A stretch of DNA of 64,000 nt from Egicoccus sp. AB-alg2 (GTDB lineage Bacteria > Actinomycetota > Nitriliruptoria > Nitriliruptorales > Nitriliruptoraceae). This document shows, one piece after another, positions 1 through 64,000 of the stretch. A program made the position numbers and the translations under genes. Numbering within the stretch: the first letter of the stretch is position 1; the number at the start of each line of letters is the position of its first letter. The notes under the pieces are model-generated. The model made no database searches and was not told the origin of the DNA. It worked only from the letters and a program-made list of their open reading frames with translations. Location: positions 434,001-498,000 of the forward strand of contig NZ_JBGUAX010000003.1 in the NCBI RefSeq assembly GCF_041821065.1. Direction: 5' to 3'.

Positions 1-2
1 GT

Positions 3-119
3 GCAGTGGTCGCCATGGAGCGCTTCGGTGCGTCCGCGCCGGCCGAGAAGCTCTTCGAGGTGTTCGGGTTCACCCCCGAGCACGTCGCCGAGGTCGCCCG
101 CGGCCTGCTGGACGGCTGA
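3..119 (+). CDS. tkt: Transketolase, C-terminal end only (partial)
   Basis: The window opens inside a gene; only its last 38 codons are present, ending at TGA 117-119. The visible tail contains RFGASAPAEKLFEVFGFTPE, which matches the usual end of bacterial transketolases (RFGASAPxxxLxxxFGFTxExV). Transketolase moves two-carbon units between sugar phosphates in the pentose phosphate pathway in the cytoplasm, using thiamine diphosphate. The catalytic domains lie upstream of the window, so the identification rests on the C-terminal signature alone. Confidence 0.8.
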   Translation, partial: AVVAMERFGASAPAEKLFEVFGFTPEHVAEVARGLLDG

Positions 120-483
120 CGTCCTTCGTGGGCCGGCCGCGGCCGCGACCCTCGGCGAAGGCGAGGTTCGCGGCCTCGGCCCGGCTGGCCCGCAGGTACC
201 AGAAGCGCGCGACGAGCCCCAGCATGGTCGTGCCGATGAGGGCGTTGAGCAGCGCCGCCTGCCAGCCCGCGGTGATCTGCACGAGCCCGATGACCGGCCC
301 GAGCAGCCAGGCCCAGCGCCACAGGCGCATCTGACGGCGGGCGATCACCACGGCCAGCGGGGCGTGCTTGCGCTTGTCGACGGCCACGCCGCGGTTGACG
401 GCCCGCACGATGGCCCGGCGCTGGGCGAGATCCAGCGCCGCGAACTGTCGGCGGTGGTCGTCCGGGTCGGGGATCCTGGCCAC
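70..483 (-). CDS. Hypothetical small membrane protein
   Basis: This 137-residue reading frame converges on the transketolase gene and overlaps its end by about 50 bases. The start chosen is GTG 483, because the sequence further upstream looks like non-coding antisense of the next gene. The N-terminal third is polar (PDPDDHRRQFAALD). It is followed by a basic segment and two hydrophobic stretches (around WAWLLGPVIGLVQI and ALLNALIGTTMLGLVARF) that look like a membrane hairpin, then an Arg/Gly-rich tail. I do not recognise the family. The divergent neighbour at 595 is a DUF427 gene. The start is uncertain because no strong SD motif precedes it. Confidence 0.55.
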   Translation of the reverse strand: MARIPDPDDHRRQFAALDLAQRRAIVRAVNRGVAVDKRKHAPLAVVIARRQMRLWRWAWLLGPVIGLVQITAGWQAALLNALIGTTMLGLVARFWYLRASRAEAANLAFAEGRGRGRPTKDVSRPAGRGRPRRRARG

Positions 484-594
484 GGCGTCGACTCGTGTGC
501 TCGGGGTCGGTCGTCTGCGTGCGGGCGGGAGCGTACGGTCCAGGGACGGATCGGGTTCGAACGTGGGATGGAAGCCGTCGGCAGAGGAAGCGCC

Positions 595-1095
595 GTGCTG
601 CGTCGTCCACGTCCGGAGCGTCCCGGCCCCGGTCAGGAATCCGTCTGGGACTATCCGCGACCGCCGACCGTCGACCCGTCGCGCGAGCACGTGCGCGTGT
701 GGTTCGCCGGGCGGATCGTCGGCGACAGCCACGCGGCCGTACGCGTGTGCGAGACCTCGCACCCGCCGGTCTACTACCTGCCGCGGGAGGACGTGGACGC
801 ATCCGCGCTGGCGCCCACCGAGCGGCGGACCTGGTGCGAGTTCAAGGGCCAGGCGGCGTACGCGGACCTGCTGGTCGAGGGCCAGCGCTCCGCGCACGCC
901 TGCTGGTGGTACCCGCGGCCGACGCCCGGCTACGAGGTGCTCACCGACCGCATCGCCTTCTACCCGCAGCGGGTCGAGCGCATCACGGTCGACGACGAGA
1001 CGGTTCGTAGCGTCCAGGGCGACTTCTACGGTGGCTGGATCACCTCACGGGTCGTCGGGCCCTTCAAGGGCGGGCCCGGGACCGAGTGGTGGTGA
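595..1095 (+). CDS. DUF427 domain protein
   Basis: The protein has 166 residues. The diagnostic DUF427 features are visible in order: SVWDYPRPPTVDPS, then a beta-rich section with RVCETSHPPVYYLPREDV, then WCEFKGQAAYADL, and near the end FYGGWITSRVVGPFKGGPG. Members of this family form a compact beta-barrel and have no firmly established biochemical role. GTG 595 is preceded by AGAGGAAG at a suitable distance, so I prefer it to the in-frame ATG at 568. The gene converges with the ABC-transporter operon, and a shared terminator hairpin covers both stop codons. Confidence 0.8.
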   Translation: MLRRPRPERPGPGQESVWDYPRPPTVDPSREHVRVWFAGRIVGDSHAAVRVCETSHPPVYYLPREDVDASALAPTERRTWCEFKGQAAYADLLVEGQRSAHACWWYPRPTPGYEVLTDRIAFYPQRVERITVDDETVRSVQGDFYGGWITSRVVGPFKGGPGTEWW

Positions 1096-1122
1096 GCCGG
1101 CCACCGTAGGGTCGGTCGGCTC
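1094..1122. terminator. Bidirectional terminator hairpin
   Basis: GAGCCGGCC (1094-1102) pairs with GGTCGGCTC (1114-1122) with one G-U pair. The hairpin sits between, and overlaps, the stop codons of the convergent DUF427 gene and the substrate-binding-protein gene. No U-tract is present, as is common in high-GC actinobacteria. Confidence 0.55.
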
Positions 1123-2128
1123 AGATGAAGCCCTGGTCGCGCAGGTACTGCTCGGCCACGTCCTCGGGGAACTCGCCGTCGACGTCGACGGCGGCGTTCA
1201 TCTCCGTCATCAGCTCCTCGTCGATCGGCGCACCCAGCTCCGCGATCAGGTCCAGCAGCTCCGGGTACTCGTCCGCGGTCGCCTCCATCATCTGCACGGC
1301 GGACAGGTAACTGATGAAGCCGTTCTGGTCGTCCTCGAGCACCTGCAGGTCGAGGGCGAGGATGCGGCCGTCGGTGGTGAAGATCTCGCCGATCTCGCAC
1401 GGGTCGCGCTCGGCGATCGACTGGTAGATCACGCCGAAGTCCATGTTGCCGATGATGACGTCGGTCGGCCACTGGAAGTCGTAGACCTCCTCGATGCGCG
1501 GCAGACCGTCGTCACGGGTCGGGAAGGTCGCGTCGGCGCAGAGCGTCGCCTGATCGGGGTTCTCCTCCACCCAGGCCGCCAGGTCGGACACCGTGTCGAG
1601 GCCGTACTCCTCGTAGGCCTCGCGACTCATCGCGAACCCGTAGGTGTTGTCGAACGGTGCGGGTTCGGACCAGACGACCCCGTTCTCCTCGAGGTCCTGC
1701 TCGGCGGTGGCCTCGTACTGCTCCATCGGGTCGTCGAGGGGCTCGTCGTTGCCGAGGTAGTTGATCCATGCCGTGCCGGTGTACTCCCAGGCCAGGTCGA
1801 CCTCGCCGGCCAGCAGCGCGTTGCGGGCGCCGTCGGGTGAGGCGAGGTCCTGGGTGTACTCCACGTCCGCGCCGGCGGCCTCGAGGGCCTGGACGAGGAT
1901 CTGCGCGATGATGTACTGCTCCGCGAAGTCCTTGGTGCCGACGTGGAACGACGCGCCGGAGAGGTCGTAGTTCTGCGCGATGCTGCCTTCGCCGCCGTCC
2001 TCGGCGGCCCCGGCGTCGCCGCCGCCGTCGGGGGTGGCGTCGTCGTCACCGTTGCAGGCGGCCAGCAGCAGCGCTGCGGCGGCGACGGCGGCGAACGGTC
2101 GCCGCACCGATCGGATGGTGGGTCGCAC
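1121..2128 (-). CDS. Osmoprotectant ABC transporter substrate-binding lipoprotein
   Basis: This is the extracytoplasmic binding component of a glycine-betaine/carnitine/choline-type importer (OpuAC/QAT family). The 335-residue product starts at GTG 2128, preceded by AAGGAG. It has a basic N-terminus, a hydrophobic core and a lipobox (ALLLAAC), so it should be a lipoprotein, followed by an acidic Gly/Asp linker. The mature part contains the family patterns DFAEQYIIAQILVQAL and GEVDLAWEYTGTAWINYLG; the latter forms part of the quaternary-amine pocket. It is the last gene of a four-gene operon, 68 bases after the second permease. The precise substrate cannot be read from the sequence. Confidence 0.85.
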   Translation of the reverse strand: MRPTIRSVRRPFAAVAAAALLLAACNGDDDATPDGGGDAGAAEDGGEGSIAQNYDLSGASFHVGTKDFAEQYIIAQILVQALEAAGADVEYTQDLASPDGARNALLAGEVDLAWEYTGTAWINYLGNDEPLDDPMEQYEATAEQDLEENGVVWSEPAPFDNTYGFAMSREAYEEYGLDTVSDLAAWVEENPDQATLCADATFPTRDDGLPRIEEVYDFQWPTDVIIGNMDFGVIYQSIAERDPCEIGEIFTTDGRILALDLQVLEDDQNGFISYLSAVQMMEATADEYPELLDLIAELGAPIDEELMTEMNAAVDVDGEFPEDVAEQYLRDQGFI

Positions 2129-2196
2129 GTGATGCTCCTTGTCGTCGGGTTCGTGTGGTGGACGAGAGCGGGCGGAGAAGCAGGCGGGGGAGGACG

Positions 2197-3024
2197 TCAC
2201 AGCCCGCGGGGGCGCAGGACGTCCTCGATGATCCCGCCCAGCCAGTCGGCCAGCAGCGCCAGGCCGGCGGCCAGCACGGCACCGACGTAGATCAGCGTGG
2301 GGCGGGTGAGGGCGAAGCCGCTGGTGATGAATGCGCCCAGCGTTCCGGCGCCGATGAACGCGGCCAGCGGCGCGGAACTGACGGTCAGGACCAACGAGGT
2401 ACGCACCCCGGTCAGGACGACCGGCACGCTCAGCGGCAGCTCGATCAGTCGCAGCACCTGGCCGCGACTCATGCCCATGCCGCGACCGGCCTTGACGACG
2501 TCCACGGACACCTGCTGCAGCCCGACCATCGTGCCGCGCAGCACGGGCAGGAAGCAGTAGGCGACCAGGCCGATGATCGCGGCGTTGCGGCCGGTGCGGG
2601 TGATGATCAGGAAGGCCAGGATGATCGTGCCCAGCGACGGGACGCCCTGGCCGATGCTGGCGAACGTGACGATGGACGGCGCCACGCGCCGTGCCCACGG
2701 CCGGGTCAGTGCGACGCCCAGCGGGATCGCGATCAGCAGCACGAACACGGTCGCCCACAGCGAGATGTCGAGGTGCTGCACGAACGCGGTGCGGACGTTG
2801 CTCCACGTCAGGTTGCGCTGCTCGATGGAACCGAGCTCCCGCTGCGACAGCCACCAGTACAGCAGCGCCCAGCTGGCACCGACCAGCAGCGGGGTCCAGA
2901 CGTAACCGAGCACCCGTCCGGCCGGGGAGGTCGCGCCGAGCGTGACCGGCGCGTGCGGGCTCGCACCGGCGTCGTCGCCCTCCTCGAGCGACGGTGCCGC
3001 GTCCGCCTCCGTCGGTGCGCTCAC
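2197..3024 (-). CDS. Osmoprotectant ABC transporter permease (second)
   Basis: A 275-residue BinPD-type inner-membrane permease. A polar N-terminus of about 40 residues precedes one membrane helix (TPLLVGASWALLYWWLS), a loop of about 40 residues and the usual five-helix core. The core includes a coupling-loop region with GMGMSRGQVLRLIELPLSVP, the EAA-type motif that contacts the ATPase. It overlaps the ATPase gene by 4 bases (3021-3024), so the two are translationally coupled. It is longer at the N-terminus than the first permease (4178-4852). The pair probably forms a heterodimer. Confidence 0.85.
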   Translation of the reverse strand: MSAPTEADAAPSLEEGDDAGASPHAPVTLGATSPAGRVLGYVWTPLLVGASWALLYWWLSQRELGSIEQRNLTWSNVRTAFVQHLDISLWATVFVLLIAIPLGVALTRPWARRVAPSIVTFASIGQGVPSLGTIILAFLIITRTGRNAAIIGLVAYCFLPVLRGTMVGLQQVSVDVVKAGRGMGMSRGQVLRLIELPLSVPVVLTGVRTSLVLTVSSAPLAAFIGAGTLGAFITSGFALTRPTLIYVGAVLAAGLALLADWLGGIIEDVLRPRGL

Positions 3025-4181
3025 GTCGCGGCCCCCTGCTGGCCGGTGCCGCGCGCCTCCGACTGCAGGTCGGCCACGGCGCGGTGGAGGGTCGCGAGGT
3101 CGAGCACGCCGAGGTAGCGGCCGTTGCCGTCGATGACGGGTGCCGCCGGGACGCTGGCGACCAGCAGTTCGGTCAGCGCCTCGGACAGCCGGTCGGTCGG
3201 CTGCAGCAGACGGCCCACCGCCAGGCCGGCGTCGCGCAGCTCCGGCGCGTCGGCGAGGTGTTCCGGGCGCAGCCAGCGCAGCGGCTTGCCCTCGTCGACG
3301 ACCAGCACGGGACGGTGGTCGCCGGCGGTCAGGCGCCGTGCTGCCTCGACGTCGGCGTCGACGGGCAGCGTCGGCCAGTCGCGGTCGGGATGCGCGTCAC
3401 GGACGCGGGCGAGATCGAGGCGCTTGAAGACGCTGCCGCTGCCGAGGAAGTCGACGACGAAGTCGTCGGCCGGGTTGCTGAGGATGTTCTCCGGAGTGTC
3501 GTACTGGGCGATCTGTGCGGACACCTGCAGGATCGCGATGCGATCGCCGAGCGTGATCGCCTCGTCGATGTCGTGCGTGACGAACACGATGGTCTTGCCG
3601 ATGTCGTCCTGGATCCGACGGAATTCGTCCTGCAGCCGGTTGCGGGTGATCGGGTCGGTGGCGCCGAACGGCTCGTCCATGAGCAGCACGGGCGGGTCGG
3701 CGGCCATGGCCCGCGCCACACCGACGCGTTGCCGCTGTCCGCCGGAGAGTGCCTTCGGGTAGCGGTCCCGGTACTCGGTGGGCTCGAGCCCGACCATCTC
3801 GAGCAGTTCGTCGACACGGTCCCGGATGCGCTCCTTGGACCAGCCGAGCAGCCGCGGGACCGTGGCGATGTTCTGCGCGATCGTGCGGTGGGGGAACAGC
3901 CCGATCTGCTGGATGGCGTAGCCGATCCGGCGCCGCAGCGCGTCCGGGTCGATGTGCGTGACGTCCTCGCCCTCGAGGATGATCCGTCCCGAGCTGGGCT
4001 CGACGAGCCGGTTGATCATCTCCAGGGTGGTCGTCTTGCCGCAGCCCGACGGGCCGACCAGCATGACGATCTCGCCCTCGGGGATGGCCAGATCCAGCGC
4101 GTCGACGGCCGGTTGTCGCTGCCCGGGGTAGTGCTTGGTCAGCGCCTCGAGCCGGATCATCGGCTCCGATGCGGCGGTCAT
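3021..4181 (-). CDS. opuCA: Osmoprotectant ABC transporter ATP-binding protein with CBS domains
   Basis: A 386-residue cytoplasmic ATPase of the ProV/OpuCA type. The visible motifs are Walker A (GPSGCGKTT), a Q-loop (AIQQIGLFPH), the signature LSGGQRQRV, Walker B (LLMDEPFGATDP) and the switch His (FVTHDIDEA). After about residue 240 come two CBS-like modules: one near DHRPVLVVDEGKPLRWL and one near APVIDGNGRYLGVLDLATL. In this family, tandem CBS domains sense ionic strength or c-di-AMP and gate transport, which is the likely mode of regulation here. The start ATG 4181 overlaps the upstream permease stop (ATGA), and the 3' end overlaps the next permease by 4 bases. Confidence 0.9.
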   Translation of the reverse strand: MTAASEPMIRLEALTKHYPGQRQPAVDALDLAIPEGEIVMLVGPSGCGKTTTLEMINRLVEPSSGRIILEGEDVTHIDPDALRRRIGYAIQQIGLFPHRTIAQNIATVPRLLGWSKERIRDRVDELLEMVGLEPTEYRDRYPKALSGGQRQRVGVARAMAADPPVLLMDEPFGATDPITRNRLQDEFRRIQDDIGKTIVFVTHDIDEAITLGDRIAILQVSAQIAQYDTPENILSNPADDFVVDFLGSGSVFKRLDLARVRDAHPDRDWPTLPVDADVEAARRLTAGDHRPVLVVDEGKPLRWLRPEHLADAPELRDAGLAVGRLLQPTDRLSEALTELLVASVPAAPVIDGNGRYLGVLDLATLHRAVADLQSEARGTGQQGAAT

Positions 4182-4852
4182 CGCAGGCCTTTCGGCGTCA
4201 GGACCCGGTGGCTGGCGGCCATCATCAGGTCGACGATCACGGTCACCACCACGATCGCGAGCGTTCCCACGATCGCCTGCGGAACCCCGCGCGCCGAACC
4301 GATCGCGCCGAGGCCGCCGAAGATCTCGCTGCCCAGGCCCGGTCCGCCGACGTAGGCCGCGACGGCGGCGATGCCGACGGTCAGCACCGCGCCGATGCGC
4401 ACGCCCGACATGATCACCGGCAGGGCCAGCGGCAACTCGATGCGCAGCAGCGCCTGGCCGCGGCCCATGCCCATGCCGGTGGCGGCGCGCACGATCGCCT
4501 GGTCGACCTGGGCGAGTCCGGTGATGGTGTTGCGCACGATCGGCAGGAGGGCGTAGATCACCAACGTCCACACCGATGGCTGCAGGCCGAGCCCGAACCA
4601 CACCAGGAACACCGAGAAGTACGCCAGGGACGGCACCGTGAAGGCGGTGTTGGTGACCGTGACGAGGACGGTGGACGCGGCCCGGTGGCGGTGGACCAGC
4701 AGACCCAGGCCGACGCCGATGATGGTGGCGATCAGGACGGAACCGAGCACGAGCAGCAGGTGCTCGATGGCGAGTTCGAGCACGGTGTCCCACCGGCGCT
4801 CGAGGTAGTCCCAGACCGTCACGTCGTCCGTCTTCGTCGAGGGCAGCGTCAC
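4178..4852 (-). CDS. Osmoprotectant ABC transporter permease (first)
   Basis: This is the first gene of the importer operon. It encodes an integral-membrane permease of about 224 residues with the EAA-type loop GMGMGRGQALLRIELPLALP. The length fits OpuCB/OpuCD permeases (about 210-220 residues). The start is uncertain. GTG 4852 and GTG 4822 are both plausible and neither has a close SD. A strong GGGAGGAGAAG lies some 33 bases upstream of 4852 with no start codon at the proper distance. The downstream ATPase overlaps by 4 bases, so the operon order is permease, ATPase, permease, binding protein. Confidence 0.85.
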   Translation of the reverse strand: MTLPSTKTDDVTVWDYLERRWDTVLELAIEHLLLVLGSVLIATIIGVGLGLLVHRHRAASTVLVTVTNTAFTVPSLAYFSVFLVWFGLGLQPSVWTLVIYALLPIVRNTITGLAQVDQAIVRAATGMGMGRGQALLRIELPLALPVIMSGVRIGAVLTVGIAAVAAYVGGPGLGSEIFGGLGAIGSARGVPQAIVGTLAIVVVTVIVDLMMAASHRVLTPKGLR

Positions 4853-4947
4853 GGCGGCAGGGCCGGACGCGGCCGGTTTGCTTCTCCTCCCGGCCGCGCT
4901 CCGTGGGGCGTCGCGCGGCCTCGTCCCCGGAATGAGCACGCTAGGCC

Positions 4948-4961
4948 CGTCCGAACGGACG
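4948..4961. promoter_or_regulatory. Inverted repeat upstream of the importer operon
   Basis: CGTCCG-AA-CGGACG is a perfect 6-bp inverted repeat around AA, about 95 bases upstream of the first permease start and about 150 bases before the divergent ABM gene. GTCCG recurs at 4970. It could be an operator for osmotic control of the transporter. Inverted repeats of this length arise by chance in GC-rich DNA, so this is tentative. Confidence 0.3.
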
Positions 4962-5114
4962 AACTCCTGTCCGCTCGTCCATATCGGCCGGTGGCGGTCC
5001 GGGGTGCCGGCGTGTTGCCCCGCGGCACACACGGCGACCGTGCTGCCCGTGGCGCACGGTGACGCCGGCGCGCGCCCGTAGGCTCATGGGATCCCGCCCA
5101 GAGGAGTGCGAGAC

Positions 5115-5543
5115 GTGTCCGTGGTGAAGATCAACGTCCTGACGGTGCCCGAGGGTCGCGGTGAGGTGCTCGAGCAGCGCTTCGCCGCCCGCGCCGGGGA
5201 GGTGGAGAAGGTCGACGGGTTCGAGTCGTTCGAGTTGCTGCGACCGACCGAGGGCTTCGACCGCTATCTCGTGGTGACCCGCTGGCGTGACGAGGCGGCG
5301 TTCGAGGCCTGGATGAGCTCGAACGCCTTCCAGAAGGGGCACGCGCAGAGCCAGGCGGACGCGGCCCGGGCCGAGGCCAGCGAGGGCGGCGGCCACCCGG
5401 GCGTGCCCGCCGGCGGCGGCCCGCAGGGCGCTGGCGCGCCGACCGGGCACGGCGGCGAGGCGGGCGCCGGGCACGGCGGCCCGGCGGCCACCGGCTCGGA
5501 ACTGTGGCACTTCGACGTGGTCACGAGCGCCGTCAAGGCCTGA
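5115..5543 (+). CDS. Antibiotic biosynthesis monooxygenase (ABM) fold protein
   Basis: A 142-residue protein whose first 85 residues form an ABM/heme-degrading-monooxygenase-like ferredoxin fold: VVKINVLTVPEGRGEVLEQR, FESFELLRPTEGFDRYLVVTRW, then AFEAWMSSNAFQKGHAQ. A stretch of about 40 residues very rich in Gly, Ala, Pro and His separates this from a final beta strand (SELWHFDVVTSAVKA). GTG 5115 is chosen because GAGGAG lies 9 bases upstream; GTG 5106 overlaps that SD. Such proteins may bind heme or act on small aromatics, and no substrate can be inferred. The gene is convergent with add and shares its terminator. Confidence 0.7.
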   Translation: MSVVKINVLTVPEGRGEVLEQRFAARAGEVEKVDGFESFELLRPTEGFDRYLVVTRWRDEAAFEAWMSSNAFQKGHAQSQADAARAEASEGGGHPGVPAGGGPQGAGAPTGHGGEAGAGHGGPAATGSELWHFDVVTSAVKA

Positions 5544-5552
5544 GCCGTCCGG

Positions 5553-5581
5553 CGCCGGCTCCTCACCCGGGGGAGCCGGCG
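5553..5581. terminator. Bidirectional terminator hairpin
   Basis: A perfect 10-bp stem, CGCCGGCTCC (5553-5562) with GGAGCCGGCG (5572-5581), lies between the convergent ABM gene and the adenosine deaminase gene and overlaps the stop codon of the latter. Confidence 0.7.
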
Positions 5582-6627
5582 TCCCAGCGGTCGATCTGGC
5601 CCACGAGGTCGGCCCGTACCTCCGGCGGCGCGAAGGCCGCGCGCGCGGCCCGGCGCTGCAGGTCGGCGAGGTCGCGGCGGTTCAGTCCCAGCAGCCGCTC
5701 GGCGTGCCGGAGTTCGTCGGTCAGCGTGGTGGAGAAGAACGGCGGGTCGTCACTGTTGATGGTGACGGCGGCGCCGGCCTCCCACAGCGTCGGCAGCGGG
5801 TGGGCGTCCAGGTCGGGCACGATCGACAGCGTCACGTTGGAGCTGGGGCACACCTCCAGCACCACCTGCTCGCGGGCGACCCGCGCGAGCAGCTCGGGGT
5901 CCGCGGCGGTCGCGATGCCGTGACCGATGCGCTGCGCGCCGAGGTCGTCGAGCGCCGAGCGGACGTTGTCGGGCGTCCCGGTCTCGCCGGCGTGGACGGC
6001 CAGGCCGAGCCCCAGCCGGTCGGCGACCTCGCGCAGGTGGCCGAAGTCACGCTCGGGCACCGACCCCTCGATCCCGGTCAGGCCGAGTCCGACGATCGGC
6101 GCGTCGGCCTCCTCGACCAGGCGCACCGTGCGCTTGCTGGCATCGACGCCCAGGTCGCGCACGCTGTCGACGATCAGGCCGACGCGGGTGTCGGGCACCT
6201 CGGCGAACCCGTCGCGCAGCGCCTGCCACATCGCGGCCGGTTCCATGCCGTTGTCGACGAGGGTCAGCGCGGTGAAGGTCGCCTCGGTCCAGCGCACGCC
6301 CTGCGCGGCCTGACCTCGTGCGAAGGCCGCCGCGACCGTCGCGAGGTCGTCCGGCGTGCGGACCTGGCGGCTGGTGGCCAGGAAGGTGTCGACGAAGTGG
6401 AGGAAGTCGCGGAACGGGGCCGGGTAGGCCAGCTGACCGTCGCGGCCGCGGACCACCTCCAACACGGCCTCCGGGTCCTCCCCGTGCCGCCGGGCCAGTT
6501 CCACGGCCGTCGGTGCGGCGATCGAGCCCTCGAGATGCACGTGCAGCTCGACCTTGGGCAGTGCGACGAGGTCGTCGTCCGTCACCCCCGGGGCGGACGC
6601 GCGGGACGAGGGCGAGGACGCGGACAC
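5563..6627 (-). CDS. add: Adenosine deaminase family protein
   Basis: A 354-residue cytoplasmic amidohydrolase that should deaminate adenosine (or a related purine) to inosine in purine salvage. The zinc-binding and catalytic motifs are complete: VELHVHLEG (His29 and His31), HAGETGTPDNV near residue 214, RIGHG, and TINSDDPPFFSTTLTDEL, whose Asp pair supplies metal ligation and catalysis. The length is typical. The start is GTG 6627 with AAGGAG 6 bases upstream. An adenine deaminase or another purine deaminase of the same superfamily is possible, since the specificity loop cannot be judged by eye. Confidence 0.85.
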   Translation of the reverse strand: MSASSPSSRASAPGVTDDDLVALPKVELHVHLEGSIAAPTAVELARRHGEDPEAVLEVVRGRDGQLAYPAPFRDFLHFVDTFLATSRQVRTPDDLATVAAAFARGQAAQGVRWTEATFTALTLVDNGMEPAAMWQALRDGFAEVPDTRVGLIVDSVRDLGVDASKRTVRLVEEADAPIVGLGLTGIEGSVPERDFGHLREVADRLGLGLAVHAGETGTPDNVRSALDDLGAQRIGHGIATAADPELLARVAREQVVLEVCPSSNVTLSIVPDLDAHPLPTLWEAGAAVTINSDDPPFFSTTLTDELRHAERLLGLNRRDLADLQRRAARAAFAPPEVRADLVGQIDRWDAGSPG

Positions 6628-6728
6628 GACCGGCTCCTTCGAGGTCCGCGCGGGACGTCACGCGGGCCGGCCCGGTGCACCGGTGCACCGGGTGGCGGCG
6701 CAACCTACTTCACCACCGTCCGGGGCGG

Positions 6729-6899
6729 TCAGCGCGACGCGGCGCCCCGACGCAGCGCCGACAGTTCGTCGGCGGCGATGCGGTCACCGGCGGCACGGTC
6801 GGCGTCGGTGGCCGCACGGCGTGCCAGCACCGGCAGCAGCACACCCGTGGCGAACGTGGCGGTCGCCAGCACGCCGGCGACGACGAGCAGGTGTTCCAT
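6729..6899 (-). CDS. Small single-pass membrane protein
   Basis: A 56-residue protein starting at ATG 6899 with AGGAGG at ideal spacing. One hydrophobic segment (LLVVAGVLATATFATGVLLPVLA) is followed by a charged cytoplasmic tail rich in Arg, Ala and Asp. It lies just upstream of add on the same strand, about 100 bases away, and may be co-transcribed. I do not recognise the family. The clear SD and the helix followed by positive charges support it being real. Confidence 0.6.
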   Translation of the reverse strand: MEHLLVVAGVLATATFATGVLLPVLARRAATDADRAAGDRIAADELSALRRGAASR

Positions 6900-7296
6900 G
6901 GCAGGCCTCCTGGTGCCGCGGCGAGCGGCACCGGCCGCCCGCGCCCCGTTCGACGCACCGGAGGTGTGGCGGGTTGCTGCCGATACCTCCCTGCGCGTCG
7001 AGCGCCCATCAGCCGCCACGGTGGGCGGTGCCCGCTCGTCGGGCGACGCCCGGCAGGAGCGAGCCCGGCGACCGCAGAACCCGGTACGCGGTGCATCCCG
7101 AGTCCGGTCCGGGGCGCACTTCCGGTGGGGCGGGCGCCCTTGGAGGGGAGGGCTCCCGTCCCGCCATGCCCACGTCCGGGCGTGCGCAGCCCCGCCGTCG
7201 GCCGGTCGAAGCCGGGTCGATAGCATCGCCGCGCCGCCTCGTGACGACCTCCGAGGGGTGGCGCCGACGCCCGTTCTCCGCAGGAGCACGTCCCCG
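6900..7296. other. Divergent intergenic region between the small membrane gene and prfB
   Basis: About 400 bases without a convincing gene. It must contain promoters for both directions. I see GGAGGT...ACCTCC inverted arms around 6959-6989 and a -10-like TAGCAT at 7221-7226, 71 bases before the prfB start, without a clear -35 box. Long frames crossing this region in several phases show no recognisable protein. Confidence 0.4.
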
Positions 7297-8412
7297 ATGC
7301 CGGACACCCATGCCGACGAGATCGCCACGGCGCGCGGTCGCGTCGCGCAGCTCGAGGCCGACCTCGACATCGCCGCCAAGCGGCAGCGCCTCGAGGAACT
7401 GCAGGAGCTGGCGGCGTCGCCAGGACTGTGGGACGACCCCGATCGGGCCCGCGGCGTGACCACGGAGCTGTCACGGGTGGAAGGAGACCTGCAGCGCTAT
7501 GACGCGCTGGTCGCCCGTCTCGACGACCTCGAGGTGCTCGACGAGCTCGCCGCCGAGGAGGACGACGAGGGTTCGGCGTCGGAGGTGGTGGCCGGTCTGC
7601 AGGCGGTCGGGGCCGAGCTCGACCGGTTCGAGATCGCGACGATGCTGGGGGGCGAGCACGACCACGACGACGCCATCGTGTCGATCCACGCGGGTGAGGG
7701 TGGCGTCGACGCCATGGACTGGGCCCAGATGCTGCAGCGGATGTACCTGCGCTGGGCGGAGACGCGCGGGTTCGACACCGAGGTGTTCGACCAGTCGTAC
7801 GGCGAGGAGGCCGGCCTGAAGTCGACCACCTTCGAGGTGCGCGGGCCCGACGCCTACGGCTGGCTCAACGCCGAGCACGGCGTGCACCGCCTGGTGCGCA
7901 TCAGCCCGTTCGACTCGCAGGCGCGCCGGCAGACCTCCTTCGCCCTGGTCGACGTCGTGCCGGTGCTGCCGGAGGTGGACGAGGAGGTGGACGTCCCCGA
8001 CGAGGACATCCGGGTGGACGTCTACCGCTCGTCCGGGCCGGGCGGCCAGAGCGTCAACACCACCGACTCCGCGGTCCGTATCACGCACCTGCCGACCGGC
8101 CTGGTCGCCAGCTGCCAGAACGAGAAGTCGCAGCACCAGAACCGGGCGGCCGCGCTGCGCGTGCTCAAGGCCAAGCTCGCCGAGCTCGAGCGGCAGAAGC
8201 GGGCCGAACAGCTCGACGAACTGCGCGGCGCGGTCCAGAACGTCGGATTCGGCTCGCAGATCCGCAGCTACGTGCTCCACCCGTACCAGATGGTCAAGGA
8301 CCTGCGCTCCGAGCACGAGACCGGCAACGTGCAGGCGGTGCTCGACGGCGACCTCGACGCCCTCATCGAGGCCGAACTCCGGCGGCGGGTCCGCACCACG
8401 GCCGAGGCCTGA
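7297..8412 (+). CDS. prfB: Peptide chain release factor 2
   Basis: A 371-residue RF2. The ribosome releases finished proteins at UGA and UAA with this factor. The stop-codon recognition tripeptide Ser203-Pro204-Phe205 (RISPFDS) identifies RF2 rather than RF1. The catalytic GGQ is at 249-251 within SSGPGGQSVNT. The N-terminal helical domain and a C-terminal helical tail are complete. The start is ATG 7297 with CAGGAG upstream. There is no internal in-frame UGA, so the programmed +1 frameshift that autoregulates prfB in many bacteria is absent. The downstream genes are ftsE and ftsX, a common actinobacterial order. Confidence 0.95.
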   Translation: MPDTHADEIATARGRVAQLEADLDIAAKRQRLEELQELAASPGLWDDPDRARGVTTELSRVEGDLQRYDALVARLDDLEVLDELAAEEDDEGSASEVVAGLQAVGAELDRFEIATMLGGEHDHDDAIVSIHAGEGGVDAMDWAQMLQRMYLRWAETRGFDTEVFDQSYGEEAGLKSTTFEVRGPDAYGWLNAEHGVHRLVRISPFDSQARRQTSFALVDVVPVLPEVDEEVDVPDEDIRVDVYRSSGPGGQSVNTTDSAVRITHLPTGLVASCQNEKSQHQNRAAALRVLKAKLAELERQKRAEQLDELRGAVQNVGFGSQIRSYVLHPYQMVKDLRSEHETGNVQAVLDGDLDALIEAELRRRVRTTAEA

Positions 8413-8515
8413 CCCCGCCGGGCGCCTCGACGGTCCGTCCAGCTTGGGTAACCTGCCCGATCGTCCGGCGGCCGGCCGCGCCCTTCTCGCGGCACCGCCC
8501 AGTTCCCATAGCCAG

Positions 8516-8540
8516 CGGCGCCCCGTGAGTCGGGGCGCCG
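8516..8540 (+). terminator. Hairpin between prfB and ftsE
   Basis: A perfect 10-bp stem, CGGCGCCCCG and CGGGGCGCCG, closes a TGAGT loop. It lies 104 bases after prfB and 46 bases before the ftsE start, so it may terminate prfB transcripts or sit in the ftsE leader as an attenuator. No U-tract follows. Confidence 0.5.
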
Positions 8541-8586
8541 AGCGGTGCCTCCCCCCAGTACCGCACCCCCGGTCGGAGGATCCCTC

Positions 8587-9285
8587 GTGATCACGCTCCG
8601 AAACGTGACCAAGACCTACAAGCGCGGCGCCGACGACGAGGTCGTCGCGCTGAAGGACGTGTCCCTCGAGGTGGCCAAGGGCGAGTTCGTCTTCGTCGTC
8701 GGCCCCTCGGGCTCGGGCAAGTCCACCTTCATGCGCCTGCTGACCCACGAGCAGCGCCCCGACGAGGGCGAGATCTGGGTGGCCGGCAAGAACCTCGCCA
8801 GCATCCGGCCCTGGAAGGTGCCGATGCTGCGGCGCGAGATCGGCTACGTCTTCCAGGACTTCAAGCTGCTCTCGAACAAGACCGTCTACGAGAACGTCGC
8901 GTTCGCGATGGAGGTCATCGGCCGCCACCGCCGCGAGATCGACCGGCGCGTGCCCGAGGTGCTCGAGCTCGTCGGGCTCGAGGACAAGGCCAACGCCCAC
9001 CCCCACGAACTGTCGGGCGGGCAGCAGCAGCGGGTGTCCGTCGCGCGCGCGTTCGTCAACAACCCCCGCATCCTGCTGTGCGACGAGCCGACGGGGAATC
9101 TCGACCCGTCGACCTCCGTCGGGATCATGAAGCTGCTCGATCGCATCAACCGCACGGGCGCCACCGTCGTGATGGCGACCCACGACCAACACATCGTCGA
9201 CTCGATGCGCCGCCGCGTCATCGAGCTCGAGAACGGTCTGGTGGTCCGTGACCAGTCCCGCGGCGTCTACGGCTACGCCGGCTAG
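8587..9285 (+). CDS. ftsE: Cell-division ATP-binding protein FtsE
   Basis: A 232-residue ABC ATPase that pairs with FtsX at the divisome. ATP hydrolysis is transmitted through FtsX to periplasmic murein hydrolases. The motifs visible are Walker [10 protein letters not shown] (39-47), a Q-loop with VFQDFKLL, the signature LSGGQ (142-146), Walker [13 protein letters not shown] (catalytic region near residue 167) and the switch His in [11 protein letters not shown]. The start is GTG 8587 with CGGAGGA upstream. FtsX follows after an unusually long gap of 144 bases that contains a hairpin. Confidence 0.95.
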
Positions 9286-9348
9286 GACTGGGCGGCGTCC
9301 CGGCTCCCGACGCCGGGTCCACGCCTGCCCGCGAAACATAAGCCCTGC

Positions 9349-9379
9349 CACGTCCACCCCCGCCGGTGGCGGGGACGTG
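9349..9379 (+). other. Stable hairpin in the ftsE-ftsX gap
   Basis: CCCCGCC-GGT-GGCGGGG forms a 7-bp core, extended outside a small bulge by CACGTC/GACGTG pairing. In most bacteria ftsE and ftsX overlap or nearly touch. Here the hairpin may reduce readthrough, set the FtsE:FtsX ratio or protect a processed end. Confidence 0.5.
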
Positions 9380-9429
9380 ACCAGCAAGCCGCCCCCCGTC
9401 CCGGGGCGCAACAGCGACAAGGACGGCGC

Positions 9430-10323
9430 ATGTCCGCGCGTTGGCGCTACATCCTCCAGGAGGCCTTCGTCGGCCTCCGACGCAACCTGATGATGACCGT
9501 CGCGGTCATCCTGTCGGTGACCGTGTCGTTGACGCTGCTGGGCGCCAGCCTGCTGCTCTCCGACCAGGTCGAGCTGGCCACCGACGACTGGGTCGGCAAG
9601 GTCGAGGTCTCGATCTTCCTCTGCGACGGGCGCACCTGCCCGGAGATCACCCCGGAGCAGCAGGAGCAGCTGCGCGAGGACCTCCAGTCCCAGCCGGTCG
9701 TCGCCGAGGTGTTCTTCGAGTCCAAGGAGGACGCCTACGACCGGTTCCGGGAGCTGTTCCGCGACCAGCCCAACCTCGTGGAGTCGGTCGACCCGGACGT
9801 CCTGCCCGCCTCGTTCCGGGTGCGGCTGGAGAACCCGCAGCTGTTCAACGTGATCGCGGAGCAGTTCGAGGCCTACCCGGGGGTCGAGGAGATCGTCGAC
9901 CAGCGCCAGGTGCTCGACCAGTTCCTGCGGTTCACCAACGTCATCCGCAACGCCGCGCTCATCGTCGCCGCCATCCAGCTGATCGCCGCCGGCGTGCTGA
10001 TCGCGAACACCATCCGCGTGGCCGCGTTCGCCCGCCGCGAGCAGACCTCGATCATGAAGCTGGTCGGCGCCAGCAACTGGTACATCCGGCTCCCCTTCGT
10101 GCTCGAGGGTGTGTTCGCCGGGGTCTTGGGCGCCGTGATCTCCTGGGGGCTGCTGTACGCCTCCGTCCCGCGGGTCGCCGCCCAGCTGTCGCGTGACATC
10201 GAGTTGATGCCGTTCATCGGCGTCACGCAGGTGATCGCCGTCGGCCCGTGGCTGTTGGCCGCCGGTGCCGGTATCGCCGCCTTCTCGTCGGTCGTCGCCC
10301 TCCGCCGCTTCCTGGACGTCTGA
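9430..10323 (+). CDS. ftsX: Cell-division protein FtsX
   Basis: A 297-residue inner-membrane partner of FtsE. The topology visible is a cytoplasmic N-terminus with a conserved AFVGLRRNLMM segment, the first helix (about 21-45), an extracellular domain (about 46-175) and three C-terminal helices (near 177, 228 and 270). RREQTSIMKLVGASNWYIRLPF between helices is the permease-type coupling region. The extracellular domain includes a close Cys pair (FLCDGRTCPE). In related actinobacteria this domain binds and activates a coiled-coil peptidoglycan hydrolase, and the next gene encodes such a protein. The start is ATG 9430. Confidence 0.93.
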   Translation: MSARWRYILQEAFVGLRRNLMMTVAVILSVTVSLTLLGASLLLSDQVELATDDWVGKVEVSIFLCDGRTCPEITPEQQEQLREDLQSQPVVAEVFFESKEDAYDRFRELFRDQPNLVESVDPDVLPASFRVRLENPQLFNVIAEQFEAYPGVEEIVDQRQVLDQFLRFTNVIRNAALIVAAIQLIAAGVLIANTIRVAAFARREQTSIMKLVGASNWYIRLPFVLEGVFAGVLGAVISWGLLYASVPRVAAQLSRDIELMPFIGVTQVIAVGPWLLAAGAGIAAFSSVVALRRFLDV

Positions 10324-10329
10324 GGGGCC

Positions 10330-10375
10330 CGTACCCGCCGCCGTGCAAGAAACGCTCGAGACGGCGGCGGGTACG
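10330..10375 (+). terminator. Strong terminator between ftsX and the M23 hydrolase gene
   Basis: A perfect 15-bp stem, CGTACCCGCCGCCGT (10330-10344) with ACGGCGGCGGGTACG (10361-10375), closes a 16-nt loop and begins 7 bases after the ftsX stop. It separates the ftsEX transcript from the hydrolase gene, which must then have its own promoter (a TTACCGT-like element lies near 10420). Confidence 0.75.
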
Positions 10376-10461
10376 CCGACAGGGCGAGGAAGAACGTCCC
10401 GCATCGGTGGGACTTCGGTGTTACCGTTTCGCGCCGTCCGATCGATCAGGGGCCGTGGCTC

Positions 10462-11967
10462 GTGCTGCGCCTGCGCCACCTCGTCACCGGGACGACCGTG
10501 TTGGTGCTGCTGCTGCCGACGGTCGCCTCGGCGCAGAGCCCTGAACTGGAACGGGAGCTGGCGGACCGCCAGCAGCAGCGAGAGCAGGGCGAGCGCCAGC
10601 TCGGCGAGGTGCGCACCCGCGAGCAGGGCGCCCGCGAGCGGCTCGCGCAGGCCCAGGCCGCGCTCGAGGAGGCCGAGGCCGCGCTTGGCGAGCGGCGCGC
10701 GGAGCTGACCGCGGCCGAGGCACGGCTCGACGAAGCCCGGGCCGCCGCCGACGAGGCCGCTGCGGCCGCTGACGAGGCCAACGAGCAGGCCGCCGAGGCC
10801 CGCGCCGAGTTGCGGCGCGTGACCGACGAGCTCGAGCAGACCGAGGCCGAACTCGACGAGCAGCAGGCCCGGCTCGACCAGCGGGTGCGGGCGGCCTTCA
10901 AGTACGGCCACGTGTCGTTCGCCGAGGCGTTCACCGGCGTGCGGGACATCGCCGACTTCCTCAACTCCTCGACCTACGTCGGCAAGGTGATGGCCAACGA
11001 CCGCGAGCTGGTCGAGGCCGTGCTGCGCCTGCTCGACCGGGTACAGGCCCAGCGGGAGCGGGCGCAGCAGCTGCGCCAGGCCGCCGAGGTGCAGGCCGCC
11101 GCCGCTCAGCGGGCCGCCGACGAGGCCGAGGCCAAGGAGGCCCGGGCGGCCGAGGCCGCGGCCGACGTCGAACGGGCCGTCGCCGACCAGGAGGCGCAGA
11201 CGGCGGTCGTCGCGGACAAGCGCGCCGAGCAGCAGGCCGCGCTCGAGGCGATCGTCGACGACCGCAACGCCATCGAGGACCACCTCGCCGCCGTCGAGGC
11301 GGACGCCGCCCGCCTCGAGGGCGAGATCGCCGAGGTTGCCCGCCGCCGCGCCGAGGAGGCCCGGCAGCGTGCCGAGGAGGAGCAGCGCGCACGCGAGGCG
11401 GCCGAGCGCGAGGAGCGTGAGCGTCGCGAGGCCGAGGAACGGGCCGCACGCGAGCGCGAGGCGTCCGCCGGTGGCAGCTCGAGCGGTGGCGGCAGCGGCA
11501 GTGGCGGCGGCAGCGGCAGTGGCGGGAGCGGCAGCGGTGGGAGCGGCGGCGGTGGTGGCGGCCAGGCCGCTCCACCGTCCTCGACGTCGTGGGGGTGGCC
11601 GGCGGCCTGTGGACGGGTGACCTCGCGGTACGGCTCGCGCTGGGGCCGCATGCACCAGGGCGTCGACATCGCCTGCACCAGCCAACTCGGTGGGAACCCG
11701 CCGATCTACGCCAGCCGCGGCGGGGTCGTCCACACCACCAACTGCGGCAGCGGCTATGGGCTGTGCGTCATGATCGACCACCTCGACGGCGACCTGTCGC
11801 TGTACGCCCACATGTCCAGCCTCGCCGTGGGTGCCGGTACCTCGGTCACCAAGGGGCAGGTCATCGGGCGGGAGGGTTCGACCGGCAACTCGACCGGTCC
11901 GCACCTGCACTTCGAGATCTGGAAGGGCGGGTCGCGCACCGATCCGTGCCCCTACATCGGCTGTTAG
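10462..11967 (+). CDS. Murein hydrolase with coiled coil and M23 (LytM) domain
   Basis: A 501-residue exported protein. The signal peptide (about 1-25, ending ASAQ) is followed by roughly 300 residues of Glu/Ala/Arg/Gln coiled coil with an inserted segment RAAFKYGHVSFAEAF. A Gly/Ser linker (about 336-373) then leads to a C-terminal M23 metallopeptidase domain. The metal ligands appear intact (HQGVDI, YAHMSS, HLHFE), so the domain may be an active endopeptidase rather than a degenerate activator such as E. coli EnvC. The position after ftsEX suggests that FtsX recruits it for septal peptidoglycan splitting, much as RipC or PcsB work with FtsEX. The GTG 10462 start is moderately certain. Confidence 0.88.
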   Translation: MLRLRHLVTGTTVLVLLLPTVASAQSPELERELADRQQQREQGERQLGEVRTREQGARERLAQAQAALEEAEAALGERRAELTAAEARLDEARAAADEAAAAADEANEQAAEARAELRRVTDELEQTEAELDEQQARLDQRVRAAFKYGHVSFAEAFTGVRDIADFLNSSTYVGKVMANDRELVEAVLRLLDRVQAQRERAQQLRQAAEVQAAAAQRAADEAEAKEARAAEAAADVERAVADQEAQTAVVADKRAEQQAALEAIVDDRNAIEDHLAAVEADAARLEGEIAEVARRRAEEARQRAEEEQRAREAAEREERERREAEERAAREREASAGGSSSGGGSGSGGGSGSGGSGSGGSGGGGGGQAAPPSSTSWGWPAACGRVTSRYGSRWGRMHQGVDIACTSQLGGNPPIYASRGGVVHTTNCGSGYGLCVMIDHLDGDLSLYAHMSSLAVGAGTSVTKGQVIGREGSTGNSTGPHLHFEIWKGGSRTDPCPYIGC

Positions 11968-12013
11968 GCACGACGCGTCGGGCACGCTGGCACGACCGCT
12001 AGGCTCGTCGGCG

Positions 12014-12502
12014 ATGGCTGCCAAGAACAAGAAGGGCGCCGGCGGCGACGGCACGAAGCTGATCGTCAGCAACCGGCGGGCCCGATTCGACTACCACCTC
12101 GACGACACCTTCGAGGCCGGCCTCGTGCTGCAGGGCACCGAGGTGAAGACGTTGCGTGGTGGCAAGGGCTCGCTCGCAGAGGCCTGGGTGAAGGTCGACC
12201 GGGACGGCGAGGCCTGGCTCATGCAGGCCCACATCCCCGAGTACGAGTACGGCAACCGCAACAACCACGACCCGGTCCGGCCGCGCAAGCTGCTGCTGCA
12301 CCGCCGCGAACTCGAACGGCTGCGTCACGCGGTGGAGACCAAGGGCGTGACGCTGGTGCCGACCCGGCTGTACTTCCGCGACGGCCGTGCCAAACTGGAG
12401 TTCGCCGTCGGGCGCGGCAAGAACGTCGCCGACAAGCGGCAGACCGCCGCCAAGCGGGACGCCCAGCGCGAGATCGAACGAGCGCTCAAGCAGCGGCGCT
12501 GA
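12014..12502 (+). CDS. smpB: SsrA-binding protein SmpB
   Basis: A 162-residue RNA-binding protein required for trans-translation. It binds the tRNA-like domain of tmRNA and guides it into stalled ribosomes. The conserved parts are NRRARFDYHLDDTFEAGLVL, the GTEVKTLRGGK motif, HIPEYEYGNRNNHDP, and the C-terminal basic tail (GKNVADKRQTAAKRDAQREI) that enters the mRNA channel. The start is ATG 12014; the residues before ANRR-type OB-fold sequence form a short Lys/Gly-rich extension. Its RNA partner ssrA follows about 220 bases downstream. Confidence 0.95.
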   Translation: MAAKNKKGAGGDGTKLIVSNRRARFDYHLDDTFEAGLVLQGTEVKTLRGGKGSLAEAWVKVDRDGEAWLMQAHIPEYEYGNRNNHDPVRPRKLLLHRRELERLRHAVETKGVTLVPTRLYFRDGRAKLEFAVGRGKNVADKRQTAAKRDAQREIERALKQRR

Positions 12503-12586
12503 CGGCTACTCGGTCCGCGGCCACTTCAGCTGCGGCGCTCGCGGCCGACGGGTCCGGTGGGCATGGCGTCCGGGACGGGGACCGCC

Positions 12587-12640
12587 GGCCGGGCACGCGT
12601 CGGTGACCTTCCGGGCACGAAGGGCTGCGCGTGCCCGGCC
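12587..12640 (+). terminator. Mutually exclusive hairpins after smpB
   Basis: One 3' arm can pair with either of two upstream arms. GGCCGGGCACGC (12587-12598) pairs with GCGTGCCCGGCC (12629-12640), giving 12 bp with a 30-nt loop. CCGGGCACG (12611-12619) pairs with CGTGCCCGG (12630-12638), giving 9 bp with a 10-nt loop. Either can terminate smpB transcripts; the alternative folds could also work as an attenuator ahead of ssrA. Confidence 0.5.
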
Positions 12641-12648
12641 GCGCGGGT

Positions 12649-12694
12649 TACACTGATCGGCCCGGCTCAGCCGGAAGGCCGACCGGGTTTGACA
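12649..12694 (+). promoter_or_regulatory. Possible ssrA promoter elements
   Basis: A -10-like TACACT is at 12649-12654, and a consensus -35 hexamer TTGACA is at 12689-12694, 31 bases before the mature tmRNA end. They do not belong to one promoter, and no good -10 follows the TTGACA at 17 bases, so the actual promoter is unresolved. Confidence 0.3.
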
Positions 12695-12724
12695 ACTGCA
12701 GAGCGTCGAAACGCGCACACACCT

Positions 12725-13083
12725 GGGGCTGATTCGGTCTCGACCGTGGTCAGTCCGTTGCCATGGGAGCGTGCCGAGGGTGCTCACGCGACCTCGACAA
12801 AACGCGTGGGAAACCATAATCGCCAAGGACAACGACCTGGCTCTCGCGGCCTAAACACCCGCGACGATCCGCCCCTGACGCCTCGTAGGGGGACCGGATC
12901 GACATCACGAGGCTCCACCTCGCCGGCTCCGACCGTCGGGCCGGTGGGGGAAACCTTCGACGGTATGGATGCGGAGGCTGTCTGGCCCTGGAGCACCGCA
13001 TCCGAGATCATCCAGGACCTACGCACGTAGAGCCCCGAGCTTCGGGATCGCGGGACCCGGGTTCGACTCCCGGCAGCTCCACC
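12725..13083 (+). ncRNA. ssrA: Transfer-messenger RNA (tmRNA)
   Basis: The 5' end GGGGCUG (12725-12731) pairs with CAGCUCC (13074-13080) to form the acceptor stem. A T-arm with GGGTTCGACTCCC lies just inside the 3' end. The CCA is not fully encoded (ACC then G). The reading frame starts at GCC 12822 after the usual UAA-containing leader and ends at TAA 12852, giving the tag AKDNDLALAA. This is short for an actinobacterial tag, and it ends in the ALAA degron read by ClpXP. Several C/G-rich hairpins between 12855 and 13000 fit the pseudoknot region. tmRNA and SmpB rescue ribosomes stalled on broken mRNA. Confidence 0.93.
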
Positions 13084-13085
13084 GC

Positions 13086-13109
13086 GGGGTGTTCGTTGAA
13101 GAACGCCCC
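13086..13109 (+). terminator. tmRNA terminator
   Basis: GGGGTGTTC pairs with GAACGCCCC around the loop GTTGAA, beginning 3 bases after the tmRNA acceptor end. Confidence 0.7.
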
Positions 13110-13127
13110 ATCCGTTCGTGGAAAGCT

Positions 13128-13304
13128 CGTGTGGTGAACGCGCCGTCCGGACAGCCGTCAAGGGCTGCCGGACGGGGACAGGCGACCGGCCGCCGCTCCG
13201 CCAAGGGAGCGACGGAACGGGTCTTGTCCACGCTTCCACCACACGTGACACGGCGCATCGACGCCTGCGAGACGAGACCCCGCCGACGATGTCGGCGGGG
13301 TCTC
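13128..13304 (+). ncRNA. Putative structured RNA, copy 1 of 3
   Basis: Closing stem CGTGTGGTG (13128-13136) pairs perfectly with CACCACACG (13237-13245). Inside are two hairpins. The first has a roughly 13-bp stem (CCGTCCGG, bulged A, CAGCC with its complement) capped by GTCAAG. The second, CGCTCC/GGAGCG, is capped by GCCAAG. The linker GGGGACAGGCGACC after the first hairpin can pair with GGGTCTTGTCC after the second, making a junction. A 14-bp terminator closes the unit. The same architecture recurs at 31389 and 34230 with different base pairs in the stems, which argues for selection on RNA structure. I know no matching RNA family. It lies between ssrA and the DUF488 gene. Confidence 0.65.
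13274..13304 (+). terminator. Terminator of structured RNA copy 1
   Basis: GAGACCCCGCCGAC pairs with GTCGGCGGGGTCTC, 14 perfect base pairs around GAT, 62 bases before the DUF488 start. Confidence 0.75.
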
Positions 13305-13365
13305 TGTCGTGCCGGTGTCCGCGTGTGGTTTCTCCGCGGGTAGCGTGCCCCCGAACGGAGGGACC

Positions 13366-13806
13366 ATGCTCGTCTACGGGATCGGCTACGAAGGGCGCGA
13401 GCCAGCGCAGCTCGTGCAGGCCCTGTGCGCGGCCGGTGTCGAGGTGCTCGTCGACGTTCGCCAGAACGCGTCATCGCGCAAACGGGGCTTCGCCAAGACC
13501 GCGCTACGTGAACATCTCGCGGCAGCGGGCATCGACTACCTCCACCTCCGCGCGCTCGGCAATGACCGCGACAACCGTGCTGGCTTCGCGTACCTGGCGG
13601 GTCCGACCGCTGAAGCTGCGAGGGATCGCTACCGCGAGCACTTGAGCAATGGGTCTTCACCAGTGGTGGCGGACCTGCTCGAGGTGGTCCGCGAGCGAAG
13701 TGCGGCCCTGCTGTGCTTCGAGCGAGACACTCGCCACTGTCACCGCGACGTGCTCATCGACCACCTACAGGAGCTCGAGCCGAAGCTGGTCGCTCTCCCC
13801 CTCTGA
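13366..13806 (+). CDS. DUF488 family protein
   Basis: A 146-residue protein with the hallmarks of DUF488: GIGYEGREPAQLVQAL at the start, VEVLVDVRQNASSRKRGFAK (the DVR...SR..GF motif), YLHLRALGNDR, and near the end ALLCFERDTRHCHRDVLIDHL (the C.ER...CHR motif). The Cys and His of these motifs suggest a small catalytic or metal site, but the family has no established activity. It is often found in accessory regions. The start is ATG 13366 with GAGGGA upstream. Its last 42 bases overlap the 3' end of the convergent unknown gene 13765-14580. Confidence 0.85.
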   Translation: MLVYGIGYEGREPAQLVQALCAAGVEVLVDVRQNASSRKRGFAKTALREHLAAAGIDYLHLRALGNDRDNRAGFAYLAGPTAEAARDRYREHLSNGSSPVVADLLEVVRERSAALLCFERDTRHCHRDVLIDHLQELEPKLVALPL

Positions 13807-14580
13807 TCTCACGGGCGGGTAGGCCATGCCGATGACCATCCAGCCCCTGCGGGCCTGATGCTGGTTCCCCACGAAGAAGATCGTGTCTTTCGTAGGGCCC
13901 GCGATCTGGATGACGTCGCCTTCGGCCTTCGCGGGGCCGTGGTTCCGCTTCGAGTTGCGGTAGAGCTGCAGGAGCCCCCAGTCGACGACCGTCTGTGAGT
14001 GTCCCCTGCACCCTGCCTCCACGTCTCCGCAGGAGTAGTGGAACTTGAACCGCGTGGGAATCCACTCCAGGGGCCGCTTGTCGGGCATCAGCAGCGACGT
14101 CTGCGAGGCGACGGCCTCGTGTTCTGCCGACCAGGGATCATTCGGTTCGGCTGTGACGTCGAAGACCTCGCGTGGGCGGAAGGCGGCCAGGGACGTTCCC
14201 GCCGCTTCCTGCTTCCGGCGGAGCTCGCACATCGAACTCAGCATGACCGGTTCCAGGAAGTGGAGCCGGTCGCGCCACCCGGCTCGCGGTTCCACCGGCT
14301 CCCTGGTGACGATGCTGTCGATCACTGGCCGCCAGCTCTCGGGCCGCTGGTCAGAGGACGTCCGCTGTGCGTCCAGCTCGACCCACTGCCAGGTCGAGAA
14401 GCGTCCGGCTATGTCCATGTCCCTGAACGGCACTGGCCAAAGACGCGCCCACTCGAAGCTGCCCTCGCCACGCTCGCGGAGCCCGGCGACGCAGACGGTT
14501 TCGCCTTTGCGCTTCGAGATGCTCGGGTAGGCCTTCACCGTGACGAGCATCCGCAGGCGCTCCTTCACCCCATGGTGCAT
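13765..14580 (-). CDS. Conserved hypothetical protein with a Cys/Cys/His cluster
   Basis: A 271-residue protein from ATG 14580, preceded by AGGGGGA. The N-terminus reads as a strand-rich domain (MLVTVKAYPSISKRKGETVC, then WARLWPVPFRDM). The C-terminal third has HYSCGDVEAGCRGHSQTVVD, a possible zinc site (C...C..GH), then DWGLLQLYRN and FFVGNQHQARRGWMVIGMAY. I recall similar C...C.GH...DWE patterns in uncharacterised phage and island proteins, but I cannot name a function. The tail-to-tail overlap with DUF488 suggests the two were acquired together, although they are not co-transcribed. Confidence 0.6.
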   Translation of the reverse strand: MHHGVKERLRMLVTVKAYPSISKRKGETVCVAGLRERGEGSFEWARLWPVPFRDMDIAGRFSTWQWVELDAQRTSSDQRPESWRPVIDSIVTREPVEPRAGWRDRLHFLEPVMLSSMCELRRKQEAAGTSLAAFRPREVFDVTAEPNDPWSAEHEAVASQTSLLMPDKRPLEWIPTRFKFHYSCGDVEAGCRGHSQTVVDWGLLQLYRNSKRNHGPAKAEGDVIQIAGPTKDTIFFVGNQHQARRGWMVIGMAYPPVRSEGESDQLRLELL

Positions 14581-14692
14581 GAGTCCCCCTGGTTCGTGCC
14601 GAGCTTGCCACAGCGCGACGGCCTGCCGGCGGAGCCGAGGACGGACCGGCCCCGAAGCGCCGTCAGGGCGGCGTTCGCAGCCGGTCCGCCGG

Positions 14693-16345
14693 TCAGGCAG
14701 CCGGGTCCTCGAGGAGGTACTCGGTCGGCGGGTCGAAGTTCGCGAGCAGCACGTCTGGCAGGTCGAGCCGGTTCCCCGTGCTGAGGTGCCACTTCCGCAG
14801 CAGCCGCACGTTGGTGATGGCGGAGGACAGTCCGACGTGGAGGAGCCGCAGTCCGAGACAGTCTCCGCGGAACGCGTCACGCCGGAGGTTCCCGACGGAG
14901 GCGTCCTTTAGTGTGCCGAAGAAGCCCTCGACACGGGATCTGCGGCCGTAGGACACCTCCCACTTCTCGCTGCCCCAGTAGTGCTCCTGCTGCAGCTTCG
15001 GCTGGACGTCCTCGTACTTGAGGGTCACCGTCGCCTGGGTACACACCTTGGGCGGCGGAGTGAGGTCACCAGCGCCTTCAACGACGGGCAGCCCGAGAGC
15101 GGTAGCCGCTTCGACCGTTCCCGGCCGGAGTGGGCAACCGATCTTCCCAGCGGCGGCGGGGCAACCCCACCGGCTGTCGAGCGGGTTGCCGTTCCCCGGT
15201 CCATGACGTTCCAGCGCGTACTTGGACCGCAGGTCGATCTGCTGGCGGAAGAGCTCGAGCTTCGCCTTGCGTTCGTCGGCGTCGGGGTCCTCTCCGTTCG
15301 GGCCGCAGAGCGACTTCGGGCGCTTCTCGACCGGACCAGGGCGCGTCAGGTGTCCCAGGTGTTCGGGGATCAGCGGGCAGTGCGGCACGCCAGCCGCGAC
15401 GCGTGTACCACCCGCATCCAGGAAGCCGTTGCAATCTTCACTGCGCAGGTCGAGGACCTGCCGGACGTCGCGTTTGCGCAGCTCCACGGACCACCGCTCG
15501 TGGCTCTTGAAGCTGTAGTGCCGGTCGACGATCAGTTCGGTGACCTTGCTCCCTGCCGCACGCATCTGGTCGATCATGCCGAGAGTCGCGCGCACCAGGT
15601 CCGTGGACGCCGGGGTGAGGTCGACGTACTCGAGCAACAAGGGCTCGGATTCGTAGCCGCAGCCCATCGCTGGTGCGCGCACCATGCCGTGCATCGAGTA
15701 GCCGAAGAACGTCTCGGTGCCGCCGCGCTTCTTGGTCTTGCGTCCCCACGCGCCGTCGGGGTCGACCGACCGGCGATCCTGGGATCGCTCGAGCTCGTCG
15801 GTGGTGACGTCATCCTCGAGGTACTCAGGACGGTCCTTCACCTCGGTCGGCACCTTGCGGCCCTTGTTCCAGGCCCAGACCCCGGTCTCGTCGGCGGCGT
15901 ACGCGCTCGAACCGTCCGGGCGGGTCGGCAGCGTCGCTCGGATGATGCGGTTGACGATGTCGAGCAGGACGTCCTTGGTCGCGGGGTCGATCGCTCGTCC
16001 CTGCGCACCGCAGGACTTCCTAACCTTGCGGGTGAAGTTGTAGAGGCCGTCCATGGTCAGACAGACGCACGCGACACGGGTGCCGTCTTCACGTCGGACT
16101 TCCTTGGCGACACCCAGTTCGACCATTGCGAAGGGCGGGATCTCGCTGGTGAGCAGCGTATGGACGTCGTTGTAGCGCATGCTGCCCTTCGCCTGGATGC
16201 TCAGCAGGCTGCCGATGAGGAACGTCCGTGGGGAGAGGTTCCGTCGGCCTTGCTTGCTCGGGTAGCAGAAGGCTTCGAACCGTTCCGCGGCGCCGTGCGC
16301 GTCGACGAGGTGACAGGCGAGGAGGTACTGGCCGACGGTGATCAT
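14693..16345 (-). CDS. DDE-type transposase
   Basis: A 550-residue protein with an RNase-H-like DDE layout. Candidate catalytic residues are Asp in AYAADETGVWAWNKGRK, Asp in KVTELIVDRHYSFKSHERW and Glu in SRVEGFFGTLKDASVGNLRRD. A segment of about 150 residues rich in Cys, Pro and Gly (PHCPLIPEHLGH, SLCGPNGEDPD, CPAAAGKIGCPL) between the second Asp and the Glu looks like an inserted metal-binding domain. ATG 16345 has AGGAGGG upstream and overlaps the stop of the preceding gene (ATGA), so its synthesis is coupled to the integrase-like protein. Clear terminal inverted repeats were not found. The IS family is not certain. Confidence 0.75.
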   Translation of the reverse strand: MITVGQYLLACHLVDAHGAAERFEAFCYPSKQGRRNLSPRTFLIGSLLSIQAKGSMRYNDVHTLLTSEIPPFAMVELGVAKEVRREDGTRVACVCLTMDGLYNFTRKVRKSCGAQGRAIDPATKDVLLDIVNRIIRATLPTRPDGSSAYAADETGVWAWNKGRKVPTEVKDRPEYLEDDVTTDELERSQDRRSVDPDGAWGRKTKKRGGTETFFGYSMHGMVRAPAMGCGYESEPLLLEYVDLTPASTDLVRATLGMIDQMRAAGSKVTELIVDRHYSFKSHERWSVELRKRDVRQVLDLRSEDCNGFLDAGGTRVAAGVPHCPLIPEHLGHLTRPGPVEKRPKSLCGPNGEDPDADERKAKLELFRQQIDLRSKYALERHGPGNGNPLDSRWGCPAAAGKIGCPLRPGTVEAATALGLPVVEGAGDLTPPPKVCTQATVTLKYEDVQPKLQQEHYWGSEKWEVSYGRRSRVEGFFGTLKDASVGNLRRDAFRGDCLGLRLLHVGLSSAITNVRLLRKWHLSTGNRLDLPDVLLANFDPPTEYLLEDPAA

Positions 16346-17313
16346 CGGTCGCCCTCCTGCTCCCGCACGTAGCGGGCGATGTCCACGAGCGTCTGCACCG
16401 ACTTGAGCCCGGCGACGTCGAGGAGGTCGAGCAGCGGCACGCTGAGCTGGATGAGCTCGGCGAGGTAGGTCGCCCGCAGGCGGGTCTGCTCGATGTGCGG
16501 GCAGGTCGAGGGGATGACCGCCTGAGCCACGACCCGGTTGACCACGTCCTTGCGGTCCTCGGTGCGGCCGATCACCAGGTCATTGGGGCGAAGCCCGGTG
16601 AGCCCCTCTCTCACCAGCCCGACATACCGGGCGCGGACCGGAACGACGCGTGGACGCCGACCCGACACCTGCACGTCCAGCTCATCGACGCTCACGTCGA
16701 CGACGTGGCTGCGGCGCAACGGCTTGATGTCGGTCGAGTCGAGTCCAGCCCCGAGGCCGAGCCCGACGACGGCGCACATGCTCTGTCGCCGCACAGCGGT
16801 GTTCTGGTTCCGTGCCACGCGGACGATCGTGGCGACCTCGTCGGCGAGGTACGGCGGCTTCACCCGCGGACGCGCGATGGGCTGAGGCCGCGGGATGCCG
16901 TCGTATGCAGGGTTGACCTGCTTGGCGATCTCGAGCAGGTCGCTGCGGAGGTCGGCGCGGGATGCGTCGCTCAGGTGCGCGCACCTCGGCGAGGTGATGA
17001 ACGCACCGATCCGACCGACGGTCAGCAGCAGTTCCGGCTCGAGCGGCAGACCGTGCTCGTGGCTCCACGCAGTGAGCTGCGCGACGTACTGGCGCTGCTG
17101 GCGGAACTTCTCCGCACCGGTCGTCGTGGTTCGCCGCATGACCTCGATCATGGTCGGTTTGACGATCTGGAAGGTCGTGGGGGTGATGCTGGCCGGGGAG
17201 TAGTCGTCGAGCAGCTGCTGGAGTTCACCGGGCAGCTGCCGTCCCTGCTGGTGGCCGCGGACCTGCTTTGCCATCCGCCGGGCGGCGGCCTTGCTGATCT
17301 TCTTGCTTGTCAC
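16342..17313 (-). CDS. Tyrosine-recombinase-like protein, catalytic residues apparently lost
   Basis: A 323-residue protein. A basic N-terminus (SKAAARRMAKQVRG) is followed by an all-helical region like an integrase arm and core-binding domain. The C-terminal half follows integrase landmarks: GLGLGAGLDSTDIKPLRRSH aligns by eye with the ..GLR..E...L....I box, but the catalytic Arg position is Asp. TRLRATYLAEL aligns with the HxLRHTxAT box, but its His is Thr. VAGLKSVQTLVDIARYV aligns with the LGH...T..Y region, with the His missing. It therefore looks like a DNA-binding relic or a structural partner. GTG 17313 is preferred because AAGGAG lies 6 bases upstream. It is coupled to the DDE gene. 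Confidence 0.6.
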   Translation of the reverse strand: MTSKKISKAAARRMAKQVRGHQQGRQLPGELQQLLDDYSPASITPTTFQIVKPTMIEVMRRTTTTGAEKFRQQRQYVAQLTAWSHEHGLPLEPELLLTVGRIGAFITSPRCAHLSDASRADLRSDLLEIAKQVNPAYDGIPRPQPIARPRVKPPYLADEVATIVRVARNQNTAVRRQSMCAVVGLGLGAGLDSTDIKPLRRSHVVDVSVDELDVQVSGRRPRVVPVRARYVGLVREGLTGLRPNDLVIGRTEDRKDVVNRVVAQAVIPSTCPHIEQTRLRATYLAELIQLSVPLLDLLDVAGLKSVQTLVDIARYVREQEGDR

Positions 17314-17457
17314 GTCCATCTCCTTCGTGGTGGACGCGACGGACCGTGAGGACGCGGTCGGCGCGGGCATTCGCCCCGATGAGGGCAGGCGCCGGTGCGC
17401 GGTGGATGCGCAGCGCCCCCGCCGGGGGGCGGGGGCGCAAGGGGGGAAGGAGAAAGG

Positions 17458-18234
17458 TCAGAAGCTGCGGAGCGCATCGCGGCTCGCGTTGCCGTCAGCG
17501 GGCAGGTGGTCGCGCAGGCCGTCGATCTCGTCGCTGCGGAGCCCAGCCCGCATGGCCTCGAGAAGCGAGGTGCTCTGCACCACGGTGAACGCCCACGCTC
17601 GCCGCAACTGGGTGGCGTCCAGCGGTGGCAGCCGGTGTTCGCGCATCCACCGCTTGGCCTCCGACCAGGCCGCAGGGTCCAGACCGTGGTCGAAGGCATC
17701 CGGCGCGACGATGCCCTGCTCGTGCAGGGTGAGCGCTGTGCCGATGGCGTCCGCCAGATGGCGTGGCGCGTGTTCCGCGGCTGCACGGACTGCGGAAAAC
17801 TCGATGTCGCCGTAGGGCGCCGCCGTCCGGGGACCGGACCGATCAGTGCGGTTGATGCGTCGTGACCCGTCCTCGCCGGCGAGGGTCCGTTGCAGGCGGT
17901 GGAGGGCCGCGAGGTGGTTGCGCAGGCTGTTGTCCGATCTGCCTTCCTGGCGCCAGGCGACGGCGAACCGTTCGACCCACGGGCCGGTCAGCACGTCCAC
18001 CAGCCGGAGGTCTGCGACCTGTGGCGCTGCCCACGCGAGCAGAGCGACGGCGGAGCCGAGCAATGCGCGGACGTCGGCCTCGTCGGCCGGTGGAGCGGCA
18101 GCGACAAGCTCGATGACCTCGGCGCGACGGGCGGTCCACTGTGGTTCGGTGAGGGTGCGCGGCCGGTAGGAGGTGAGCACCTGGCTGACCGCGGTCGGAA
18201 GCGGAAGGGGGGCGGGGGCGTGTGAGGTGTCCAT
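17458..18234 (-). CDS. Second tyrosine-recombinase-like protein of the transposon module
   Basis: A 258-residue protein. Residues about 90-150 resemble the SAM-like core-binding domain of integrases (WVERFAVAWRQEGRSDNSLR, then HLAALHRLQ). The C-terminus has TQLRRAWAFTVVQSTSLLEA, which resembles the HxLRRTFAT box with His replaced, then GLRSDEIDGLRDHLP; the protein ends in Phe where a nucleophilic Tyr would be expected nearby. It is the first gene of the module, 144 bases before the next one. The start ATG 18234 is tentative because no strong SD is present. A DNA-targeting role for the transposase is an inference. Confidence 0.5.
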   Translation of the reverse strand: MDTSHAPAPLPLPTAVSQVLTSYRPRTLTEPQWTARRAEVIELVAAAPPADEADVRALLGSAVALLAWAAPQVADLRLVDVLTGPWVERFAVAWRQEGRSDNSLRNHLAALHRLQRTLAGEDGSRRINRTDRSGPRTAAPYGDIEFSAVRAAAEHAPRHLADAIGTALTLHEQGIVAPDAFDHGLDPAAWSEAKRWMREHRLPPLDATQLRRAWAFTVVQSTSLLEAMRAGLRSDEIDGLRDHLPADGNASRDALRSF

Positions 18235-18351
18235 GCATCCCACCGTCCGTGGGCCACCGGTGCGTGCAACCGCCTCCGCCGCGGTGAACGGCAGCGGTAG
18301 CGGCCAGCTCGCGCTGCGACCGGCTCCGGGTTGTGAGGCGGCACCAGTGCT

Positions 18352-18398
18352 GCGTCGGTGACGGCCGCGAAGGGCGCGTCGGTGGCGGCTGCGAGGGG
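18352..18398 (+). repeat. Imperfect 23-bp direct repeat (two units, 24-bp period)
   Basis: Two adjacent units begin GCGTCGGTG and match at 20 of 23 positions. They lie between the divergent starts of the transposon module (18234) and the unknown gene at 18453, where they could be transposase binding sites or an operator. Confidence 0.4.
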
Positions 18399-18452
18399 TG
18401 AGCCGGCCGTCACCGTCCGGGTCGTTCCACCCCACGACCCGAAGGAGATGGC

Positions 18453-18983
18453 ATGTTCGACGTCAACAACGCGCCCGTCACCCGCAGCGAGCTCGAGCGC
18501 TTCGCCCACCTGGTCGCCACCTCGGTCGACCATCTCGGCATCGCCCCCGGCGAGCACGACATGGCCGTCGCCGTGGCTGACGGCGCTGATGCGCTCCTGC
18601 TCCCAGGTGGGCCCGCGACACGCGATGCGGTCATGGCCGAGCTCGACCAGCTCCTGGCGGCCCCACGCAGGATGGCGGCGATGGTCTCGCTGCTCGGCTG
18701 GTCCCCGGACGCGACGCCGACGCGCCCCTCGTGGGCCCTCGTGGCGGTCGGACGAGGCGGTCTGCCGGCGGTCCTGTGTGTCCGCCGCCTCCACGAGGAC
18801 GACCACTGGACGCTGGTCGACATCCGAGACGCACCCTGGGCAGTGCTCTCAAGCGCCAGCGGCTTGCGGGCCGCCATCGAGGAGGGCCGCCCGCTGCGGC
18901 TCAAGGTCGCCCGTTCGCCTGAGCTGCTGCAGCGTCCTGATGAGCAGCCGGAGCCGCCACTCGACGAACGCGGCGAACTCTAA
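18453..18983 (+). CDS. Hypothetical protein
   Basis: A 176-residue protein from ATG 18453 with GAAGGAG at good spacing. The N-terminal half has a helix (ELERFAHLVATSVDHLG) and a segment AVADGADALLLPGGPATRDA. A central beta-rich part (WALVAVGRGGLPAVLCVRRL, then WTLVDIRDAPWAVLSS) follows, and the tail is acidic. No signal peptide or membrane helix is visible. I do not recognise the family. It is divergent from the transposon module and 159 bases upstream of hsdM on the same strand, so it could be the first gene of the restriction operon or an unrelated island gene. Confidence 0.6.
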   Translation: MFDVNNAPVTRSELERFAHLVATSVDHLGIAPGEHDMAVAVADGADALLLPGGPATRDAVMAELDQLLAAPRRMAAMVSLLGWSPDATPTRPSWALVAVGRGGLPAVLCVRRLHEDDHWTLVDIRDAPWAVLSSASGLRAAIEEGRPLRLKVARSPELLQRPDEQPEPPLDERGEL

Positions 18984-19142
18984 CCCCGCGGTCACGGTCG
19001 GGGTTGCCCGCAGCAGTGCGAGTCGCGACCATCCCGCTCATCACCCCCGGGCTGCCCGGCAGACAACGCTTACAGTGGCGGTCCCTGCCGGCGCGGCCCG
19101 CGGCGGGCGGGGCGAGAGCGCGAACGGACGCGAGGAGCGGTA

Positions 19143-21179
19143 GTGGCGGCGTACACCCATGGGGAAGCGGTCGGGTTGATCTGGTCGATCGCGGACCTGC
19201 TTCGGGGCACCTACAAGGCCCATGACTACGGCGACGTCATCCTGCCGCTGGTCGTGCTCCGACGTCTCGACCAGGCCCTGCTCGACACCAAGCCGGCGGT
19301 CTTGGAGCGCGATGCGAAGCTGGCCGACCGTGGCATCGAGAACCGCGAACCGGTGCTCCGATCAGTCTCCGGCCGGTCGTACTACAACACCTCGCCGCTG
19401 ACCTTCGACCGGCTGCTCGACGACGAGGACAACGTCCCGGCCAACTTGCGCGCCTACATCGAGGCGTTCTCACCCAACGCCCGCGACGTGATCGAGAAGT
19501 TCGGGTTCGACACCCAGATCGACAAGCTGCACGGTGCCAACCTGCTCTACCCGATTCTCGCGCGCTTCGTCGACGTCGACCTCCACCCCGACCGCGTCTC
19601 CAACCTCGACATGGGCTACCTGTTCGAGGAGCTCATCCGCCGGTTCGCAGAGCAGTCCAACGAGACCGCAGGTGAACACTTCACCCCGCGCGAGGTCATC
19701 GCCCTGTGCGTCGAGCTCCTCGCGGCGGCCGACTGGGACCGGCTCTCGCAGCCGGGTGCGATCGTCACCATGCTGGACTGCTGCGCTGGCACCGGCGGGA
19801 TGGCGTCAGTGTTCGAAGAGCACCTGCGCGCGCGCAACAGCCGGGCCCGGCTGATCCCGCACCTGCAGGAGATCAACGACGAGTCGTACGCCATCTGCAA
19901 GGCGGACCTGCTCATCAAGGGGCAGGACGCCGACAACGTCGCGTTCGGCAACAGTCTCACCGAGGACGCCTTCCCGAACCGAAGCGTGATGTACGCCCTG
20001 ACGAACCCACCTTTCGGGGTCGACTGGAAGGGCTACGCAGGGCCGATCGAGCGAGAACACGCCGAACTCGGCCACGACGGCCGGTTCGGCCCGGGTCTGC
20101 CCGCGAAGGGCGACGGGCAGCTGCTGTTCCTGCTGCACCTCCTGTCCAAGCTCAAGCCCTACGACCACGCCACCGGGACCGGCGGGGGTCGGCTTGCCAT
20201 CATCATGAATGGCTCGCCCCTGTTCTCCGGCGCCCCCGGCGGCGGTGAGTCGGAGGTTCGCCGCTACCTGATAGAGAACGACCTGCTCGAGACCATCGTC
20301 GCGCTGCCCGACCAGCTGTTCTACAACACCGGCATCTCGACCTACATCTGGGTCATCACCAACCGCAAGGCACCCGAACGCGCGGGGCATGTCCAGCTCA
20401 TCGACGCCCGCCAGCAGTTCCGCAGGATGCGCAAGAGCCTCGGCGCCAAGCGCAACGAACTCGCCGACGAGCACATCGAGCGCATCGTCGACCTCTACCA
20501 CGGCCTCGACGCCGACGGTGAGCAGGCCAAGCTCGTCCCCAACCACCGCTTCGGGTTCCGCCGCGTCACCATCGAACGACCTCTACGGGCCCGCTACGAG
20601 GGCGGCGCCGCAGCCGTCGATCGGCTCCGCACCTCACCCGACTGGAACGCGGCCCAGGTCCGCAAGTCCGATGCCGACCGCGCCGAGGACATCCTGGCCG
20701 GCATCGAGCAGGTCGTCGCTGACCTGCCGACTGACGAGCTGACCACGGCAGAGGCCGTTACCCGCGTCAAGGAGACCGACGGCTACACGGCGCTGTTGAA
20801 GAAGGCCAAGGACGCCATCGCTGCCGCGCTCACCGTCCCCGACCCCGACGCCGAACCACTCGTTGACGCCAAGGGCCATCCGCAGCCCGATCCTGACCTG
20901 CGCGGACAGGAGACCGTCCCGCTGCCCGACACCTATCAGCCCAACGACGACACCACCGACGTGCTCACCGACGGTGTCGAAGACCACCTCAAGACCGAGG
21001 TCCTCCCACACGCCCCCGACGCCTGGGTCGACCACACCAAGACCAAGCTCGGCTACGAGATCCCCTTCACCCGCATCTTCTACCGCTACCAACCGCCTCG
21101 CCCCCTCGCCGAAATCGACGCAGACATCAAGCAGGTCGAAGCCGAGATCCTCCAGCTCCTCGCCGAGGTCACGGAGTGA
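19143..21179 (+). CDS. hsdM: Type I restriction-modification methyltransferase subunit HsdM
   Basis: A 678-residue N6-adenine methyltransferase subunit of a type I system. An N-terminal helical HsdM_N domain (WSIADLLRGTYKAHDYGDVI) is followed by AGEHFTPREVIALCVELL, SAM motif I DCCAGTGG (212-219) and the catalytic NPPF at 288-291 (ALTNPPFGVDW). A long C-terminal helical part contacts HsdS and the DNA. The start is GTG 19143 with GAGGAG upstream. The stop overlaps the hsdS start (GTGA). It methylates the recognition sequence set by HsdS, which protects host DNA; with HsdR it forms the restricting complex. Confidence 0.93.
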   Translation: MAAYTHGEAVGLIWSIADLLRGTYKAHDYGDVILPLVVLRRLDQALLDTKPAVLERDAKLADRGIENREPVLRSVSGRSYYNTSPLTFDRLLDDEDNVPANLRAYIEAFSPNARDVIEKFGFDTQIDKLHGANLLYPILARFVDVDLHPDRVSNLDMGYLFEELIRRFAEQSNETAGEHFTPREVIALCVELLAAADWDRLSQPGAIVTMLDCCAGTGGMASVFEEHLRARNSRARLIPHLQEINDESYAICKADLLIKGQDADNVAFGNSLTEDAFPNRSVMYALTNPPFGVDWKGYAGPIEREHAELGHDGRFGPGLPAKGDGQLLFLLHLLSKLKPYDHATGTGGGRLAIIMNGSPLFSGAPGGGESEVRRYLIENDLLETIVALPDQLFYNTGISTYIWVITNRKAPERAGHVQLIDARQQFRRMRKSLGAKRNELADEHIERIVDLYHGLDADGEQAKLVPNHRFGFRRVTIERPLRARYEGGAAAVDRLRTSPDWNAAQVRKSDADRAEDILAGIEQVVADLPTDELTTAEAVTRVKETDGYTALLKKAKDAIAAALTVPDPDAEPLVDAKGHPQPDPDLRGQETVPLPDTYQPNDDTTDVLTDGVEDHLKTEVLPHAPDAWVDHTKTKLGYEIPFTRIFYRYQPPRPLAEIDADIKQVEAEILQLLAEVTE

Positions 21180-22333
21180 CCCGGCTGGCGAGCACACGAC
21201 GTCTTTGGACTGTCGCGCGCATCTTCAGCGGGCAGCAGACGAAGGTCGAAGGTGGGACGTACGAACTTTATGGGGCAAACGGAGTCATCGGCTGCACGGA
21301 CCAGCTCCAGCGGGGCTCTGTCGTGCTCGTGGGCCGCGTCGGGAGCGTGGGCAGGGTCACAGTGCCCGTTGGCCAGTTTGGTGTCAGCGACAATGCGCTC
21401 GTCTGCGCGATTGACACCGCCCAACTCGACCGACGATGGGTGGCGTACTGGCTGTCAACCCTCGATTGGGGCCCTCAGCTGACTGGCACAGCGCAGCCGC
21501 TGTTGACTGGCCGGCTTTTGGCGGAGCAATGCCTGCCGTCGACGGAACTGGCCGAGCAGGTGCGCATCGCGGACTACCTCGACACCGAGACCGCCCGAAT
21601 CGATCGCGTCATGCGAGCCAACGAACGCATGCGTCAACTTGCATCTGAACGATTTGCGGCATGGCAGGCATCGGTCGTGGCGCCCTGGGTGGATCCGATC
21701 GAGACCCTCGACACAACCTCGCACGCTGCGGCCAAGGCTCCAGCAGGATGGGCAGTGACCCGCTTGGCCTCGGTGGGTGACGCTGCGACTGGCAAGGTCA
21801 CGGTCGAACAGCTCGCGGAGCTTTCTGAGGTCACACATTGGACCATCGAGGAGTTGGCTCAGTCGGGAAAGCCCCGACTGCAGCCAGGGGCCGACATCGC
21901 GAGCGACAAGCTCGTCGTGGAGGGCGGTGAGCTACTGGTATCGCGGCTCAACCCCCGACGAGGTCATGTGTTCCGAACCTTCACAAGCTCTCAGCGCTCG
22001 GTTGCCTCGACGGAGTTCTTCATCCTAAAGCCGCGACGGCTACCTCTTGCCTGGGTCTGGCACAGCATGCGGTCAGTACCGGTTCGGGCATACCTCGATG
22101 CCAACGTCCGATCGGCGACGCGGAGCCAGCAGCGAGTCGAGATGGCCTACATCGCCCGAACGCCAGTACTCGTCCCTCCCCGACCAGAACTCGACGCGCG
22201 ATGCAGGGAGCTCGAAGCCGAACTGCAGAGCTTCGAGCGGCTGCTCGCGGTCTCTGAAGCGCAGGACCGGCTGTTGATGGAACGACAGCAGGCGCTGATC
22301 ACGGCAGCGGTGACGGGCGAGCTGGAGGTGTGA
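21176..22333 (+). CDS. hsdS: Type I restriction-modification specificity subunit HsdS
   Basis: A 385-residue DNA-recognition subunit. Two target-recognition domains (about 1-110 and 185-320) alternate with helical conserved regions (EQVRIADYLDTETARIDRVM and the C-terminal ARCRELEAELQSFERLL type helix), the usual two-half-site design. The sequence is visibly less GC-biased at third positions than the flanking hsdM and hsdR genes, as expected for a recognition module exchanged by recombination. GTG 21176 overlaps the hsdM stop by 4 bases. The first recognition domain seems to start very early, so the extreme N-terminus may be short. The target sequence cannot be predicted. Confidence 0.88.
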   Translation: MTRLASTRRLWTVARIFSGQQTKVEGGTYELYGANGVIGCTDQLQRGSVVLVGRVGSVGRVTVPVGQFGVSDNALVCAIDTAQLDRRWVAYWLSTLDWGPQLTGTAQPLLTGRLLAEQCLPSTELAEQVRIADYLDTETARIDRVMRANERMRQLASERFAAWQASVVAPWVDPIETLDTTSHAAAKAPAGWAVTRLASVGDAATGKVTVEQLAELSEVTHWTIEELAQSGKPRLQPGADIASDKLVVEGGELLVSRLNPRRGHVFRTFTSSQRSVASTEFFILKPRRLPLAWVWHSMRSVPVRAYLDANVRSATRSQQRVEMAYIARTPVLVPPRPELDARCRELEAELQSFERLLAVSEAQDRLLMERQQALITAAVTGELEV

Positions 22334-22334
22334 C

Positions 22335-23176
22335 GTGGCGGTGACGGGAGATGCCCTGCCCGTGATGGCTCTGCTCGCGTCGGAGCCTGGGTTGCCGGTC
22401 GTGGTGTTCGACTCGAACGCGGCGCTGCGGATGACGGTCGTCGACCGGCAGTCGGTGTACGGGCTCGACGAGTCGTGGGACGCGCCGGGTGTGTACCTGC
22501 TCGACCCGGTGGCGCTGGACGGCGCCTACGGGGTCTACGTGGGCAAGGCGCCGGCAGGGCTCCGTACCTGCCTGAGGCAGCCTCTGAAGGGCAAGGTCCA
22601 TTGGGCGCGGGCGCTACTGGTGGTGCGTGACACGACCACGGGTGGCATTCGGCTCAGGTTGGCTGGCTTGAGGGGCGGCTGTACGACCTTCTGGATGGGG
22701 CGTCGCTCGCTGAGCCGTCGAATGGGAACCGGCCGCAGGACGAGACACTGCCGGCCTACGCCCGAATCGCGCTGGAGGCGGCGGTGACGCCCATCTCGGC
22801 GGTGATGCGTCTGCTGGGGTGTTCGCCGTATGCCTTCGATGAGGGCGCGCCGTCGGAGTCGCCGGTGCGGTCAGCGCCCCGGCAGTACAACGTCACGGTC
22901 GCTGACCTCATCGCCGCCCTCGCCGTAGACGAGCGTGTGAGCTCTACGCAGGCGTCAGCACAGGCCACCGCGGTTGTCAGCAGTGACGGCGGCCTCACCA
23001 TCGACGGGCGGGGGTTCGCCACGCCGTCAGCTACCAGATCGCACGTCCGCGGCGGCAAGGCCACCAACGGGTGGGCGTTCTGGGCGGTCGAGCGGGACGG
23101 GACGACGGTGCCGCTCGCGACCGTCAGAGCGCGCTACCTGCGCCGGACGCAACCACAGAAAGTCGAGGGGCCGTGA
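22335..23176 (+). pseudogene. GIY-YIG nuclease-like / DUF4357 gene with a frameshift
   Basis: The frame from GTG 22335 encodes an N-terminus with GIY-YIG features (GVYLLDPVALDGAYGVYVGK, then LRTCLRQPLKGKVHW). After DTTTG at about 22643 the coding sense moves to another frame: HSAQVGWLEGRLYDLLDGAS, then PAYARIALEAAVTPIS, on to a C-terminal DUF4357-like module (RGGKATNGWAFWAVE) ending at 23176. One missing base near 22643-22645 explains the break. An intact version would read ...TGWHSAQVGWLE. It lies between hsdS and hsdR and abuts both. It may be a pseudogene, a sequencing error or a case of recoding. Nuclease activity is unproven. Confidence 0.75.
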
Positions 23177-26100
23177 TGTCGGTACACAACGAGGGGCAGT
23201 TCCAGCGCGACATCGCCGCGGAGATGGTCGCCAACTCCGGCTGGCAGCAGCGGCCGGCGGCCGAGGTCGACCGAGCGACGCGGCTGCTGGTCGACGACCT
23301 GGTCGGCTACCTCGAGGCGACGCAGCCGGCGGCGGTGGAGAAGTTCGCGTCGGTCGCCGGCGCTGGGTGGCAGCAGCAGCTGGCGGACATCGTCGCCAAC
23401 GACCTCGACAAGGAACCCGGTCGGGCACTCGGCCTGCTGCGTGGCGGGAAGAAGGTCCGAGGTGGGGTGCGGTTCTCGTTCTGCCAGTTCAAGCCCGCCA
23501 ACGATCTCAACTTCGATCTGGTCGCCGCCTACCAGGCGAACCGGCTGACGGTCGTGTTGGAGGCGCCGGTCCGTAAGCCCGACGGCACCTGGGGTGAGGT
23601 AGACCTCGCGCTGTACGTCAACGGGATCCCGGTCGCGGACGCGGAGCTGAAGAACTCGCTGACCGGCCAGTCGGTGAAGCAAGCAGTCCGCCAGTACCGC
23701 CACGACCGCGACCCGGGCGACACGCTGCTCGGGTTCCGCTCAGTGGTGCACTTCGCGGTCGACACCGACGCGGTGATGATGGCCACCCGCCTGACGGGTC
23801 CGACGACCAGGTTCCTGCCGTTCAACCGCGGCTCATCACCTGACGGTGCCGGCGGGGCCGGGAACTACAACCCGGGGGATGGGTCGCACAAGACCTCGTA
23901 CCTGTGGCGGCAGGTGTGGCAGCGGGACAACTGGCTGGATCTGCTGCACCGGTTCGTGCACGTCACTCCCGCCGACCCGGCCGACCCGGGCGCGGTGACG
24001 CAGATGATCTTCCCCCGGTTCCACCAGTGGGACGCGGTCCGCAAGCTCGAAGCGCACGCCCGCACCCACGGCACCGGCCAGTCCTACCTCGTCGTCCACT
24101 CGGCAGGGTCGGGCAAGTCCAACACCATCGGCTGGCTCGCCCACCGGCTGACCGGGCTGACCGACCCGGCAGGGACGGCCCGGGTGTTCGACAAGGTGAT
24201 CGTCATCACCGACCGCCGCGTGCTCGATGCGCAGCTGTCGGCCACGGTCGCGCAGTTCGAACACGCCTCGGCGGCCGGCAAGGTCGTGTCGGTCGACTCA
24301 TCGCGCGAACTCGCGGACGCGTTGTCGCGGCCCTCGACCCGCATCGTGGTCTCGACGTTGCAGAAGTTCCCGTTCGCAGCGCAGCTGGAAGCGATCCGAG
24401 ACGCTGGCGGCGGCCGGTACGCGGTGCTGATCGACGAGGCCCACTCGTCACAGTCGGGGGAGTCGGCCAAGCAGCTCAAGGAGGTCCTGCGTCCGGCGGA
24501 CCTCGGCGCTGGCGAGCAGGTCGCGCTCGCGGCTGAGGAATGGGCGGTCTACGACGACGCCGACCCCGTCGCCGAGGCGGTCGCGGCGTCGGCAAAGGCG
24601 CGAGGGCGGCCGGACAACGTGTCGCTGTTCGCGTTCACGGCGACCCCGAAGGGCAAGACGCTGGAGCTGTTCGGCACCCGACACCCAGATGGCAAGCTCC
24701 GCCCGTTCCACCTGTACTCGATGCGCCAGGCCATCGAGGAGGGGTTCATTCTCGACACCCTGCGCAACTACACCACCTACGCCACGTTCTGGAAGGTCAC
24801 CACCGATTCCGGCGCCGAGGTCGAGAAGTCAAAGGCCTCATCGGCGGTCACCAAGTACGCGGTGCTGCACCCGGCGATGATCGCTGAGAAGTCCCAGGTC
24901 ATCGTCGAGCATTACCGGCAGCACGTCCGCCACCGCATCGGCGGGCAGGCCAAGGCGATGGTGGTCACGCGCAGCCGGCTCGCCGCGGTCCGCTACAAGC
25001 AGGCGCTCGACCGCTACATCGCCGAGCAGGGCTATGACCTTGGCGTGGTCGTGGCGTTCTCCGGCAAGGTCCAGGACCCCGATGCACCGGAGGTCGAGCA
25101 CACCGAAGCGTCCATGAACGGCTTCGGCGAGTCCCAGACCGTCCGACGGTTCGACGGCGATGACATGCACCTGATGGTCGTGGCGGAGAAATACCAGACC
25201 GGGTTCGACCAGCCGAAGCTGCACACGATGTACGTCGACAAGAAGCTCGACGGCGTCGCCGCTGTGCAGACCCTGGGCCGGCTCAACCGGTCCCGCGATG
25301 GCAAGGACGACACCTTCGTGCTCGACTTCGTCAACGACCGCGACGGCATCGCCGCCGCGTTCGAGCCGTTCTACGACGGCCCCGTTGGCGTTCCCACGGA
25401 CGACCAGACCCTCTACGAGGTGTGGCAGCGGCTCGAGGACCACCACGTCCTCGACGAGGCCGACCTCGCCACCTTCGCGCAGGCTTGGTTCACCTCCACG
25501 CCCGACGACCGCAGCGCCCACCCGCTCCTGCACGCGGCGCTCGCACCGGCCGAAGCACGGTTCGAGGCGCTCGACGAGGAGCGGCAGGAGACCTTCCGGA
25601 CCGCGCTGGCGCAGTTCACCCGCATGTACGCCTTCCTCGCCCAGGTGCTGCCCTACGCCGACGAGGAGTTCGAGAAGGCCTACCCCTACGCCAAGATGCT
25701 GCTCAAGCGCATCGGCGCACGCGCCGGTACCGCGCTGGACCTCTCCGACGAGCTCGAGCTCACCCACCTCAAGCTCGCCGAACGCGGCACCGAGGACATC
25801 CACCTCGAAGGCGGCGAGCACGACCAGACCGCGTTCACCGGCACCGGGCAAGGCAGCCTGACCGACGAGGAACTCGCCCTGCTGTCGGAGGTCGTCGACG
25901 CGATCAACGACCGGTTCGGCGCCGAGGTCACTGACGACGACAAGATCTTCTACCAAGCCGTCGGTGAGCGGATGTCGGCCAACCCCGAGCTCCAGCAGCA
26001 GGCCGCCGTCAACGACGAGGCGACCTTCCAGTACGCGTTCAACGACGCGTTCATGGAAGCCGTCATCGACGCCATGGAACACAACACCGACCTCGGCAAG

Positions 26101-26217
26101 CGCCTCCTCGACGACCCCGCCTACGCCAGCATTGTCAAGACCTGGATGCTGCGCTACGTCCACCGCCGCGCTGCCGAACGTCACGACACGCCAGAGCTCG
26201 ACCTGGAAGCCCCGTGA
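23176..26217 (+). CDS. hsdR: Type I restriction endonuclease subunit HsdR
   Basis: A 1,013-residue motor and nuclease. The N-terminal PD-(D/E)xK nuclease is visible as EVDLALYV (Asp143) and ELKN (Glu157 and Lys159). It is followed by a superfamily 2 translocase with Walker A SAGSGKSNT (about 308-316), VIVITDRRVLDAQL, VSTLQKFPF, the DEAH box at about 420 (LIDEAHSSQSGE), FTATPKGKTLELFG, and C-terminal helicase motifs (VAEKYQTGFDQPKL, TLGRLNRSRDGKDD). A helical C-terminus contacts the methylase core. ATG 23176 overlaps the stop of the preceding frame (TGATG). It cuts unmethylated DNA after ATP-driven translocation. Confidence 0.93.
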   Translation: MSVHNEGQFQRDIAAEMVANSGWQQRPAAEVDRATRLLVDDLVGYLEATQPAAVEKFASVAGAGWQQQLADIVANDLDKEPGRALGLLRGGKKVRGGVRFSFCQFKPANDLNFDLVAAYQANRLTVVLEAPVRKPDGTWGEVDLALYVNGIPVADAELKNSLTGQSVKQAVRQYRHDRDPGDTLLGFRSVVHFAVDTDAVMMATRLTGPTTRFLPFNRGSSPDGAGGAGNYNPGDGSHKTSYLWRQVWQRDNWLDLLHRFVHVTPADPADPGAVTQMIFPRFHQWDAVRKLEAHARTHGTGQSYLVVHSAGSGKSNTIGWLAHRLTGLTDPAGTARVFDKVIVITDRRVLDAQLSATVAQFEHASAAGKVVSVDSSRELADALSRPSTRIVVSTLQKFPFAAQLEAIRDAGGGRYAVLIDEAHSSQSGESAKQLKEVLRPADLGAGEQVALAAEEWAVYDDADPVAEAVAASAKARGRPDNVSLFAFTATPKGKTLELFGTRHPDGKLRPFHLYSMRQAIEEGFILDTLRNYTTYATFWKVTTDSGAEVEKSKASSAVTKYAVLHPAMIAEKSQVIVEHYRQHVRHRIGGQAKAMVVTRSRLAAVRYKQALDRYIAEQGYDLGVVVAFSGKVQDPDAPEVEHTEASMNGFGESQTVRRFDGDDMHLMVVAEKYQTGFDQPKLHTMYVDKKLDGVAAVQTLGRLNRSRDGKDDTFVLDFVNDRDGIAAAFEPFYDGPVGVPTDDQTLYEVWQRLEDHHVLDEADLATFAQAWFTSTPDDRSAHPLLHAALAPAEARFEALDEERQETFRTALAQFTRMYAFLAQVLPYADEEFEKAYPYAKMLLKRIGARAGTALDLSDELELTHLKLAERGTEDIHLEGGEHDQTAFTGTGQGSLTDEELALLSEVVDAINDRFGAEVTDDDKIFYQAVGERMSANPELQQQAAVNDEATFQYAFNDAFMEAVIDAMEHNTDLGKRLLDDPAYASIVKTWMLRYVHRRAAERHDTPELDLEAP

Positions 26218-27095
26218 TGGACTACGTCGCTCATCGCCGCATCGAAATGCGCACCGATCCGACCGTGTCCGAGAAGTGGCTGCAGGAGCGGATCATCGCC
26301 GACCCGGCGCTACTCGGACTGGGTGAGGTCGACGTCAAGGACGTCGAGCGTCGTCAGCACGCGACCGGGCGCCTCGACCTGCTGCTGCACGACGCGGAGA
26401 CCAACACCCGCTACGAGGTCGAGCTGCAGCTCGGCGCGACGGACGAGTCCCACATCATCCGCACGATCGAGTACTGGGACAACGAACGGCGACGCTACCC
26501 GCAGTACGAACACGTCGCGGTCATCGTCGCCGAGGACATCACCGCCCGCTTCTTCAACGTCATCAGCCTGCTCAACGGCCAGATCCCCATCATCGCCATC
26601 CACGTCCAGCTGCTCGAGGTCGGGGAAGCACGGACCCTGGTCTTCACCCGGGTGCTCGACCACGTCACGCTCGCCACAGATGATGAGGACGAAGCAGCCG
26701 AGCCGGCCGACCGCAGCTACTGGATCGCGAAGGGCTCCCAGGCGACCGTCGAGCTCGCTGACCGGCTCCACGCCATTGTCGAGCCGGTCGATCCGGGTAT
26801 CGAGCTCAACTACAACAAGCACTACATCGGGCTTGCCAAGCAAGGCGTCGCCAAGAACTTCCTGATCATGCGCCCACGCCGCCAGCACCTCATCGCCGAG
26901 TTCCGCCTCGCCCTCGACGAGGCTCGCCGCGAGGAGCAAGAAGCACTCGGCTTCGACGTGCTGCCCTACGACACGCGGTGGAACGCCTACCGCTTCCGGC
27001 TCACACCAGAGGATCTCGAGCAGCGAAGTGACGCACTCCGTCAGCTCGCGGTCGACGCTGAGAAGTACTACGGCACCCGGGTCGGGGGCGGCTGA
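26217..27095 (+). CDS. PD-(D/E)xK nuclease-like protein coupled to hsdR
   Basis: A 292-residue protein. The pattern ATGRLDLLLHD followed by TRYEVELQLGATDESHIIRT has the shape of a PD-(D/E)xK core: Asp in the first segment, then ExQ in place of ExK. The helix IEYWDNERRRYPQYEHVAVI is as seen in RecB-like and DUF nucleases. The C-terminal half has IELNYNKHYIGLAKQGVAKN and then a tail like DUF5655-type DNA-end proteins (FDVLPYDTRWNAYRFRLTPE). ATG 26217 shares its first base with the hsdR stop codon, so it is translationally coupled and probably belongs functionally to the restriction operon. Its role, whether nuclease, anti-restriction control or unrelated, is unknown. Confidence 0.7.
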   Translation: MDYVAHRRIEMRTDPTVSEKWLQERIIADPALLGLGEVDVKDVERRQHATGRLDLLLHDAETNTRYEVELQLGATDESHIIRTIEYWDNERRRYPQYEHVAVIVAEDITARFFNVISLLNGQIPIIAIHVQLLEVGEARTLVFTRVLDHVTLATDDEDEAAEPADRSYWIAKGSQATVELADRLHAIVEPVDPGIELNYNKHYIGLAKQGVAKNFLIMRPRRQHLIAEFRLALDEARREEQEALGFDVLPYDTRWNAYRFRLTPEDLEQRSDALRQLAVDAEKYYGTRVGGG

Positions 27096-27097
27096 CC

Positions 27098-27484
27098 ATG
27101 GGGCCTGTCGAGACCGCCGTCCGGCGAGGCTGCGTGGCCGGCCAGAGTCTGCTCACCCCGACCGGTGCCAGCTTCGTCCTCGACCGGATCGACGCCAGAG
27201 GGATCGTGCTCCTACTCGGGCAGGGACAGTCGCACACCCGCCTGCCGTGGCAGGCGCTCGAGGAGATCCCCGGGGTCTTCGAAGGTCGCGGCTGGCTGCG
27301 CACGACCGGGACCTTCGACACCGAGTCCGAGGAAGGCTCCCTGAGTGCCCACCTGAAGCGCTTCGTGAAGCGCGAGACCGCGAACTGGGTCGCAGTCGTC
27401 CTCGAGAAGGCAGGTGTGCTCGAGCTCGACCGGAGCCGACCCGTCCGGGCACGGTTGCGCGACGACTTCACCACCGGACCGTAG
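27098..27484 (+). CDS. Hypothetical protein in the restriction operon
   Basis: A 128-residue protein starting 3 bases after the preceding stop. The first 70 residues look beta-rich (TPTGASFVLDRIDARGIVLL, then RLPWQALEEIPGVF). The rest is charged helix and strand (LSAHLKRFVKRETANWVAVV). No membrane segment is visible. I do not recognise it. The tight spacing places it in the hsdMSR transcript. Confidence 0.6.
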   Translation: MGPVETAVRRGCVAGQSLLTPTGASFVLDRIDARGIVLLLGQGQSHTRLPWQALEEIPGVFEGRGWLRTTGTFDTESEEGSLSAHLKRFVKRETANWVAVVLEKAGVLELDRSRPVRARLRDDFTTGP

Positions 27485-27592
27485 ACGTGCAGTGTGGTCC
27501 CGAGCCGTCTGCCCGAGCGTCGCGGCGTGGCACGTCACAGCCCGCAGCGACACTGGCTCCGTCACAGGGCGGTGCTGGAAGGGTCCGGAGCG

Positions 27593-27961
27593 ATGAACGC
27601 AGAAGCGAACGAGGCGCCAACGCTCGAAGAGGCCGTGCAGCGCATCGCGGTCTTCGCCGAGCGCATGACGCAGCACCACGAGCAGCAGGGGTTCGGAGAG
27701 GCGCGCAGCTGGCGCCTGGTCGTTCACGAAGCTCGAAGGTCTCTCGGTCTCGACCCGGTCCTCACCGCGCCGGCAGGCGAGCCGCTGGACCGGCGACCCG
27801 CGAACGATGAGCTCGAGCGGCTCATCCGCCGCAGCCGGCTCGTACGCGAGGGCAGCACCGACCTCGCGCTCGAGACGCTCGATGCACACGAGCTCCTCGG
27901 GCAGCTCGCCGCTGAGCTGCTGCTGTGGCGCCACAGCCACCCCAACGACCTGCCCGGTTGA
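27593..27961 (+). CDS. Hypothetical helical protein
   Basis: A 122-residue protein from ATG 27593, preceded by CCGGAG. It is almost entirely predicted helix and is rich in Leu, Glu and Arg (EEAVQRIAVFAERMTQHHEQ, ANDELERLIRRSRLVREG). No catalytic motif is visible. It lies in a 530-base interval between the restriction operon and the SIR2-like gene and may be a small regulator or adaptor; this is a guess. Confidence 0.5.
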   Translation: MNAEANEAPTLEEAVQRIAVFAERMTQHHEQQGFGEARSWRLVVHEARRSLGLDPVLTAPAGEPLDRRPANDELERLIRRSRLVREGSTDLALETLDAHELLGQLAAELLLWRHSHPNDLPG

Positions 27962-28014
27962 CGTAAGGGCCGGTTATCGGTGCACGAGCGTCTCGTCGCT
28001 CCCAAGGAGGAACT

Positions 28015-29098
28015 ATGCACGTAATGGTCTTCGGAAACGGGCTCTCGTACGCGCCCACCGGTGGGCGCCTTGCCCTGCCCCAGCTCATGCCCGCCGTCTG
28101 GGAGTGGCTGGGCGTCCAAGGTCTCGATGAGGATGTTAGAGCCATTGTCCGATGGAGTCGGCCGGATCAACCAGAGCTGGACGCCGCCGACAACGAACGC
28201 AACTTCGAAGCGATCGCGGGTGCCCTTGACCGTCTCTCGCGGGGCGGTTCGCGAGATCGTTCCGCTGATCAACGCGGGCCTGGGTATCGCAGACGCTCTG
28301 GCCGACGCTTCCCATGCCCTGCGAGTTCTCTACGTCCGCGTCGTCGGGACAGCGCTGCTGGCCGTGGACAACGCGGTTGCCCCGCGGGACTTCGACCCAG
28401 CCCATCCTTACGTAGGTGCCGACCGGATGGCTATCCGAGAGATGGGCATCGCCCTCTGGGAGCTGTTCGAACGAGAAGGTTTGGCCATCTACACCTTGAA
28501 CTACGACTCCCTGTTGATGGAAGCGCTCCTCGATAGCCGCGATGGCAGAGTGGTCTACGACGGGTTTCCGTACGGGGAACTCGCTTACCCGCTCGCACCT
28601 TGGCCGAACCAGCTGCCGCTCTACCCGCTGCACGGAACGTTGGGCGCCTACCAGACACCTGACGGCAGTGTGCGCAAGACGCGGATGGAAGACGTGAGAG
28701 CCCGAAGGATGCTCGAAGGTTGGCGTGACGGCGACTTCGGTCCTGGTCTGCCCGCCGTGGTCCTCGGGGACGCGAAGCGCCACAGCATTCGACAGGAGCC
28801 GTTCGCTTCCTACTACGAGGCACTGAGCGTGGACCTCGAGCGTGCATCGAGCGTGGTCGTCGGTGGATACGGGTTCGGGGACGTGCCGCTGAACACACGG
28901 CTTGCGCGATACCTGGCCGCGGACAACCAGCGACTCCTACAGGACTGGCGACCGACGGCTACTCAAGCGGTAGACGATGTAGTCGCAGCTCTTCGCGGCG
29001 CCCTGCCGGCAGGAAGCACCCTCGACGAGGCCCAAGTCCTTCCGGTGGACGTCGGTCTACCCAGCGCGGAGGCTGTCCGGGCGCTTGTTGGTCCGTAG
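28015..29098 (+). pseudogene. SIR2-like NADase-type gene with a frameshift
   Basis: ATG 28015 follows a strong AAGGAGG. The first 75 codons read MHVMVFGNGLSYAPTGGR (a Gly-rich nucleotide-binding start) through AGALDRLSR. The coding sense then moves +1 at the run GGGG 28241-28244 and continues as AVREIVPLINAGLGIADAL, TLNYDSLLMEALLD, LYPLHGTLGAY and VVVGGYGFGDVPLN. These segments have the order seen in SIR2-like island proteins (GNG.S, NYD, HG, GYG..D). One extra G explains the break. SIR2-domain defence proteins deplete NAD+ on phage infection; that role here is inferred. The break may reflect inactivation, homopolymer phase variation or a sequencing error. Confidence 0.65.
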
Positions 29099-29178
29099 GC
29101 CCTCGCTTCGGCGATGAACCGGCTCAGGGCCGGCGTCACCGTCTGCGTCTACGCTGCTGTCAACGATGGGGAGTGGGG

Positions 29179-30303
29179 ATGAACTCGGAACGGCTTCATG
29201 CGCTGCTCGCTGAGGTCCTGCAAGAACTCAAGTCGGACAAGACGCCTGAGCTGCTCGAGAACCTCGTGGCCGCTCTACGCCGTGTGGTCGAGCAGCCCAA
29301 TCAGCCTGAACCGCAGCAGAAGGTGAGTGAACTGCGCACTCAGCTGCGCGAAGCTCTTGGGCGCGCCTCCAGCGACGGTTTCTCGCCCGGCTGGCGGCAG
29401 CATCTGGAGGAACTGGGAATCGCCCACTTGCTCGGCGCAGAGCTCCTGCAGACCATCGAGTCGGTCTTCACGGCCAACGAGATCACCCCCGCCTCTGCAG
29501 CAGATGAGCTTGAGCCGGTGCGTGACGACCTCGCGCAACTGCTCGAGGCCGTCCAACAAGCAGTCGCTGGACTGGGGAGCTTGGGGGTCGGTCGTGAGGA
29601 ACTGGAACCCGGCGCCTACGAGCTCGGAATCCTCGTACCGCGACACGCGGTCGACAGTGAACTTGCTGAGCTGGGTAACGAGTTCATCGAGATCGAGCGC
29701 ATCCTGCTGCCCTTCGTCGAGCTCGCGACGGGAAGTCGGCCCCCGCTGCAGGTGCGGGCCATCGGCTCGTCAGACTTCACAGCTTTCTTGGACGCTCTAC
29801 CCGCAGCGGCCGCGTGCGTAGCGGTCGCGGTCGAGCGGGTGATCGCGCTCTACAAGAACGTCCTCGAGCTACGCCGACTGCGCAACGAACTGAGTGATCA
29901 CGAAGTGCCGCCAGAAGCGCTGGAGGGGCTGAAGCGCCATGTCGAAGCAACGATGGAGCAGGGTCTGGAGCGGGTCGTAGAGGAGCTGAAGACTGAGTTC
30001 CCCGAGCACCTGGACGGCCATCGTCGCAACGAACTGACTTCCGAACTCTTGCGGTCCCTGAGGAAGCTCGCCAACCGGATCGACGCTGGATACAGCGTGG
30101 AGGTACGACACGAGCCGTTGCCCGAGCCGGAGGAGGATGCGGAGGATCCAGTCCCGACTTCCCAAGAGGACCTTGCCTACAGCCGTCTGGTGCGCGAGCG
30201 ACTCCCCGGTCTACGGTTCATCAAGCTCGACGGTCCGCCGATCCTTCAACTTCCGGAGGGTCCGGACGACGGGCATGCCGGTAAGGGCAGCACCGGTGTA
30301 TGA
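29179..30303 (+). CDS. Hypothetical helical protein
   Basis: A 374-residue protein (ATG 29179; GTG 29173 is possible). The N-terminal 60 residues are helical (HALLAEVLQELKSDKTPELL). The middle part has VPRHAVDSELAELGNEFIEI and a moderately hydrophobic stretch near AAAACVAVAVERVIALYKNV, then a long coiled-coil-like region (GLKRHVEATMEQGLERVVEE). The C-terminus is acidic and disordered. I do not recognise the family. Its stop overlaps the start of the next gene (ATGA), so the two products are made together. Confidence 0.6.
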   Translation: MNSERLHALLAEVLQELKSDKTPELLENLVAALRRVVEQPNQPEPQQKVSELRTQLREALGRASSDGFSPGWRQHLEELGIAHLLGAELLQTIESVFTANEITPASAADELEPVRDDLAQLLEAVQQAVAGLGSLGVGREELEPGAYELGILVPRHAVDSELAELGNEFIEIERILLPFVELATGSRPPLQVRAIGSSDFTAFLDALPAAAACVAVAVERVIALYKNVLELRRLRNELSDHEVPPEALEGLKRHVEATMEQGLERVVEELKTEFPEHLDGHRRNELTSELLRSLRKLANRIDAGYSVEVRHEPLPEPEEDAEDPVPTSQEDLAYSRLVRERLPGLRFIKLDGPPILQLPEGPDDGHAGKGSTGV

Positions 30304-31193
30304 CCAGACCGCCTGAAGTTGCTGGCACCCGATCGAGTGAGGTGCCTGTGATCGCTGGGAACGACCGGTTCCCCTTCGGAGCTCCTTCCACCCTGCGACC
30401 TGCCAATGTGCCGCCCTCTGGCGACACCCACCTCGCGGTCGTCGGCGTCTACCCGAGTGCACTTCACGTCCGCTGGGACCTGCCTACTTGGGCTGTCGCG
30501 GGTCAGGATCTGCCGCCGCGTGTCGGTGCACTGGCTGTCGACGTTGAACCGACCGTGTTCTGGGACGGCACCGACCCCGAACCGACAGAACTCGTTGCGG
30601 CATGGCAGCAACGGGTCGGCTTCCTCTCTGGTGACGAGCCGGGGAAGCACGGGCACGTCCGCGAGACGATGAACGGCACCTCGGGGCGCTCCGTCGTCGA
30701 GCGAGTTCTCGGCCCCCTGGGCGTCGATCCCTGCCGGACGATGTTCACCGACCTCGTCCCGCGCTTCTTCGTGAAGACGGGGACCGGCGGTCGCGCCGAG
30801 CAGGGCGATCGCATCCGGGACGTGTACGAACCGTTCGCTCGGCTCGTCGGTCTTCCGCCGGCGAACCTGCCGGCCCGCCCCGCACAGCGACAGCTGGTTT
30901 CGGGCGTCGTAACGGAGGAGCGAAACCGACTGAGGAACGAGCTGGCTGCCGCGGGCGCGTCCGTGATCGTGACGCTGGGCAGCGAGGCGCGGGAGGCCCT
31001 TCGTCAGATCGTGGACGACGCCGACGGCGTTCCGGCACGCGACCTCCGGCGTGATAACTACGGCGAACCTGGCACCTTGCGTATCGGTCGGTACCGGGCA
31101 CGGTGGTACGCGCTGACACACCCGGGCAACCGCTCGCCCGCCTGGCGTGAGGTTCACGCCCAGTGGGAACAGACGGTAAGACCGGCCGGGTGA
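30300..31193 (+). CDS. Hypothetical protein, possibly uracil-DNA-glycosylase-like fold
   Basis: A 297-residue protein translationally coupled to the preceding gene. Segments suggest a UDG-superfamily-like Rossmann-type fold: HLAVVGVYPSALHVRWD where the family has VGxxPG-type motif A, FTDLVPRFFVKTG in the middle, AGASVIVTLGSEAREALRQI, and ALTHPGNRSPAW where the family has an HPS motif near the end. Key residues do not match exactly, so DNA-glycosylase activity is uncertain. With the upstream partner it forms a compact two-gene module following the SIR2-like gene, in a region of defence genes. Confidence 0.5.
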   Translation: MTRPPEVAGTRSSEVPVIAGNDRFPFGAPSTLRPANVPPSGDTHLAVVGVYPSALHVRWDLPTWAVAGQDLPPRVGALAVDVEPTVFWDGTDPEPTELVAAWQQRVGFLSGDEPGKHGHVRETMNGTSGRSVVERVLGPLGVDPCRTMFTDLVPRFFVKTGTGGRAEQGDRIRDVYEPFARLVGLPPANLPARPAQRQLVSGVVTEERNRLRNELAAAGASVIVTLGSEAREALRQIVDDADGVPARDLRRDNYGEPGTLRIGRYRARWYALTHPGNRSPAWREVHAQWEQTVRPAG

Positions 31194-31200
31194 CCGCGTT

Positions 31201-31228
31201 CGTTCGTTGAAAGGCCGTGTGACGAACG
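31201..31228 (+). terminator. Possible terminator after the two-gene module
   Basis: CGTTCGT (31201-31207) pairs with ACGAACG (31222-31228) around a 14-nt loop, 8 bases after the stop codon. The stem is short. The 160 bases that follow, up to the structured RNA at 31389, show nothing I recognise. Confidence 0.4.
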
Positions 31229-31388
31229 GAGGGCAGCGGTGTGGATCCCTCGATGCGGCGCCGGCCGGAACGGCCCCCCGTGATGTCGTAGGCGGGGGTG
31301 CGGGCTTTCGCCGAACACCCCACCGCGAGCCACCGTGGCAGACGTACGTCACCGAACGTGCCTTCGCAAACGGTCCAGCTCACCAAGC

Positions 31389-31571
31389 TCGTGTGATGAA
31401 CGCGCCTCCCGAATCGTCGCCAAGGACGACTCGGAGGGGACGGGCGACCGGCCTTCGTTCCACCAAGGGGACGCGGGAACGGGTCCTGTCCACGCCTTCA
31501 TCTCACGATACCCATGGCGCGATTCGACGCCTGTAGTGACGAGACCCCGCCGATCAGTTCGGCGGGGTCTC
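31389..31571 (+). ncRNA. Putative structured RNA, copy 2 of 3
   Basis: Closing stem TCGTGTGATGAA (31389-31400) pairs with TTCATCTCACGA (31497-31508) at 11 of 12 positions. The first inner hairpin uses CCTCC/GGAGG and TCGTC/GACGA with loop GCCAAG. The second uses CGTTCC/GGGACG with loop ACCAAG. The linker GGGGACGGGCGACC pairs with GGGTCCTGTCC. The terminator follows at 31541-31571. Compared with copy 1, the hairpin stem sequences differ but remain paired. It lies between the end of the defence genes and an M23 peptidase gene; the 150 bases after the terminator hold nothing evident. Confidence 0.65.
31541..31571 (+). terminator. Terminator of structured RNA copy 2
   Basis: GAGACCCCGCCGA pairs with TCGGCGGGGTCTC, 13 perfect base pairs around a 5-nt loop. 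Confidence 0.75.
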
Positions 31572-31724
31572 CGTCGTGTCCGGGCCGGGTCGGCCGGCGG
31601 GCACGACGGGCATGGCCGGGAGCGGATCTCGTACCAGGCCGACCTTCGCCTCTACGTGGACCGCCTCGAACGGGCGGACGATTCGTTCACGGCGTTCGGC
31701 GCGCGCGGTTGCGGGTGGTTCACG

Positions 31725-32402
31725 ATGTCCGGATCCGACCCCGTCCTTCTCAGGTTGCCGTTCGATGGCTCTTGGCTGGCGCGCAACAGCCCTGTCCGAC
31801 GCGTGCCCAGCCACGGTACCGATCTGTTCGCCACGACCTACGCCATCGACTTCATCGCCGTGAAGGATCGGCGCACGGCGTCCACCAAGGACTGGCGCAC
31901 GCTGTTGACCACGGAGCCGGCGGCACGGTTCTTCGCCTTCGGTCAGCCGATCGTCGCACCGGCGAGTGGCCGGGTCGTCGCCGCACACGATGGCGAAACC
32001 GATCACGCCGCTCGCCGCTCGCCGCCCTCGCGGGTCTCCTACGCCCTGACACAGGCGGCGCGGGCACGCGCGGGTGCTGCTGCGCTCGCGGGCAACCACG
32101 TGATCGTCGAACTGGAGCAGCAGCGCAGCCACGTCGTGCTCGCCCACCTGCGCGCCGGTTCCCTGCGGGTCGACGTCGGCGCCAGGGTCGTCGCCGGCCA
32201 GCAGTTGGCCGCCTGTGGCAACTCGGGGAACTCGACGCAGCCGCACGTCCACATCCAGGTCATGGATGCTGCGGATCCGTTCACCGCACGCGGTCTGCCG
32301 ATTGCCTTCGAGAACTATCGGGTGTGGCGCCGGCGGAGTAGGACCCCGGTGCTGGTCGATCGCGGCATCCCCGAGGAGTTCGAAGTCGTCGAGCCGCTGT
32401 AG
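31725..32402 (+). CDS. M23 family metallopeptidase
   Basis: A product of about 225 residues, if ATG 31725 is the start; the frame is open upstream, so the N-terminus is uncertain and a signal peptide is not evident. The M23 fold is recognisable: SHGTDLFATTYAIDFIAV near the start (a GN..YAIDF-like lead-in), FGQPIVAPASGRVVAAHDG, GNHVIVELEQQRSHVVLAHL, AGQQLAACGNSGNSTQPHVH and IQVMD. These contain the His-x-His zinc pair and the YAHL-type His. An insertion (HAARRSPPSRVSYALTQAAR) occurs between the first strands. Without a clear export signal, the substrate and location are open. It follows structured RNA copy 2. Confidence 0.7.
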   Translation: MSGSDPVLLRLPFDGSWLARNSPVRRVPSHGTDLFATTYAIDFIAVKDRRTASTKDWRTLLTTEPAARFFAFGQPIVAPASGRVVAAHDGETDHAARRSPPSRVSYALTQAARARAGAAALAGNHVIVELEQQRSHVVLAHLRAGSLRVDVGARVVAGQQLAACGNSGNSTQPHVHIQVMDAADPFTARGLPIAFENYRVWRRRSRTPVLVDRGIPEEFEVVEPL

Positions 32403-32561
32403 TTCCACTCAGTGACGAGACGGCCCGGAAGCAGGTCGTCCCGCTGCCGCGCGGGGACGCGTCCTGACTGGCTGGTCGGTGACGACGATCACGTGCTCGC
32501 CCCGGGCGGTCCCGAACGAAGTCGCGGCACGCCCCGAGCGCCCACCGCCGGACTCGCGTCA

Positions 32562-34118
32562 TCAGAACGGCAGGGCGTCGGGGCCGCCTCGGGTGGGTTC
32601 GGGTGGGGGCGGGGCAGGGTCGGTCGGCCCGGGGCCGTGGTGGCCGGGCGGTTCGGGGCGGGGTGGTCGTCGTCGGCGGGGGTCGTTGGCTGGCCGCCAG
32701 GTCGTGGGGATGGTTGTGGTGGTCAGCCCGGAGCGGGCATGCACCCAGGTCCGGGTGCCGCCGCGCCGTTGGGTGACCTGCCAGCCGGCCGACTCCTTGT
32801 CCCGGTTGGTGCGGGCGCACAGCGGTCCGAGGTTGTCGAGGTCGGTCGTACCGGCCGGCGTGTTTGGGCCGGCCGGCCACCAGGGGGCGGCATGGTCGAT
32901 CTGGGCGCCTCTGGCGGGGCGGTCACAGCCCGGGCCGGTACAGGTGTCGTACACGGCGGCGAGGATGTCGCCGAACGAGCCGGGCGGTCGGCGTGAGGCA
33001 CGGCCGATGCCGAGGACCTCGCCGTCGTCGTCGATGATGATCGTGCGCAGCCGGGTGCCGGCCCGCTCGAGCAGACGAGCGGCCGCCGCAGAGGTGAGCC
33101 GCAGCCGGCCACCGACCAGGGTGGTGAGCAGGTCGGCGGGCAGCCGGTCGTCGAGCAGCGCGTCGAACGGCAGGCGGATCAGCAGCCGGGGCGCGGGCAG
33201 CGTGTCCCGCCAGTCGGGGGCGGCCGACGCATCGGCGACCTCGGCGACCTCGGCGACCTCGGCGGGGGGCTCCCCGTCGGCGGTCTGGAACGAGCCGGTC
33301 AGGCGGGCCAGCAACGTGTCGAGGCGGGCGGCGCTGACGCTGCCGGTCGCCTCGATCGCCGCGGCGGTGGGCGTGGTGGCGGCATCGATCAGGGCCAGCC
33401 CGGCGGCGTCGAGTTCGGCGTGCAGGGTGCCACCGGTTCCGTCCAGCCGCGGCTGCAGATGCAGGAACCGGCCCGCCTGCGCGTCGCGTTCGCGTGCGGC
33501 GAGGTCGTCGGTGTCGAGTTCGTCCACGGCATCGACCATCTGGCGCACCAGCACGTCGGGGTCGGGACGTGCAAGCCGGCTGAGCTCGTCGAGCAGGGCG
33601 GCGAAGAGCTGGTCGAGCTGCTGGTCGAGTTCACGGCGGGCGTTGCGCAGCCCGATGGTCAGGCCACGTAGCTGTGCGAACGAGATCCGGTGGCCGCGGA
33701 CGGCCGCGTGCAGCGACGGGAGGCGTCGCAGCAGCCGGCAGGCCCGCAACAGCAGGCGGCGGTCCATGCGTGTCTGAACGCCGATGGTGGCCAGCCAGTG
33801 CTCGATGCCGACACCGGTGGTGCGCTCGACCGTGTCGTTGGCCAGCAGGTCGGCCAGCCCGGCCACGGCGTCCAGCAGCGCGCCGTCCGCGGCCTGCAGC
33901 CGCTGGAGCACCCCGGCCAGTTGCGGCAGCTCGGCCAGTACCGGCAGCCCGAACGGTGCCTCGGACGTCGACGGCGAACCCGTCGGGCCGGCCGGCGACG
34001 CCTGGTAGGCCCCCTGGTGTTCGCCGGCCAGGACCGGGCCACCCGGCCGGCGGGCGGTGCACCGCTGGCGCCGCCCGTGGGCGACGGGCGCGGTGCGGAT
34101 CCGGGTGGTCGAGTACAT
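32562..34118 (-). CDS. DUF222 / HNH endonuclease domain protein (13E12-type)
   Basis: A 518-residue protein. The N-terminal DUF222 region (LQRLQAADGALLDAVAGLAD, then HWLATIGVQTRMDRRLLLRA, then RGHRISFAQLRGLTIGLRNA) is followed by a C-terminal HNH module: CTGPGCDRPARGAQIDHAAP, then DLDNLGPLCARTNRDKESAGW. The first His and the Asn are present; the usual last His is Asn, as in some family members. An EVA tripeptide repeat arises from three 9-bp DNA repeats (33233-33259). Such genes are multicopy in actinobacteria and have been linked to mobile elements; their function is unproven. Structured RNA copy 3 begins 112 bases upstream of its start, on the opposite strand. Confidence 0.8.
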   Translation of the reverse strand: MYSTTRIRTAPVAHGRRQRCTARRPGGPVLAGEHQGAYQASPAGPTGSPSTSEAPFGLPVLAELPQLAGVLQRLQAADGALLDAVAGLADLLANDTVERTTGVGIEHWLATIGVQTRMDRRLLLRACRLLRRLPSLHAAVRGHRISFAQLRGLTIGLRNARRELDQQLDQLFAALLDELSRLARPDPDVLVRQMVDAVDELDTDDLAARERDAQAGRFLHLQPRLDGTGGTLHAELDAAGLALIDAATTPTAAAIEATGSVSAARLDTLLARLTGSFQTADGEPPAEVAEVAEVADASAAPDWRDTLPAPRLLIRLPFDALLDDRLPADLLTTLVGGRLRLTSAAAARLLERAGTRLRTIIIDDDGEVLGIGRASRRPPGSFGDILAAVYDTCTGPGCDRPARGAQIDHAAPWWPAGPNTPAGTTDLDNLGPLCARTNRDKESAGWQVTQRRGGTRTWVHARSGLTTTTIPTTWRPANDPRRRRPPRPEPPGHHGPGPTDPAPPPPEPTRGGPDALPF

Positions 34119-34229
34119 GGCCGACAGTGAACACCGACCCTGTGACATCCCGACGGGGGCACCTGGACCGCAGCGATTCGGGACGTTCGTCACTGCGGGC
34201 CCTCCGTGTGACGGCCGACACTCGGCGGG

Positions 34230-34408
34230 TTCGTGTGATGAACGCGCCTCCGGGTCAGCCACCAAGGGCCGGACCGAGGGGACGGGCGACCGGGCGCCGC
34301 TCCGCCAAGGGAGCGACGCAACGGGTCCTGTCCACGCCTTCATCGCATGAACGCCCGGCGTGAGCGACGCCGGAAGGAACGAGACCCCGCCGACCCCGGC
34401 GGGGTCTC
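34230..34408 (+). ncRNA. Putative structured RNA, copy 3 of 3
   Basis: Closing stem TTCGTGTGATGAA (34230-34242) pairs with TTCATCGCATGAA (34339-34351) over 13 positions, two of them G-U wobbles where copy 1 has Watson-Crick pairs. The first inner hairpin (CCTC/GAGG, GGTC/GACC, GCC/GGC) has loop ACCAAG. The second, CGCTCC/GGAGCG, has loop GCCAAG. Linker pairing GGGACGGGCGACC with GGGTCCTGTCC is kept. The terminator is at 34381-34408. Nothing else is recognisable in the 574-base gap between the DUF222 gene and the giant secreted-protein gene at 34693. Confidence 0.65.
34381..34408 (+). terminator. Terminator of structured RNA copy 3
   Basis: GAGACCCCGCCG pairs with CGGCGGGGTCTC, 12 perfect base pairs around ACCC. 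Confidence 0.75.
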
Positions 34409-34692
34409 CGTCGTCCGCGACCGTTCGACGTCGCCGTGGCTCGGCCGATGCCCGGTTCGACGTTGGCCCCCGGGGTCGTGCTGCCTATTCCCCGGGGGTC
34501 ACCCGGGTATCGACCCGGTCGATGTCATGGGAGGATGGCCGAACGGCCGGAGCGTGTCCGGCCGAATCGGTCGGTCGCGCCGTCATGGCGGCGCATCGGC
34601 CAGGGGTCGGGCGCGTGCCGCGGGCATGCGCCCGCAGGGGCCGGTCACGCGTGGGCCGACGCCTGCACCAGGGGTGACAGGAGCAGGGGCCG

Positions 34693-37600
34693 ATGCTGAC
34701 TCGACGGATCGTGCTCGCCGCAGGCACCGTGGCAGCCGTGGCGGCCACGACGTTCCTCGTACTGGGGGCGATGGCGAGCGATCTCGAAGTCGTCGAGTCG
34801 TCGACCGCCGACGGCTACCAACAGGTGAGCGTCACGTTCTCCAAGCCCCTCTCGGCCGGCCCGGCCGACGAGGACGGCGAGCAAGAGGCGGCGACCGGCG
34901 CGCGGGTGGCCGTGCTCGACGCGGACGGGCAGGAGTCCGGCGACGTCGAGGTGCAGTCGTTCGCCGCGACCGGTGACGGCACGACGTGGGAGGTGACCCT
35001 CGACGGGCCGGTCGAACCGAACGTGACCTCGCTGCGGTTCCAGGGCTTCTACGTCGATGAGGACGAGCCGGCGCCGGCTTTGACCGAGCCCGTGCCGATG
35101 ACCGAGGCCGACCTCTACCTGCTGGCGGACGACCTCGGTGCACTGCCGCTGGACCTCGCGGACCTGCAGCAGCTGCCGTTCGCCGGCACGTGGCTGGCCG
35201 ACCTGCGGACCGCGGCGTCGGCGGTGACGACCCCACTGGACGGGGACGGCAGCCGCCCGGACGGCGCACTGCCCGCCGCCATGGAGGCGGCCCTGCTCGA
35301 GGACCCCGAACTCGACCTGCAGCTGCCCGACGGTCACGCGCTGGTCGACGTGGAGCTCACCACGACGTCGACGCCGCGGGCCCTCAACGACCTGCTGGCC
35401 GCACCGCTGCCGACCCGTGCGGCGCTGGCTGCCGAACTGGACGGCGACGAGCTCACCCAGCGGCGCCTGGCCGAGGCCATCGAAGACGTCGGTCTCACGT
35501 TGGGGTTCGGCAACCGGACCCTGCGTCTGCAGTTCGACGACACGCACGCTGCCGCCGCGGTCGTCGACGAACCCGCCCTTCCGGTCGAGGAACTCGGCCT
35601 CCTGGTCGAGGAGCCCGACCTCGACCTCACGCTCGGCCTGCGCAACGGCCTGGTCGTCGGCGTGACCGCCATGGCGGACGGTGCCGGCGACGCCACGACC
35701 GACACGCGCGTCCTGGATGCCGGCACCGACCTGGCCATCGCCGTGCTCGTGGACCACGACGACGACCTCGCCGCACGTCTCGGCTACGTCGACGCCACCG
35801 CGACGGGTGTCGACGCCGACCTGGACGTCCAGGCGCCACTCGGCCTGTCCTGTCCCGACGGGGCTGCGGCGTGCGAGCTCGACGGTGTCGTGACCGCCCC
35901 GACGTTCACGGGGGGCGGCACGCTGACCATCGACGCCTTCGAGGTCACCGACCGTGACACGACCCACACGTACGACGTGACCGATGGTGACGACCCGCTC
36001 ACCATCACCGTGACGGCCTCCGCGGACGCGGTGGACCTCGCCGTCACCCACCGCCAGGCGTTCGACGACGCCCGCCTGATCCGCTTCGACACGTTGGCGT
36101 CCAACGCGGTGACGTTGGCCATCGAAGGCGTCGTCCAGTGGCTCGACGCGCTGCGCGAGGACCCGGTCGCCGGACGCGCGATGCCGCTCGTGGCCGGCTC
36201 ACCGCTGGACGCAGTGGACGTGGCGGCTTTGCTCGGCGAGGAGCTCGACGAGGTCGTCGGCGCCGTGGTCGACGCGGGCGGCGATCTCAGCGCGCAGGCG
36301 ACGGCGAGGCTCCTCTGCGAGCAGGGATGGCTCGACGCGGCGGACTGCACCGGGGTCCCGGGACTGCTCATCGAGGCCGGGGACCCCGCGCAGACGGCGA
36401 CCGACGGGGACACGCATCCGACCCGCCTCGTGCTGCCGTTGGACGTCACGGTGGAGCACACCTTCCCCGCCGCGGCGCCCGCCGAGCCCGAGGCATGGTC
36501 GGACCTGCCGCTGACGCTCGACCTCGACCTGTCGCTCGTCGACGCCGTGCCCGGCCTGGACGCCGGCCAGGTGCCCGGCTTCGACGTCGTCCTCAGCAAC
36601 GTGACCTGGGACGGCTCGAGCGCCGAGGTGCGTCTGGCCGCCGAACTCGTCCTGGACCTGCGTACGGACGACGAGCTGCAGGCGGCGTTCGCGCTCGACG
36701 GCAGCGACCGGCCCGCCGACGCGACGCCCTATCGGCACCTGCCCGCAGCCGGCGAACTGTGCCAGGGCCTCGTCCGTGCCCTGAACGACGAGGGCGTGTC
36801 CGTGTCGCTGCTCGCGTTGCAGCGCGCCAACGGTTGGCTGGGCAGCGAGACCGCCGATGCGTCCTGCGACGCGGCGCTCCGGGCGACGCCGCCGACGGTC
36901 GAACTGCCCTCCGGCGGCGACGACGAGGCTGCGGGCACGGTCACGGATCAACGGCTGTGCGCGGCCGCCGCCGCGATCTGGCAGGTCCCGGTCGCCGACT
37001 TCGTCGCCCTCAACGGCGGGACCGCTTCGGCCTGCGCGAGCGCCGTCCGGGCCGCGAGCGGCGCCAGCCCGCAGCCGCTGCAGTACCTCCCCGCCGAACC
37101 GTCTCCCGTGCAGTTCGGGCACCGCGTCTCGCTGCGACCCACCGGCACCGACCTGCTGACGGTCGACCTCGACCTCGACGGCACGGTCGAGGACGGTGAC
37201 GTGCGGCTCGGCCTGCTCGACGCGGTCCCGAACGGCACCATCGAGCTGACGCCCGCGCTGGGTGTCGCGCTGCGCCAGCCGACCGACGACGACGCGTTCG
37301 CCCGCGACCCCGGTCGCATCGACCTGATCGAGCTCGCCCGGCACGGCGACGACGACGCGCTCGAGCACGTCATCGCCACGCCGACGGTCATCGGGACGGT
37401 GCACGGCACCGTCGACCTCGACAACCAGGTCGTCGCGACGGCCCGCAACCCGGTCGAGCTGGGGGTGGACGTCTCCGGGCCGCTCGCCCGCGTTGCGGAC
37501 GACGCCGCGCCGAGCGCCGACCGGGTCGCCGCACGCAGTGACGACGACCTCGTCGTCGCCATCGTGCTCGGCGACTGGGCCGGCCTGGAGCACCTCGACG

Positions 37601-40600
37601 CCCGCGCGGCCGTCGACGGGCTCGCGGGCAGCCTCGAATCGGTGGCCGGTGTCCTGGGTTCCGCCGTGGTCGCGGTCGAGGTGCCCTTCACCGGCGTCGG
37701 ACTGCCCGACATGGCGGCCGCGCCGGCCGCGCTCGAGGACCTCGCGGCCGGCATCCGCGAACGCGTCCCCACGCGCCTGACCACGGTGACGTCGGCCCTG
37801 CGCGGCGCGATGCGCGAGGCCGGGCTGGACGACGGGCCGCTGACCGTGGAGGCGACGGACGCGGCCCTCGAGTTCGGGCTCGACATGAGCCGGTCCGTGT
37901 CGGCGACCTACCCCTTCTCGCTCGACCTGCCGGGGCTGACGGACCTCCCGGTGCCGATTGCGCCCCTCGACGGCGGCGCCACGCTCACCGCCGACGCGTC
38001 CTTCACCTGGCGACCCACGTTCGGGCTCACCTACCAGGGCGAGGACCCGCTGGAGCGGGCGCGCATCCGCGCCAACCCGTCGGTCTCCGCCAGGCTGGCG
38101 GCCGACGTCCGCGGCGACGTCAACCTCGGCCCCATGCCGGTGAACCTGCGCGGCGATCTGGAGGCCGACCCGAGCTTGACCCTCGACCTCGGCGCCTTCG
38201 TGGGCGGCGAGGAGCTCACCGCCGCGGCACTGCAGCGTGCGCTGCGCCAGCCGGCGCTGCCGGCCCCGGACGCGGTGGTCACACCCGGTGGCACGCTCGC
38301 CGCCAACCTGTCGGTCGGGCCGGTTCCCAGCGGTGAGCTGGCACTGCGGGGATCGTTCGCCGACCTGCTCGCCGGCAACGGCCTGACCGTCGAGCGCAGC
38401 TCGATCGACTGGGGTCGTATCGAGCTGAGCCTCGAAACCCTCGCCCGCGGCGCCATCCAGACCTCGCGGTTCGTCGGCGACACCCTGACGCGTTCCGCGA
38501 CGCTGGGCGCCGGCCTGCCGCTGGTCGGCGACGCCCTGACGGATGCCGCGACGGTCGGCAGCGACCTGCGCACCCTCGCCGACGAGGTCGAACGCCTGTG
38601 GGAGGCGGCGGACGCGGACAGTGCCGCCTTCGTCGCCGACGCGGAGCAGCAACTCAACCAGACGGTGTGTGCCGAGCTCGTCGGGCGCGACTGCGTCACC
38701 CTGCGCATGCTGGACGCCCAGGGACAGCCGACCACCATCGGGACCGCCACGCAGGTCCGCCTGGAGGTGGCGTTCGGCAAGGAGCTGACCGGCGCGCTGC
38801 CGCTGAACGGCGGGCTGGCCTTCGACGGCGCCATCGACCTCGGCCTCGACACCGAACTGGACTACACGGTCGGGTACCGCGCCGGCCTCGCGCTGGTGGT
38901 CGACATCCAGGACGGGTTCGTCGTCGACACCATCGGCGGCAGCGGCAACCTCGTCGAGCTGTACGCCTCCCTCGACGTCGACGACCTCGACGAGCAGGTG
39001 CGGGTCGCCGGCGTGGAGCTCGCCGCGGTCCGCGACGGGAGCATCCGTCTGGGCGGCGCCCTCGGGCCCCAGGGCACGGGCGGCGGCTTCGCCCTCCAGC
39101 TCAACGGCGGCGCGCCGCTGCGTCTGGTCGACCTCGCCAACCGCGCCACGCCGGCCGACCGGCTGGTGACCCCGCTGGTCGACGTCGACATGGCGGCCTC
39201 GCTGCCGATCGTGTTCGCCGGTGGGCTGGACTACGTGCCCGAGGTGCACCTGCCGATCGAGTTCGGCTGGGGTCCGAAGCGCTACGTCGTGACGGCGCCC
39301 TTCGACCCGCGGCCCGACATGACGCTCACCCTCGGCACTGCCGACACGCCCATCGTCGTGGACGCGTCGTCGATCGCGGAGGAGCTGATCAACCCGATCC
39401 TGCGCGAGATCGCCAAGCACAACCCGGTCGACTTCGGTCCCGTGCGCGGCGGGCTGGACTACACGATCCCGACCATCGACCAGTCGGTTCGCGACCTGGT
39501 CCAGATCGGCGCCGCGGGTCAGCCCGGCCTGCAACTGCTGCTGGCCCTGCTCGACCTCGTGCTCATCGCGGACGACCTCGCCGACAGCGGGCTCAGCGGC
39601 GTGGTCGGGCTCGGCCACCTGCAGGTGCTGCCGACGTACCGGTCGGAGATCGAACTCGACCTCGCGGAGATCGAGGACCTGCTCGCGGTGCTGCAGCGGC
39701 TGCAGAACATCTTCCCGGCCGAGCTGTCCCGCCGGCCCAGCAGCGGCACCTCCGGGGGGTCCGGTGGCTCGGTCGGGTCCGGCAGCTCCGGTGGCTCGGG
39801 CGGCTCGGGGACCACCGCCAGCGGGCTGCCGAGCGGGCTCATCCGCTTCCCGGTCTTCGACGACCCGATCGGCCTGGTCACGCTGGCCACCGGCGGCGAG
39901 CCAGCCCAACCGGTCTCGTTCGTCGAGGTCGATCCCGGGTCGGTACGGATCGCGAAGGGCGGCAGCTTCGAACGGCAGCTGTTCGCGCTGGACGTCGCCT
40001 TCCTCGAAGGCTCCCTGACCGTCAAGGCGACCGGCCAGGCCGGACTCGAGCTCACGCTCGGCTTCGGGTACGACTCCCGCGGCATCACCAGCGGCAACCT
40101 GTTGTACGGGCTGTACCTGATCGAGCCCAAGGACGACCGCGGCCGGCCCAAGGAGGTCGTCGCCCTGTTCGCCGAACTCGGCGCCGGCATCGACGGCAAC
40201 TTCGCCATCAAGGTGGCGGGGCTCAACGTGGCCGAAGCCCGCTTCCGCGGCGGCGGTCAGGCGCGCCTGTCCGTGGGGCTGAACCTGTACACCGACTCGC
40301 CCGTCATCCCGCCGGCCCGGCGCACGAACGGCCGCATGCACCTCGACGACGTGCTGCTCGTGCAGCAGGGCCACTACCTGCCCGGGGTGGCCAGCCTGTT
40401 CGGCAGCGGCGACTTCGCCGCGGCGGCCAACACGCTGTGCGTGTTCCGGCCCGGCGTGCGCTTCACGGCCGACCTCGGCTTCAGCGCCGCGGCGTACGTA
40501 CTCGGCGGCAAGGTGTGGAGCGGGAGCTGGCAGAGCGACTGGCCCGGGTTCGCGGCGGGCGTGAGCTGCCCGGCGGTGCACCAGGCGGCCAAGCTCGACG

Positions 40601-43600
40601 AGGGTCAGCTCGTGCTGAACGCCGGTCCCGACCACTGGCAGGACCGTCTCGACCGGATGCCGGGCCGCGCCGAACGGTTCCGGATCCGGGGCGACGCCGG
40701 CGACGTCGTGGTGTCGTGGACCGGCAACGCCTCGACACCGGCCGAGGCGCAGTTCCGGGACCTGCGGTTCGATCCGGACGAGATCGACGAGGTGCTCGTG
40801 GACCTCGGTGGCCGCGACGGCACCGTGGCGGGCGCCATCACGATCGAGGCGAGCGCGTCGGCGCTGCTGCGCGGCACACCCGTGACGATCCTCGGCAGCA
40901 CCGGTGCCGACCGGATCCGGATCGACGCCGACGTGACGGCCCGGGTCGTGACCAACGGCGGTGGCTCCTCGGTGCAGGTGTCGGCCGGGACCAACGCCCT
41001 CGTCGTCCAGGGCGGCGACACGGTGACCCTCGCCGGCGGCGACAACGACGTCCGTGCCGGCGGTGGGCGCGTCGACTACGACTTCCTCGGGAACTGGGGC
41101 CGCACGATCCTGACCCAGCAACCGCACGCGGGCGGCGGCGCGTACCTCGACTTCACCGGCGCCACCGGCCCGATCGTCGGCGACACCTTCTTCGGGGTCG
41201 GTGAGATCCGGGCGGGGAGCAACCTGCTCGAGTTCAACGTCGACGGCGCCGACCGGCTGGACACCACGGCCGCCGACGGCGACGACATCACCCTGCGTGG
41301 TGACGTGCCCGACGGCTTCGTCGTCAGGGTCGGCGGCGGGGACGGCAACCGCATCGAGACGGACGTCAGCACCCGCGACCGGGAGATCGTCGTCGAGGGC
41401 AACCCGGACGCCGAGGAGACGCTGGTCGTCACCGGCACCCGGGCTGCCGACACGTTCCTGCTGCGCGCCCAGCCGCCCGGTGACGAGGTGACCCACCAGC
41501 CGGCACCCGAGGCCGGGCAGAACGCCGCCGCCGAGCACGGCTTCGTCGCCCTGTTCGACCCGGCCGGCGGTGCCGACACCCCCGTCGAGCGCATCACCTA
41601 CGACCACCACGTCGACACCCTCGAGGTCCACGGCGTGGCCGGCGAGAACGAGTTCTACCTCGACGACGTCGCGACCCGGACCACCATCCGCGGTGGCGAC
41701 GGGGCCGGCACGCGCGGCAACCTCTTCCAGGTCGGGCAACTGTTCGAGCACACGCGCGAGTTCGACAACGCGCTGGCGAACCTCGCCCGCCCCGACGACG
41801 AGGTGCGCACCCGCGCGGTCTTCGACCAGGGGCCGATGACGCTGGGCGTGAGCCACGAGACCACCATCCAGGGCGGGCGCGGCAACGACGAGTTCAGCGT
41901 CTACAGCAACGTGGCCGGGCTGAACCTCCTGGGCGTCTCCGGCAACAACTCCTTCGTCCTGCGAGCCTTCATCGCCGACGGCACCGTGCGGGCCCTGGGC
42001 GGTGACGGGAACGACGTGTTCCGCTACGTGGAGAACGCACCGGTCGACATCGTCGGCGGGTCGGGCTTCAACACGATGTTCGTGTACGGCACGCAGGGCT
42101 CGGACGGCTTCCTCCTCGACGACGGGCTGGACCCGGACGACTTCGACCTGGTCGACCCGGACGACCTGCTCGACGGGGCCGAGCCGGCCGACGCCGAGGT
42201 CGGCGGGTTGGCGGTCTGCTCGGTGCTCGTCCGCGGCGTGTCCGACGGCTTCCCCGAGGGGATGCCGGTGGACCGGGTCCCCGGCGAGCCCGGCCAGGAC
42301 GGGGTCAGCTGCGCCATCGACGCGACCTACCGGCAGATCCACCGGGTGGTGGCGGCCAGCACCGGCGGTCGCAACGCGATCTGGGTGCGTGGCACGAGCC
42401 CCGAACGCGTCATGGAGGCCTATGGCGGACCGGACGGCGCCACCGTCCTGGTCGGTGACGCCGACGGCCGGCTCACGGGTGTTCGCGGGCCGGTGACGCT
42501 CGCCGGCGACCTGGGTGACGAGCTCGGCGTCGACTTCGAGCTGGCCACCCGGGAGCCCGTGGCGCTGCCCGGCGAGGACGCCACCGTCGCCCCCGACCCG
42601 CGGCGCATCTGCTACGCACCGGCCCCCAACGAGCTGGTGGTGTTCGGCGCCGGTGAGACCGCGGACGTGACCGGACGGCTCACCGGCGACCGGCTCGAGG
42701 GCCTCGGGCTGTACCCGGGAGGCGAGGTGCGGACCGAGGACGGTCCGGTGCCGTTCCCGCCCGGACTGCGCTACGCCGAGTTCGACCACCTGACGCTGCT
42801 GCTCGGCCAGGGCAGCGAGCAGCTACTGGTCGAGGACACCGCCACGTTCGTGCGACCGCCCTACGAGCAGTACCTGCGGCGCCTCCCCGACGGCAGCCGC
42901 GACCGCACCTGCATCACGGTCGAGGAGGGCGTCGTCACGGAGCACGACGTCGACGACTTCCGCGACGACGTCACCACTGCGACGCCCATCGAGACGGTCA
43001 CCACCGTCGACACGGGGGCCGGCGACGACGTGGTCACCGTCCGTGCGATCGCCGGCCCGACCGAGGTCGTCGCGCCCGCCGGCACCAACGACGTGGTGGT
43101 CGGCTCCCGGGCGGCCGCCGGCACGGTCGACGTGCCCGACGGTCTCAGCACCCTGGAGGGCATCGTGGACCGCCTGCGCGTCTCCGGCGGCGAGGACGCC
43201 GAGGGGCGGCCGGTCAGCGTCCACCTCGACGCCAGCGGCACACGCGTCGGCCCCGACGGGCTCGGGGACGTCGTCGAGGTCGCACCCGGCGTGGTCCGCG
43301 GCCTCGGCATGCCAGGCGAGGTCGTCTTCGAGGACGTCGACCTGTTGCACGTCGCCCTGACCGACGGCGCGGACGTCGCCAACGTGACCGGCACGACCGC
43401 GGTGACCAGCCGCCTCAGCGGTCTAGAGGGCGACGACCGCGTCTTCGTGTCCGACGCAGCCGACTACGGGCTGGACCCGGGCCACCGTGTCCGGGAACCC
43501 GGCACCGAGCCCCGGCCACGGCAGGACGACCCCGGCGTGCCGTCGCCGGCCCACCTGCCCGGGACGCTCGCGGCCGTGGCTGGCGACCTCGACGTCGACG

Positions 43601-45294
43601 CGGGGACCGGCGACAACCTGCTCATGGTCAGCGACCTCGACGCGGCATCGGGAACCGGTACCGCCACGTCACCGGCACGGCTGGGAGCCGACCACCTGCG
43701 CGGGTTCGCGGACGGCACGATCCACTACGACGCCCAGGGCACCTTCACCGGCGGCGTCACGGTCTGGACCAGCGACGAACACGCCGACCACGTCGAGGTG
43801 ACCGGCGCCCGGCGCGACGGTGACCCGACCACGCTCGACTGGCACCTCGACCGTCCGGAGGGTGGTCCGCGCACGATCACCACGCTGAACACGGGCGGCG
43901 GTGATGATCGGGTCGGCGTCGCGGTGGACGCCGGGTCCGACGGGCTGCTCGTCGTCAACCTCGGCGACGGCGACGACGTCCTGGACGGCGACGACGCCAC
44001 CCTCGGCTTCGTCGCCTTCGGTGGCAGCGGCGACGACACCATCACCACCGGGGCCGGCGACGACGTCGTGTTCGCCGATCACGGCACCATCCGCTACCGG
44101 GACGCGGCCGGCAGGCTCGTCACGGAACTGGGTGACGACCGCCTCGCGACCCGCAACGACGGGATCGCGCGCCGGCCCGACGAGATCCGGACCATGTGGG
44201 AGGACGACGGGCTGCTGGACCGTGCCGGCGTGTCGGCGCTGCCCGCGCCGGGACGCAACGCGATCCAGGTCGGCGACGGCGACGACGTCGTCTTCGGCGG
44301 GCTGGGCAACGACCGCATCGAGGCCACGGCAGGACGCAACGCGCTGGTCGGCGACCACGGTCGCGTCTGGCGTCGGGAGGCCCCCGAGCCGGTGGCCGTC
44401 CGCACCAACGACGGGTTCCTCGACCTGGTCCTCCGCGAGCAGCCGTTCGTCTACGAGGTGGACGTCTTCGACGGGCAGGGCGGCGCAGGCGACGTCATCC
44501 GCGGCGGCAGCGACGGCGACGTCGTCTTCGGCGGGCCGGGCAACGACGTGATCGTCGGCAGTCCCGGTGACGGGACGCAGCAGCATCCCTCCGGTGACGT
44601 GATCTTCGCCGGCGACGGTGACGACATCGTCTGGGGCGGTCCCGGCGACGACCGCATCTACGGCGGGAACGGCCGCAACTTCGTCGACGTGAAGAAGCCC
44701 ACGTTCGACGCCCACCTCACCGACGTCGTCCACACCGGTGCGGCGTGGTGGACCGCGGACACCTCGTGGTGGGACGCGGCCTGGACGCTGGCGCCGGCGG
44801 TCGATCGCAGCCCGCAGTGGGGTGTCGACAACGGCCGTGACCTCGTCTACGGCGGCCGTGGGCGCGACGTCCTGCAGGCCGACGCCGGCGGGCCGGGCCA
44901 GCAGGAGGGCGACCGACTGCTGAACTTCTACGGCTCCTACAACCTGTTCCTGACGTGTGAGGGGGCCTACGGCGCCGGGTGGATCCTGCGCCAGCCGAGC
45001 CCCGGGATCCAGTCTGCGCTGCTCCTGCTCGCCGAGGCCGACGGCGCCTGGCGGGCCAGCGACACCACGTCGTCCGGCTGGCGTCAACTCGCGCTGGTCA
45101 CCCAGGAACACGCGGCGGAGAACCGCGGGCAGCCGCATGCGGATCATCCCGGCAACAACGCCACGTGTGGGGTGCAGCCGCCGGCAGACCAGTCCACCGA
45201 CACGGGTGCCGACGACGGTACGTCCAACCCGGGCAATGGCAACGGCAACCCGGGCAACGGCAACCCGGGCAACGGCAACGGGCGCGGCCGGTGA
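34693..45294 (+). CDS. Giant secreted Asp/Gly-rich protein with RTX-like calcium-binding repeats
   Basis: A 3,533-residue protein. A Sec-type signal peptide (RRIVLAAGTVAAVAATTFLV) is followed by about 1,650 residues of acidic strand-rich sequence with recurring short beta modules. A Gly/Ser linker (about 1680-1713) and a further globular region follow. From about residue 2,050 there are parallel beta-roll-like stretches (TILGSTGADRIRIDADVTAR). RTX-type nonapeptides cluster at about 3071-3131, 3193-3225, 3271-3330 and 3383-3400 (GGSGDDTITTGAGDD, GGPGDDRIYGGNG). The end is an Asn-Pro-Gly repeat tail. No LPxTG or membrane anchor is visible. I infer an extracellular or wall-associated structural or adhesive protein folded by calcium. 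The start ATG 34693 follows ACAGGAGCAGGGG. Confidence 0.8.
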   Translation: MLTRRIVLAAGTVAAVAATTFLVLGAMASDLEVVESSTADGYQQVSVTFSKPLSAGPADEDGEQEAATGARVAVLDADGQESGDVEVQSFAATGDGTTWEVTLDGPVEPNVTSLRFQGFYVDEDEPAPALTEPVPMTEADLYLLADDLGALPLDLADLQQLPFAGTWLADLRTAASAVTTPLDGDGSRPDGALPAAMEAALLEDPELDLQLPDGHALVDVELTTTSTPRALNDLLAAPLPTRAALAAELDGDELTQRRLAEAIEDVGLTLGFGNRTLRLQFDDTHAAAAVVDEPALPVEELGLLVEEPDLDLTLGLRNGLVVGVTAMADGAGDATTDTRVLDAGTDLAIAVLVDHDDDLAARLGYVDATATGVDADLDVQAPLGLSCPDGAAACELDGVVTAPTFTGGGTLTIDAFEVTDRDTTHTYDVTDGDDPLTITVTASADAVDLAVTHRQAFDDARLIRFDTLASNAVTLAIEGVVQWLDALREDPVAGRAMPLVAGSPLDAVDVAALLGEELDEVVGAVVDAGGDLSAQATARLLCEQGWLDAADCTGVPGLLIEAGDPAQTATDGDTHPTRLVLPLDVTVEHTFPAAAPAEPEAWSDLPLTLDLDLSLVDAVPGLDAGQVPGFDVVLSNVTWDGSSAEVRLAAELVLDLRTDDELQAAFALDGSDRPADATPYRHLPAAGELCQGLVRALNDEGVSVSLLALQRANGWLGSETADASCDAALRATPPTVELPSGGDDEAAGTVTDQRLCAAAAAIWQVPVADFVALNGGTASACASAVRAASGASPQPLQYLPAEPSPVQFGHRVSLRPTGTDLLTVDLDLDGTVEDGDVRLGLLDAVPNGTIELTPALGVALRQPTDDDAFARDPGRIDLIELARHGDDDALEHVIATPTVIGTVHGTVDLDNQVVATARNPVELGVDVSGPLARVADDAAPSADRVAARSDDDLVVAIVLGDWAGLEHLDARAAVDGLAGSLESVAGVLGSAVVAVEVPFTGVGLPDMAAAPAALEDLAAGIRERVPTRLTTVTSALRGAMREAGLDDGPLTVEATDAALEFGLDMSRSVSATYPFSLDLPGLTDLPVPIAPLDGGATLTADASFTWRPTFGLTYQGEDPLERARIRANPSVSARLAADVRGDVNLGPMPVNLRGDLEADPSLTLDLGAFVGGEELTAAALQRALRQPALPAPDAVVTPGGTLAANLSVGPVPSGELALRGSFADLLAGNGLTVERSSIDWGRIELSLETLARGAIQTSRFVGDTLTRSATLGAGLPLVGDALTDAATVGSDLRTLADEVERLWEAADADSAAFVADAEQQLNQTVCAELVGRDCVTLRMLDAQGQPTTIGTATQVRLEVAFGKELTGALPLNGGLAFDGAIDLGLDTELDYTVGYRAGLALVVDIQDGFVVDTIGGSGNLVELYASLDVDDLDEQVRVAGVELAAVRDGSIRLGGALGPQGTGGGFALQLNGGAPLRLVDLANRATPADRLVTPLVDVDMAASLPIVFAGGLDYVPEVHLPIEFGWGPKRYVVTAPFDPRPDMTLTLGTADTPIVVDASSIAEELINPILREIAKHNPVDFGPVRGGLDYTIPTIDQSVRDLVQIGAAGQPGLQLLLALLDLVLIADDLADSGLSGVVGLGHLQVLPTYRSEIELDLAEIEDLLAVLQRLQNIFPAELSRRPSSGTSGGSGGSVGSGSSGGSGGSGTTASGLPSGLIRFPVFDDPIGLVTLATGGEPAQPVSFVEVDPGSVRIAKGGSFERQLFALDVAFLEGSLTVKATGQAGLELTLGFGYDSRGITSGNLLYGLYLIEPKDDRGRPKEVVALFAELGAGIDGNFAIKVAGLNVAEARFRGGGQARLSVGLNLYTDSPVIPPARRTNGRMHLDDVLLVQQGHYLPGVASLFGSGDFAAAANTLCVFRPGVRFTADLGFSAAAYVLGGKVWSGSWQSDWPGFAAGVSCPAVHQAAKLDEGQLVLNAGPDHWQDRLDRMPGRAERFRIRGDAGDVVVSWTGNASTPAEAQFRDLRFDPDEIDEVLVDLGGRDGTVAGAITIEASASALLRGTPVTILGSTGADRIRIDADVTARVVTNGGGSSVQVSAGTNALVVQGGDTVTLAGGDNDVRAGGGRVDYDFLGNWGRTILTQQPHAGGGAYLDFTGATGPIVGDTFFGVGEIRAGSNLLEFNVDGADRLDTTAADGDDITLRGDVPDGFVVRVGGGDGNRIETDVSTRDREIVVEGNPDAEETLVVTGTRAADTFLLRAQPPGDEVTHQPAPEAGQNAAAEHGFVALFDPAGGADTPVERITYDHHVDTLEVHGVAGENEFYLDDVATRTTIRGGDGAGTRGNLFQVGQLFEHTREFDNALANLARPDDEVRTRAVFDQGPMTLGVSHETTIQGGRGNDEFSVYSNVAGLNLLGVSGNNSFVLRAFIADGTVRALGGDGNDVFRYVENAPVDIVGGSGFNTMFVYGTQGSDGFLLDDGLDPDDFDLVDPDDLLDGAEPADAEVGGLAVCSVLVRGVSDGFPEGMPVDRVPGEPGQDGVSCAIDATYRQIHRVVAASTGGRNAIWVRGTSPERVMEAYGGPDGATVLVGDADGRLTGVRGPVTLAGDLGDELGVDFELATREPVALPGEDATVAPDPRRICYAPAPNELVVFGAGETADVTGRLTGDRLEGLGLYPGGEVRTEDGPVPFPPGLRYAEFDHLTLLLGQGSEQLLVEDTATFVRPPYEQYLRRLPDGSRDRTCITVEEGVVTEHDVDDFRDDVTTATPIETVTTVDTGAGDDVVTVRAIAGPTEVVAPAGTNDVVVGSRAAAGTVDVPDGLSTLEGIVDRLRVSGGEDAEGRPVSVHLDASGTRVGPDGLGDVVEVAPGVVRGLGMPGEVVFEDVDLLHVALTDGADVANVTGTTAVTSRLSGLEGDDRVFVSDAADYGLDPGHRVREPGTEPRPRQDDPGVPSPAHLPGTLAAVAGDLDVDAGTGDNLLMVSDLDAASGTGTATSPARLGADHLRGFADGTIHYDAQGTFTGGVTVWTSDEHADHVEVTGARRDGDPTTLDWHLDRPEGGPRTITTLNTGGGDDRVGVAVDAGSDGLLVVNLGDGDDVLDGDDATLGFVAFGGSGDDTITTGAGDDVVFADHGTIRYRDAAGRLVTELGDDRLATRNDGIARRPDEIRTMWEDDGLLDRAGVSALPAPGRNAIQVGDGDDVVFGGLGNDRIEATAGRNALVGDHGRVWRREAPEPVAVRTNDGFLDLVLREQPFVYEVDVFDGQGGAGDVIRGGSDGDVVFGGPGNDVIVGSPGDGTQQHPSGDVIFAGDGDDIVWGGPGDDRIYGGNGRNFVDVKKPTFDAHLTDVVHTGAAWWTADTSWWDAAWTLAPAVDRSPQWGVDNGRDLVYGGRGRDVLQADAGGPGQQEGDRLLNFYGSYNLFLTCEGAYGAGWILRQPSPGIQSALLLLAEADGAWRASDTTSSGWRQLALVTQEHAAENRGQPHADHPGNNATCGVQPPADQSTDTGADDGTSNPGNGNGNPGNGNPGNGNGRGR
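45223..45291 (+). repeat. Asn-Pro-Gly coding tandem repeat
   Basis: The last 23 codons of the giant gene are built of tandem units encoding NPGNGN; successive 12-15-base units are nearly identical at the DNA level. Such runs are prone to slippage and length variation. Confidence 0.7.
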
Positions 45295-45331
45295 CCCCCG
45301 CGGGGAAACTGCTAGCGTCGTGACAAGGGGG

Positions 45332-45356
45332 GACCGGTTCGGTGGTCGAACCGGTC
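45332..45356 (+). promoter_or_regulatory. Perfect 10-bp inverted repeat with the LuxR start codon in its loop
   Basis: GACCGGTTCG (45332-45341) and CGAACCGGTC (45347-45356) are exact complements, and the 5-nt loop is GTGGT, whose first three bases are the proposed start codon. As RNA this would hide the initiation region; as DNA it would be a 25-bp operator covering the start of the gene. Confidence 0.6.
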
Positions 45357-48257
45357 TGGCGTCGCCGTCGGGCCGGAGACGTGGCCTTGGGCAGGGGTGA
45401 GACGGCGGCCGTCGGGCAGACGGCCGCGACACCGTCGCCGCTGGTGGGGCGGCGGCGGGAGCTCGCCGTCATCGATCGCCTGGTCGAACGGCTGCAGGGC
45501 GGCACGGGCACCACGGTGGTCGTCGACGGACCGGCCGGAAGCGGCCGGTCCGCGGTGCTGGAAGCCGCCGCCGAGGCAGCGTCGACCCGCGCCATCGGCG
45601 TGCTGCGCGCTCGCGGGGTGCCGCTGGGCGCGCCGCCGTCGTACGGGATCGTGCGCGAGTTGCTCGAGCCGGCCCTGCGGGCCGCCGAGTCGCCCGTCAG
45701 CCTGCTGCGCGGCGCCGCCGGACTCGCCGCGCCCCTCTTCCCGTGGTGGTCGCGGACGTCCGCATCCACACCGGGGCCGAGCACGGGGCCGGCCGTCGTG
45801 CACGGCCTGTTCTGGCTCACCGTCCACCTCGCGGAGACCTTCCCCGGCTCGGCCCTGCTGGTGGTCGTCGACGACCTCGAGCACGCCGACTCGGCGTCGC
45901 TGGACTTCCTGACCTACCTGGCCGCTCGCGCCGGCGAACGCGCCATCGGAATCGTCGCGGCGCGCGGTCCCGTCGCCGCGGGTGCCGTCGGTGCCCGGCT
46001 CGACCACTGGTGCCGGCGGCCCGACGTCACGGTGCTGCGGCTCCGGCCCCTCACCCCGGACGAGGTCGCCGCGATGATCGCCCGCACGCCGGAGCCACCA
46101 CCGGACGTGGTCGCCGGGCGGATCACGGCCCTGGCCGGCGGGCGTCCCGGACTGGTGCGGTCGCTGCTGGAGCCGGGCCTCGGTCCGACCGCGCCCGGGC
46201 CGTCGAGCGCTCCGGACGGCTGGGCACCCCCGGAGCCGGTCCGGCGGGTGGTGCTGCGCGCACTCGACGACCTGCCCGCCGCCTGCCGTGAGCTCGCGAA
46301 CGCGGTCGCCGTCCTGGGCGGGCACCCTTCGCTGCGGCTGGCGGCAGGAACGGCCGGGCTGGCGGCCGCCGAGGCCGAGGCGTGTGCGGACGAGCTCGCG
46401 GCGTGGCAGGTGCTGCACGCCGGCGAGCCGCTGCGTTTCCGCGTGCCGTTGGTCCGGCTCGCCCTCCTCGGCGAGCTGGCGGCCTTCGAGCGCTCCCGAC
46501 TTCACCGGCGTGCCGCCGAGTTCCGCCACGCCGATGGAGAGGACGACACGGCCGTCGGTGACGACCTGCTGCTGGTGCGACCCGGTGAGGACGCCTGGGT
46601 CGTGGCCGGTCTGCGGCGTGCCGCGGCCCAGGCGTCGGCGCGCGGGCACTTCGACGGCGCGGTCGCCTTCCTGGAGCGTTCGATTCGGGAGTCGCCCGCC
46701 CCGGACGTCCGAGCCGAACTCGACGCGGAGCTCGCCCTGGCCCGGGCGGGCAGGGGCGACACCGCGTCGACGGACGAGCTCCGCCGCCACCTGGACCGCC
46801 TGCCGGTGGAGCGTCGTCACGAGGGTCGCGACCACCTGCGACGGCTGCTCCTCGCCCGAGGGGCCTTCGACGCGGCCGCCGAACTCGCCGACACGGCGCG
46901 TCGCGACCTGCCCGAGCGCGACGGGCGTCGGGACGTACTCGAGGCCGACGTGCTGGTGGCGAGCGCACTCGGCCGGGGCACGACCACGCCGCCGTCGCCG
47001 CGGCTGCGTCGCCTCCTCGCCGACGCCCGCCGGGCGCGCGTGCCGGACGACCCGGCCCTGGCCGCCCGGCTCGCCGCGCTCACCATGGCGACCGGTGCCG
47101 ACACGGAAGGGGTCGTGCGCGCCGCCGAGCAGGCACTCGCGGCCGATCCGCTGGTGGCGGCCGGTGCGCACGGCGTCCCCTACGCGTTCGCTGCCGCCGC
47201 GCTCGTGCTTGCGGAGACGGGTCCGCGGGCGGCGGCGAGCCTGGCGGCTGCCGCCGCCTGCGTGGCGACCCGCGGCCGTGGCGCCGCACGGGTGGTCGTG
47301 GGCCACTGGCGCGCGACCCTGCACTGGTTGCAAGGTGACCTCGATCCCGCTCGCGCCGAGGCCGAGCGCGCGCTGTCGGGCCGCGAGGACGGCTGGAACC
47401 TCCATGCCTCGTGGACGGCGGCCGTCCTGGCCCATGTGCACCTCGATCGCGGGCGGCTCGCAGAAGCCATCGCCGTCGTCGAGAAGTCGGCCACCTTCCC
47501 GACGGACGCCCTCGGGGCGGCCCTGGTCACGGAGGTGCGCGGCCGGCTGGCCCAGGCGGACGGCGACGACGAGTCCGCGCTCGCCCTGCTGCTGGAGACG
47601 GGCGCGCGGTTGGACGCCATCGGCCTGCGCAGCCCGGTGGTCTCCGCGTGGCAGACACGCGCGGCGGTCGTCGCGGCCGGTCTCGGACGCCGTGACGTCG
47701 CCACGCGGCTCGCCGCGGTTGCCCGGCAACGGGCGCGCCGCACCGGATCGGGGCGCTGCATCGGCCGGGCGCTGCACACGGCCGGCGTGGTCGCCGAACC
47801 CGGCCCCGCCGCCATCGCCGACCTCGAGGCGGCCGTGGCCGTGCTGGCCGGTACCCACGCCCGCCTCGACGAGGCGGCGGCCCGCTGCGACCTGGGCGTC
47901 GCGCTCCACCGCTGCGGTGACCGCACCGGCGCGCGCCGCCGGCTCGTCGAGGCCATCGATCTCGCCGAGCGGGCCGGCGCCGTCCCGCTGCGTGAGCGGG
48001 CACGGCGGGAGTTGCGGGGTGCCGGCGGCCGGTACCGCCCGCCGCGCCCGCTCGAGGGACTCCCCGCACTGACGCCGTCGGAGCGTCGGATCGTCGGGCT
48101 CGCGGCGAGCGGGCGCACGAACGCCGCCATCGCCCGTGAGTTGTTCGTAACCCCGAAGACCGTCGAATGGCACCTGGGGAACGCCTACCGCAAGCTCGGC
48201 GTGTCGTCGCGGCGGGACCTGCCGGGCCCCGAGCTGCTTTGCGAACCGGCCGGCTGA
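45342..48257 (+). CDS. LuxR-family transcriptional regulator with N-terminal ATPase (LAL type)
   Basis: A 971-residue regulator. The N-terminal AAA/STAND ATPase has LVGRRRELAVIDRL, a Walker A at about 63-70 (GPAGSGRS, with Arg where Lys is usual) and Walker B LLVVVDDLEHAD. About 550 residues of helical TPR-like repeats (ALA-rich) follow. A C-terminal LuxR/GerE helix-turn-helix (about 905-965) reads LTPSERRIVGLAASGRTNAA then TPKTVEWHLGNAYRKLG. It probably multimerises on binding an effector and ATP. The Lys-to-Arg change may weaken ATP hydrolysis. It starts 47 bases after the giant gene and is a plausible regulator of it. GTG 45342 is supported by AAGGGGGG upstream; GTG 45381 is an alternative. 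Confidence 0.85.
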   Translation: MVEPVWRRRRAGDVALGRGETAAVGQTAATPSPLVGRRRELAVIDRLVERLQGGTGTTVVVDGPAGSGRSAVLEAAAEAASTRAIGVLRARGVPLGAPPSYGIVRELLEPALRAAESPVSLLRGAAGLAAPLFPWWSRTSASTPGPSTGPAVVHGLFWLTVHLAETFPGSALLVVVDDLEHADSASLDFLTYLAARAGERAIGIVAARGPVAAGAVGARLDHWCRRPDVTVLRLRPLTPDEVAAMIARTPEPPPDVVAGRITALAGGRPGLVRSLLEPGLGPTAPGPSSAPDGWAPPEPVRRVVLRALDDLPAACRELANAVAVLGGHPSLRLAAGTAGLAAAEAEACADELAAWQVLHAGEPLRFRVPLVRLALLGELAAFERSRLHRRAAEFRHADGEDDTAVGDDLLLVRPGEDAWVVAGLRRAAAQASARGHFDGAVAFLERSIRESPAPDVRAELDAELALARAGRGDTASTDELRRHLDRLPVERRHEGRDHLRRLLLARGAFDAAAELADTARRDLPERDGRRDVLEADVLVASALGRGTTTPPSPRLRRLLADARRARVPDDPALAARLAALTMATGADTEGVVRAAEQALAADPLVAAGAHGVPYAFAAAALVLAETGPRAAASLAAAAACVATRGRGAARVVVGHWRATLHWLQGDLDPARAEAERALSGREDGWNLHASWTAAVLAHVHLDRGRLAEAIAVVEKSATFPTDALGAALVTEVRGRLAQADGDDESALALLLETGARLDAIGLRSPVVSAWQTRAAVVAAGLGRRDVATRLAAVARQRARRTGSGRCIGRALHTAGVVAEPGPAAIADLEAAVAVLAGTHARLDEAAARCDLGVALHRCGDRTGARRRLVEAIDLAERAGAVPLRERARRELRGAGGRYRPPRPLEGLPALTPSERRIVGLAASGRTNAAIARELFVTPKTVEWHLGNAYRKLGVSSRRDLPGPELLCEPAG

Positions 48258-48287
48258 CGGCGTCGAGCACGTTGCTACGGTGCGGCC

Positions 48288-48764
48288 ATGGATGCGACGC
48301 CGTGGCTGTCCGACGACGAGCAACGCGCCTGGCGCGGGCTGGCCGCCGTGTTCCTGCGCTTGCCGGGCGCGCTGGAAGGCCAGTTGCAGCGGGACGCGGG
48401 CCTGTCGCACTTCGAGTACTGGGTGATGGCACTGCTCAGCGAGGCCGACGGCCGGGCACGGCGGCTCCGGGATCTCGCCGCGCAGGCGAACTGCTCGCTG
48501 TCCCGGCTCTCGCATGTCGTGACGCGGCTGGAGCGCCGCGGCTGGGTGGTGCGCGAGCCGGTACCCGACGACGCCCGCAGCACCTACGCGGTCCTGACCG
48601 AGGACGGGTTCACCCAGGTCGTCGCGGCGGCCCCCGGACACGTCCGGGCCGTCCGGTCCCTCGTGTTCGACGCCTTGGACACCGCGGACGTGGCCGACCT
48701 CGAGCGGATCTGCTGGGCGATCGTGGCCCGGCTGGACACGGACGCCTACGCACCGCGCGCCTGA
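48288..48764 (+). CDS. MarR-family transcriptional regulator
   Basis: A 158-residue winged-helix regulator. Helix 1 (QRAWRGLAAVFLRLPGAL) is followed by LSHFEYWVMALLSEADGRAR. The recognition region RLRDLAAQANCSLSRLSHVV, the wing RRGWVVREPVPDDARSTYAV and C-terminal dimerisation helices come next. It would bind as a dimer to a palindrome near its own or neighbouring promoters and respond to a small ligand. The gene starts 30 bases after the LuxR regulator and may be co-transcribed with it. Neighbours do not reveal the ligand. Confidence 0.88.
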   Translation: MDATPWLSDDEQRAWRGLAAVFLRLPGALEGQLQRDAGLSHFEYWVMALLSEADGRARRLRDLAAQANCSLSRLSHVVTRLERRGWVVREPVPDDARSTYAVLTEDGFTQVVAAAPGHVRAVRSLVFDALDTADVADLERICWAIVARLDTDAYAPRA

Positions 48765-48780
48765 CGGCAGGTCCGGCGGG

Positions 48781-49026
48781 TCAGGTCCGGCGACGGACCA
48801 GCAGCACGGCCGAGCCGACCCCGCCGGTGACGGCGGTCGCGGTCCCGCCCATCGCGAGGTAGCCGGCCAGGGCGAGCGAGTCGGCGGTACAGGCACCCTC
48901 ACGCGTGCACGGGTGCAGCAACGCCAGGACGGCGGCGACCATCACCGCGAGTCCGCCCGCGAAGGCCAGCCCCCAGGCCAGCCACATGGCGCGTGACGGG
49001 CGACGGATCGTGGACCGGTCCTGCAT
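48781..49026 (-). CDS. Small membrane protein
   Basis: An 81-residue protein with two hydrophobic helices: AMWLAWGLAFAGGLAVMVAA and LALAGYLAMGGTATAVTGGV. They are separated by a short loop with two Cys (HPCTREGACT) that could form a disulfide outside the cell. It ends VLLVRRRT, a positive cytoplasmic tail. No family is recognised. It is convergent with the MarR gene, leaving only 16 bases between stops. Confidence 0.55.
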   Translation of the reverse strand: MQDRSTIRRPSRAMWLAWGLAFAGGLAVMVAAVLALLHPCTREGACTADSLALAGYLAMGGTATAVTGGVGSAVLLVRRRT

Positions 49027-49396
49027 CCTGCCCCGTGCGTCGGCGACTCGGCGTGGACCGGACCGTACCCAACCGGGGACGCGAATCGTGGCGGGCAGGC
49101 GGGTGCACCATCCTCTCCTGTCCGGGCGGACGTGGCCAGGAGGTCATGGCCGGGAGGCGGGACCCGCCCCCTGTCTCCGACCGCGGTCGTAGGTCAGCAT
49201 GGGGTCATCCGAAACGGGGGTTCCCGCCTCGTGTCCGAACGGGTCTCGTCCGGACACCGCCCCCCGGCCAGCGGCCCGCCCGGGTCACCGTCCGGAGGGT
49301 GGCGGGGGCGCGACCACCTCACCGGCCCGGTGGGTGACGCTTCCCCAAGCACCTCCCAGCCGCGCGGCTGGGACCCCTGACCAAGGAGATCGACAC
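49027..49396. other. Intergenic region upstream of the acidic lipoprotein gene
   Basis: About 370 bases that must hold divergent promoters for the small membrane gene and the lipoprotein gene. I see no clear -35/-10 pair, no strong hairpin and no convincing small gene. Confidence 0.35.
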
Positions 49397-49639
49397 ATGC
49401 TGCTCCGTAAACGCTTCCTCTCGCTCGCCGCGGTCGCCGGCCTGGCCCTCGCGGGCGTCGCCTGCGACGACGGTGGCACCGCCGAGGACACCGGCACGAC
49501 CGACACCGGGACGACCGAGGACACCGGCACCGAGGACCTGGGTGGCGAGACCGGCGCGGAAACCGGCACCGAGGACACCGGCGCCACCGACGACGCCACC
49601 GGTGGCGACACGATGGAGGACACGGAGACCGAGGGCTGA
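49397..49639 (+). CDS. Low-complexity acidic lipoprotein
   Basis: An 80-residue protein from ATG 49397 with AAGGAG at good spacing. The signal peptide ends in the lipobox LAGVAC, predicting lipid attachment. The mature 57 residues are almost only Asp, Glu, Thr and Gly in degenerate repeats (DTGTTDTGTTEDTGTEDLGG), with no Lys or Arg. Such a chain is probably extended and strongly negative at the surface and may bind divalent cations. No homologous family is recognised. A strong terminator follows. Confidence 0.75.
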   Translation: MLLRKRFLSLAAVAGLALAGVACDDGGTAEDTGTTDTGTTEDTGTEDLGGETGAETGTEDTGATDDATGGDTMEDTETEG

Positions 49640-49664
49640 TCCGCTCTCCGAACGACCTTCGCGC

Positions 49665-49694
49665 GACACCCACCGCCGTTCGGCGGTGGGTGTC
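49665..49694 (+). terminator. Terminator after the acidic lipoprotein gene
   Basis: GACACCCACCGCC pairs with GGCGGTGGGTGTC around GTTC, at least 13 base pairs. It can also serve the convergent inositol-phosphatase-family gene, whose stop lies 27 bases further on. Confidence 0.75.
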
Positions 49695-49720
49695 GCCGTC
49701 GTATGCCTGGGCGGCGCGGC

Positions 49721-50539
49721 CTAGTCGGCGAGCAGGCGCTTGGCCAGCGAGCGCACACCCTCGAGGTCGCCGCCGGCCGCCGTGGCTGCGTGCAGCGTCG
49801 CGTGGTCGTCGCCCGGGCGCAGGGGCAGCAGGTCGTCGCCCTCCAGGGTGACGACGATGCCACCGGCCTCCTCGACGAGCAGCGAGCCCGCGGCGATGTC
49901 CCAGACGTGGGGGACGACCGCGACCGACGCGGCCGCCACCCCTTCGGCGACGAGGGCGAGGTCCAGGGCCGTGGAGCCCATCACGCGCGGGTTCAGGGCC
50001 ACACCCGCCCGCCGGGCCCGCCGAGCGGTGCCGGTGGTGAGCATGACCGGGACGTGACCCATGGTGGCGTCGTCCCAGGCGACGGGACGGCGCACGTGGA
50101 CCGTGGCACCGTCGCGACGCGTGCCTTCGCCCCGCACCGCCTCGTAGCGCCGCGACAGGGCGGGGGCGTCCACGGCGCCGAGCACCACCTCACCCCGGTA
50201 GGTGAGGGCGACCGCGACGCACCAGTACGGCAATCCGGCGGTGAAGTTCGAGGTCCCGTCGATCGGGTCGATGACCCAGCACCACTCGCGATCGGGAACC
50301 ACGGTGTCGTGTTCCTCGCTGAGGATCCCGTGGCCGGGCAGCACGCGGCCGATCGCGGCTCGCAGGCGTTCGTCGGCCTCGTGATCCAGGTCCGTGACCG
50401 GCGTGCCGTCCGCCTTCGCGCTCGCCTCGACACGTCCGCTGGCCTGGCGCAGGTCGACACCGAGCGCGTCCAACGTGGGGTGGAGCAGCCCACGGGCATG
50501 CTCGATCACCAGGCGCACGTCGGCGGGCAGCGGCGTCAC
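49721..50539 (-). CDS. Inositol monophosphatase family protein
   Basis: A 272-residue magnesium-dependent phosphatase. The metal-binding motifs are present: GILSEEHD (Glu of motif 1), WVIDPIDGTSNFTAGLPYW (motif A, DPIDGT) and VVPHVWDIAAGSLLVEEAGG (motif B, WDxxAG). The family includes inositol-1-phosphatase (SuhB/ImpA), histidinol-phosphatase HisN, and CysQ-like enzymes. The sequence does not settle which one. The gene is divergent from the desaturase; the ATG 50539 start agrees with family length. Confidence 0.85.
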   Translation of the reverse strand: MTPLPADVRLVIEHARGLLHPTLDALGVDLRQASGRVEASAKADGTPVTDLDHEADERLRAAIGRVLPGHGILSEEHDTVVPDREWCWVIDPIDGTSNFTAGLPYWCVAVALTYRGEVVLGAVDAPALSRRYEAVRGEGTRRDGATVHVRRPVAWDDATMGHVPVMLTTGTARRARRAGVALNPRVMGSTALDLALVAEGVAAASVAVVPHVWDIAAGSLLVEEAGGIVVTLEGDDLLPLRPGDDHATLHAATAAGGDLEGVRSLAKRLLAD

Positions 50540-50686
50540 GGCGGTCCTCAGCGGGGGATGTCGGCACCCTACCCGCCGAGGTCGGGGCCGTTCGGTGGGC
50601 GACGGACGCCTGGCCGTTCGCGTCGACGCCTACGGCACCGTAACTTACTCTCTCGTAGCCAGACCCCCGTCCCCGAGGGAGCCCGC

Positions 50687-51661
50687 GTGTCCTCCGTCAC
50701 TGCGTCCCGTCCTGCTCCGGAGCCCGACACGCCCGTCCGTGGCGTCGAACTGGCCTCGCCCCGCGCCGTGCGCTGGCAGCGGCTGTCGATCCTGCTGATC
50801 GTGGCGCTGCCCCTGCTCGGTCTCGGCGCCGCGCTGTGGTGGGGGTGGGGACGCGGGATCGGCGCCGTCGACCTCGGGCTGTTCCTCGGCTTCTACGTCT
50901 TCACGGGGTTGGGCATCACGGTCGGCTTCCACCGGCTGTTGACCCACCAGAGCTTCCGGGCGCCGCAGTGGGTCCGGGTGCTGTTCGCGGTCGCCGGGTC
51001 GATGGCCATCCAGGGCGCCGTCATCGACTGGGTCGCCACGCACCGCCGTCACCACGCCTACTCGGACCGGCCCGGCGATCCGCACTCGCCGCACGTGGAC
51101 TTCGAGGACGGCTTCCGAGGTCTGCTCAAGGGCCTGTGGCACGCGCACGTCGGCTGGCTCGTCTCGCCCGAGCAGACCGTGCAGCAGGCCTGGGCGCCCG
51201 ACCTGCTCAAGGACAAGGCGATCCTGCGGGTCAACCGGCTGTTCCCGTGGCTGATCCTCGCCACCTTCCTCCTGCCGGCCGTGCTGGGTGGTCTGCTGAC
51301 GATGTCGTTCGCCGGTGCGCTCACCGGCTTCCTGTGGGGCGGTCTCGTCCGGATCTTCCTGCTCCACCACGTGACCTGGTCGATCAACTCGATCTGCCAC
51401 GTCTTCGGTACCCGCCCGTGGGCCGCGCACGACGAGAGCCGCAACAACCCGGTCATGGCCCTGCTCGGCTTCGGCGAGGGCTGGCACAACGGCCACCACG
51501 CGTTCCCGGCCTCGGCCCGCCACGGGCTGCGCTGGTGGGAGTTCGACGTGTCGTGGGTCGTGATCCGCACCCTGCAGGTGCTGCGGCTCGCGCGTGACAT
51601 CAAGCTGCCCTCGACGGCCCAACTCGAGCGCCGTACCCGTCGCGCCCGCGCCCGCGCGTAG
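50687..51661 (+). CDS. Acyl-CoA/acyl-lipid delta-9-type fatty acid desaturase
   Basis: A 324-residue membrane di-iron desaturase that should introduce a double bond (probably delta-9) into saturated acyl chains. The three histidine boxes are intact: HRLLTH (82-87), HRRHH (119-123) and HNGHH (267-271). Four hydrophobic helices surround them. The start is GTG 50687 after GAGGGA. Upstream at 50640-50660 are TTAC...GTAG-like half-sites (TTACTCTCTCGTAG) that could bind a TetR-type lipid regulator. The following gene encodes one, which is suggestive only. An electron donor is not encoded here. Confidence 0.9.
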   Translation: MSSVTASRPAPEPDTPVRGVELASPRAVRWQRLSILLIVALPLLGLGAALWWGWGRGIGAVDLGLFLGFYVFTGLGITVGFHRLLTHQSFRAPQWVRVLFAVAGSMAIQGAVIDWVATHRRHHAYSDRPGDPHSPHVDFEDGFRGLLKGLWHAHVGWLVSPEQTVQQAWAPDLLKDKAILRVNRLFPWLILATFLLPAVLGGLLTMSFAGALTGFLWGGLVRIFLLHHVTWSINSICHVFGTRPWAAHDESRNNPVMALLGFGEGWHNGHHAFPASARHGLRWWEFDVSWVVIRTLQVLRLARDIKLPSTAQLERRTRRARARA

Positions 51662-51736
51662 TCGCGCCCGCGCGTAGCCGCGCCCCGGGCGGGTAGCGTG
51701 CCGGGCCAGACCATCGCCGGCGCTGAGGGGGCGTGC

Positions 51737-52402
51737 GTGACCACGGTCAGGCGGGTGCGCATGACGGCGCCCGAGCGGCGCGAGCAGTTGATCGGCGTCG
51801 CACGGTCCGTCTTCGCCGAACGCGGCTACCAGGGTGCGGCCATCGAGGAGATCGCCGACCGCGCGGGTGTGTCCAAGCCGGTGGTCTATCAGCACTTCGG
51901 CGGCAAGGAGGGCCTGTACGCGGTCGTCGTCGACCGTGAGGTCCGCCGGCTGACCAGTGCGATCGCCGGCTCGTTCGACGCGATCCACCCGCGGCTCGTC
52001 GCCGAGTCCGCGGCCGACGCGTTCCTCGCCTACATCGAGGAGCACGAGGACGGCTTCCGGGTGCTCGTCCGCGACGCCCCCGTCGGCGCCAGCGACGGCA
52101 CCCTCGCCTCCGTGCTCGACGACGTGGCCGTCCGCGCCGAACGGCTGCTGGTCGACGAGTTCGGCGAACGGGGCTTCGACGAGAACACCGCGCCCATGTA
52201 CGCACGCATGCTGGTGGGCGCGGTGGCCCTGGTCGGCGAGTGGTGGCTGGAGGTCCGCGAGCCGCCGCGCGAGGTCGTGGCGGCCCACGTCGTGAATCTG
52301 TTGTGGAACGGCCTGCGCCACCTCGACCCGGCACCCACGACCCGCCTCCGCGACGACCGGCTGCGTGGCCACGCCAGCGCGGCCGAGGAGGATCCCGCAT
52401 GA
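51737..52402 (+). CDS. TetR-family transcriptional regulator
   Basis: A 221-residue regulator. The N-terminal HTH is typical (RREQLIGVARSVFAERGYQG, then IADRAGVSKPVVYQHFGGKE). The C-terminal ligand-binding and dimerisation domain is helical and acidic. GTG 51737 is preceded by GAGGGGG. Its stop overlaps the start of the aminotransferase gene (ATGA), so it is probably co-expressed with the aminotransferase and omega-amidase genes and may control them or the upstream desaturase. No operator is evident in its own short leader. Confidence 0.88.
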   Translation: MTTVRRVRMTAPERREQLIGVARSVFAERGYQGAAIEEIADRAGVSKPVVYQHFGGKEGLYAVVVDREVRRLTSAIAGSFDAIHPRLVAESAADAFLAYIEEHEDGFRVLVRDAPVGASDGTLASVLDDVAVRAERLLVDEFGERGFDENTAPMYARMLVGAVALVGEWWLEVREPPREVVAAHVVNLLWNGLRHLDPAPTTRLRDDRLRGHASAAEEDPA

Positions 52403-53577
52403 TCCCGCGCCCCGAGCCGCAACTGATCGCCCGCCTCCAGGGCTTCGGCACGACGATCTTCAGCGAGATGACCGCGCTGGCGATCGCGCACGACGCCGTC
52501 AACCTCGGCCAGGGCTTCCCCGACGAGGATCCGCCCGCGGCGATGGTCGAGGCGGCGGCGCAGGCGATGCGTGCGGGCCACAACCAGTACGCACCCGGGC
52601 CGGGCGTGCCCGCCCTGCGGCAGGCCGTCGCCGACCACCAGAAGCGCTTCCACGGCCTCGACCACGACCCGGACACCGAGGTGACTGTCACGTTCGGCGC
52701 CACCGAGGCGATGGCCGCCAGCCTGCTCGCCCTGTGCGAGGTCGGCGACGAGGTGATCGTGCTCGAGCCGACCTACGACGCCTACACGGCCATCATCACC
52801 CTCGCGGGTGCGGTGGAGGTGCGGGTCCCGCTGCGCCCGCCGCACTTCACCCTCGACCTCGACGCGCTGGCAGCCGCCATCACCCCACGGACGCGCGCGA
52901 TGGTGCTCAACACCCCCCACAACCCGACCGGCACCGTGCTGCTGCCCGACGAGTTGGACACGATCGCCGCGCTGTGCGTGGAGAACGACGTGATCGCGCT
53001 GACCGACGAGGTGTACGAGCACCTCGTCTACGACGGTCGCCACGTGCCGCTGGCCACGCGTCCCGGCATGCGCGAACGGACCGTCACCATCTCTTCGGCC
53101 GGCAAGACCTTCTCCTGCACCGGCTGGAAGACCGGCTGGGCGTGCGCCGCGCCGCCGTTGACGCGGGCGCTGCGCACCACCAAGCAGTTCCTCTCCTTCG
53201 CGGGCGGTACCCCGCTGCAGCACGCCGTCGCGGTCGGCCTGGGCGCCGAGGACGCGGTCTACGACGGTGTCCGCGAGCGGCACCGGCGCCGCCGCGACCT
53301 CGTCGTCGACCGGCTCCTGGCCGCCGATCTGCCCGTGCACCGCCCCGCCGGCGGGTACTTCGTCACCCTCGACGTCGCCGCGCTCGGCCACGACGACGGG
53401 GAGACGTTCTGCCGCTGGGCGCCGGAGGCGCTCGGCGTCGCGGCCGTACCGGTCAGCGCGTTCGTCCGTGACCCGGGGCCGGTGCGTACGCTCGTGCGAC
53501 TGGCCATCTGCAAGCCCGACGCCGTGCTCGAGGAAGGGCTGGACCGGCTCCTCCGCGCGCGCGAGCATCGGCCGTAG
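52399..53577 (+). CDS. PLP-dependent class I aminotransferase (methionine/glutamine transaminase type)
   Basis: A 392-residue fold-type I aminotransferase. The PLP Lys is K236 in SSAGKTFSCTGWKTGWA. Other features are NLGQGFPDEDPP at the start, EPTYDAYTAI, LNTPHNPTGTVL and DEVYEHLVYDG. The LGQGFP...GK.FS.TGWK pattern is that of the YbdL/kynurenine-glutamine transaminase K group, which uses methionine or glutamine as amino donor to regenerate keto acids. The next gene is an omega-amidase, which removes the alpha-ketoglutaramate formed from glutamine. The ATG overlaps the TetR stop codon. Confidence 0.88.
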   Translation: MIPRPEPQLIARLQGFGTTIFSEMTALAIAHDAVNLGQGFPDEDPPAAMVEAAAQAMRAGHNQYAPGPGVPALRQAVADHQKRFHGLDHDPDTEVTVTFGATEAMAASLLALCEVGDEVIVLEPTYDAYTAIITLAGAVEVRVPLRPPHFTLDLDALAAAITPRTRAMVLNTPHNPTGTVLLPDELDTIAALCVENDVIALTDEVYEHLVYDGRHVPLATRPGMRERTVTISSAGKTFSCTGWKTGWACAAPPLTRALRTTKQFLSFAGGTPLQHAVAVGLGAEDAVYDGVRERHRRRRDLVVDRLLAADLPVHRPAGGYFVTLDVAALGHDDGETFCRWAPEALGVAAVPVSAFVRDPGPVRTLVRLAICKPDAVLEEGLDRLLRAREHRP

Positions 53578-53607
53578 CCGTCGTCGTCGACCGATCGGAG
53601 CGCCGCG

Positions 53608-54372
53608 ATGAGGATCGCCGCCGTGCAGCACGACATCGTGTGGGAGGACCGCGAGGCGACCCTGCGCCACCTCGACGACCGCGTGGCCGGCGCGGTGGCC
53701 GGCGGCGCCCGACTGGTCGCGTTCACGGAGATGTTCGCGACCGGCTTCTCCATGAACACGCACACGACCGCGGAGGCGCCGGATGGGCCGACCGTCACGT
53801 GGATGGTCGACCAGGCCGCCCGGCACGACGTCTGGGTGGCCGGGTCGCTGGCGATGCGCCTGCCCGAGCGCGAGTTGCCCGTCAACGCCCTGTGCGTGGT
53901 CTCGCCCGGTGGCGAGGTGCACCGCTACGACAAGATTCACCCCTTCAGCTACGCCGGCGAGCACGAGCGGTTCGGGGCCGGCGACCGGTTCGTCACCGTC
54001 GACGTCGAGGGAGTCCGACTGACGCCGTTCGTCTGCTACGACCTGCGCTTCGCCGACGAGTTCTGGGCGTGCGCCGCGACCACCGACGCCTACCTGGTGG
54101 TGGCGAACTGGCCGGCGCCCCGCCGCCACCACTGGCGGGCGCTGCTGGACGCCCGCGCGATCGAGAACCAGGCGTACGTGGTCGGCGTGAACCGTGTCGG
54201 CGAGGGCGGCGGACTCAGCTACACGGGCGACAGCCGGATCGTCGACCCGCTCGGTGAGGTCCTCGTGTCCGGAGCCGGCGGTGAGACGGTGCTGTTCGCC
54301 GATCTCGACCCGCACGTGGTCGCCAAGGTCCGCGACCAGTTGCCGTTCCTGCCCGACCGGCGCACCGGCTGA
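53608..54372 (+). CDS. Nitrilase-superfamily omega-amidase
   Basis: A 254-residue amidohydrolase with the Glu41-Lys109-Cys143 triad (FTEMF, YDKIHPFSYAGEHE, VCYDLRF). GEHERFGAGDRF and RFADEFWACAATTDAYLVVA follow the omega-amidase/YafV pattern. In bacteria and eukaryotes this enzyme hydrolyses alpha-ketoglutaramate to 2-oxoglutarate, pulling transamination by glutamine transaminases forward. The gene follows the aminotransferase by 30 bases. It is probably cytoplasmic and in the same transcript. The start ATG 53608 has a CGGAG-like SD. Confidence 0.9.
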   Translation: MRIAAVQHDIVWEDREATLRHLDDRVAGAVAGGARLVAFTEMFATGFSMNTHTTAEAPDGPTVTWMVDQAARHDVWVAGSLAMRLPERELPVNALCVVSPGGEVHRYDKIHPFSYAGEHERFGAGDRFVTVDVEGVRLTPFVCYDLRFADEFWACAATTDAYLVVANWPAPRRHHWRALLDARAIENQAYVVGVNRVGEGGGLSYTGDSRIVDPLGEVLVSGAGGETVLFADLDPHVVAKVRDQLPFLPDRRTG

Positions 54373-54375
54373 CCT

Positions 54376-54394
54376 CGGTCCGGCTACCGGACCG
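54376..54394. terminator. Bidirectional terminator hairpin
   Basis: CGGTCCGG (54376-54383) pairs with CCGGACCG (54387-54394) around CTA. The loop is the stop codon of the convergent CAP-domain gene, so the hairpin sits exactly between the two transcripts. Confidence 0.65.
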
Positions 54395-55436
54395 TGAGCG
54401 ACACGTCCCGGCCCGCGGACCGGCCGGCCGCGTTGTAGGCCATGACCCGCAGCGTCACGGTCTTGCCGCGCGGCAGGCCGGTGACGACGGCCGGCGACGT
54501 CTTCACCGTCGCCAGCGTCGCGGTGGACGCGCAGCCCGCCACGCACTTGACCCGGTAGCCCTTGACCGGCGCGGCCGTCGTGGACGCCGCCGGCGTGAAC
54601 CGGACCTCGACCCGCCCGCTGCCCAGCGCGGTGGCGCTCGCACCGCCGGGGCGCGCCGGGCGGTCGATGGGCCTGACCTCGACGGTGACGGCCTTCGACG
54701 TGCCGGCCTGGTTGACCGCGCGCACGCCGAAGGTCGCCGTCGTGCCGGTCGGCAGGCCGGTCAGGGTGTGCGTGGTCGTCTCCGGCGGGAGCTTCGCGAC
54801 CGTGGTGCCATTCACCTGGACGCGCAGACTCGTCGTCGGCGTGGTCGGGTGTGGCCACGCCAGCCGTACCGCGCCCGGCCCCGCCACCTTGCCGGTCAGC
54901 GACGCCGGTGGTGCGGGTGCCGGATGGGTCGCCGGCGACGTGGTGCTCGGATAGGTCGCGAAGTTCTGCGTGAGGTAGATGGCGCTGCCGTAGGCGGCCG
55001 GGGCGCAGGCGAAGCCGAGCCCGACGTGCGTCGACGTGGCCCGCATGATGTTGGCGTGGTGGCCGGGCGAGTCCACCAGCTGCTGGTGCAGGGCCCGCAC
55101 CGAGTCCAGCCCCCGTTCCGGGTAGCGGTAGGCGATGTTCTCCGAGCCGCTCGTCGCGCCGGCCGGGTACTGGCCGAAGTACGACGGGTTGTGCGCGAAC
55201 GTGCCGGTGGAGGCCATGTTGCGCGACCAGGTGCGGGCGACGTCGTGCAGCCCCTCGAGCGGTGCGACGGGCGCGACCCCGCCCGCGGCGCGCGTCTCGT
55301 TGATCAACTCCAGCGCGAGCCGCTCCATCCGCGCCGCCGTCTCCGTGCACGCGACGGTCGTGGCGTTCGCCGGGACGCTCGTGGCGCCGGCGAGCAGCAG
55401 CACGGCCATGAGCGCGGTGACGGTTCGTCGGAGCAT
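54384..55436 (-). CDS. Secreted CAP-domain (SCP/PR-1-like) protein with fibronectin-type repeats
   Basis: A 350-residue exported protein. The signal peptide (LMAVLLLAGATSVPANAT) is followed by a CAP domain (about 30-165). Its landmarks are ALELINETRAAGGV, VARTWSRNMASTGTFAHN, SENIAYRY, and LHQQLVDSPGHHANIMRATS with the GHHANIM box. Two beta-sandwich domains of the fibronectin III type follow (about 175-255 and 260-350; for example ASLTGKVAGPGAVRLAWPHP). CAP proteins bind lipids or act in cell-wall contexts; no enzymatic role is certain. It lies downstream of the ECF41 gene on the same strand, 97 bases away. Confidence 0.85.
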   Translation of the reverse strand: MLRRTVTALMAVLLLAGATSVPANATTVACTETAARMERLALELINETRAAGGVAPVAPLEGLHDVARTWSRNMASTGTFAHNPSYFGQYPAGATSGSENIAYRYPERGLDSVRALHQQLVDSPGHHANIMRATSTHVGLGFACAPAAYGSAIYLTQNFATYPSTTSPATHPAPAPPASLTGKVAGPGAVRLAWPHPTTPTTSLRVQVNGTTVAKLPPETTTHTLTGLPTGTTATFGVRAVNQAGTSKAVTVEVRPIDRPARPGGASATALGSGRVEVRFTPAASTTAAPVKGYRVKCVAGCASTATLATVKTSPAVVTGLPRGKTVTLRVMAYNAAGRSAGRDVSLTVR

Positions 55437-55533
55437 CGCGGGCGATCCTGGTCGGCAGCGGCGGTCGCTCGTCCAACTCGTCGACCGTCGATGCGCCAGC
55501 CTTGAGCGCCCGCGCGCTGGGGCGACAGCCGCC

Positions 55534-56403
55534 TCACCTCGTGAGCAGGGACGGTTCGTCGATCCCGGCCAGCTTGTACGGGTTGTTGACCGCGTAGAGG
55601 TGCGTGATGCGGCCGTCGGCGACGACGAGGCTGACCACGGCGACGGCTTCTCCGTCGAGGTCGAGCCGGGCCGCCGGGGCGCCGTTCAGCCAGATGGTCT
55701 GGATGCGGGCGCCGGGTGCCGCCCGGGTGAGCCCGCCGAGCAGGCGTGCCACCCGCTGCGCGCCGTGCACCGGCTGCCGGATCGCCGCCGCGAGCCCGCC
55801 GCTGTCGGCGACCGCGACGACGTCGGGCGCCAGGACCTCGAGCAGCGCGTCGACGTCGCCGTCCTGTGCCGCGGCCAGGAACCGCTCCACCACCTCCCGT
55901 TGCTGCGTCGGGTCCACCTCCATGCGTGGCCGTCGGGCGGCGACGTGCTCCCGAGCCCGGTGGGCGATCTGCCGCACCGCCTCGGGGGACTTGTCGAGCG
56001 CCCCGGCGATCTCGTCGTAGGGGGTGTCGAAGACCTCGCGAAGTACGAACGTCGCGCGCTCGGCCGGGCCGAGCGTCTCCAGCACCGTGAGCATCGCGAC
56101 CGAGACGCTCGCGGCCAGCTCGGCGTCCTCGGCCACGTCGGGGCTGGTCAGCAGCGGCTCCGGCAGCCATGGGCCGACGTAGTCCTCGCGGCGTCTGCCG
56201 AGCGAACGCAGCCGGTTCAGCGCCTGGCGGGTGACGATCCGGACCAGGTAGGCGCGCGGGTCTCGCACCTCGGCGTGGGCGACCTCGGCCCACCGCAGCC
56301 ACGTCTCCTGCACGACGTCCTCGGCGTCGACGGCCGAGCCGAGCATCTCGTAGGCGACGGTGAACAGCAGGCCGCGGTGGGTGACGAACGGGTCCTCGCT
56401 CAT
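55534..56403 (-). CDS. ECF41-type RNA polymerase sigma factor with SnoaL-like C-terminal domain
   Basis: A 289-residue sigma factor. Sigma region 2 (LLFTVAYEMLGSAVDAEDVV, then RDPRAYLVRIVTRQALNRLR) and region 4 (ERATFVLREVFDTPYDEIAG) are followed by a SnoaL/NTF2-like domain of about 120 residues. This C-terminal domain holds variants of the ECF41 motifs: DSGGLAAAIRQPVHG near the DGGGK position and NNPYKL near NPDKL. In ECF41 the extension tunes sigma activity and replaces an anti-sigma factor. The gene overlaps its CMD partner by 4 bases, the typical ECF41 genomic pairing, and should transcribe its own operon. Confidence 0.9.
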   Translation of the reverse strand: MSEDPFVTHRGLLFTVAYEMLGSAVDAEDVVQETWLRWAEVAHAEVRDPRAYLVRIVTRQALNRLRSLGRRREDYVGPWLPEPLLTSPDVAEDAELAASVSVAMLTVLETLGPAERATFVLREVFDTPYDEIAGALDKSPEAVRQIAHRAREHVAARRPRMEVDPTQQREVVERFLAAAQDGDVDALLEVLAPDVVAVADSGGLAAAIRQPVHGAQRVARLLGGLTRAAPGARIQTIWLNGAPAARLDLDGEAVAVVSLVVADGRITHLYAVNNPYKLAGIDEPSLLTR

Positions 56404-56993
56404 GCGGTCGAGCGTAGGTCGTGGCTCGGGCTGGCCAGCGGCGGGAGCCCGCACGACGCCGCGAAGCCCTGCGACCGGATGCCGAGCGCGATGTTCGAAC
56501 GTGCCGCCATGTTCGCCGCGCCGACGAACGCGGTCAGCTCGACCAGTCCGGCGGGGCCCAGCTGTTCCAACAGCCGGGCCGACATCTCGTCGGTCACCGT
56601 CGGTGGTGTGGCCGCCATCGCCTCGGCGTACGCCATCACCTCGCGTTCCAGCGGGGTGAACACGTCCGACGTGCGCCAGCGCGGCACCTCGCGCGCCTTG
56701 TCGAGGTCGAGGTCCTCGTCGTTGGCCTGGAAGTACCCGAGGTCCAGGCAGAAGCTGCACCCCACGAGCGAGGCCGTGGCCATGTGCGCGAGCGACTTCA
56801 GCTGCTTGTCGCACGCATTCCAGCGCTCGGCCTTGGTGGACAGCCCGAAGAAGGCCTTCAGCACCGGCAGGTTGTGCCACATCACGCCCAGCGGTTCGGG
56901 CACCTCGCCGAGCTTCTTCCGGACGATGCGCTTGAGCAGTGTCCCCTTGATGCCGCCGACCTCTGCGGAGGGAACTCGGGTGGTGCTGGCCAT
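56400..56993 (-). CDS. Carboxymuconolactone decarboxylase / AhpD-like protein
   Basis: A 197-residue all-helical protein with the redox motif Cys79-Ser-Phe-Cys82 (LVGCSFCLDLG) and CMD-type helices (EREVMAYAEAMAATPPTVTD, LVELTAFVGAANMAARSNIA). Carboxymuconolactone decarboxylases, oxidoreductases and epimerases are the usual partners and targets of ECF41 sigma factors. It is the first gene of the pair, starting at ATG 56993 with AGGAGG. The catalytic Cys pair suggests a peroxidase-like thiol activity. The substrate is unknown. Confidence 0.88.
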   Translation of the reverse strand: MASTTRVPSAEVGGIKGTLLKRIVRKKLGEVPEPLGVMWHNLPVLKAFFGLSTKAERWNACDKQLKSLAHMATASLVGCSFCLDLGYFQANDEDLDLDKAREVPRWRTSDVFTPLEREVMAYAEAMAATPPTVTDEMSARLLEQLGPAGLVELTAFVGAANMAARSNIALGIRSQGFAASCGLPPLASPSHDLRSTA

Positions 56994-57007
56994 GGGTCCT
57001 CCTGTCG

Positions 57008-57025
57008 TTCATGCCATGGCATGAA
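57008..57025. promoter_or_regulatory. Perfect 18-bp palindrome in the CMD/ECF41 leader
   Basis: TTCATGCCATGGCATGAA reads identically on both strands. It lies directly between the predicted -10 element (57026-57029) and the SD of the CMD gene. It would cover the transcription start, so a dimeric repressor could use it, or it could form a short hairpin at the 5' end of the RNA. Confidence 0.65.
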
Positions 57026-57052
57026 GACACCGGCCGGCGGCGGGTTGTGACA
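57026..57052 (-). promoter_or_regulatory. Predicted ECF41 autoregulatory promoter
   Basis: On the minus strand, TGTCACA (57052-57046) matches the published ECF41 -35 consensus exactly. After a 16-bp spacer, TGTC (57029-57026) matches the CGTC -10 element at 3 of 4 positions. The position upstream of the CMD gene is that expected for ECF41 target promoters. Confidence 0.7.
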
Positions 57053-57132
57053 GACCGTGCGAGACTGCGACGGATGTGTCGGGTCGCTGCCGAATCGGCA
57101 GGACGCCGACGCGCACGCGAGGAGACGTCGCC

Positions 57133-57564
57133 ATGTCCGCCGAGGCCGTCCCGGTCCCGAAGTTGTGCCAGGTCGTCATCGACGCCACGGACCCTCGCAC
57201 GACCGCGGAGTTCTGGCGGCAACTGCTGGGCCTGGTCTATCGCGCCGGGCACGAGCCGCCGCCGGAGGGCCAGGACGACACCGCCGGTCGCGACTGGCTC
57301 AACCTGTTCGATCGCGACGGGAGCCCGCGCCTGGCCTTCCAGCACGTCTCGGACCTCGCCCCGACGACCTGGCCCGAGCACGCCGTGCCCCAGCAACTGC
57401 ACCTGGACCTGACGGTGGACGGGGTCGAGCAGTTGGAGGCGGTGCACGAGCGGGTGCTCGCGCTCGGCGGGGCGCTGCGCCTGGACCGTTCCGACGACCC
57501 CGAGGAGCCGCTGCGGGTGTTCGTCGACCCGGCCGGCCACACGTTCTGCGTGTTCGTCGGCTGA
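57133..57564 (+). CDS. VOC-family (glyoxalase/bleomycin-resistance-like) protein
   Basis: A 143-residue protein with the paired beta-alpha-beta-beta-beta units of the vicinal oxygen chelate fold: LCQVVIDATDPRTTAEFWRQ, RLAFQHVSD, QLHLDLTVDGVEQLEAVHER and RVFVDPAGHTFCVFVG. Candidate metal ligands are the His in HLDL and the Glu/His near the end, but not all are evident. The start ATG 57133 has GAGGAGA upstream. It diverges from the ECF41 operon, and its promoter may share the TGTGACA region. The enzymatic role is unknown. Confidence 0.85.
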   Translation: MSAEAVPVPKLCQVVIDATDPRTTAEFWRQLLGLVYRAGHEPPPEGQDDTAGRDWLNLFDRDGSPRLAFQHVSDLAPTTWPEHAVPQQLHLDLTVDGVEQLEAVHERVLALGGALRLDRSDDPEEPLRVFVDPAGHTFCVFVG

Positions 57565-57685
57565 GCACCGGCACCGGATCCGTCGTCGTGCGTACCCAGG
57601 CCGGGCTGCCGTTTCCCTGAACTCGCACTGAAGGAGTTGGTATCGTCCGGGACGCCGAGCGGGCATCCGGGGGGCAGGGACCGAC

Positions 57686-60600
57686 GTGCAGTTCGGAGTA
57701 CTGGGACCGCTCTCGCTCGTCCGTGACGGGGCGACGATCGACGTGACGACGCCCAAGCAGCGGGCCCTGTTGACCCACCTGCTGGTGCAGGCGAGGCGGC
57801 CCGTCCCCATCGAGCAGCTCGTGGCCGGGCTGTGGGGCGAGCAGCCGCCGGCGCAGGCGCTCGTGAGCCTGCGCTCGTACGTCTCGAACCTGCGTCGGAC
57901 GCTGGACGGCACCGGGGTGACCATCGCGTCGCGCAATCGTGGCTACCTGCTCGACGCCGACCCGGACGCCGTCGATCACGTCCGCTTCGAGCGTCTGCTC
58001 GCGACGGGCCGTGGCCACCTGCGGGCCGGTGATCCCGCGGCCGCCCTCGGGGCGTTGGACGCGGCACTGGCGCTCTGGCGCGGTGACGTCTTCGCCGACG
58101 CGGCCGACAACGAACTCCTGCGCGGCGACGCCGTCCGGCTCGACGAGTTGCGGCGCGGTGCGCACGAGGACCGGATGGAGGCGCTGCTGCAGCTGGGACG
58201 CCCGGAGGAGGTCGTGGCCGCCGCGACCGACTTCGTGCTTCGCGAGCCGCTGCGCGAGCGCGCCCGCGGCCAGCTGATGCTCGCGCTGTACCGCACCGGC
58301 CGTGGCCCGGACGCGCTCGAGGCCTTCCACGGGTTCCGCTCCCTGCTCGCCGACGAGCTGGGCCTCGACCCCAGTCCCCACCTGCAGCGACTCGCCGACG
58401 ACATCCTGCGGCAGGAGCCGGAGCTGTCGCGGGAACGCGACGGCGCGGCGACCCCGCCTGCGGCCCCACCGGTGGCTGCTCCCATCGCCGGCCCGGACGC
58501 CCCCCCGACCCGCCTCGCCGGTCGCGTCCACGAGCGGACGGAGCTGCGCTCGTCGCTCGAGCGGATGACGGCCGGCACGGGCAGCGTGCTGCTGGTGGTC
58601 GGCGAGCCCGGCATCGGCAAGACGACGCTGCTGGAGGGCATGGTCGAGGACGCCGTGGCCCTCGGTGCCGTCGCGGCCTGGGGCCGGTGCCCCGAGACGC
58701 CCGGTGCGCCGGCCTTCTGGCCCTGGGTCCAGGCGCTGCGGACCCTCGCGGACGCCGTGGACGACCCCACGCTGTCGCAGCTGGTGGCGGGCGAGGCCAG
58801 CGCGCTCGCGCACCTCGTGCCGACGATTGCGGACCGGACGGGGGCGGCGCCCGGCGACCTGGCCGGACACGCCGAGGCCCGGTTCGTGCTCTTCGACGCG
58901 GTGGACCTCTTCCTGCGCCGGTTCACCGCCGCGCGTCCGCTGCTGGTCGTGATCGACGACCTGCACTGGGCGGACGAGCCGAGCCTGCAACTGCTGGGCT
59001 ACCTCGCACCCCATGTCGGGGATCGACGGCTGGTCCTCGCGGCGAGCTACCGCGACGTGGTCGCCGACTGGTCACCGACACTGCAGGCGACGCTCGCCGA
59101 ACTCGTGCGCGCACCGACTTTGCAGCAACTCGGCCTGGCGGGTCTGCTCCCCGCCGACGTCGCCCGCGTCGTCGCCGACCGCACCGGGCAGGTACTGCCG
59201 GTCGAGGAACTGCTGCGCCTGCACGAGCGCACGGGCGGCAACCCCTTCTTCGTGCACCAGCTCGCCCAACTGCGTCGCGAGTCGTCCGACCCGGACGGTG
59301 TCCCGACGTCGGAGGCGCTTCCCGCGGGCGTCCGACACGTGCTGGCACGCCGCCTGTCCGCCCTGCCGGACCAGACCCGCACGCTGCTCGAGGCCGCGGC
59401 CCTCGCCGGACGCGACATCGACCCGGCCGTCGTCGGGCCGATCGTGGGTGGCGACACCGCGGGCGTGCTGGAGCGCCTGGAGCCGGCGGTGGCCCACGGC
59501 CTCGTCGAGCGGACCGGGCCCGTCACCGCACACCGGTTCGTGCACGCGCTCGTCCGCGAGTGCCTCGTGGACGCGGTCCCGCCCGCGCGCCGGCTCCGGC
59601 TGCACCGGGAGCTCGGGGCCGCGCTCGAGGCCACCGGACGGGCACCCGCGTCGGCCGTCGCCGAGCACTACTGGCGGGCGGCTGACCTGATCGACGACGA
59701 CCGGCCGGTCCGCCAGCTCCTGCTCGCGGCGGCCGAGGCACGCGCCGTCCTGGCCCACGAGCAGGCCGAGCGGTACCTGCGTCGAGCCCGCGAGCTGACC
59801 GCCGCCCGCGGCGACGCGGCGGGTGAGCTGGAGGTCCTGCTGGCGCTGCTCAGCCTGCTGACGACCACGCACGGCTGGATCGCGACCGAGATCGTGGAGG
59901 TGGTGGAGCGCGCGCTGGATCTGGCCAGGGACGGGGACATCGACGGCCAGACCCACGTGGGCCTGTGGTGGTCGCTGTGGACCTACCACCAGAACCGGGC
60001 GGATTTCGATCGTGCCCTGGCCGTCGCCGCGGAGGTGCCGGCCGTCGGATCGGCGCAGCGTCTGGCCGACCTGGCCGGCGCCGTCATGCGCGCCTCGACG
60101 GGGCTGGACACCGGGCTGGACCCCGAGGTCGCCGTCGACACCTTCACCCGGGTCGCGCGCGAGCTCGCCGAGTGGCGAGCCCCCGAGGCGACCGGCCGCC
60201 GTGGGTCGGCCGGCGCCGGCGTGCGACGCCTCGACGGCTTCGGCGCCACGCTGACCGTCGTCGTCCACTGCCTGCTCGGTGAAGCCGAGGCCATGCGTGG
60301 CAACACCGGACCGGCGCTCGCCGCGGCCAGGACGGCGCAACGTCTTGCCGCCGACACGGACGACCTCTTCGCCTTCGCCTGGGCCGCCCTGCTGTCGGGT
60401 TGGACCGGCATCGTCGCCGACGACCCGGAGTTCGTCCTCGAGATCGCCGAGCCCGCCATCGAGGTGGCGACCCGTCACGGCTTCGGCCTCGCCCGCGACA
60501 TGTTGACGGTCAGCGCGAACTGGGCCCGCGCGCGGATCGACGGAGACGCCGCCGCTCGGGCGGCGGACATGCGGGCCGGGGTCGAGGCGATCCTCGCCAC

Positions 60601-60799
60601 CGGCGTGCGCTACGCCCAGCCCCAGTACCTGCTCTTCACCGCCGAGACCTTCCTGCTCGCCGGTGCGCTCGACGACGCCCGCGACTGTCTGTGGCAGGCC
60701 GTGGCCCTCGCCGCCGAGACGGCAGAGGCGCTGCCTGCCGAGCGGCTGCGGCGCCTGCAGGGGACGTTGGGGACACCACCGACGGTGCCTGCGGCCTGA
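57686..60799 (+). CDS. SARP/AfsR-type regulator with BTAD and ATPase domains
   Basis: A 1,037-residue cytoplasmic regulator. The N-terminal OmpR-like winged helix (MQFGVLGPLSLVRDGATIDV, then RALLTHLLVQARRPVPIEQL) is followed by a BTAD domain (about 95-245). An AAA-type NTPase comes next, with Walker A GEPGIGKTT (about 307-315) and Walker B LLVVIDDLHWADEPSL (about 418-433). Long helical TPR-like repeats run to the C-terminus. SARPs activate secondary-metabolite or morphological gene clusters, but no such cluster lies in the window. GTG 57686 is the start; the SD is weak. A terminator pair follows the gene. Confidence 0.88.
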   Translation: MQFGVLGPLSLVRDGATIDVTTPKQRALLTHLLVQARRPVPIEQLVAGLWGEQPPAQALVSLRSYVSNLRRTLDGTGVTIASRNRGYLLDADPDAVDHVRFERLLATGRGHLRAGDPAAALGALDAALALWRGDVFADAADNELLRGDAVRLDELRRGAHEDRMEALLQLGRPEEVVAAATDFVLREPLRERARGQLMLALYRTGRGPDALEAFHGFRSLLADELGLDPSPHLQRLADDILRQEPELSRERDGAATPPAAPPVAAPIAGPDAPPTRLAGRVHERTELRSSLERMTAGTGSVLLVVGEPGIGKTTLLEGMVEDAVALGAVAAWGRCPETPGAPAFWPWVQALRTLADAVDDPTLSQLVAGEASALAHLVPTIADRTGAAPGDLAGHAEARFVLFDAVDLFLRRFTAARPLLVVIDDLHWADEPSLQLLGYLAPHVGDRRLVLAASYRDVVADWSPTLQATLAELVRAPTLQQLGLAGLLPADVARVVADRTGQVLPVEELLRLHERTGGNPFFVHQLAQLRRESSDPDGVPTSEALPAGVRHVLARRLSALPDQTRTLLEAAALAGRDIDPAVVGPIVGGDTAGVLERLEPAVAHGLVERTGPVTAHRFVHALVRECLVDAVPPARRLRLHRELGAALEATGRAPASAVAEHYWRAADLIDDDRPVRQLLLAAAEARAVLAHEQAERYLRRARELTAARGDAAGELEVLLALLSLLTTTHGWIATEIVEVVERALDLARDGDIDGQTHVGLWWSLWTYHQNRADFDRALAVAAEVPAVGSAQRLADLAGAVMRASTGLDTGLDPEVAVDTFTRVARELAEWRAPEATGRRGSAGAGVRRLDGFGATLTVVVHCLLGEAEAMRGNTGPALAAARTAQRLAADTDDLFAFAWAALLSGWTGIVADDPEFVLEIAEPAIEVATRHGFGLARDMLTVSANWARARIDGDAAARAADMRAGVEAILATGVRYAQPQYLLFTAETFLLAGALDDARDCLWQAVALAAETAEALPAERLRRLQGTLGTPPTVPAA

Positions 60800-60803
60800 G
60801 GTC

Positions 60804-60836
60804 CCGGTCGGCGCGAGACCGGCGGAGCGCCGCTCC
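60804..60836 (+). terminator. Tandem terminator hairpins after the SARP gene
   Basis: CCGGTC/GACCGG (60804-60822) is followed immediately by GGAGC-GCC-GCTCC (60824-60836). The pair begins 5 bases after the stop. Confidence 0.55.
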
Positions 60837-60927
60837 AAGGCCGTGCCAAGGCCAGCACAAGCCGCGTCGCGGACGGTGACCTCCGAGCAGCTGCCGGCGT
60901 GGAACCGGTGGGCTGCGGGAGGACCCC

Positions 60928-61302
60928 GTGAGCATCGACGTGACCGCCGACACCTGGGAGCAGGAGGTGCTCGCCGCCTCCGGGGTCGTCCTGGTCGACC
61001 TCGATCGACCCGACTGGGCGTCGTCGGCCGGCTTCTCGCTCGTGCTCACGGCCCTCGTCGACGCATGGCCCGGCCTCGTCGTCCGACGGCTGGACGTGAC
61101 CGCCGCCCCGGCCGTGGCACGGCGCTACGGCGTCACGTCGGTGCCGACGTTGCTCGTCTTCGTCGACGGGGTCCTGCGCCACCGGCTCGTCGGTACCCGG
61201 CAGCCGGACCAGCTACGCCGTGAGCTCGCGGCACTGCTCGACCCATACCCACCGTCGGTCGCGTCGTCGGCCGTATCCAGGAGTCACGACCATGAGCTCT
61301 GA
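60928..61302 (+). CDS. Thioredoxin-fold protein lacking the CxxC active site
   Basis: A 124-residue protein. The thioredoxin pattern is clear: VVLVDLDRPDWASSAGFSLV (strand, then the place of WCxxC), VVRRLDVTAAPAVARRYGVT and SVPTLLVFVDGVLRHRLVG with the conserved cis-Pro. The active-site WCGPC is replaced by DWASSAG, so disulfide exchange is not possible and the protein may act as a chaperone or scaffold. A Ser-rich tail ending HDHEL follows. GTG 60928 has GGGAGGA upstream. Its 3' end overlaps the next gene by 11 bases, which ties it to the beta-roll protein. Confidence 0.8.
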   Translation: MSIDVTADTWEQEVLAASGVVLVDLDRPDWASSAGFSLVLTALVDAWPGLVVRRLDVTAAPAVARRYGVTSVPTLLVFVDGVLRHRLVGTRQPDQLRRELAALLDPYPPSVASSAVSRSHDHEL

Positions 61303-62449
61303 CCGTTCGCACGTTCCCGCGCACGCCCCACGCCGCCGCGCGAGCCGAGCACGACGTGGCGCCGCCAACGTCGTCCTGGTGGCGTTGGCGTTGCTGATCG
61401 CGCTCGGCGGGACGGCCTTCGCCGCGACCGGCGGCACGTTCGTCCTCGGGCGCAAGAACATCGCCGAGACCGTCACGACCCTGTCCAACACGACCGGCCC
61501 GGCGCTGTCGCTGCAGGCGCCGGCCGGCGCGCCCCCACTACGGGTCAACCGGTCGGTCCGTGTCGCCAACCTGAACGCGGACCTGCTCGACGGCAAGGAC
61601 GCGTCCACGTTCACGCCGAAGTCCGCCTTCGACAAGCTGAAGGCCGAACATGCGGCGCTACAGGCGAGCCACGCCGCACTCACGTCACAGCACGCCGCGC
61701 TGGAGGCCCGCGTCGTCGAACTCGAGGCCCGTCCCGGCGCAGACACGCAGCTGGCGGCACGCGTGGCCGACCTGGAGGCCCTCCTGGCAGGTGTCGAACG
61801 ACGACAGGTCGCCGGTCAGCCGACGATCCGCTTCGACGGCGTGAACCTCCAGCTGGTCAACGGCAGTGGCCGCACCGATGTCGCCAACGGCCGGGGCAAC
61901 CTGCTGCTCGGCTACGCCGCGGCGGCGAAGGAACCGCGCCGCACCGGCTCGCACTACCTCGTGATCGGTGACTTCCACTCGTGGACCTCCACCGGCGGCA
62001 TCGTCGCCGGTCACTGGAACACCGCCGACGGCTTCGCCGCCTCGGTGCTCGGCGGCGAGCGCAACACCGCGAGCGGGCACTACGCCACCGTCACCGGCGG
62101 GCTCGGCAACACCGCCAGCGGCACCCATGCCGTCGTGGCGGGCGGCGGGGCGAACGTGGCGTCCGGCACGCGGGCCGCGGTCACGGGCGGGGCCGAGAAC
62201 ACGGCCAGCGGGCTGGCCTCCTCGGTGACCGGCGGCCGGAAGAACGTCGCGACCGGCAACGGCGACGACATCCTCCGCGACGGCGACTACTCGACGGTCA
62301 GCGGCGGTCACGGCAATACGGCCAACGGTTACCACGCCAGCATCGCAGGCGGTAAGGACAACGTCGCGCGCGGGCGGACCACCGCGATCCTCGGCGGGGC
62401 GGGACGGATGCTGGCGAACCCGCTCGAGTGCCATCCCGCGTGCTCGTGA
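61292..62449 (+). CDS. Exported coiled-coil and YadA-like beta-roll protein
   Basis: A 385-residue protein. A basic N-terminus and one hydrophobic segment (NVVLVALALLIALGGTAFAA) form a signal or anchor. An actinobacterial module follows (ALSLQAPAGAPPLRVNRSVR, NLNADLLDGKDASTF), then a coiled coil (about 110-165). From about residue 215 a series of 14-16-residue repeats resembles the left-handed beta-roll of trimeric adhesin heads (GGERNTASGHYATVTGG, GGAENTASGLASSVTGG). There is no membrane-anchor barrel, as expected for a Gram-positive relative. It probably trimerises at the surface and mediates contact. ATG 61292 lies inside the preceding gene. Confidence 0.75.
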   Translation: MSSDRSHVPAHAPRRRASRARRGAANVVLVALALLIALGGTAFAATGGTFVLGRKNIAETVTTLSNTTGPALSLQAPAGAPPLRVNRSVRVANLNADLLDGKDASTFTPKSAFDKLKAEHAALQASHAALTSQHAALEARVVELEARPGADTQLAARVADLEALLAGVERRQVAGQPTIRFDGVNLQLVNGSGRTDVANGRGNLLLGYAAAAKEPRRTGSHYLVIGDFHSWTSTGGIVAGHWNTADGFAASVLGGERNTASGHYATVTGGLGNTASGTHAVVAGGGANVASGTRAAVTGGAENTASGLASSVTGGRKNVATGNGDDILRDGDYSTVSGGHGNTANGYHASIAGGKDNVARGRTTAILGGAGRMLANPLECHPACS

Positions 62450-62487
62450 CGGCGAGCAGGGCAGGCGCACGCCAGTAGCCTGTGGAT

Positions 62488-62513
62488 GCGGTGCGTCCGG
62501 CCGGGCGCACCGC
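62488..62513 (+). terminator. Hairpin upstream of the ATP-grasp gene
   Basis: GCGGTGCG pairs with CGCACCGC around a 10-nt GC-rich loop, 39 bases after the beta-roll gene and 27 bases before the ATP-grasp start. It may end the upstream transcript. Confidence 0.5.
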
Positions 62514-62539
62514 GTTCGCGTACGAGGAAACCCACACCC

Positions 62540-63436
62540 ATGCAGGTCGCGCTGGTCACCGGCAGCTCCGAACTGGACTTCGTCGCCGACGTCGACGTGC
62601 CGCTCGTCACGGCGCTCGAGGCGCGTGGCGTGACGGTCACCCAGCCGCGCTGGGACGACCCCGACGTGGCCTGGGAGTCCTTCGACGCCGCCGTCGTGCG
62701 CACCACCTGGGACTATCCGCAACGGCGCGACGAGTTCGTGGCGTGGGCGGCCGCAGCCGGCGAGCGGACCCGGCTGTGGAACCCTGCCGGGGTCCTGCGC
62801 TGGAACACCCACAAGTCGTACCTGCTGGAGCTGGAGGAGCGCGGCGCACCGGTCGTGCCCACCGCATGGCTCGGCCAGGGTGACCGCATCCGGCTCGACG
62901 AGCTGCTGCAGGCCCGTGGCTGGACCGAGGCGATCGTCAAACCCGCCGTCGGGGCCGGCGCCAGCGGCCTGCAGCGGATCCGCGCAGGCGACCCTGCCGG
63001 TCAGGCCCACCTCGAGGCACAGCTCGCCGCCGGTGACGTGCTGGTGCAGCCGTACCTCGCCAGCGTGGAGACCCGTGGCGAGCTGTCCGTGGTCGTGGTC
63101 GACGGCGAGGTCAGCCACGCCGTGCGCAAGGTCCCCGAGGGCGGCGAGTTCCGCATCCACGAGGAGTTCGGCGGCCGCAACCTCGTCGAGGAACCCGACG
63201 CCGACACCGTCGCGCTGGCCCGCTGGATCGTGGAGTCGACCGGACACGACCTGCTGCTCGCCCGCGTCGACCTGCTGGAGGACGAGGTCGGCCAGCCGCA
63301 GCTGATCGAGCTGGAGGCCACCGAACCCGACCTGTTCCTGCGCTCGGTACCCGAGGCGGGGGAGCGGATCGCCGACGCCGTCGTCGCGCGGCTGCGTCCG
63401 TCCGACGGCCCGGGCACCCGTCCGGTCGAGGGCTGA
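62540..63436 (+). CDS. ATP-grasp domain protein
   Basis: A 298-residue protein of the RimK/glutathione-synthetase-like ATP-grasp superfamily. The N-terminal pre-grasp part (ALVTGSSELDFVADVDVPLV, then VRTTWDYPQRRDEF) is followed by NTHKSYLLELEERGAPVVPT and AIVKPAVGAGASGLQRI, the ATP-binding loop. Then come VLVQPYLASVETRGELSVVV and HDLLLARVDLLEDEVGQPQL. The final LIELEATEPDLFL carries the metal-binding Glu/Asp. The family ligates a carboxylate to an amine using ATP. Homologues of this type are widespread and mostly uncharacterised, so the substrate is unknown. ATG 62540 has GAGGAAA upstream. Confidence 0.85.
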   Translation: MQVALVTGSSELDFVADVDVPLVTALEARGVTVTQPRWDDPDVAWESFDAAVVRTTWDYPQRRDEFVAWAAAAGERTRLWNPAGVLRWNTHKSYLLELEERGAPVVPTAWLGQGDRIRLDELLQARGWTEAIVKPAVGAGASGLQRIRAGDPAGQAHLEAQLAAGDVLVQPYLASVETRGELSVVVVDGEVSHAVRKVPEGGEFRIHEEFGGRNLVEEPDADTVALARWIVESTGHDLLLARVDLLEDEVGQPQLIELEATEPDLFLRSVPEAGERIADAVVARLRPSDGPGTRPVEG

Positions 63437-63508
63437 TCTGCGAAGCTCGGACGGACCCGCACGGTCGAGGCGGTCGTCCAGCAGCCAGCGGATCAGGAGC
63501 GGGGAACG

Positions 63509-64000
63509 GTGCGGATCGCGATCACCGGCGCCACAGGATTGATCGGTCAGACGTTGACCGACGAGTTGCGCGCGGACGGACACCAGGTCGTGCGGGTCAC
63601 CCGGTCGCGGGCCCACGCCGGCGCCGACGACGTGGTCTGGGACCCGGCGGCCGGCACCATCGACGCGGCCCGGCTCGAGGGTCTCGACGGCGTGGTGCAT
63701 CTGGCCGGCGAGCCCATCGGGGCCGCGCGCTGGTCCGAGGACACCAAGCGCCGCATCCGCGACAGCCGCGTGCAGGGCACCGACCTGCTCGCGCGCACCC
63801 TGGCGGGCCTGGACCGCCCCCCGGCGGTGCTGGTGTCGGGCTCCGCGGTCGGCTATTACGGCGACCGCGGTGACGAGATCCTGACCGAGGACGCCGCACC
63901 CGGCGACGACTTCCTCGCCCGAGTGTGCGTGGCCTGGGAAGCCGCCGCCGACCCCGCACGGGCGGCCGGCATCCGGGTCGTGCACCCGCGGACCGGCGTG
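63509..64000 (+). CDS. TIGR01777-type NAD-dependent epimerase (partial, runs off the window)
   Basis: Only the first 164 codons are present. The Rossmann start RIAITGATGLIGQTLTDELR is followed by VRVTRSRAHAGADDVVWDPA, LDGVVHLAGEPIGAARWSED, KRRIRDSRVQGTDLLARTL and VSGSAVGYYGDRGDEILTED. The HLAGEPI...RW...K..I..SR motif and SAVGYYG are characteristic of the YfcH/SDR39U1 family, which binds NAD(P) and has an unclear substrate. The start is GTG 63509; a CAGGAGC-type SD lies upstream. Confidence 0.88.
   Translation, partial: MRIAITGATGLIGQTLTDELRADGHQVVRVTRSRAHAGADDVVWDPAAGTIDAARLEGLDGVVHLAGEPIGAARWSEDTKRRIRDSRVQGTDLLARTLAGLDRPPAVLVSGSAVGYYGDRGDEILTEDAAPGDDFLARVCVAWEAAADPARAAGIRVVHPRTGV

Follow-up and report, generated by a model that had tools for sequence, protein, structure and literature searches.

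A folded, conserved RNA element directly behind the tmRNA gene ssrA in the actinobacterial order Nitriliruptorales

Introduction

The window, a single stretch of 64 kb of DNA analysed here as a whole, carries three similar hairpin-rich elements, and the question is what they are. A reading of the sequence alone (the sequence-only reading) had proposed a structured RNA with its own terminator, belonging to no known Rfam-type family, and had left three roles open: a trans-acting small RNA (sRNA) family, a riboswitch-like leader of the following gene or a mobile DNA element. The gene 5' of copy 1, unnamed in that reading, is that of tmRNA, and it provided the main clue. tmRNA is near-universal and has been studied very well.

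Materials and methods

A first covariance model (R1) was built from six sequences and an improved model (R2) from 21 sequences. Divergent forms were sought by reading the 200 nt behind ssrA for paired CAAG motifs.

Covariation was assessed on 21 sequences and 43 structure pairs. The alignment was fitted to the model and is biased towards the structure; the structure itself was taken from the sequence-only reading and predates sight of the homologues. Because related sequences can mislead shuffles, a phylogeny-aware null was added in an R-scape-like test of our own, in which the tree and the number of substitutions on each branch are preserved.

Results

All three copies were found on the plus strand where they had been reported, sharing a common fold and each ending in a terminator hairpin (Table 1). 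Three matches to the exact pattern GAACGCGCC-N(15-45)-GGGGACRGGCGACCGG, which covers the 5' half, are present in the window, where shuffles predict 0.00. Each copy folds according to the plan first described (a closing stem, two hairpins with NYCAAG-type loops and a paired linker), with fold energies of z = -7.4, -6.1 and -5.5 against dinucleotide shuffles for copies 1, 2 and 3, respectively.

Table 1. Positions of the features discussed, counted from the first nucleotide of the window.
Feature	Position	Strand	Evidence or remarks
smpB, tmRNA-binding protein, upstream neighbour of ssrA	11831..12502	+	Pfam SmpB, E=3e-55
ssrA, tmRNA, tag AKDNDLALAA	12725..13084	+	Rfam RF00023, 147 bits; ARAGORN
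Repeated unit (P1 to end of terminator hairpin), copies 1, 2 and 3	about 13123-13315, 31385-31583, 34231-34414	+	
Copy 1, Y-shaped RNA (P1 closing stem, P2 and P3 hairpins)	13125..13248	+	P2 loop GTCAAG 13157-13162, P3 loop GCCAAG 13200-13205
Copy 1 P4, small hairpin GGCG-CATCGA-CGCC	13252..13265	+	conserved family-wide; alignment of 21 homologues
Copy 1 terminator-like hairpin, U-run poor	13271..13310	+	sequence, folding
Cargo between copies 1 and 2	13366..31193	.	DUF488 gene, unknown genes, type I restriction-modification, SIR2-like; distinct from the RNA
Cargo hsdM	19143-21179		type I restriction-modification
Cargo hsdS	21176-22333		type I restriction-modification
Cargo hsdR	about 23071-26217		type I restriction-modification
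Cargo SIR2-like gene	28061-29098		in G000 cargo
Copy 2	31387..31510	+	P2 loop GCCAAG 31419-31424, P3 loop ACCAAG 31462-31467; P4 31516-31531
Copy 2 terminator-like hairpin	31538..31577	+	folding
Copy 3	34229..34352	+	P2 loop ACCAAG 34261-34266, P3 loop GCCAAG 34304-34309; P4 34357-34371, P4 loop altered
Copy 3 terminator-like hairpin	34380..34414	+	folding

The core of the fold is a three-way junction joining P1, the hairpin P2 and P3, as shown by the covariation below. P1 consists of ten pairs, a 3-nt internal loop and three further pairs; P3 is a long interrupted stem of 7 + 3 + 3 + 6 pairs with a CGA/GU internal loop, and GGGGACRGGCGACC pairs with GGGTCYTGTCC in each copy. The terminal loops of P2 and P3 are both of the form R(Y)CAAG on a C-G closing pair. 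Across the 21 aligned homologues a conserved small hairpin (P4), typically GCG-CAUCGA-CGC, lies between P1 and the terminator, and most members carry NAAGC directly 5' of P1. The copies in the window differ from one another by compensated changes, so that copies 2 and 3 retained the fold after duplication.

The claim of an own terminator stands as regards the hairpin, which is strong; its U-run is poor, and the hairpin is therefore described as terminator-like only. It is wholly replaced in two genomes (G023 and G024), which indicates that it evolves as a separate module.

Covariation had been claimed directly from the three copies, which by themselves are suggestive; it became clear with the 21 homologues. 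Changes on both sides (at least one) were observed in 24 of the 43 structure pairs, while 93.4% of the cells were paired. The covariation score was 0.306 compared with 0.124 for shuffled data (reached by none of 500 shuffles), and all measures of covariation collapsed when the partners were slid by 1-3 columns. In the phylogeny-aware test five structure pairs, spread over P2 and P3, were significant at E<0.05; they are the top five of the 7260 pairs scored, among which no pair outside the structure reached this threshold. The compensatory changes thus exceed the phylogenetic expectation, as is required of a structured noncoding RNA (ncRNA). The loops and the internal loop are near-invariant and the stems variable. 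Paired positions contain 35 G-U against 11 A-C cells, an excess expected if the plus strand pairs as RNA and not as a DNA hairpin. A coding reading was set aside in view of single-base indels and paired changes across the homologues.

R1 matched 20 of the 35 genomes of the family, so that the further homologues with compensatory changes on which the structural claim hung do exist. Phylum-wide, R2 matched 13 of 396 genomes, all of them within the same family. A DNA-pattern scan returned at least 118 genome-contig stretches and 26 viral-contig stretches; only two of those listed passed the covariance model, both being Nitriliruptoraceae metagenome-assembled genomes (MAGs) equal in position and score to matches already found. 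BLAST of the copies against phages and plasmids gave nothing except a 41-nt chance match.

Several genomes of the order have ssrA with a weak model match or none. Two CAAG motifs 40-42 nt apart were present behind ssrA in six of seven divergent genomes of the order (G004, G005, G007, G014, G032 and, from another family, G065), the seventh (G006) keeping a single motif, and in none of 23 loci from other families of the class. By shuffling, the chance rate is 0 to about 3% per locus, with about 1% expected. The twin loops thus persist in forms in which most of the sequence has diverged, and no other feature is as conserved.

The absence of a known family was borne out at both gathering and permissive thresholds. 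Against Rfam 15, the whole window at the gathering threshold matched only tmRNA, the best permissive match of copy 1 (15.8 bits) covered the terminator only, and the loci of G001, G003, G005 and G065 gave no match to the core. This is a genuine new ncRNA family, confined within the genomes searched to a single actinobacterial order (Nitriliruptorales); its RNA nature and its linkage to ssrA are well supported. The element is previously uncatalogued, folded, strongly conserved and placed directly behind ssrA.

In the window ssrA follows smpB and copy 1 starts 41 nt past the end of ssrA, which reads ...CAGCUCCACC-G, with CCA not encoded. All 17 genomes that have a match and ssrA on one contig carry one copy on the same strand 7-78 nt behind tmRNA (spacings of 7, 7, 8, 19, 21, 23, 37 ... 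78 nt); G003 and G015 have no copy other than this one. The matches of the remaining three genomes lie at or near contig starts. One of these, in G023, is preceded by approximately 580 nt of contig sequence without a recognisable tmRNA; the copy may have been displaced there, or the MAG contig wrongly assembled. The data thus show that selection acts on a folded RNA whose place, behind ssrA and on the same strand, is fixed and whose end is a terminator-like hairpin.

In three genomes the gap is 7-8 nt, too short for the element to have its own promoter outside the acceptor arm of tmRNA. No promoter of the element's own was detected by a scan that performs poorly in this phylum. Strand, spacing and the lack of promoter room together argue for co-transcription with tmRNA. 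The best explanation, to which we give about even weight for and against, is an ncRNA that forms the 3' portion of the transcription unit of ssrA and would act in trans. The sRNA family first proposed suits a unit of this kind with its own terminator.

The main rival is a cis role in tmRNA maturation, in which a 3' trailer of pre-tmRNA would stabilize the precursor, recruit a processing nuclease or shape the 3' end and then be degraded. The fixed position and strand behind ssrA, the terminator that is always attached and the divergent forms that remain at ssrA all accord with such a trailer. Its spacing from tmRNA nevertheless varies from 7 to 78 nt, two fixed-loop hairpins exceed what a barrier needs, and copies 2 and 3 retain the fold although they are distant from any tmRNA. 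Two relatives of the same family, G028 and G029, also manage without it: they have ssrA but neither the element nor either CAAG motif, so the element is not essential for tmRNA. They either lost the RNA or never had it. We consider the cis role rather unlikely.

A riboswitch-like or ANTAR-type leader acting on the next gene is scarcely credible. Within the window all three copies have a same-strand gene next to them on the 3' side, and the two hairpins with six-base loops are reminiscent of ANTAR target RNAs; elsewhere in the family, however, the downstream genes are unrelated and mostly convergent rather than conserved on the same strand, which refutes the role for the family. Moreover, the unit is closed by the terminator hairpin, position 4 of the loops is A and never G, and Rfam gave no match.

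Copies 2 and 3 raise a separate question, that of their origin. In a tree of the repeated units all copies of G000, G001 and G003 fall, with G022, into one clade (support 0.88); the duplicates therefore arose near this genus. Copies 1 and 2 flank a type I restriction-modification cargo of 18-22 kb in G000 and G001. G003 and G015 are without the cargo, and synteny with them picks up again at about 48.3-49.8 kb of the window. The two flanking copies are 99.6% identical over 241 bp in G001, the last tmRNA bases included, compared with only 78% in G000, which suggests that they recombined or underwent gene conversion in G001. Copy 3 of G001 has decayed, the end of a coding gene having taken the place of its 5' half, and G022 has a decayed copy behind another gene; both decayed copies start at or just past a stop codon. 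The gene preceding copy 2, 196 nt away, is on the same strand. No recognisable promoter was detected for the extra copies, which may be silent.

Pfam, NCBIfam, PHROGs and PADLOC detected no integrase in the cargo, and the 24-nt tmRNA 3' end had no second copy with up to three mismatches allowed. The attachment site of a classical integrase-borne island at ssrA was rejected on these two results. They also weigh against a broader DNA-level explanation, a recombination or integration site behind ssrA through which islands enter, with the hairpins serving a recombinase. ssrA is a known integration site, the defence island is bracketed by copies 1 and 2 in two species, and the near-identity of these copies in G001 extends into the tip of tmRNA. 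Most genomes, on the other hand, have a single copy with no second flank, and the G-U excess favours pairing in RNA over DNA; a DNA-level site is highly improbable as the nature of the element. The mobile DNA element of the sequence-only reading fits copies 2 and 3 in part but not the family, which is mostly a single copy fixed behind ssrA. Copies 2 and 3 are probably duplicates made by homologous recombination at the element, beside a defence island.

The same copies could be read as a portable module of stem-loops and terminator placed at the 3' ends of transcription units, the ssrA copy being simply the oldest of its kind. The places of copy 2 and of the decayed copies, behind genes, suit this reading, which leaves the fixed loops and the fixed position at ssrA unexplained and has to rely on gene-end copies that are decayed. 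It is very unlikely.

Discussion

Under the preferred explanation, a trans-acting RNA made as the 3' part of the ssrA unit, transcription from the ssrA promoter would run through tmRNA and the element and stop at the terminator hairpin, yielding one transcript. Maturation of the tmRNA 3' end would then cut the precursor and free a trailer RNA of approximately 190-250 nt. CCA is not encoded in 11 of the 17 ssrA-linked genomes, and there the cut would be expected at the discriminator, by an RNase Z-type enzyme. The freed RNA would be a three-way junction holding two near-identical R(Y)CAAG loops at a fixed spacing, together with the CAUCGA-loop hairpin. As the loops and the internal loop are fixed and the stems free, a conserved partner most likely binds at the loops as a pair of sites. 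Other RNAs with twin loops bind dimeric proteins, and by analogy the candidate partner would probably be a protein acting as a dimer. Both the release and the partner are deduced from these features. In trans, the RNA might serve as a scaffold or decoy whose output keeps in step with that of tmRNA. Within the genus, recombination at the element would have produced the extra copies that now flank the defence island.

A more specific version makes the element a companion RNA of trans-translation: transcribed with tmRNA, it would use its two CAAG loops to bind SmpB, the ribosome or a rescue-linked factor and so tune ribosome rescue in Nitriliruptorales. We regard this version as quite unlikely. 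A search for loop complementarity found neither CCUUG nor CUUG in tmRNA and, in rRNA, short matches only, at chance level. The start of the tag of the window tmRNA, GCCAAGGAC, resembles the loop by coincidence, as the likeness is not kept in the tags of related genomes.

The strong conservation of this RNA, its tie to ssrA across an order and its two fixed loops imply that it has a conserved partner, and may point to a new layer in the control or maturation of ribosome rescue. The locus also offers a clean case of how an RNA gene beside ssrA turns into the flank of a defence island.

Comparison with known systems

ANTAR target RNAs likewise have two nearby hairpins with six-base loops, which bind a regulatory protein. 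Their loops conserve A1 and G4, the linker is 2-25 nt and they lie in leaders or ORFs (PMC8164766). The present R(Y)CAAG loops do not follow the A1/G4 rule (PMC8164766) and the element was not assigned to this class; moreover, its second hairpin ends a long interrupted stem and it lies behind tmRNA.

Ms1, which is widespread in Actinobacteria, and 6S RNA are, like the element, structured RNAs of the housekeeping sRNA type. They form one long hairpin with a large central bubble, whereas the element is a three-way junction behind ssrA. The Ms1 gene adjoins a HAD hydrolase gene (PMC9130861). Identity with 6S/Ms1 RNA was rejected because covariation supports the three-way junction, Rfam gave no match and the neighbour is ssrA, not a HAD hydrolase gene.

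Islands at the ssrA 3' end are similar in that variable, defence-bearing DNA lies directly behind ssrA; here, in contrast, neither an integrase nor a duplicated tmRNA 3' end was found, and what is repeated at the flanks is the RNA element. The literature searched, which excludes many subscription papers, contained no structured RNA behind tmRNA in Actinobacteria. Closest to the proposed mechanism are sRNAs derived from 3' UTRs or trailers, with which the element would share release from the 3' part of the transcript of another gene and an end at the terminator; it differs in that its host transcript would be tmRNA.

Element copies and the tmRNA 3' end

Copies 1 and 2 of the twin-CAAG-loop element in the related genome G001 are 99.6% identical over stretches of 241 bp, the start of which is the 3' tip of the tmRNA. 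This near-identity, although the two-copy arrangement was already common to both species (Egicoccus sp. AB-alg2 and G001), points to gene conversion or recombination between the two copies in G001. The sequence GTTCGTTGAAAGGCCGTGTGACGAACGG, conserved in G001, resembles the element start (the 5' strand of the closing stem P1) and may be a leftover of a further copy. A second, decayed element with its own terminator was found in G022 (contig C425; loci L037/L049), located after a protein-coding gene and away from any tmRNA. In most genomes of the family CCA is not encoded by the tmRNA gene, as seen in the window (13073-13090) and in 11 of 17 related ssrA loci; it is encoded in G003, G015, G016, G017, G021 and G027.

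Features by coordinates (G001 stretches in joined coordinates of loci L040/L041; others in the window)
Feature	Coordinates	Strand	Remark
G001 copy 1, 241 bp	4045-4285		
G001 copy 2, 241 bp	26102-26342		
GTTCGTTGAAAGGCCGTGTGACGAACGG	31207-31230		just 3' of stop of gene 30300-31193
Variable island	13366-31193		behind ssrA
550-residue protein gene	14693-16345	-	weak IS1182 transposase similarity
3533-residue giant protein gene	34693-45294		directly behind copy 3

Neighbouring genes

The giant protein carries RTX calcium-binding repeats close to its C-terminus and was not present at the corresponding place in the relatives compared. No island lies behind ssrA in G003 and G015; a related one, with an IS-like transposase pair, does so in G001. 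In the window island the type I restriction-modification system is complete, with hsdM, hsdS, hsdR and a RAMA-domain gene. The island also holds DUF488, DUF5655-like and SIR2-like genes, along with several others that have no family assignment. Its 550-residue protein, partly conserved in G001, scored 30 bits against the IS1182 transposase, far below the cut-off.

Follow-up and report, generated by a model that had tools for sequence, protein, structure and literature searches.

A DDE transposon at the 3' ends of tRNA and tmRNA genes with inactive tyrosine-recombinase-fold proteins as putative target selectors

Transposons and islands with related features

The nearest precedent for a dead recombinase accompanying a DDE transposon is TnsF of the Tn7-like transposon Tn6022. 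TnsF is an inactivated tyrosine recombinase, composed of duplicated core-binding domains and a partial catalytic domain, whose role as target selector has been tested (PMC10293859), and the likeness drawn here follows that description. Tn6022 possesses TnsA, TnsB, TnsC and TniQ and inserts into comM (PMC10293859), whereas the element described below has a distantly IS1182-like DDE enzyme and tRNA/tmRNA targets, no TnsC or TniQ having been seen in it. Tn7 (with its selector TnsD) and the tRNA-homing Tn7-like CASTs have in common with this element an oriented, site-specific insertion beside a conserved gene, a dedicated selector (putative in the present case), and cargo. However, their transposase is of another type, and the gene set of a Tn7-like transposon is not present among the Pfam-scanned ORFs of the element, in which no rve (TnsB), no TnsC or other AAA+ ATPase, and no TniQ was detected (a few small ORFs lay outside the scan).

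Genomic islands and ICEs that depend on tyrosine integrases use the same target, the 3' end of tRNA/tmRNA genes. The present family differs from them in showing inverted repeats and a 5-bp duplication instead of att-site recombination, and in that its integrase-fold protein is dead. Some casposons insert at tRNA 3' ends without any tyrosine recombinase. Casposons rely on the Cas1 enzyme (PMC4046053), and no Cas1 was seen in the element studied here. No description of this transposon family was found in the open-licence literature searched. Transposons in which a dead recombinase selects the target have one known example, and to the extent that this could be tested, the family, its transposase type, and its target are new.

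The mobile element of the window

The window, i.e., the whole 64-kb stretch of DNA that was analysed, contains a complete mobile element of 18,236 bp (positions 13086-31321), which houses the three-gene transposition module and is inserted with exact fit at the tmRNA gene's 3' end (Table 1). The terminal inverted repeat motif GGGGTGTTCGNNGAA has two matches in the 64 kb, one at each element end, where none would be expected, and a 5-bp target duplication flanks both ends. The two direct repeats of the right end (RE) are GTTCGTTGAA at 13091 and GTTCGTGGAA at 13114, with a spacing of 23 bp, and the hairpin found further inside is homologous to the native tmRNA flank. Unlike in the relatives, 1.6 kb separates the RE from the transposase, and the position of the DUF488 gene between them is unusual. 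No further copies of the element were found in its own genome, so its ends were mapped by comparing genomes.

Table 1. Coordinates of the tmRNA gene, the inserted element, and its parts in the window
Feature	Position	Strand	Evidence or remark
tmRNA (ssrA) gene, insertion target	12725..13083	+	ARAGORN
Target-site duplication, copy 1	13081..13085	+	ACCGC (discriminator A + CC of tmRNA + GC)
Right end (RE)	13086..13123	+	terminal inverted repeat GGGGTGTTCGTTGAA + 2 direct repeats
Terminator-like hairpin repeat	13274..13304	+	GAGACCCCGCCG..CGGCGGGGTCTC, just inside RE
DUF488 cargo gene	13366..13806	+	Pfam PF04343, 7.5e-28
Cargo ORF, no known family	13765..14565	-	overlaps end of DUF488 gene
DDE transposase, 550 aa	14693..16345	-	invariant D152, D274, E473; distantly IS1182-like
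Accessory protein 2 (P0002)	16342..17370	-	dead tyrosine-recombinase fold, core-binding + catalytic domain
Accessory protein 1 (P0001), 258 aa	17458..18234	-	core-binding + partial catalytic domain
Cargo type I methyltransferase HsdM	19143..21179	+	
Cargo type I specificity subunit HsdS	21176..22333	+	
Cargo type I restriction subunit HsdR	23071..26217	+	
Cargo SIR2-like domain protein	28061..29098	+	
Left end (LE)	31307..31321	-	terminal inverted repeat GGGGTGTTCGGCGAA, single copy
Target-site duplication, copy 2	31322..31326	+	ACCGC

An earlier note on this DNA had read the module as three minus-strand genes, coding for a 258-residue protein, a 323-residue protein, and a DDE transposase, the last two overlapping by ATGA. 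The genes are present in that order and the overlap is found at 16342-16345, while the length given for the middle protein was close to the 342 aa counted from its first ATG or the 325 aa counted from the ATG in register with the sister species. The paralogy of the accessory proteins had escaped that reading, as had the insertion target, the defence cargo, and the ends of the element with their duplication.

Accessory proteins

The recombinase fold that had been recognised by eye in both accessory proteins is borne out by structure prediction and profile homology. The AlphaFold model of P0002 (pLDDT 84.8) comprises the core-binding and catalytic domains of a tyrosine recombinase and matches the structures of Cre, XerA, XerH, and Tn1549 Int (VIA Z 13.6-16.1), and the profile of the accessory family matches the archaeal XerC-like recombinase 4a8e at 4.3e-10. 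The P0001 model is weaker (Z 5.0-8.8); none but tyrosine recombinases appear among its top 29 structural matches, and Foldseek alone gave no significant match for it. Iterated profile searches identify P0001 and P0002 as paralogues, P0001 being aligned with the core-binding domain of the P0002 family and with the last part of the catalytic domain, the middle part being absent. No Cys-rich N-terminus was noticed by eye in P0002, where a member of the TnsF family would have zinc fingers.

The reported substitutions of catalytic Arg, His, and Tyr are real. In P0002 the first Arg is replaced by Asp, Lys by Ser, His by Thr, His/Trp by Leu, and Tyr by Ile, only the second Arg (R299) being retained. 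Across 31 domains, the first Arg is kept in 2, Lys in 0, His in 1, the second Arg in 29, His/Trp in 0, and Tyr in 7. None of the 31 has the complete R-K-H-R-H/W-Y set of an active tyrosine recombinase. The dN/dS values against the sister species, obtained from stretches measured in frame, are 0.26 (P0001), 0.25 (P0002), and 0.24 (transposase, N-terminal part) and indicate that the genes are under purifying selection between the two species. With this selection and its recurrence in other genomes, the trio is more than a chance arrangement.

DDE transposase

The Asp-Asp-Glu triad is invariant in an alignment of 12 relatives, and a Cys-rich stretch lies between its second Asp and the Glu, where the earlier note had placed an insertion. 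Seven of the 12 transposases match Pfam DDE_Tnp_1_6 (best 7.3e-5). The likeness to the IS1182 family (DDE_Tnp_1 superfamily) consists of weak NCBIfam matches in eight of the 12 (best 3.9e-16); the transposase of the window reaches 30 bits against NF033551, whose cut-off is 270, and thus falls outside IS1182. In contrast to IS1182, the present family has accessory proteins, large cargo, and tRNA targeting. Neither Pfam nor NCBIfam gave a confident name to any protein of the trio, the weak IS1182 match of the transposase being the only one.

Occurrence and gene architecture

Relatives of the trio are found across Actinomycetota. Among 396 genomes of this phylum, strong accessory matches (E<1e-25) number 14 in 12 genomes, and all adjoin this DDE family; the count ends where the first paralogue of the next kind appears and would rise if each second domain were included. 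Weaker matches start near 1e-13 and grade into ordinary recombinases. An accessory protein accompanies 10 of the 11 near-full-length DDE matches, the contigs having been searched with a profile from a 3-sequence alignment, since the 12-sequence alignment was too diverse. Viral contigs and plasmids searched with the accessory protein gave no match, and the plasmid search with the transposase gave one, pSCL3.

Structure prediction, profile homology, and this recurrence in other genomes support the earlier view that inactive subunits of recombinase fold are coupled to a DDE enzyme. The proposed partnership of two such subunits holds for the window, L011, and L114 but is not universal: one accessory protein is found in L009, L036, L037, and L110, a fusion with two core-binding domains in L113, L057, and L062, and three accessory units in L012. 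The exception among the near-full-length matches is L115, an intact-looking element at a tRNA-Leu gene of G411, in whose genome no accessory protein is detectable. L115 (8947-14474) measures 5.5 kb and carries the DDE transposase and an OLD/Gabija-like protein.

Insertion beside tRNA and tmRNA genes

At 23 loci, a tRNA or tmRNA gene converges on the DDE gene, and its 3' end is separated from the DDE stop codon by 109-265 bp, in most cases by 186-228 bp. This adjacency is seen for 23 of 43 DDE ORFs, a set that includes fragments and inner tandem copies, vs. 10 of the 674 other ORFs at the same loci that are 250 aa or longer. The targets are the genes for tRNA-Ser, Leu, Tyr, Gly, Met, Val, and Lys and tmRNA. 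Several DDE ORFs outside the 23 are exceptions in appearance: the 3' half of a tRNA is found at the expected position in L015 and L056, the contigs of L063 and L066 end inside tRNA-Ser, and L066b, L043, and L100b seem to be inner members of tandem arrays. The true exceptions, with no recognisable tRNA alongside, are L009 and L055.

L009 (3338-9880) lies on pSCL3, a linear plasmid of Streptomyces clavuligerus, and has apparent ends with the duplication CCACC; its accessory protein and transposase are annotated as hypothetical proteins. Tandem arrays behind a single tRNA occur in L113, L110, L066, L043, and L100. At the junctions a left end is followed by GCCAC or GCCAT and then by a right end. 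The LE of one element and the RE of the next thus share a duplication of a few bases, so that elements seem to stack at one site.

Comparison of targets and proteins hints that the target follows the accessory protein rather than the transposase, about two independent comparisons being too few for proof. L059 and the Ser group share the same target, with identities of 47-50% for the accessory proteins and 35-42% for the DDE proteins, while L110 and L111, which have different targets, show 30% and 40%, respectively.

Element ends, duplications and empty sites

Comparison of copies, the route that the earlier note had proposed, located both the element ends and the target duplications. Directly after the tRNA, the RE contains two direct repeats, nearly always 23 bp apart, and the LE a single copy; the repeats vary between loci and agree within a locus. 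Besides the window, far ends were mapped in six copies, each duplication beginning at the tRNA discriminator base: GCCAC in L113 and L110, ACCAA in L111, TCACA in L112, GCTGC in L059, and ACTCG(AT), 5-7 bp, in L115. Such inverted repeats with a short target duplication are those of a DDE transposon. An LE with an exact 5-bp duplication was obtained at 7 of 19 loci (window included) vs. 4 of 342 with REs swapped between loci; among the seven, the L057 call was rejected because it falls inside the accessory gene, and L115 with its duplication of 5-7 bp is a case additional to the seven. The weakest cases are L112 and L059, with 11 of 16 end bases matching. A candidate left end of L099, no better than chance, was discarded, and searches for left ends of L114, L116, L108, and L055 found none.

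Empty sites are present in four sister genomes of the genus of G295, in which an uninterrupted tRNA-Met gene is followed by its terminator (..TTGGTGGCGGGG..). G295 itself reads TTGGT/element/TTGGTGGCGGGG, the element being located between two TTGGT copies and the native terminator beyond its left end. These empty sites confirm one mapped insertion, that of L111 in G295, precisely. Within the genus of the window, G002 has no DDE match, and its tmRNA gene is followed by the native flank. G003, a sister species, harbours the same element (L010, 3050-11738) with the same left junction, ACCGC/GAGACG. There, a copy of the native flank has taken the place of the RE, and two insertions have split the transposase into three pieces, both accessory genes being intact.

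Proposed mode of action and alternative explanations

Our main reading, to which we give about two chances in three, is that the trio drives an 18.2-kb DDE transposon of tRNA/tmRNA 3' ends, in which the dead recombinases bind the ends of tRNA genes and recruit the transposase. Genome comparison shows inverted ends, a 5-bp duplication starting from the discriminator base, a fixed orientation with the RE beside the tRNA, and an intact tRNA body. We infer the selector role of the accessory proteins from their fold, their constant company with the transposase, and the integrase-like target; target selection by the pair, already suggested in the earlier note, has gained strong circumstantial evidence from the fixed orientation at tRNA/tmRNA 3' ends. 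Like integrases, the accessory proteins would bind the tRNA gene at its acceptor/T-arm DNA and would dock or activate the transposase there, while the transposase would hold both transposon ends and make strand transfers with a 5-bp stagger. The hairpin just inside the RE would supply a replacement for the terminator displaced by insertion, so that the host RNA gene would keep working, and the element ferries phage-defence genes.

Since L115 targets a tRNA gene without a detectable accessory protein, some of the targeting may be the work of the DDE protein, and a strict need for the accessory proteins is made less likely. Also counting against the main reading are L009 and L055, neither of which adjoins a recognisable tRNA, and the 1.6 kb between RE and transposase in the window. 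L115 further favours an explanation that we consider unlikely, namely that the accessory proteins are architectural factors bound to the 23-bp-spaced repeats of the RE and that recognition of tRNA genes falls to the transposase itself. In Tn4430 the ends are bound by TnpI, and the presence of two repeats in the RE and one in the LE would fit such a function. However, G333 contains two elements with the same end repeat GTTCACGAAA and DDE proteins of 62% identity whose targets differ (tmRNA and tRNA-Met); therefore, the end repeats do not set the target. Moreover, recognition of tRNA 3' ends is natural to tyrosine integrases.

Transcriptional control of the transposase operon is another conceivable role of the accessory proteins, comparable with that of the regulators MrpR/YopR and SroF in SPbeta-type phages. 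These dead-recombinase-fold regulators are among the fold matches (8a0a, 8bpz, 9rgl), and the overlap of accessory and transposase genes would suit an operon of this kind, but a repressor leaves the target unexplained, and the accessory proteins are conserved beside a tRNA-targeting transposase and often duplicated or fused, which makes this role improbable. It is hardly credible that the trio is cargo of an ordinary tyrosine-integrase island. Although tRNA/tmRNA 3' ends are classic integrase sites, the exact ends show inverted repeats and 5-bp duplications and not long duplicated tRNA 3' segments, the DDE gene adjoins the tRNA whatever the tRNA species, and no active integrase was found among the Pfam-scanned ORFs of the element.

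We lean slightly towards a new superfamily of transposons in which a DDE transposase is steered to tRNA/tmRNA gene 3' ends by direct action of dead tyrosine recombinases, with no ATPase hub in between, changes in the recombinase retarget the element to other tRNA isotypes, and the elements serve as vehicles of phage-defence genes. If this is true, there would be two apparently independent cases of a dead integrase as the address label of a DDE transposon, the second of them with a minimal machinery (two or three proteins) and a target that every genome offers, tRNA 3' ends. It would account for some tRNA/tmRNA defence islands without an active integrase, and would offer a testable system for DNA-binding proteins that steer transposases and a possible basis for compact site-specific insertion tools.

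Cargo and the region behind the element

The element of the window carries a type I restriction-modification system (HsdM, HsdS, and HsdR) and a SIR2-like protein. Type I restriction-modification is also the cargo of L111, while L110 carries an EcoRI-type methylase, a GmrSD/HNH nuclease, and an Abi_2 protein, L113 a Schlafen AlbA_2 protein, and L115 an OLD/Gabija-like ATPase.

Beyond the element, the window is syntenic with G002 again only from 48263 on. An ORF of 3533 aa (34693-45294) in the strain-specific stretch that follows the element is missing at that place in G003. A tmRNA terminator region of about 190 bp is present three times in the window (13123-13314, 31383-31582, and 34231-34414), which suggests that an older, decayed element is stacked behind the intact one.
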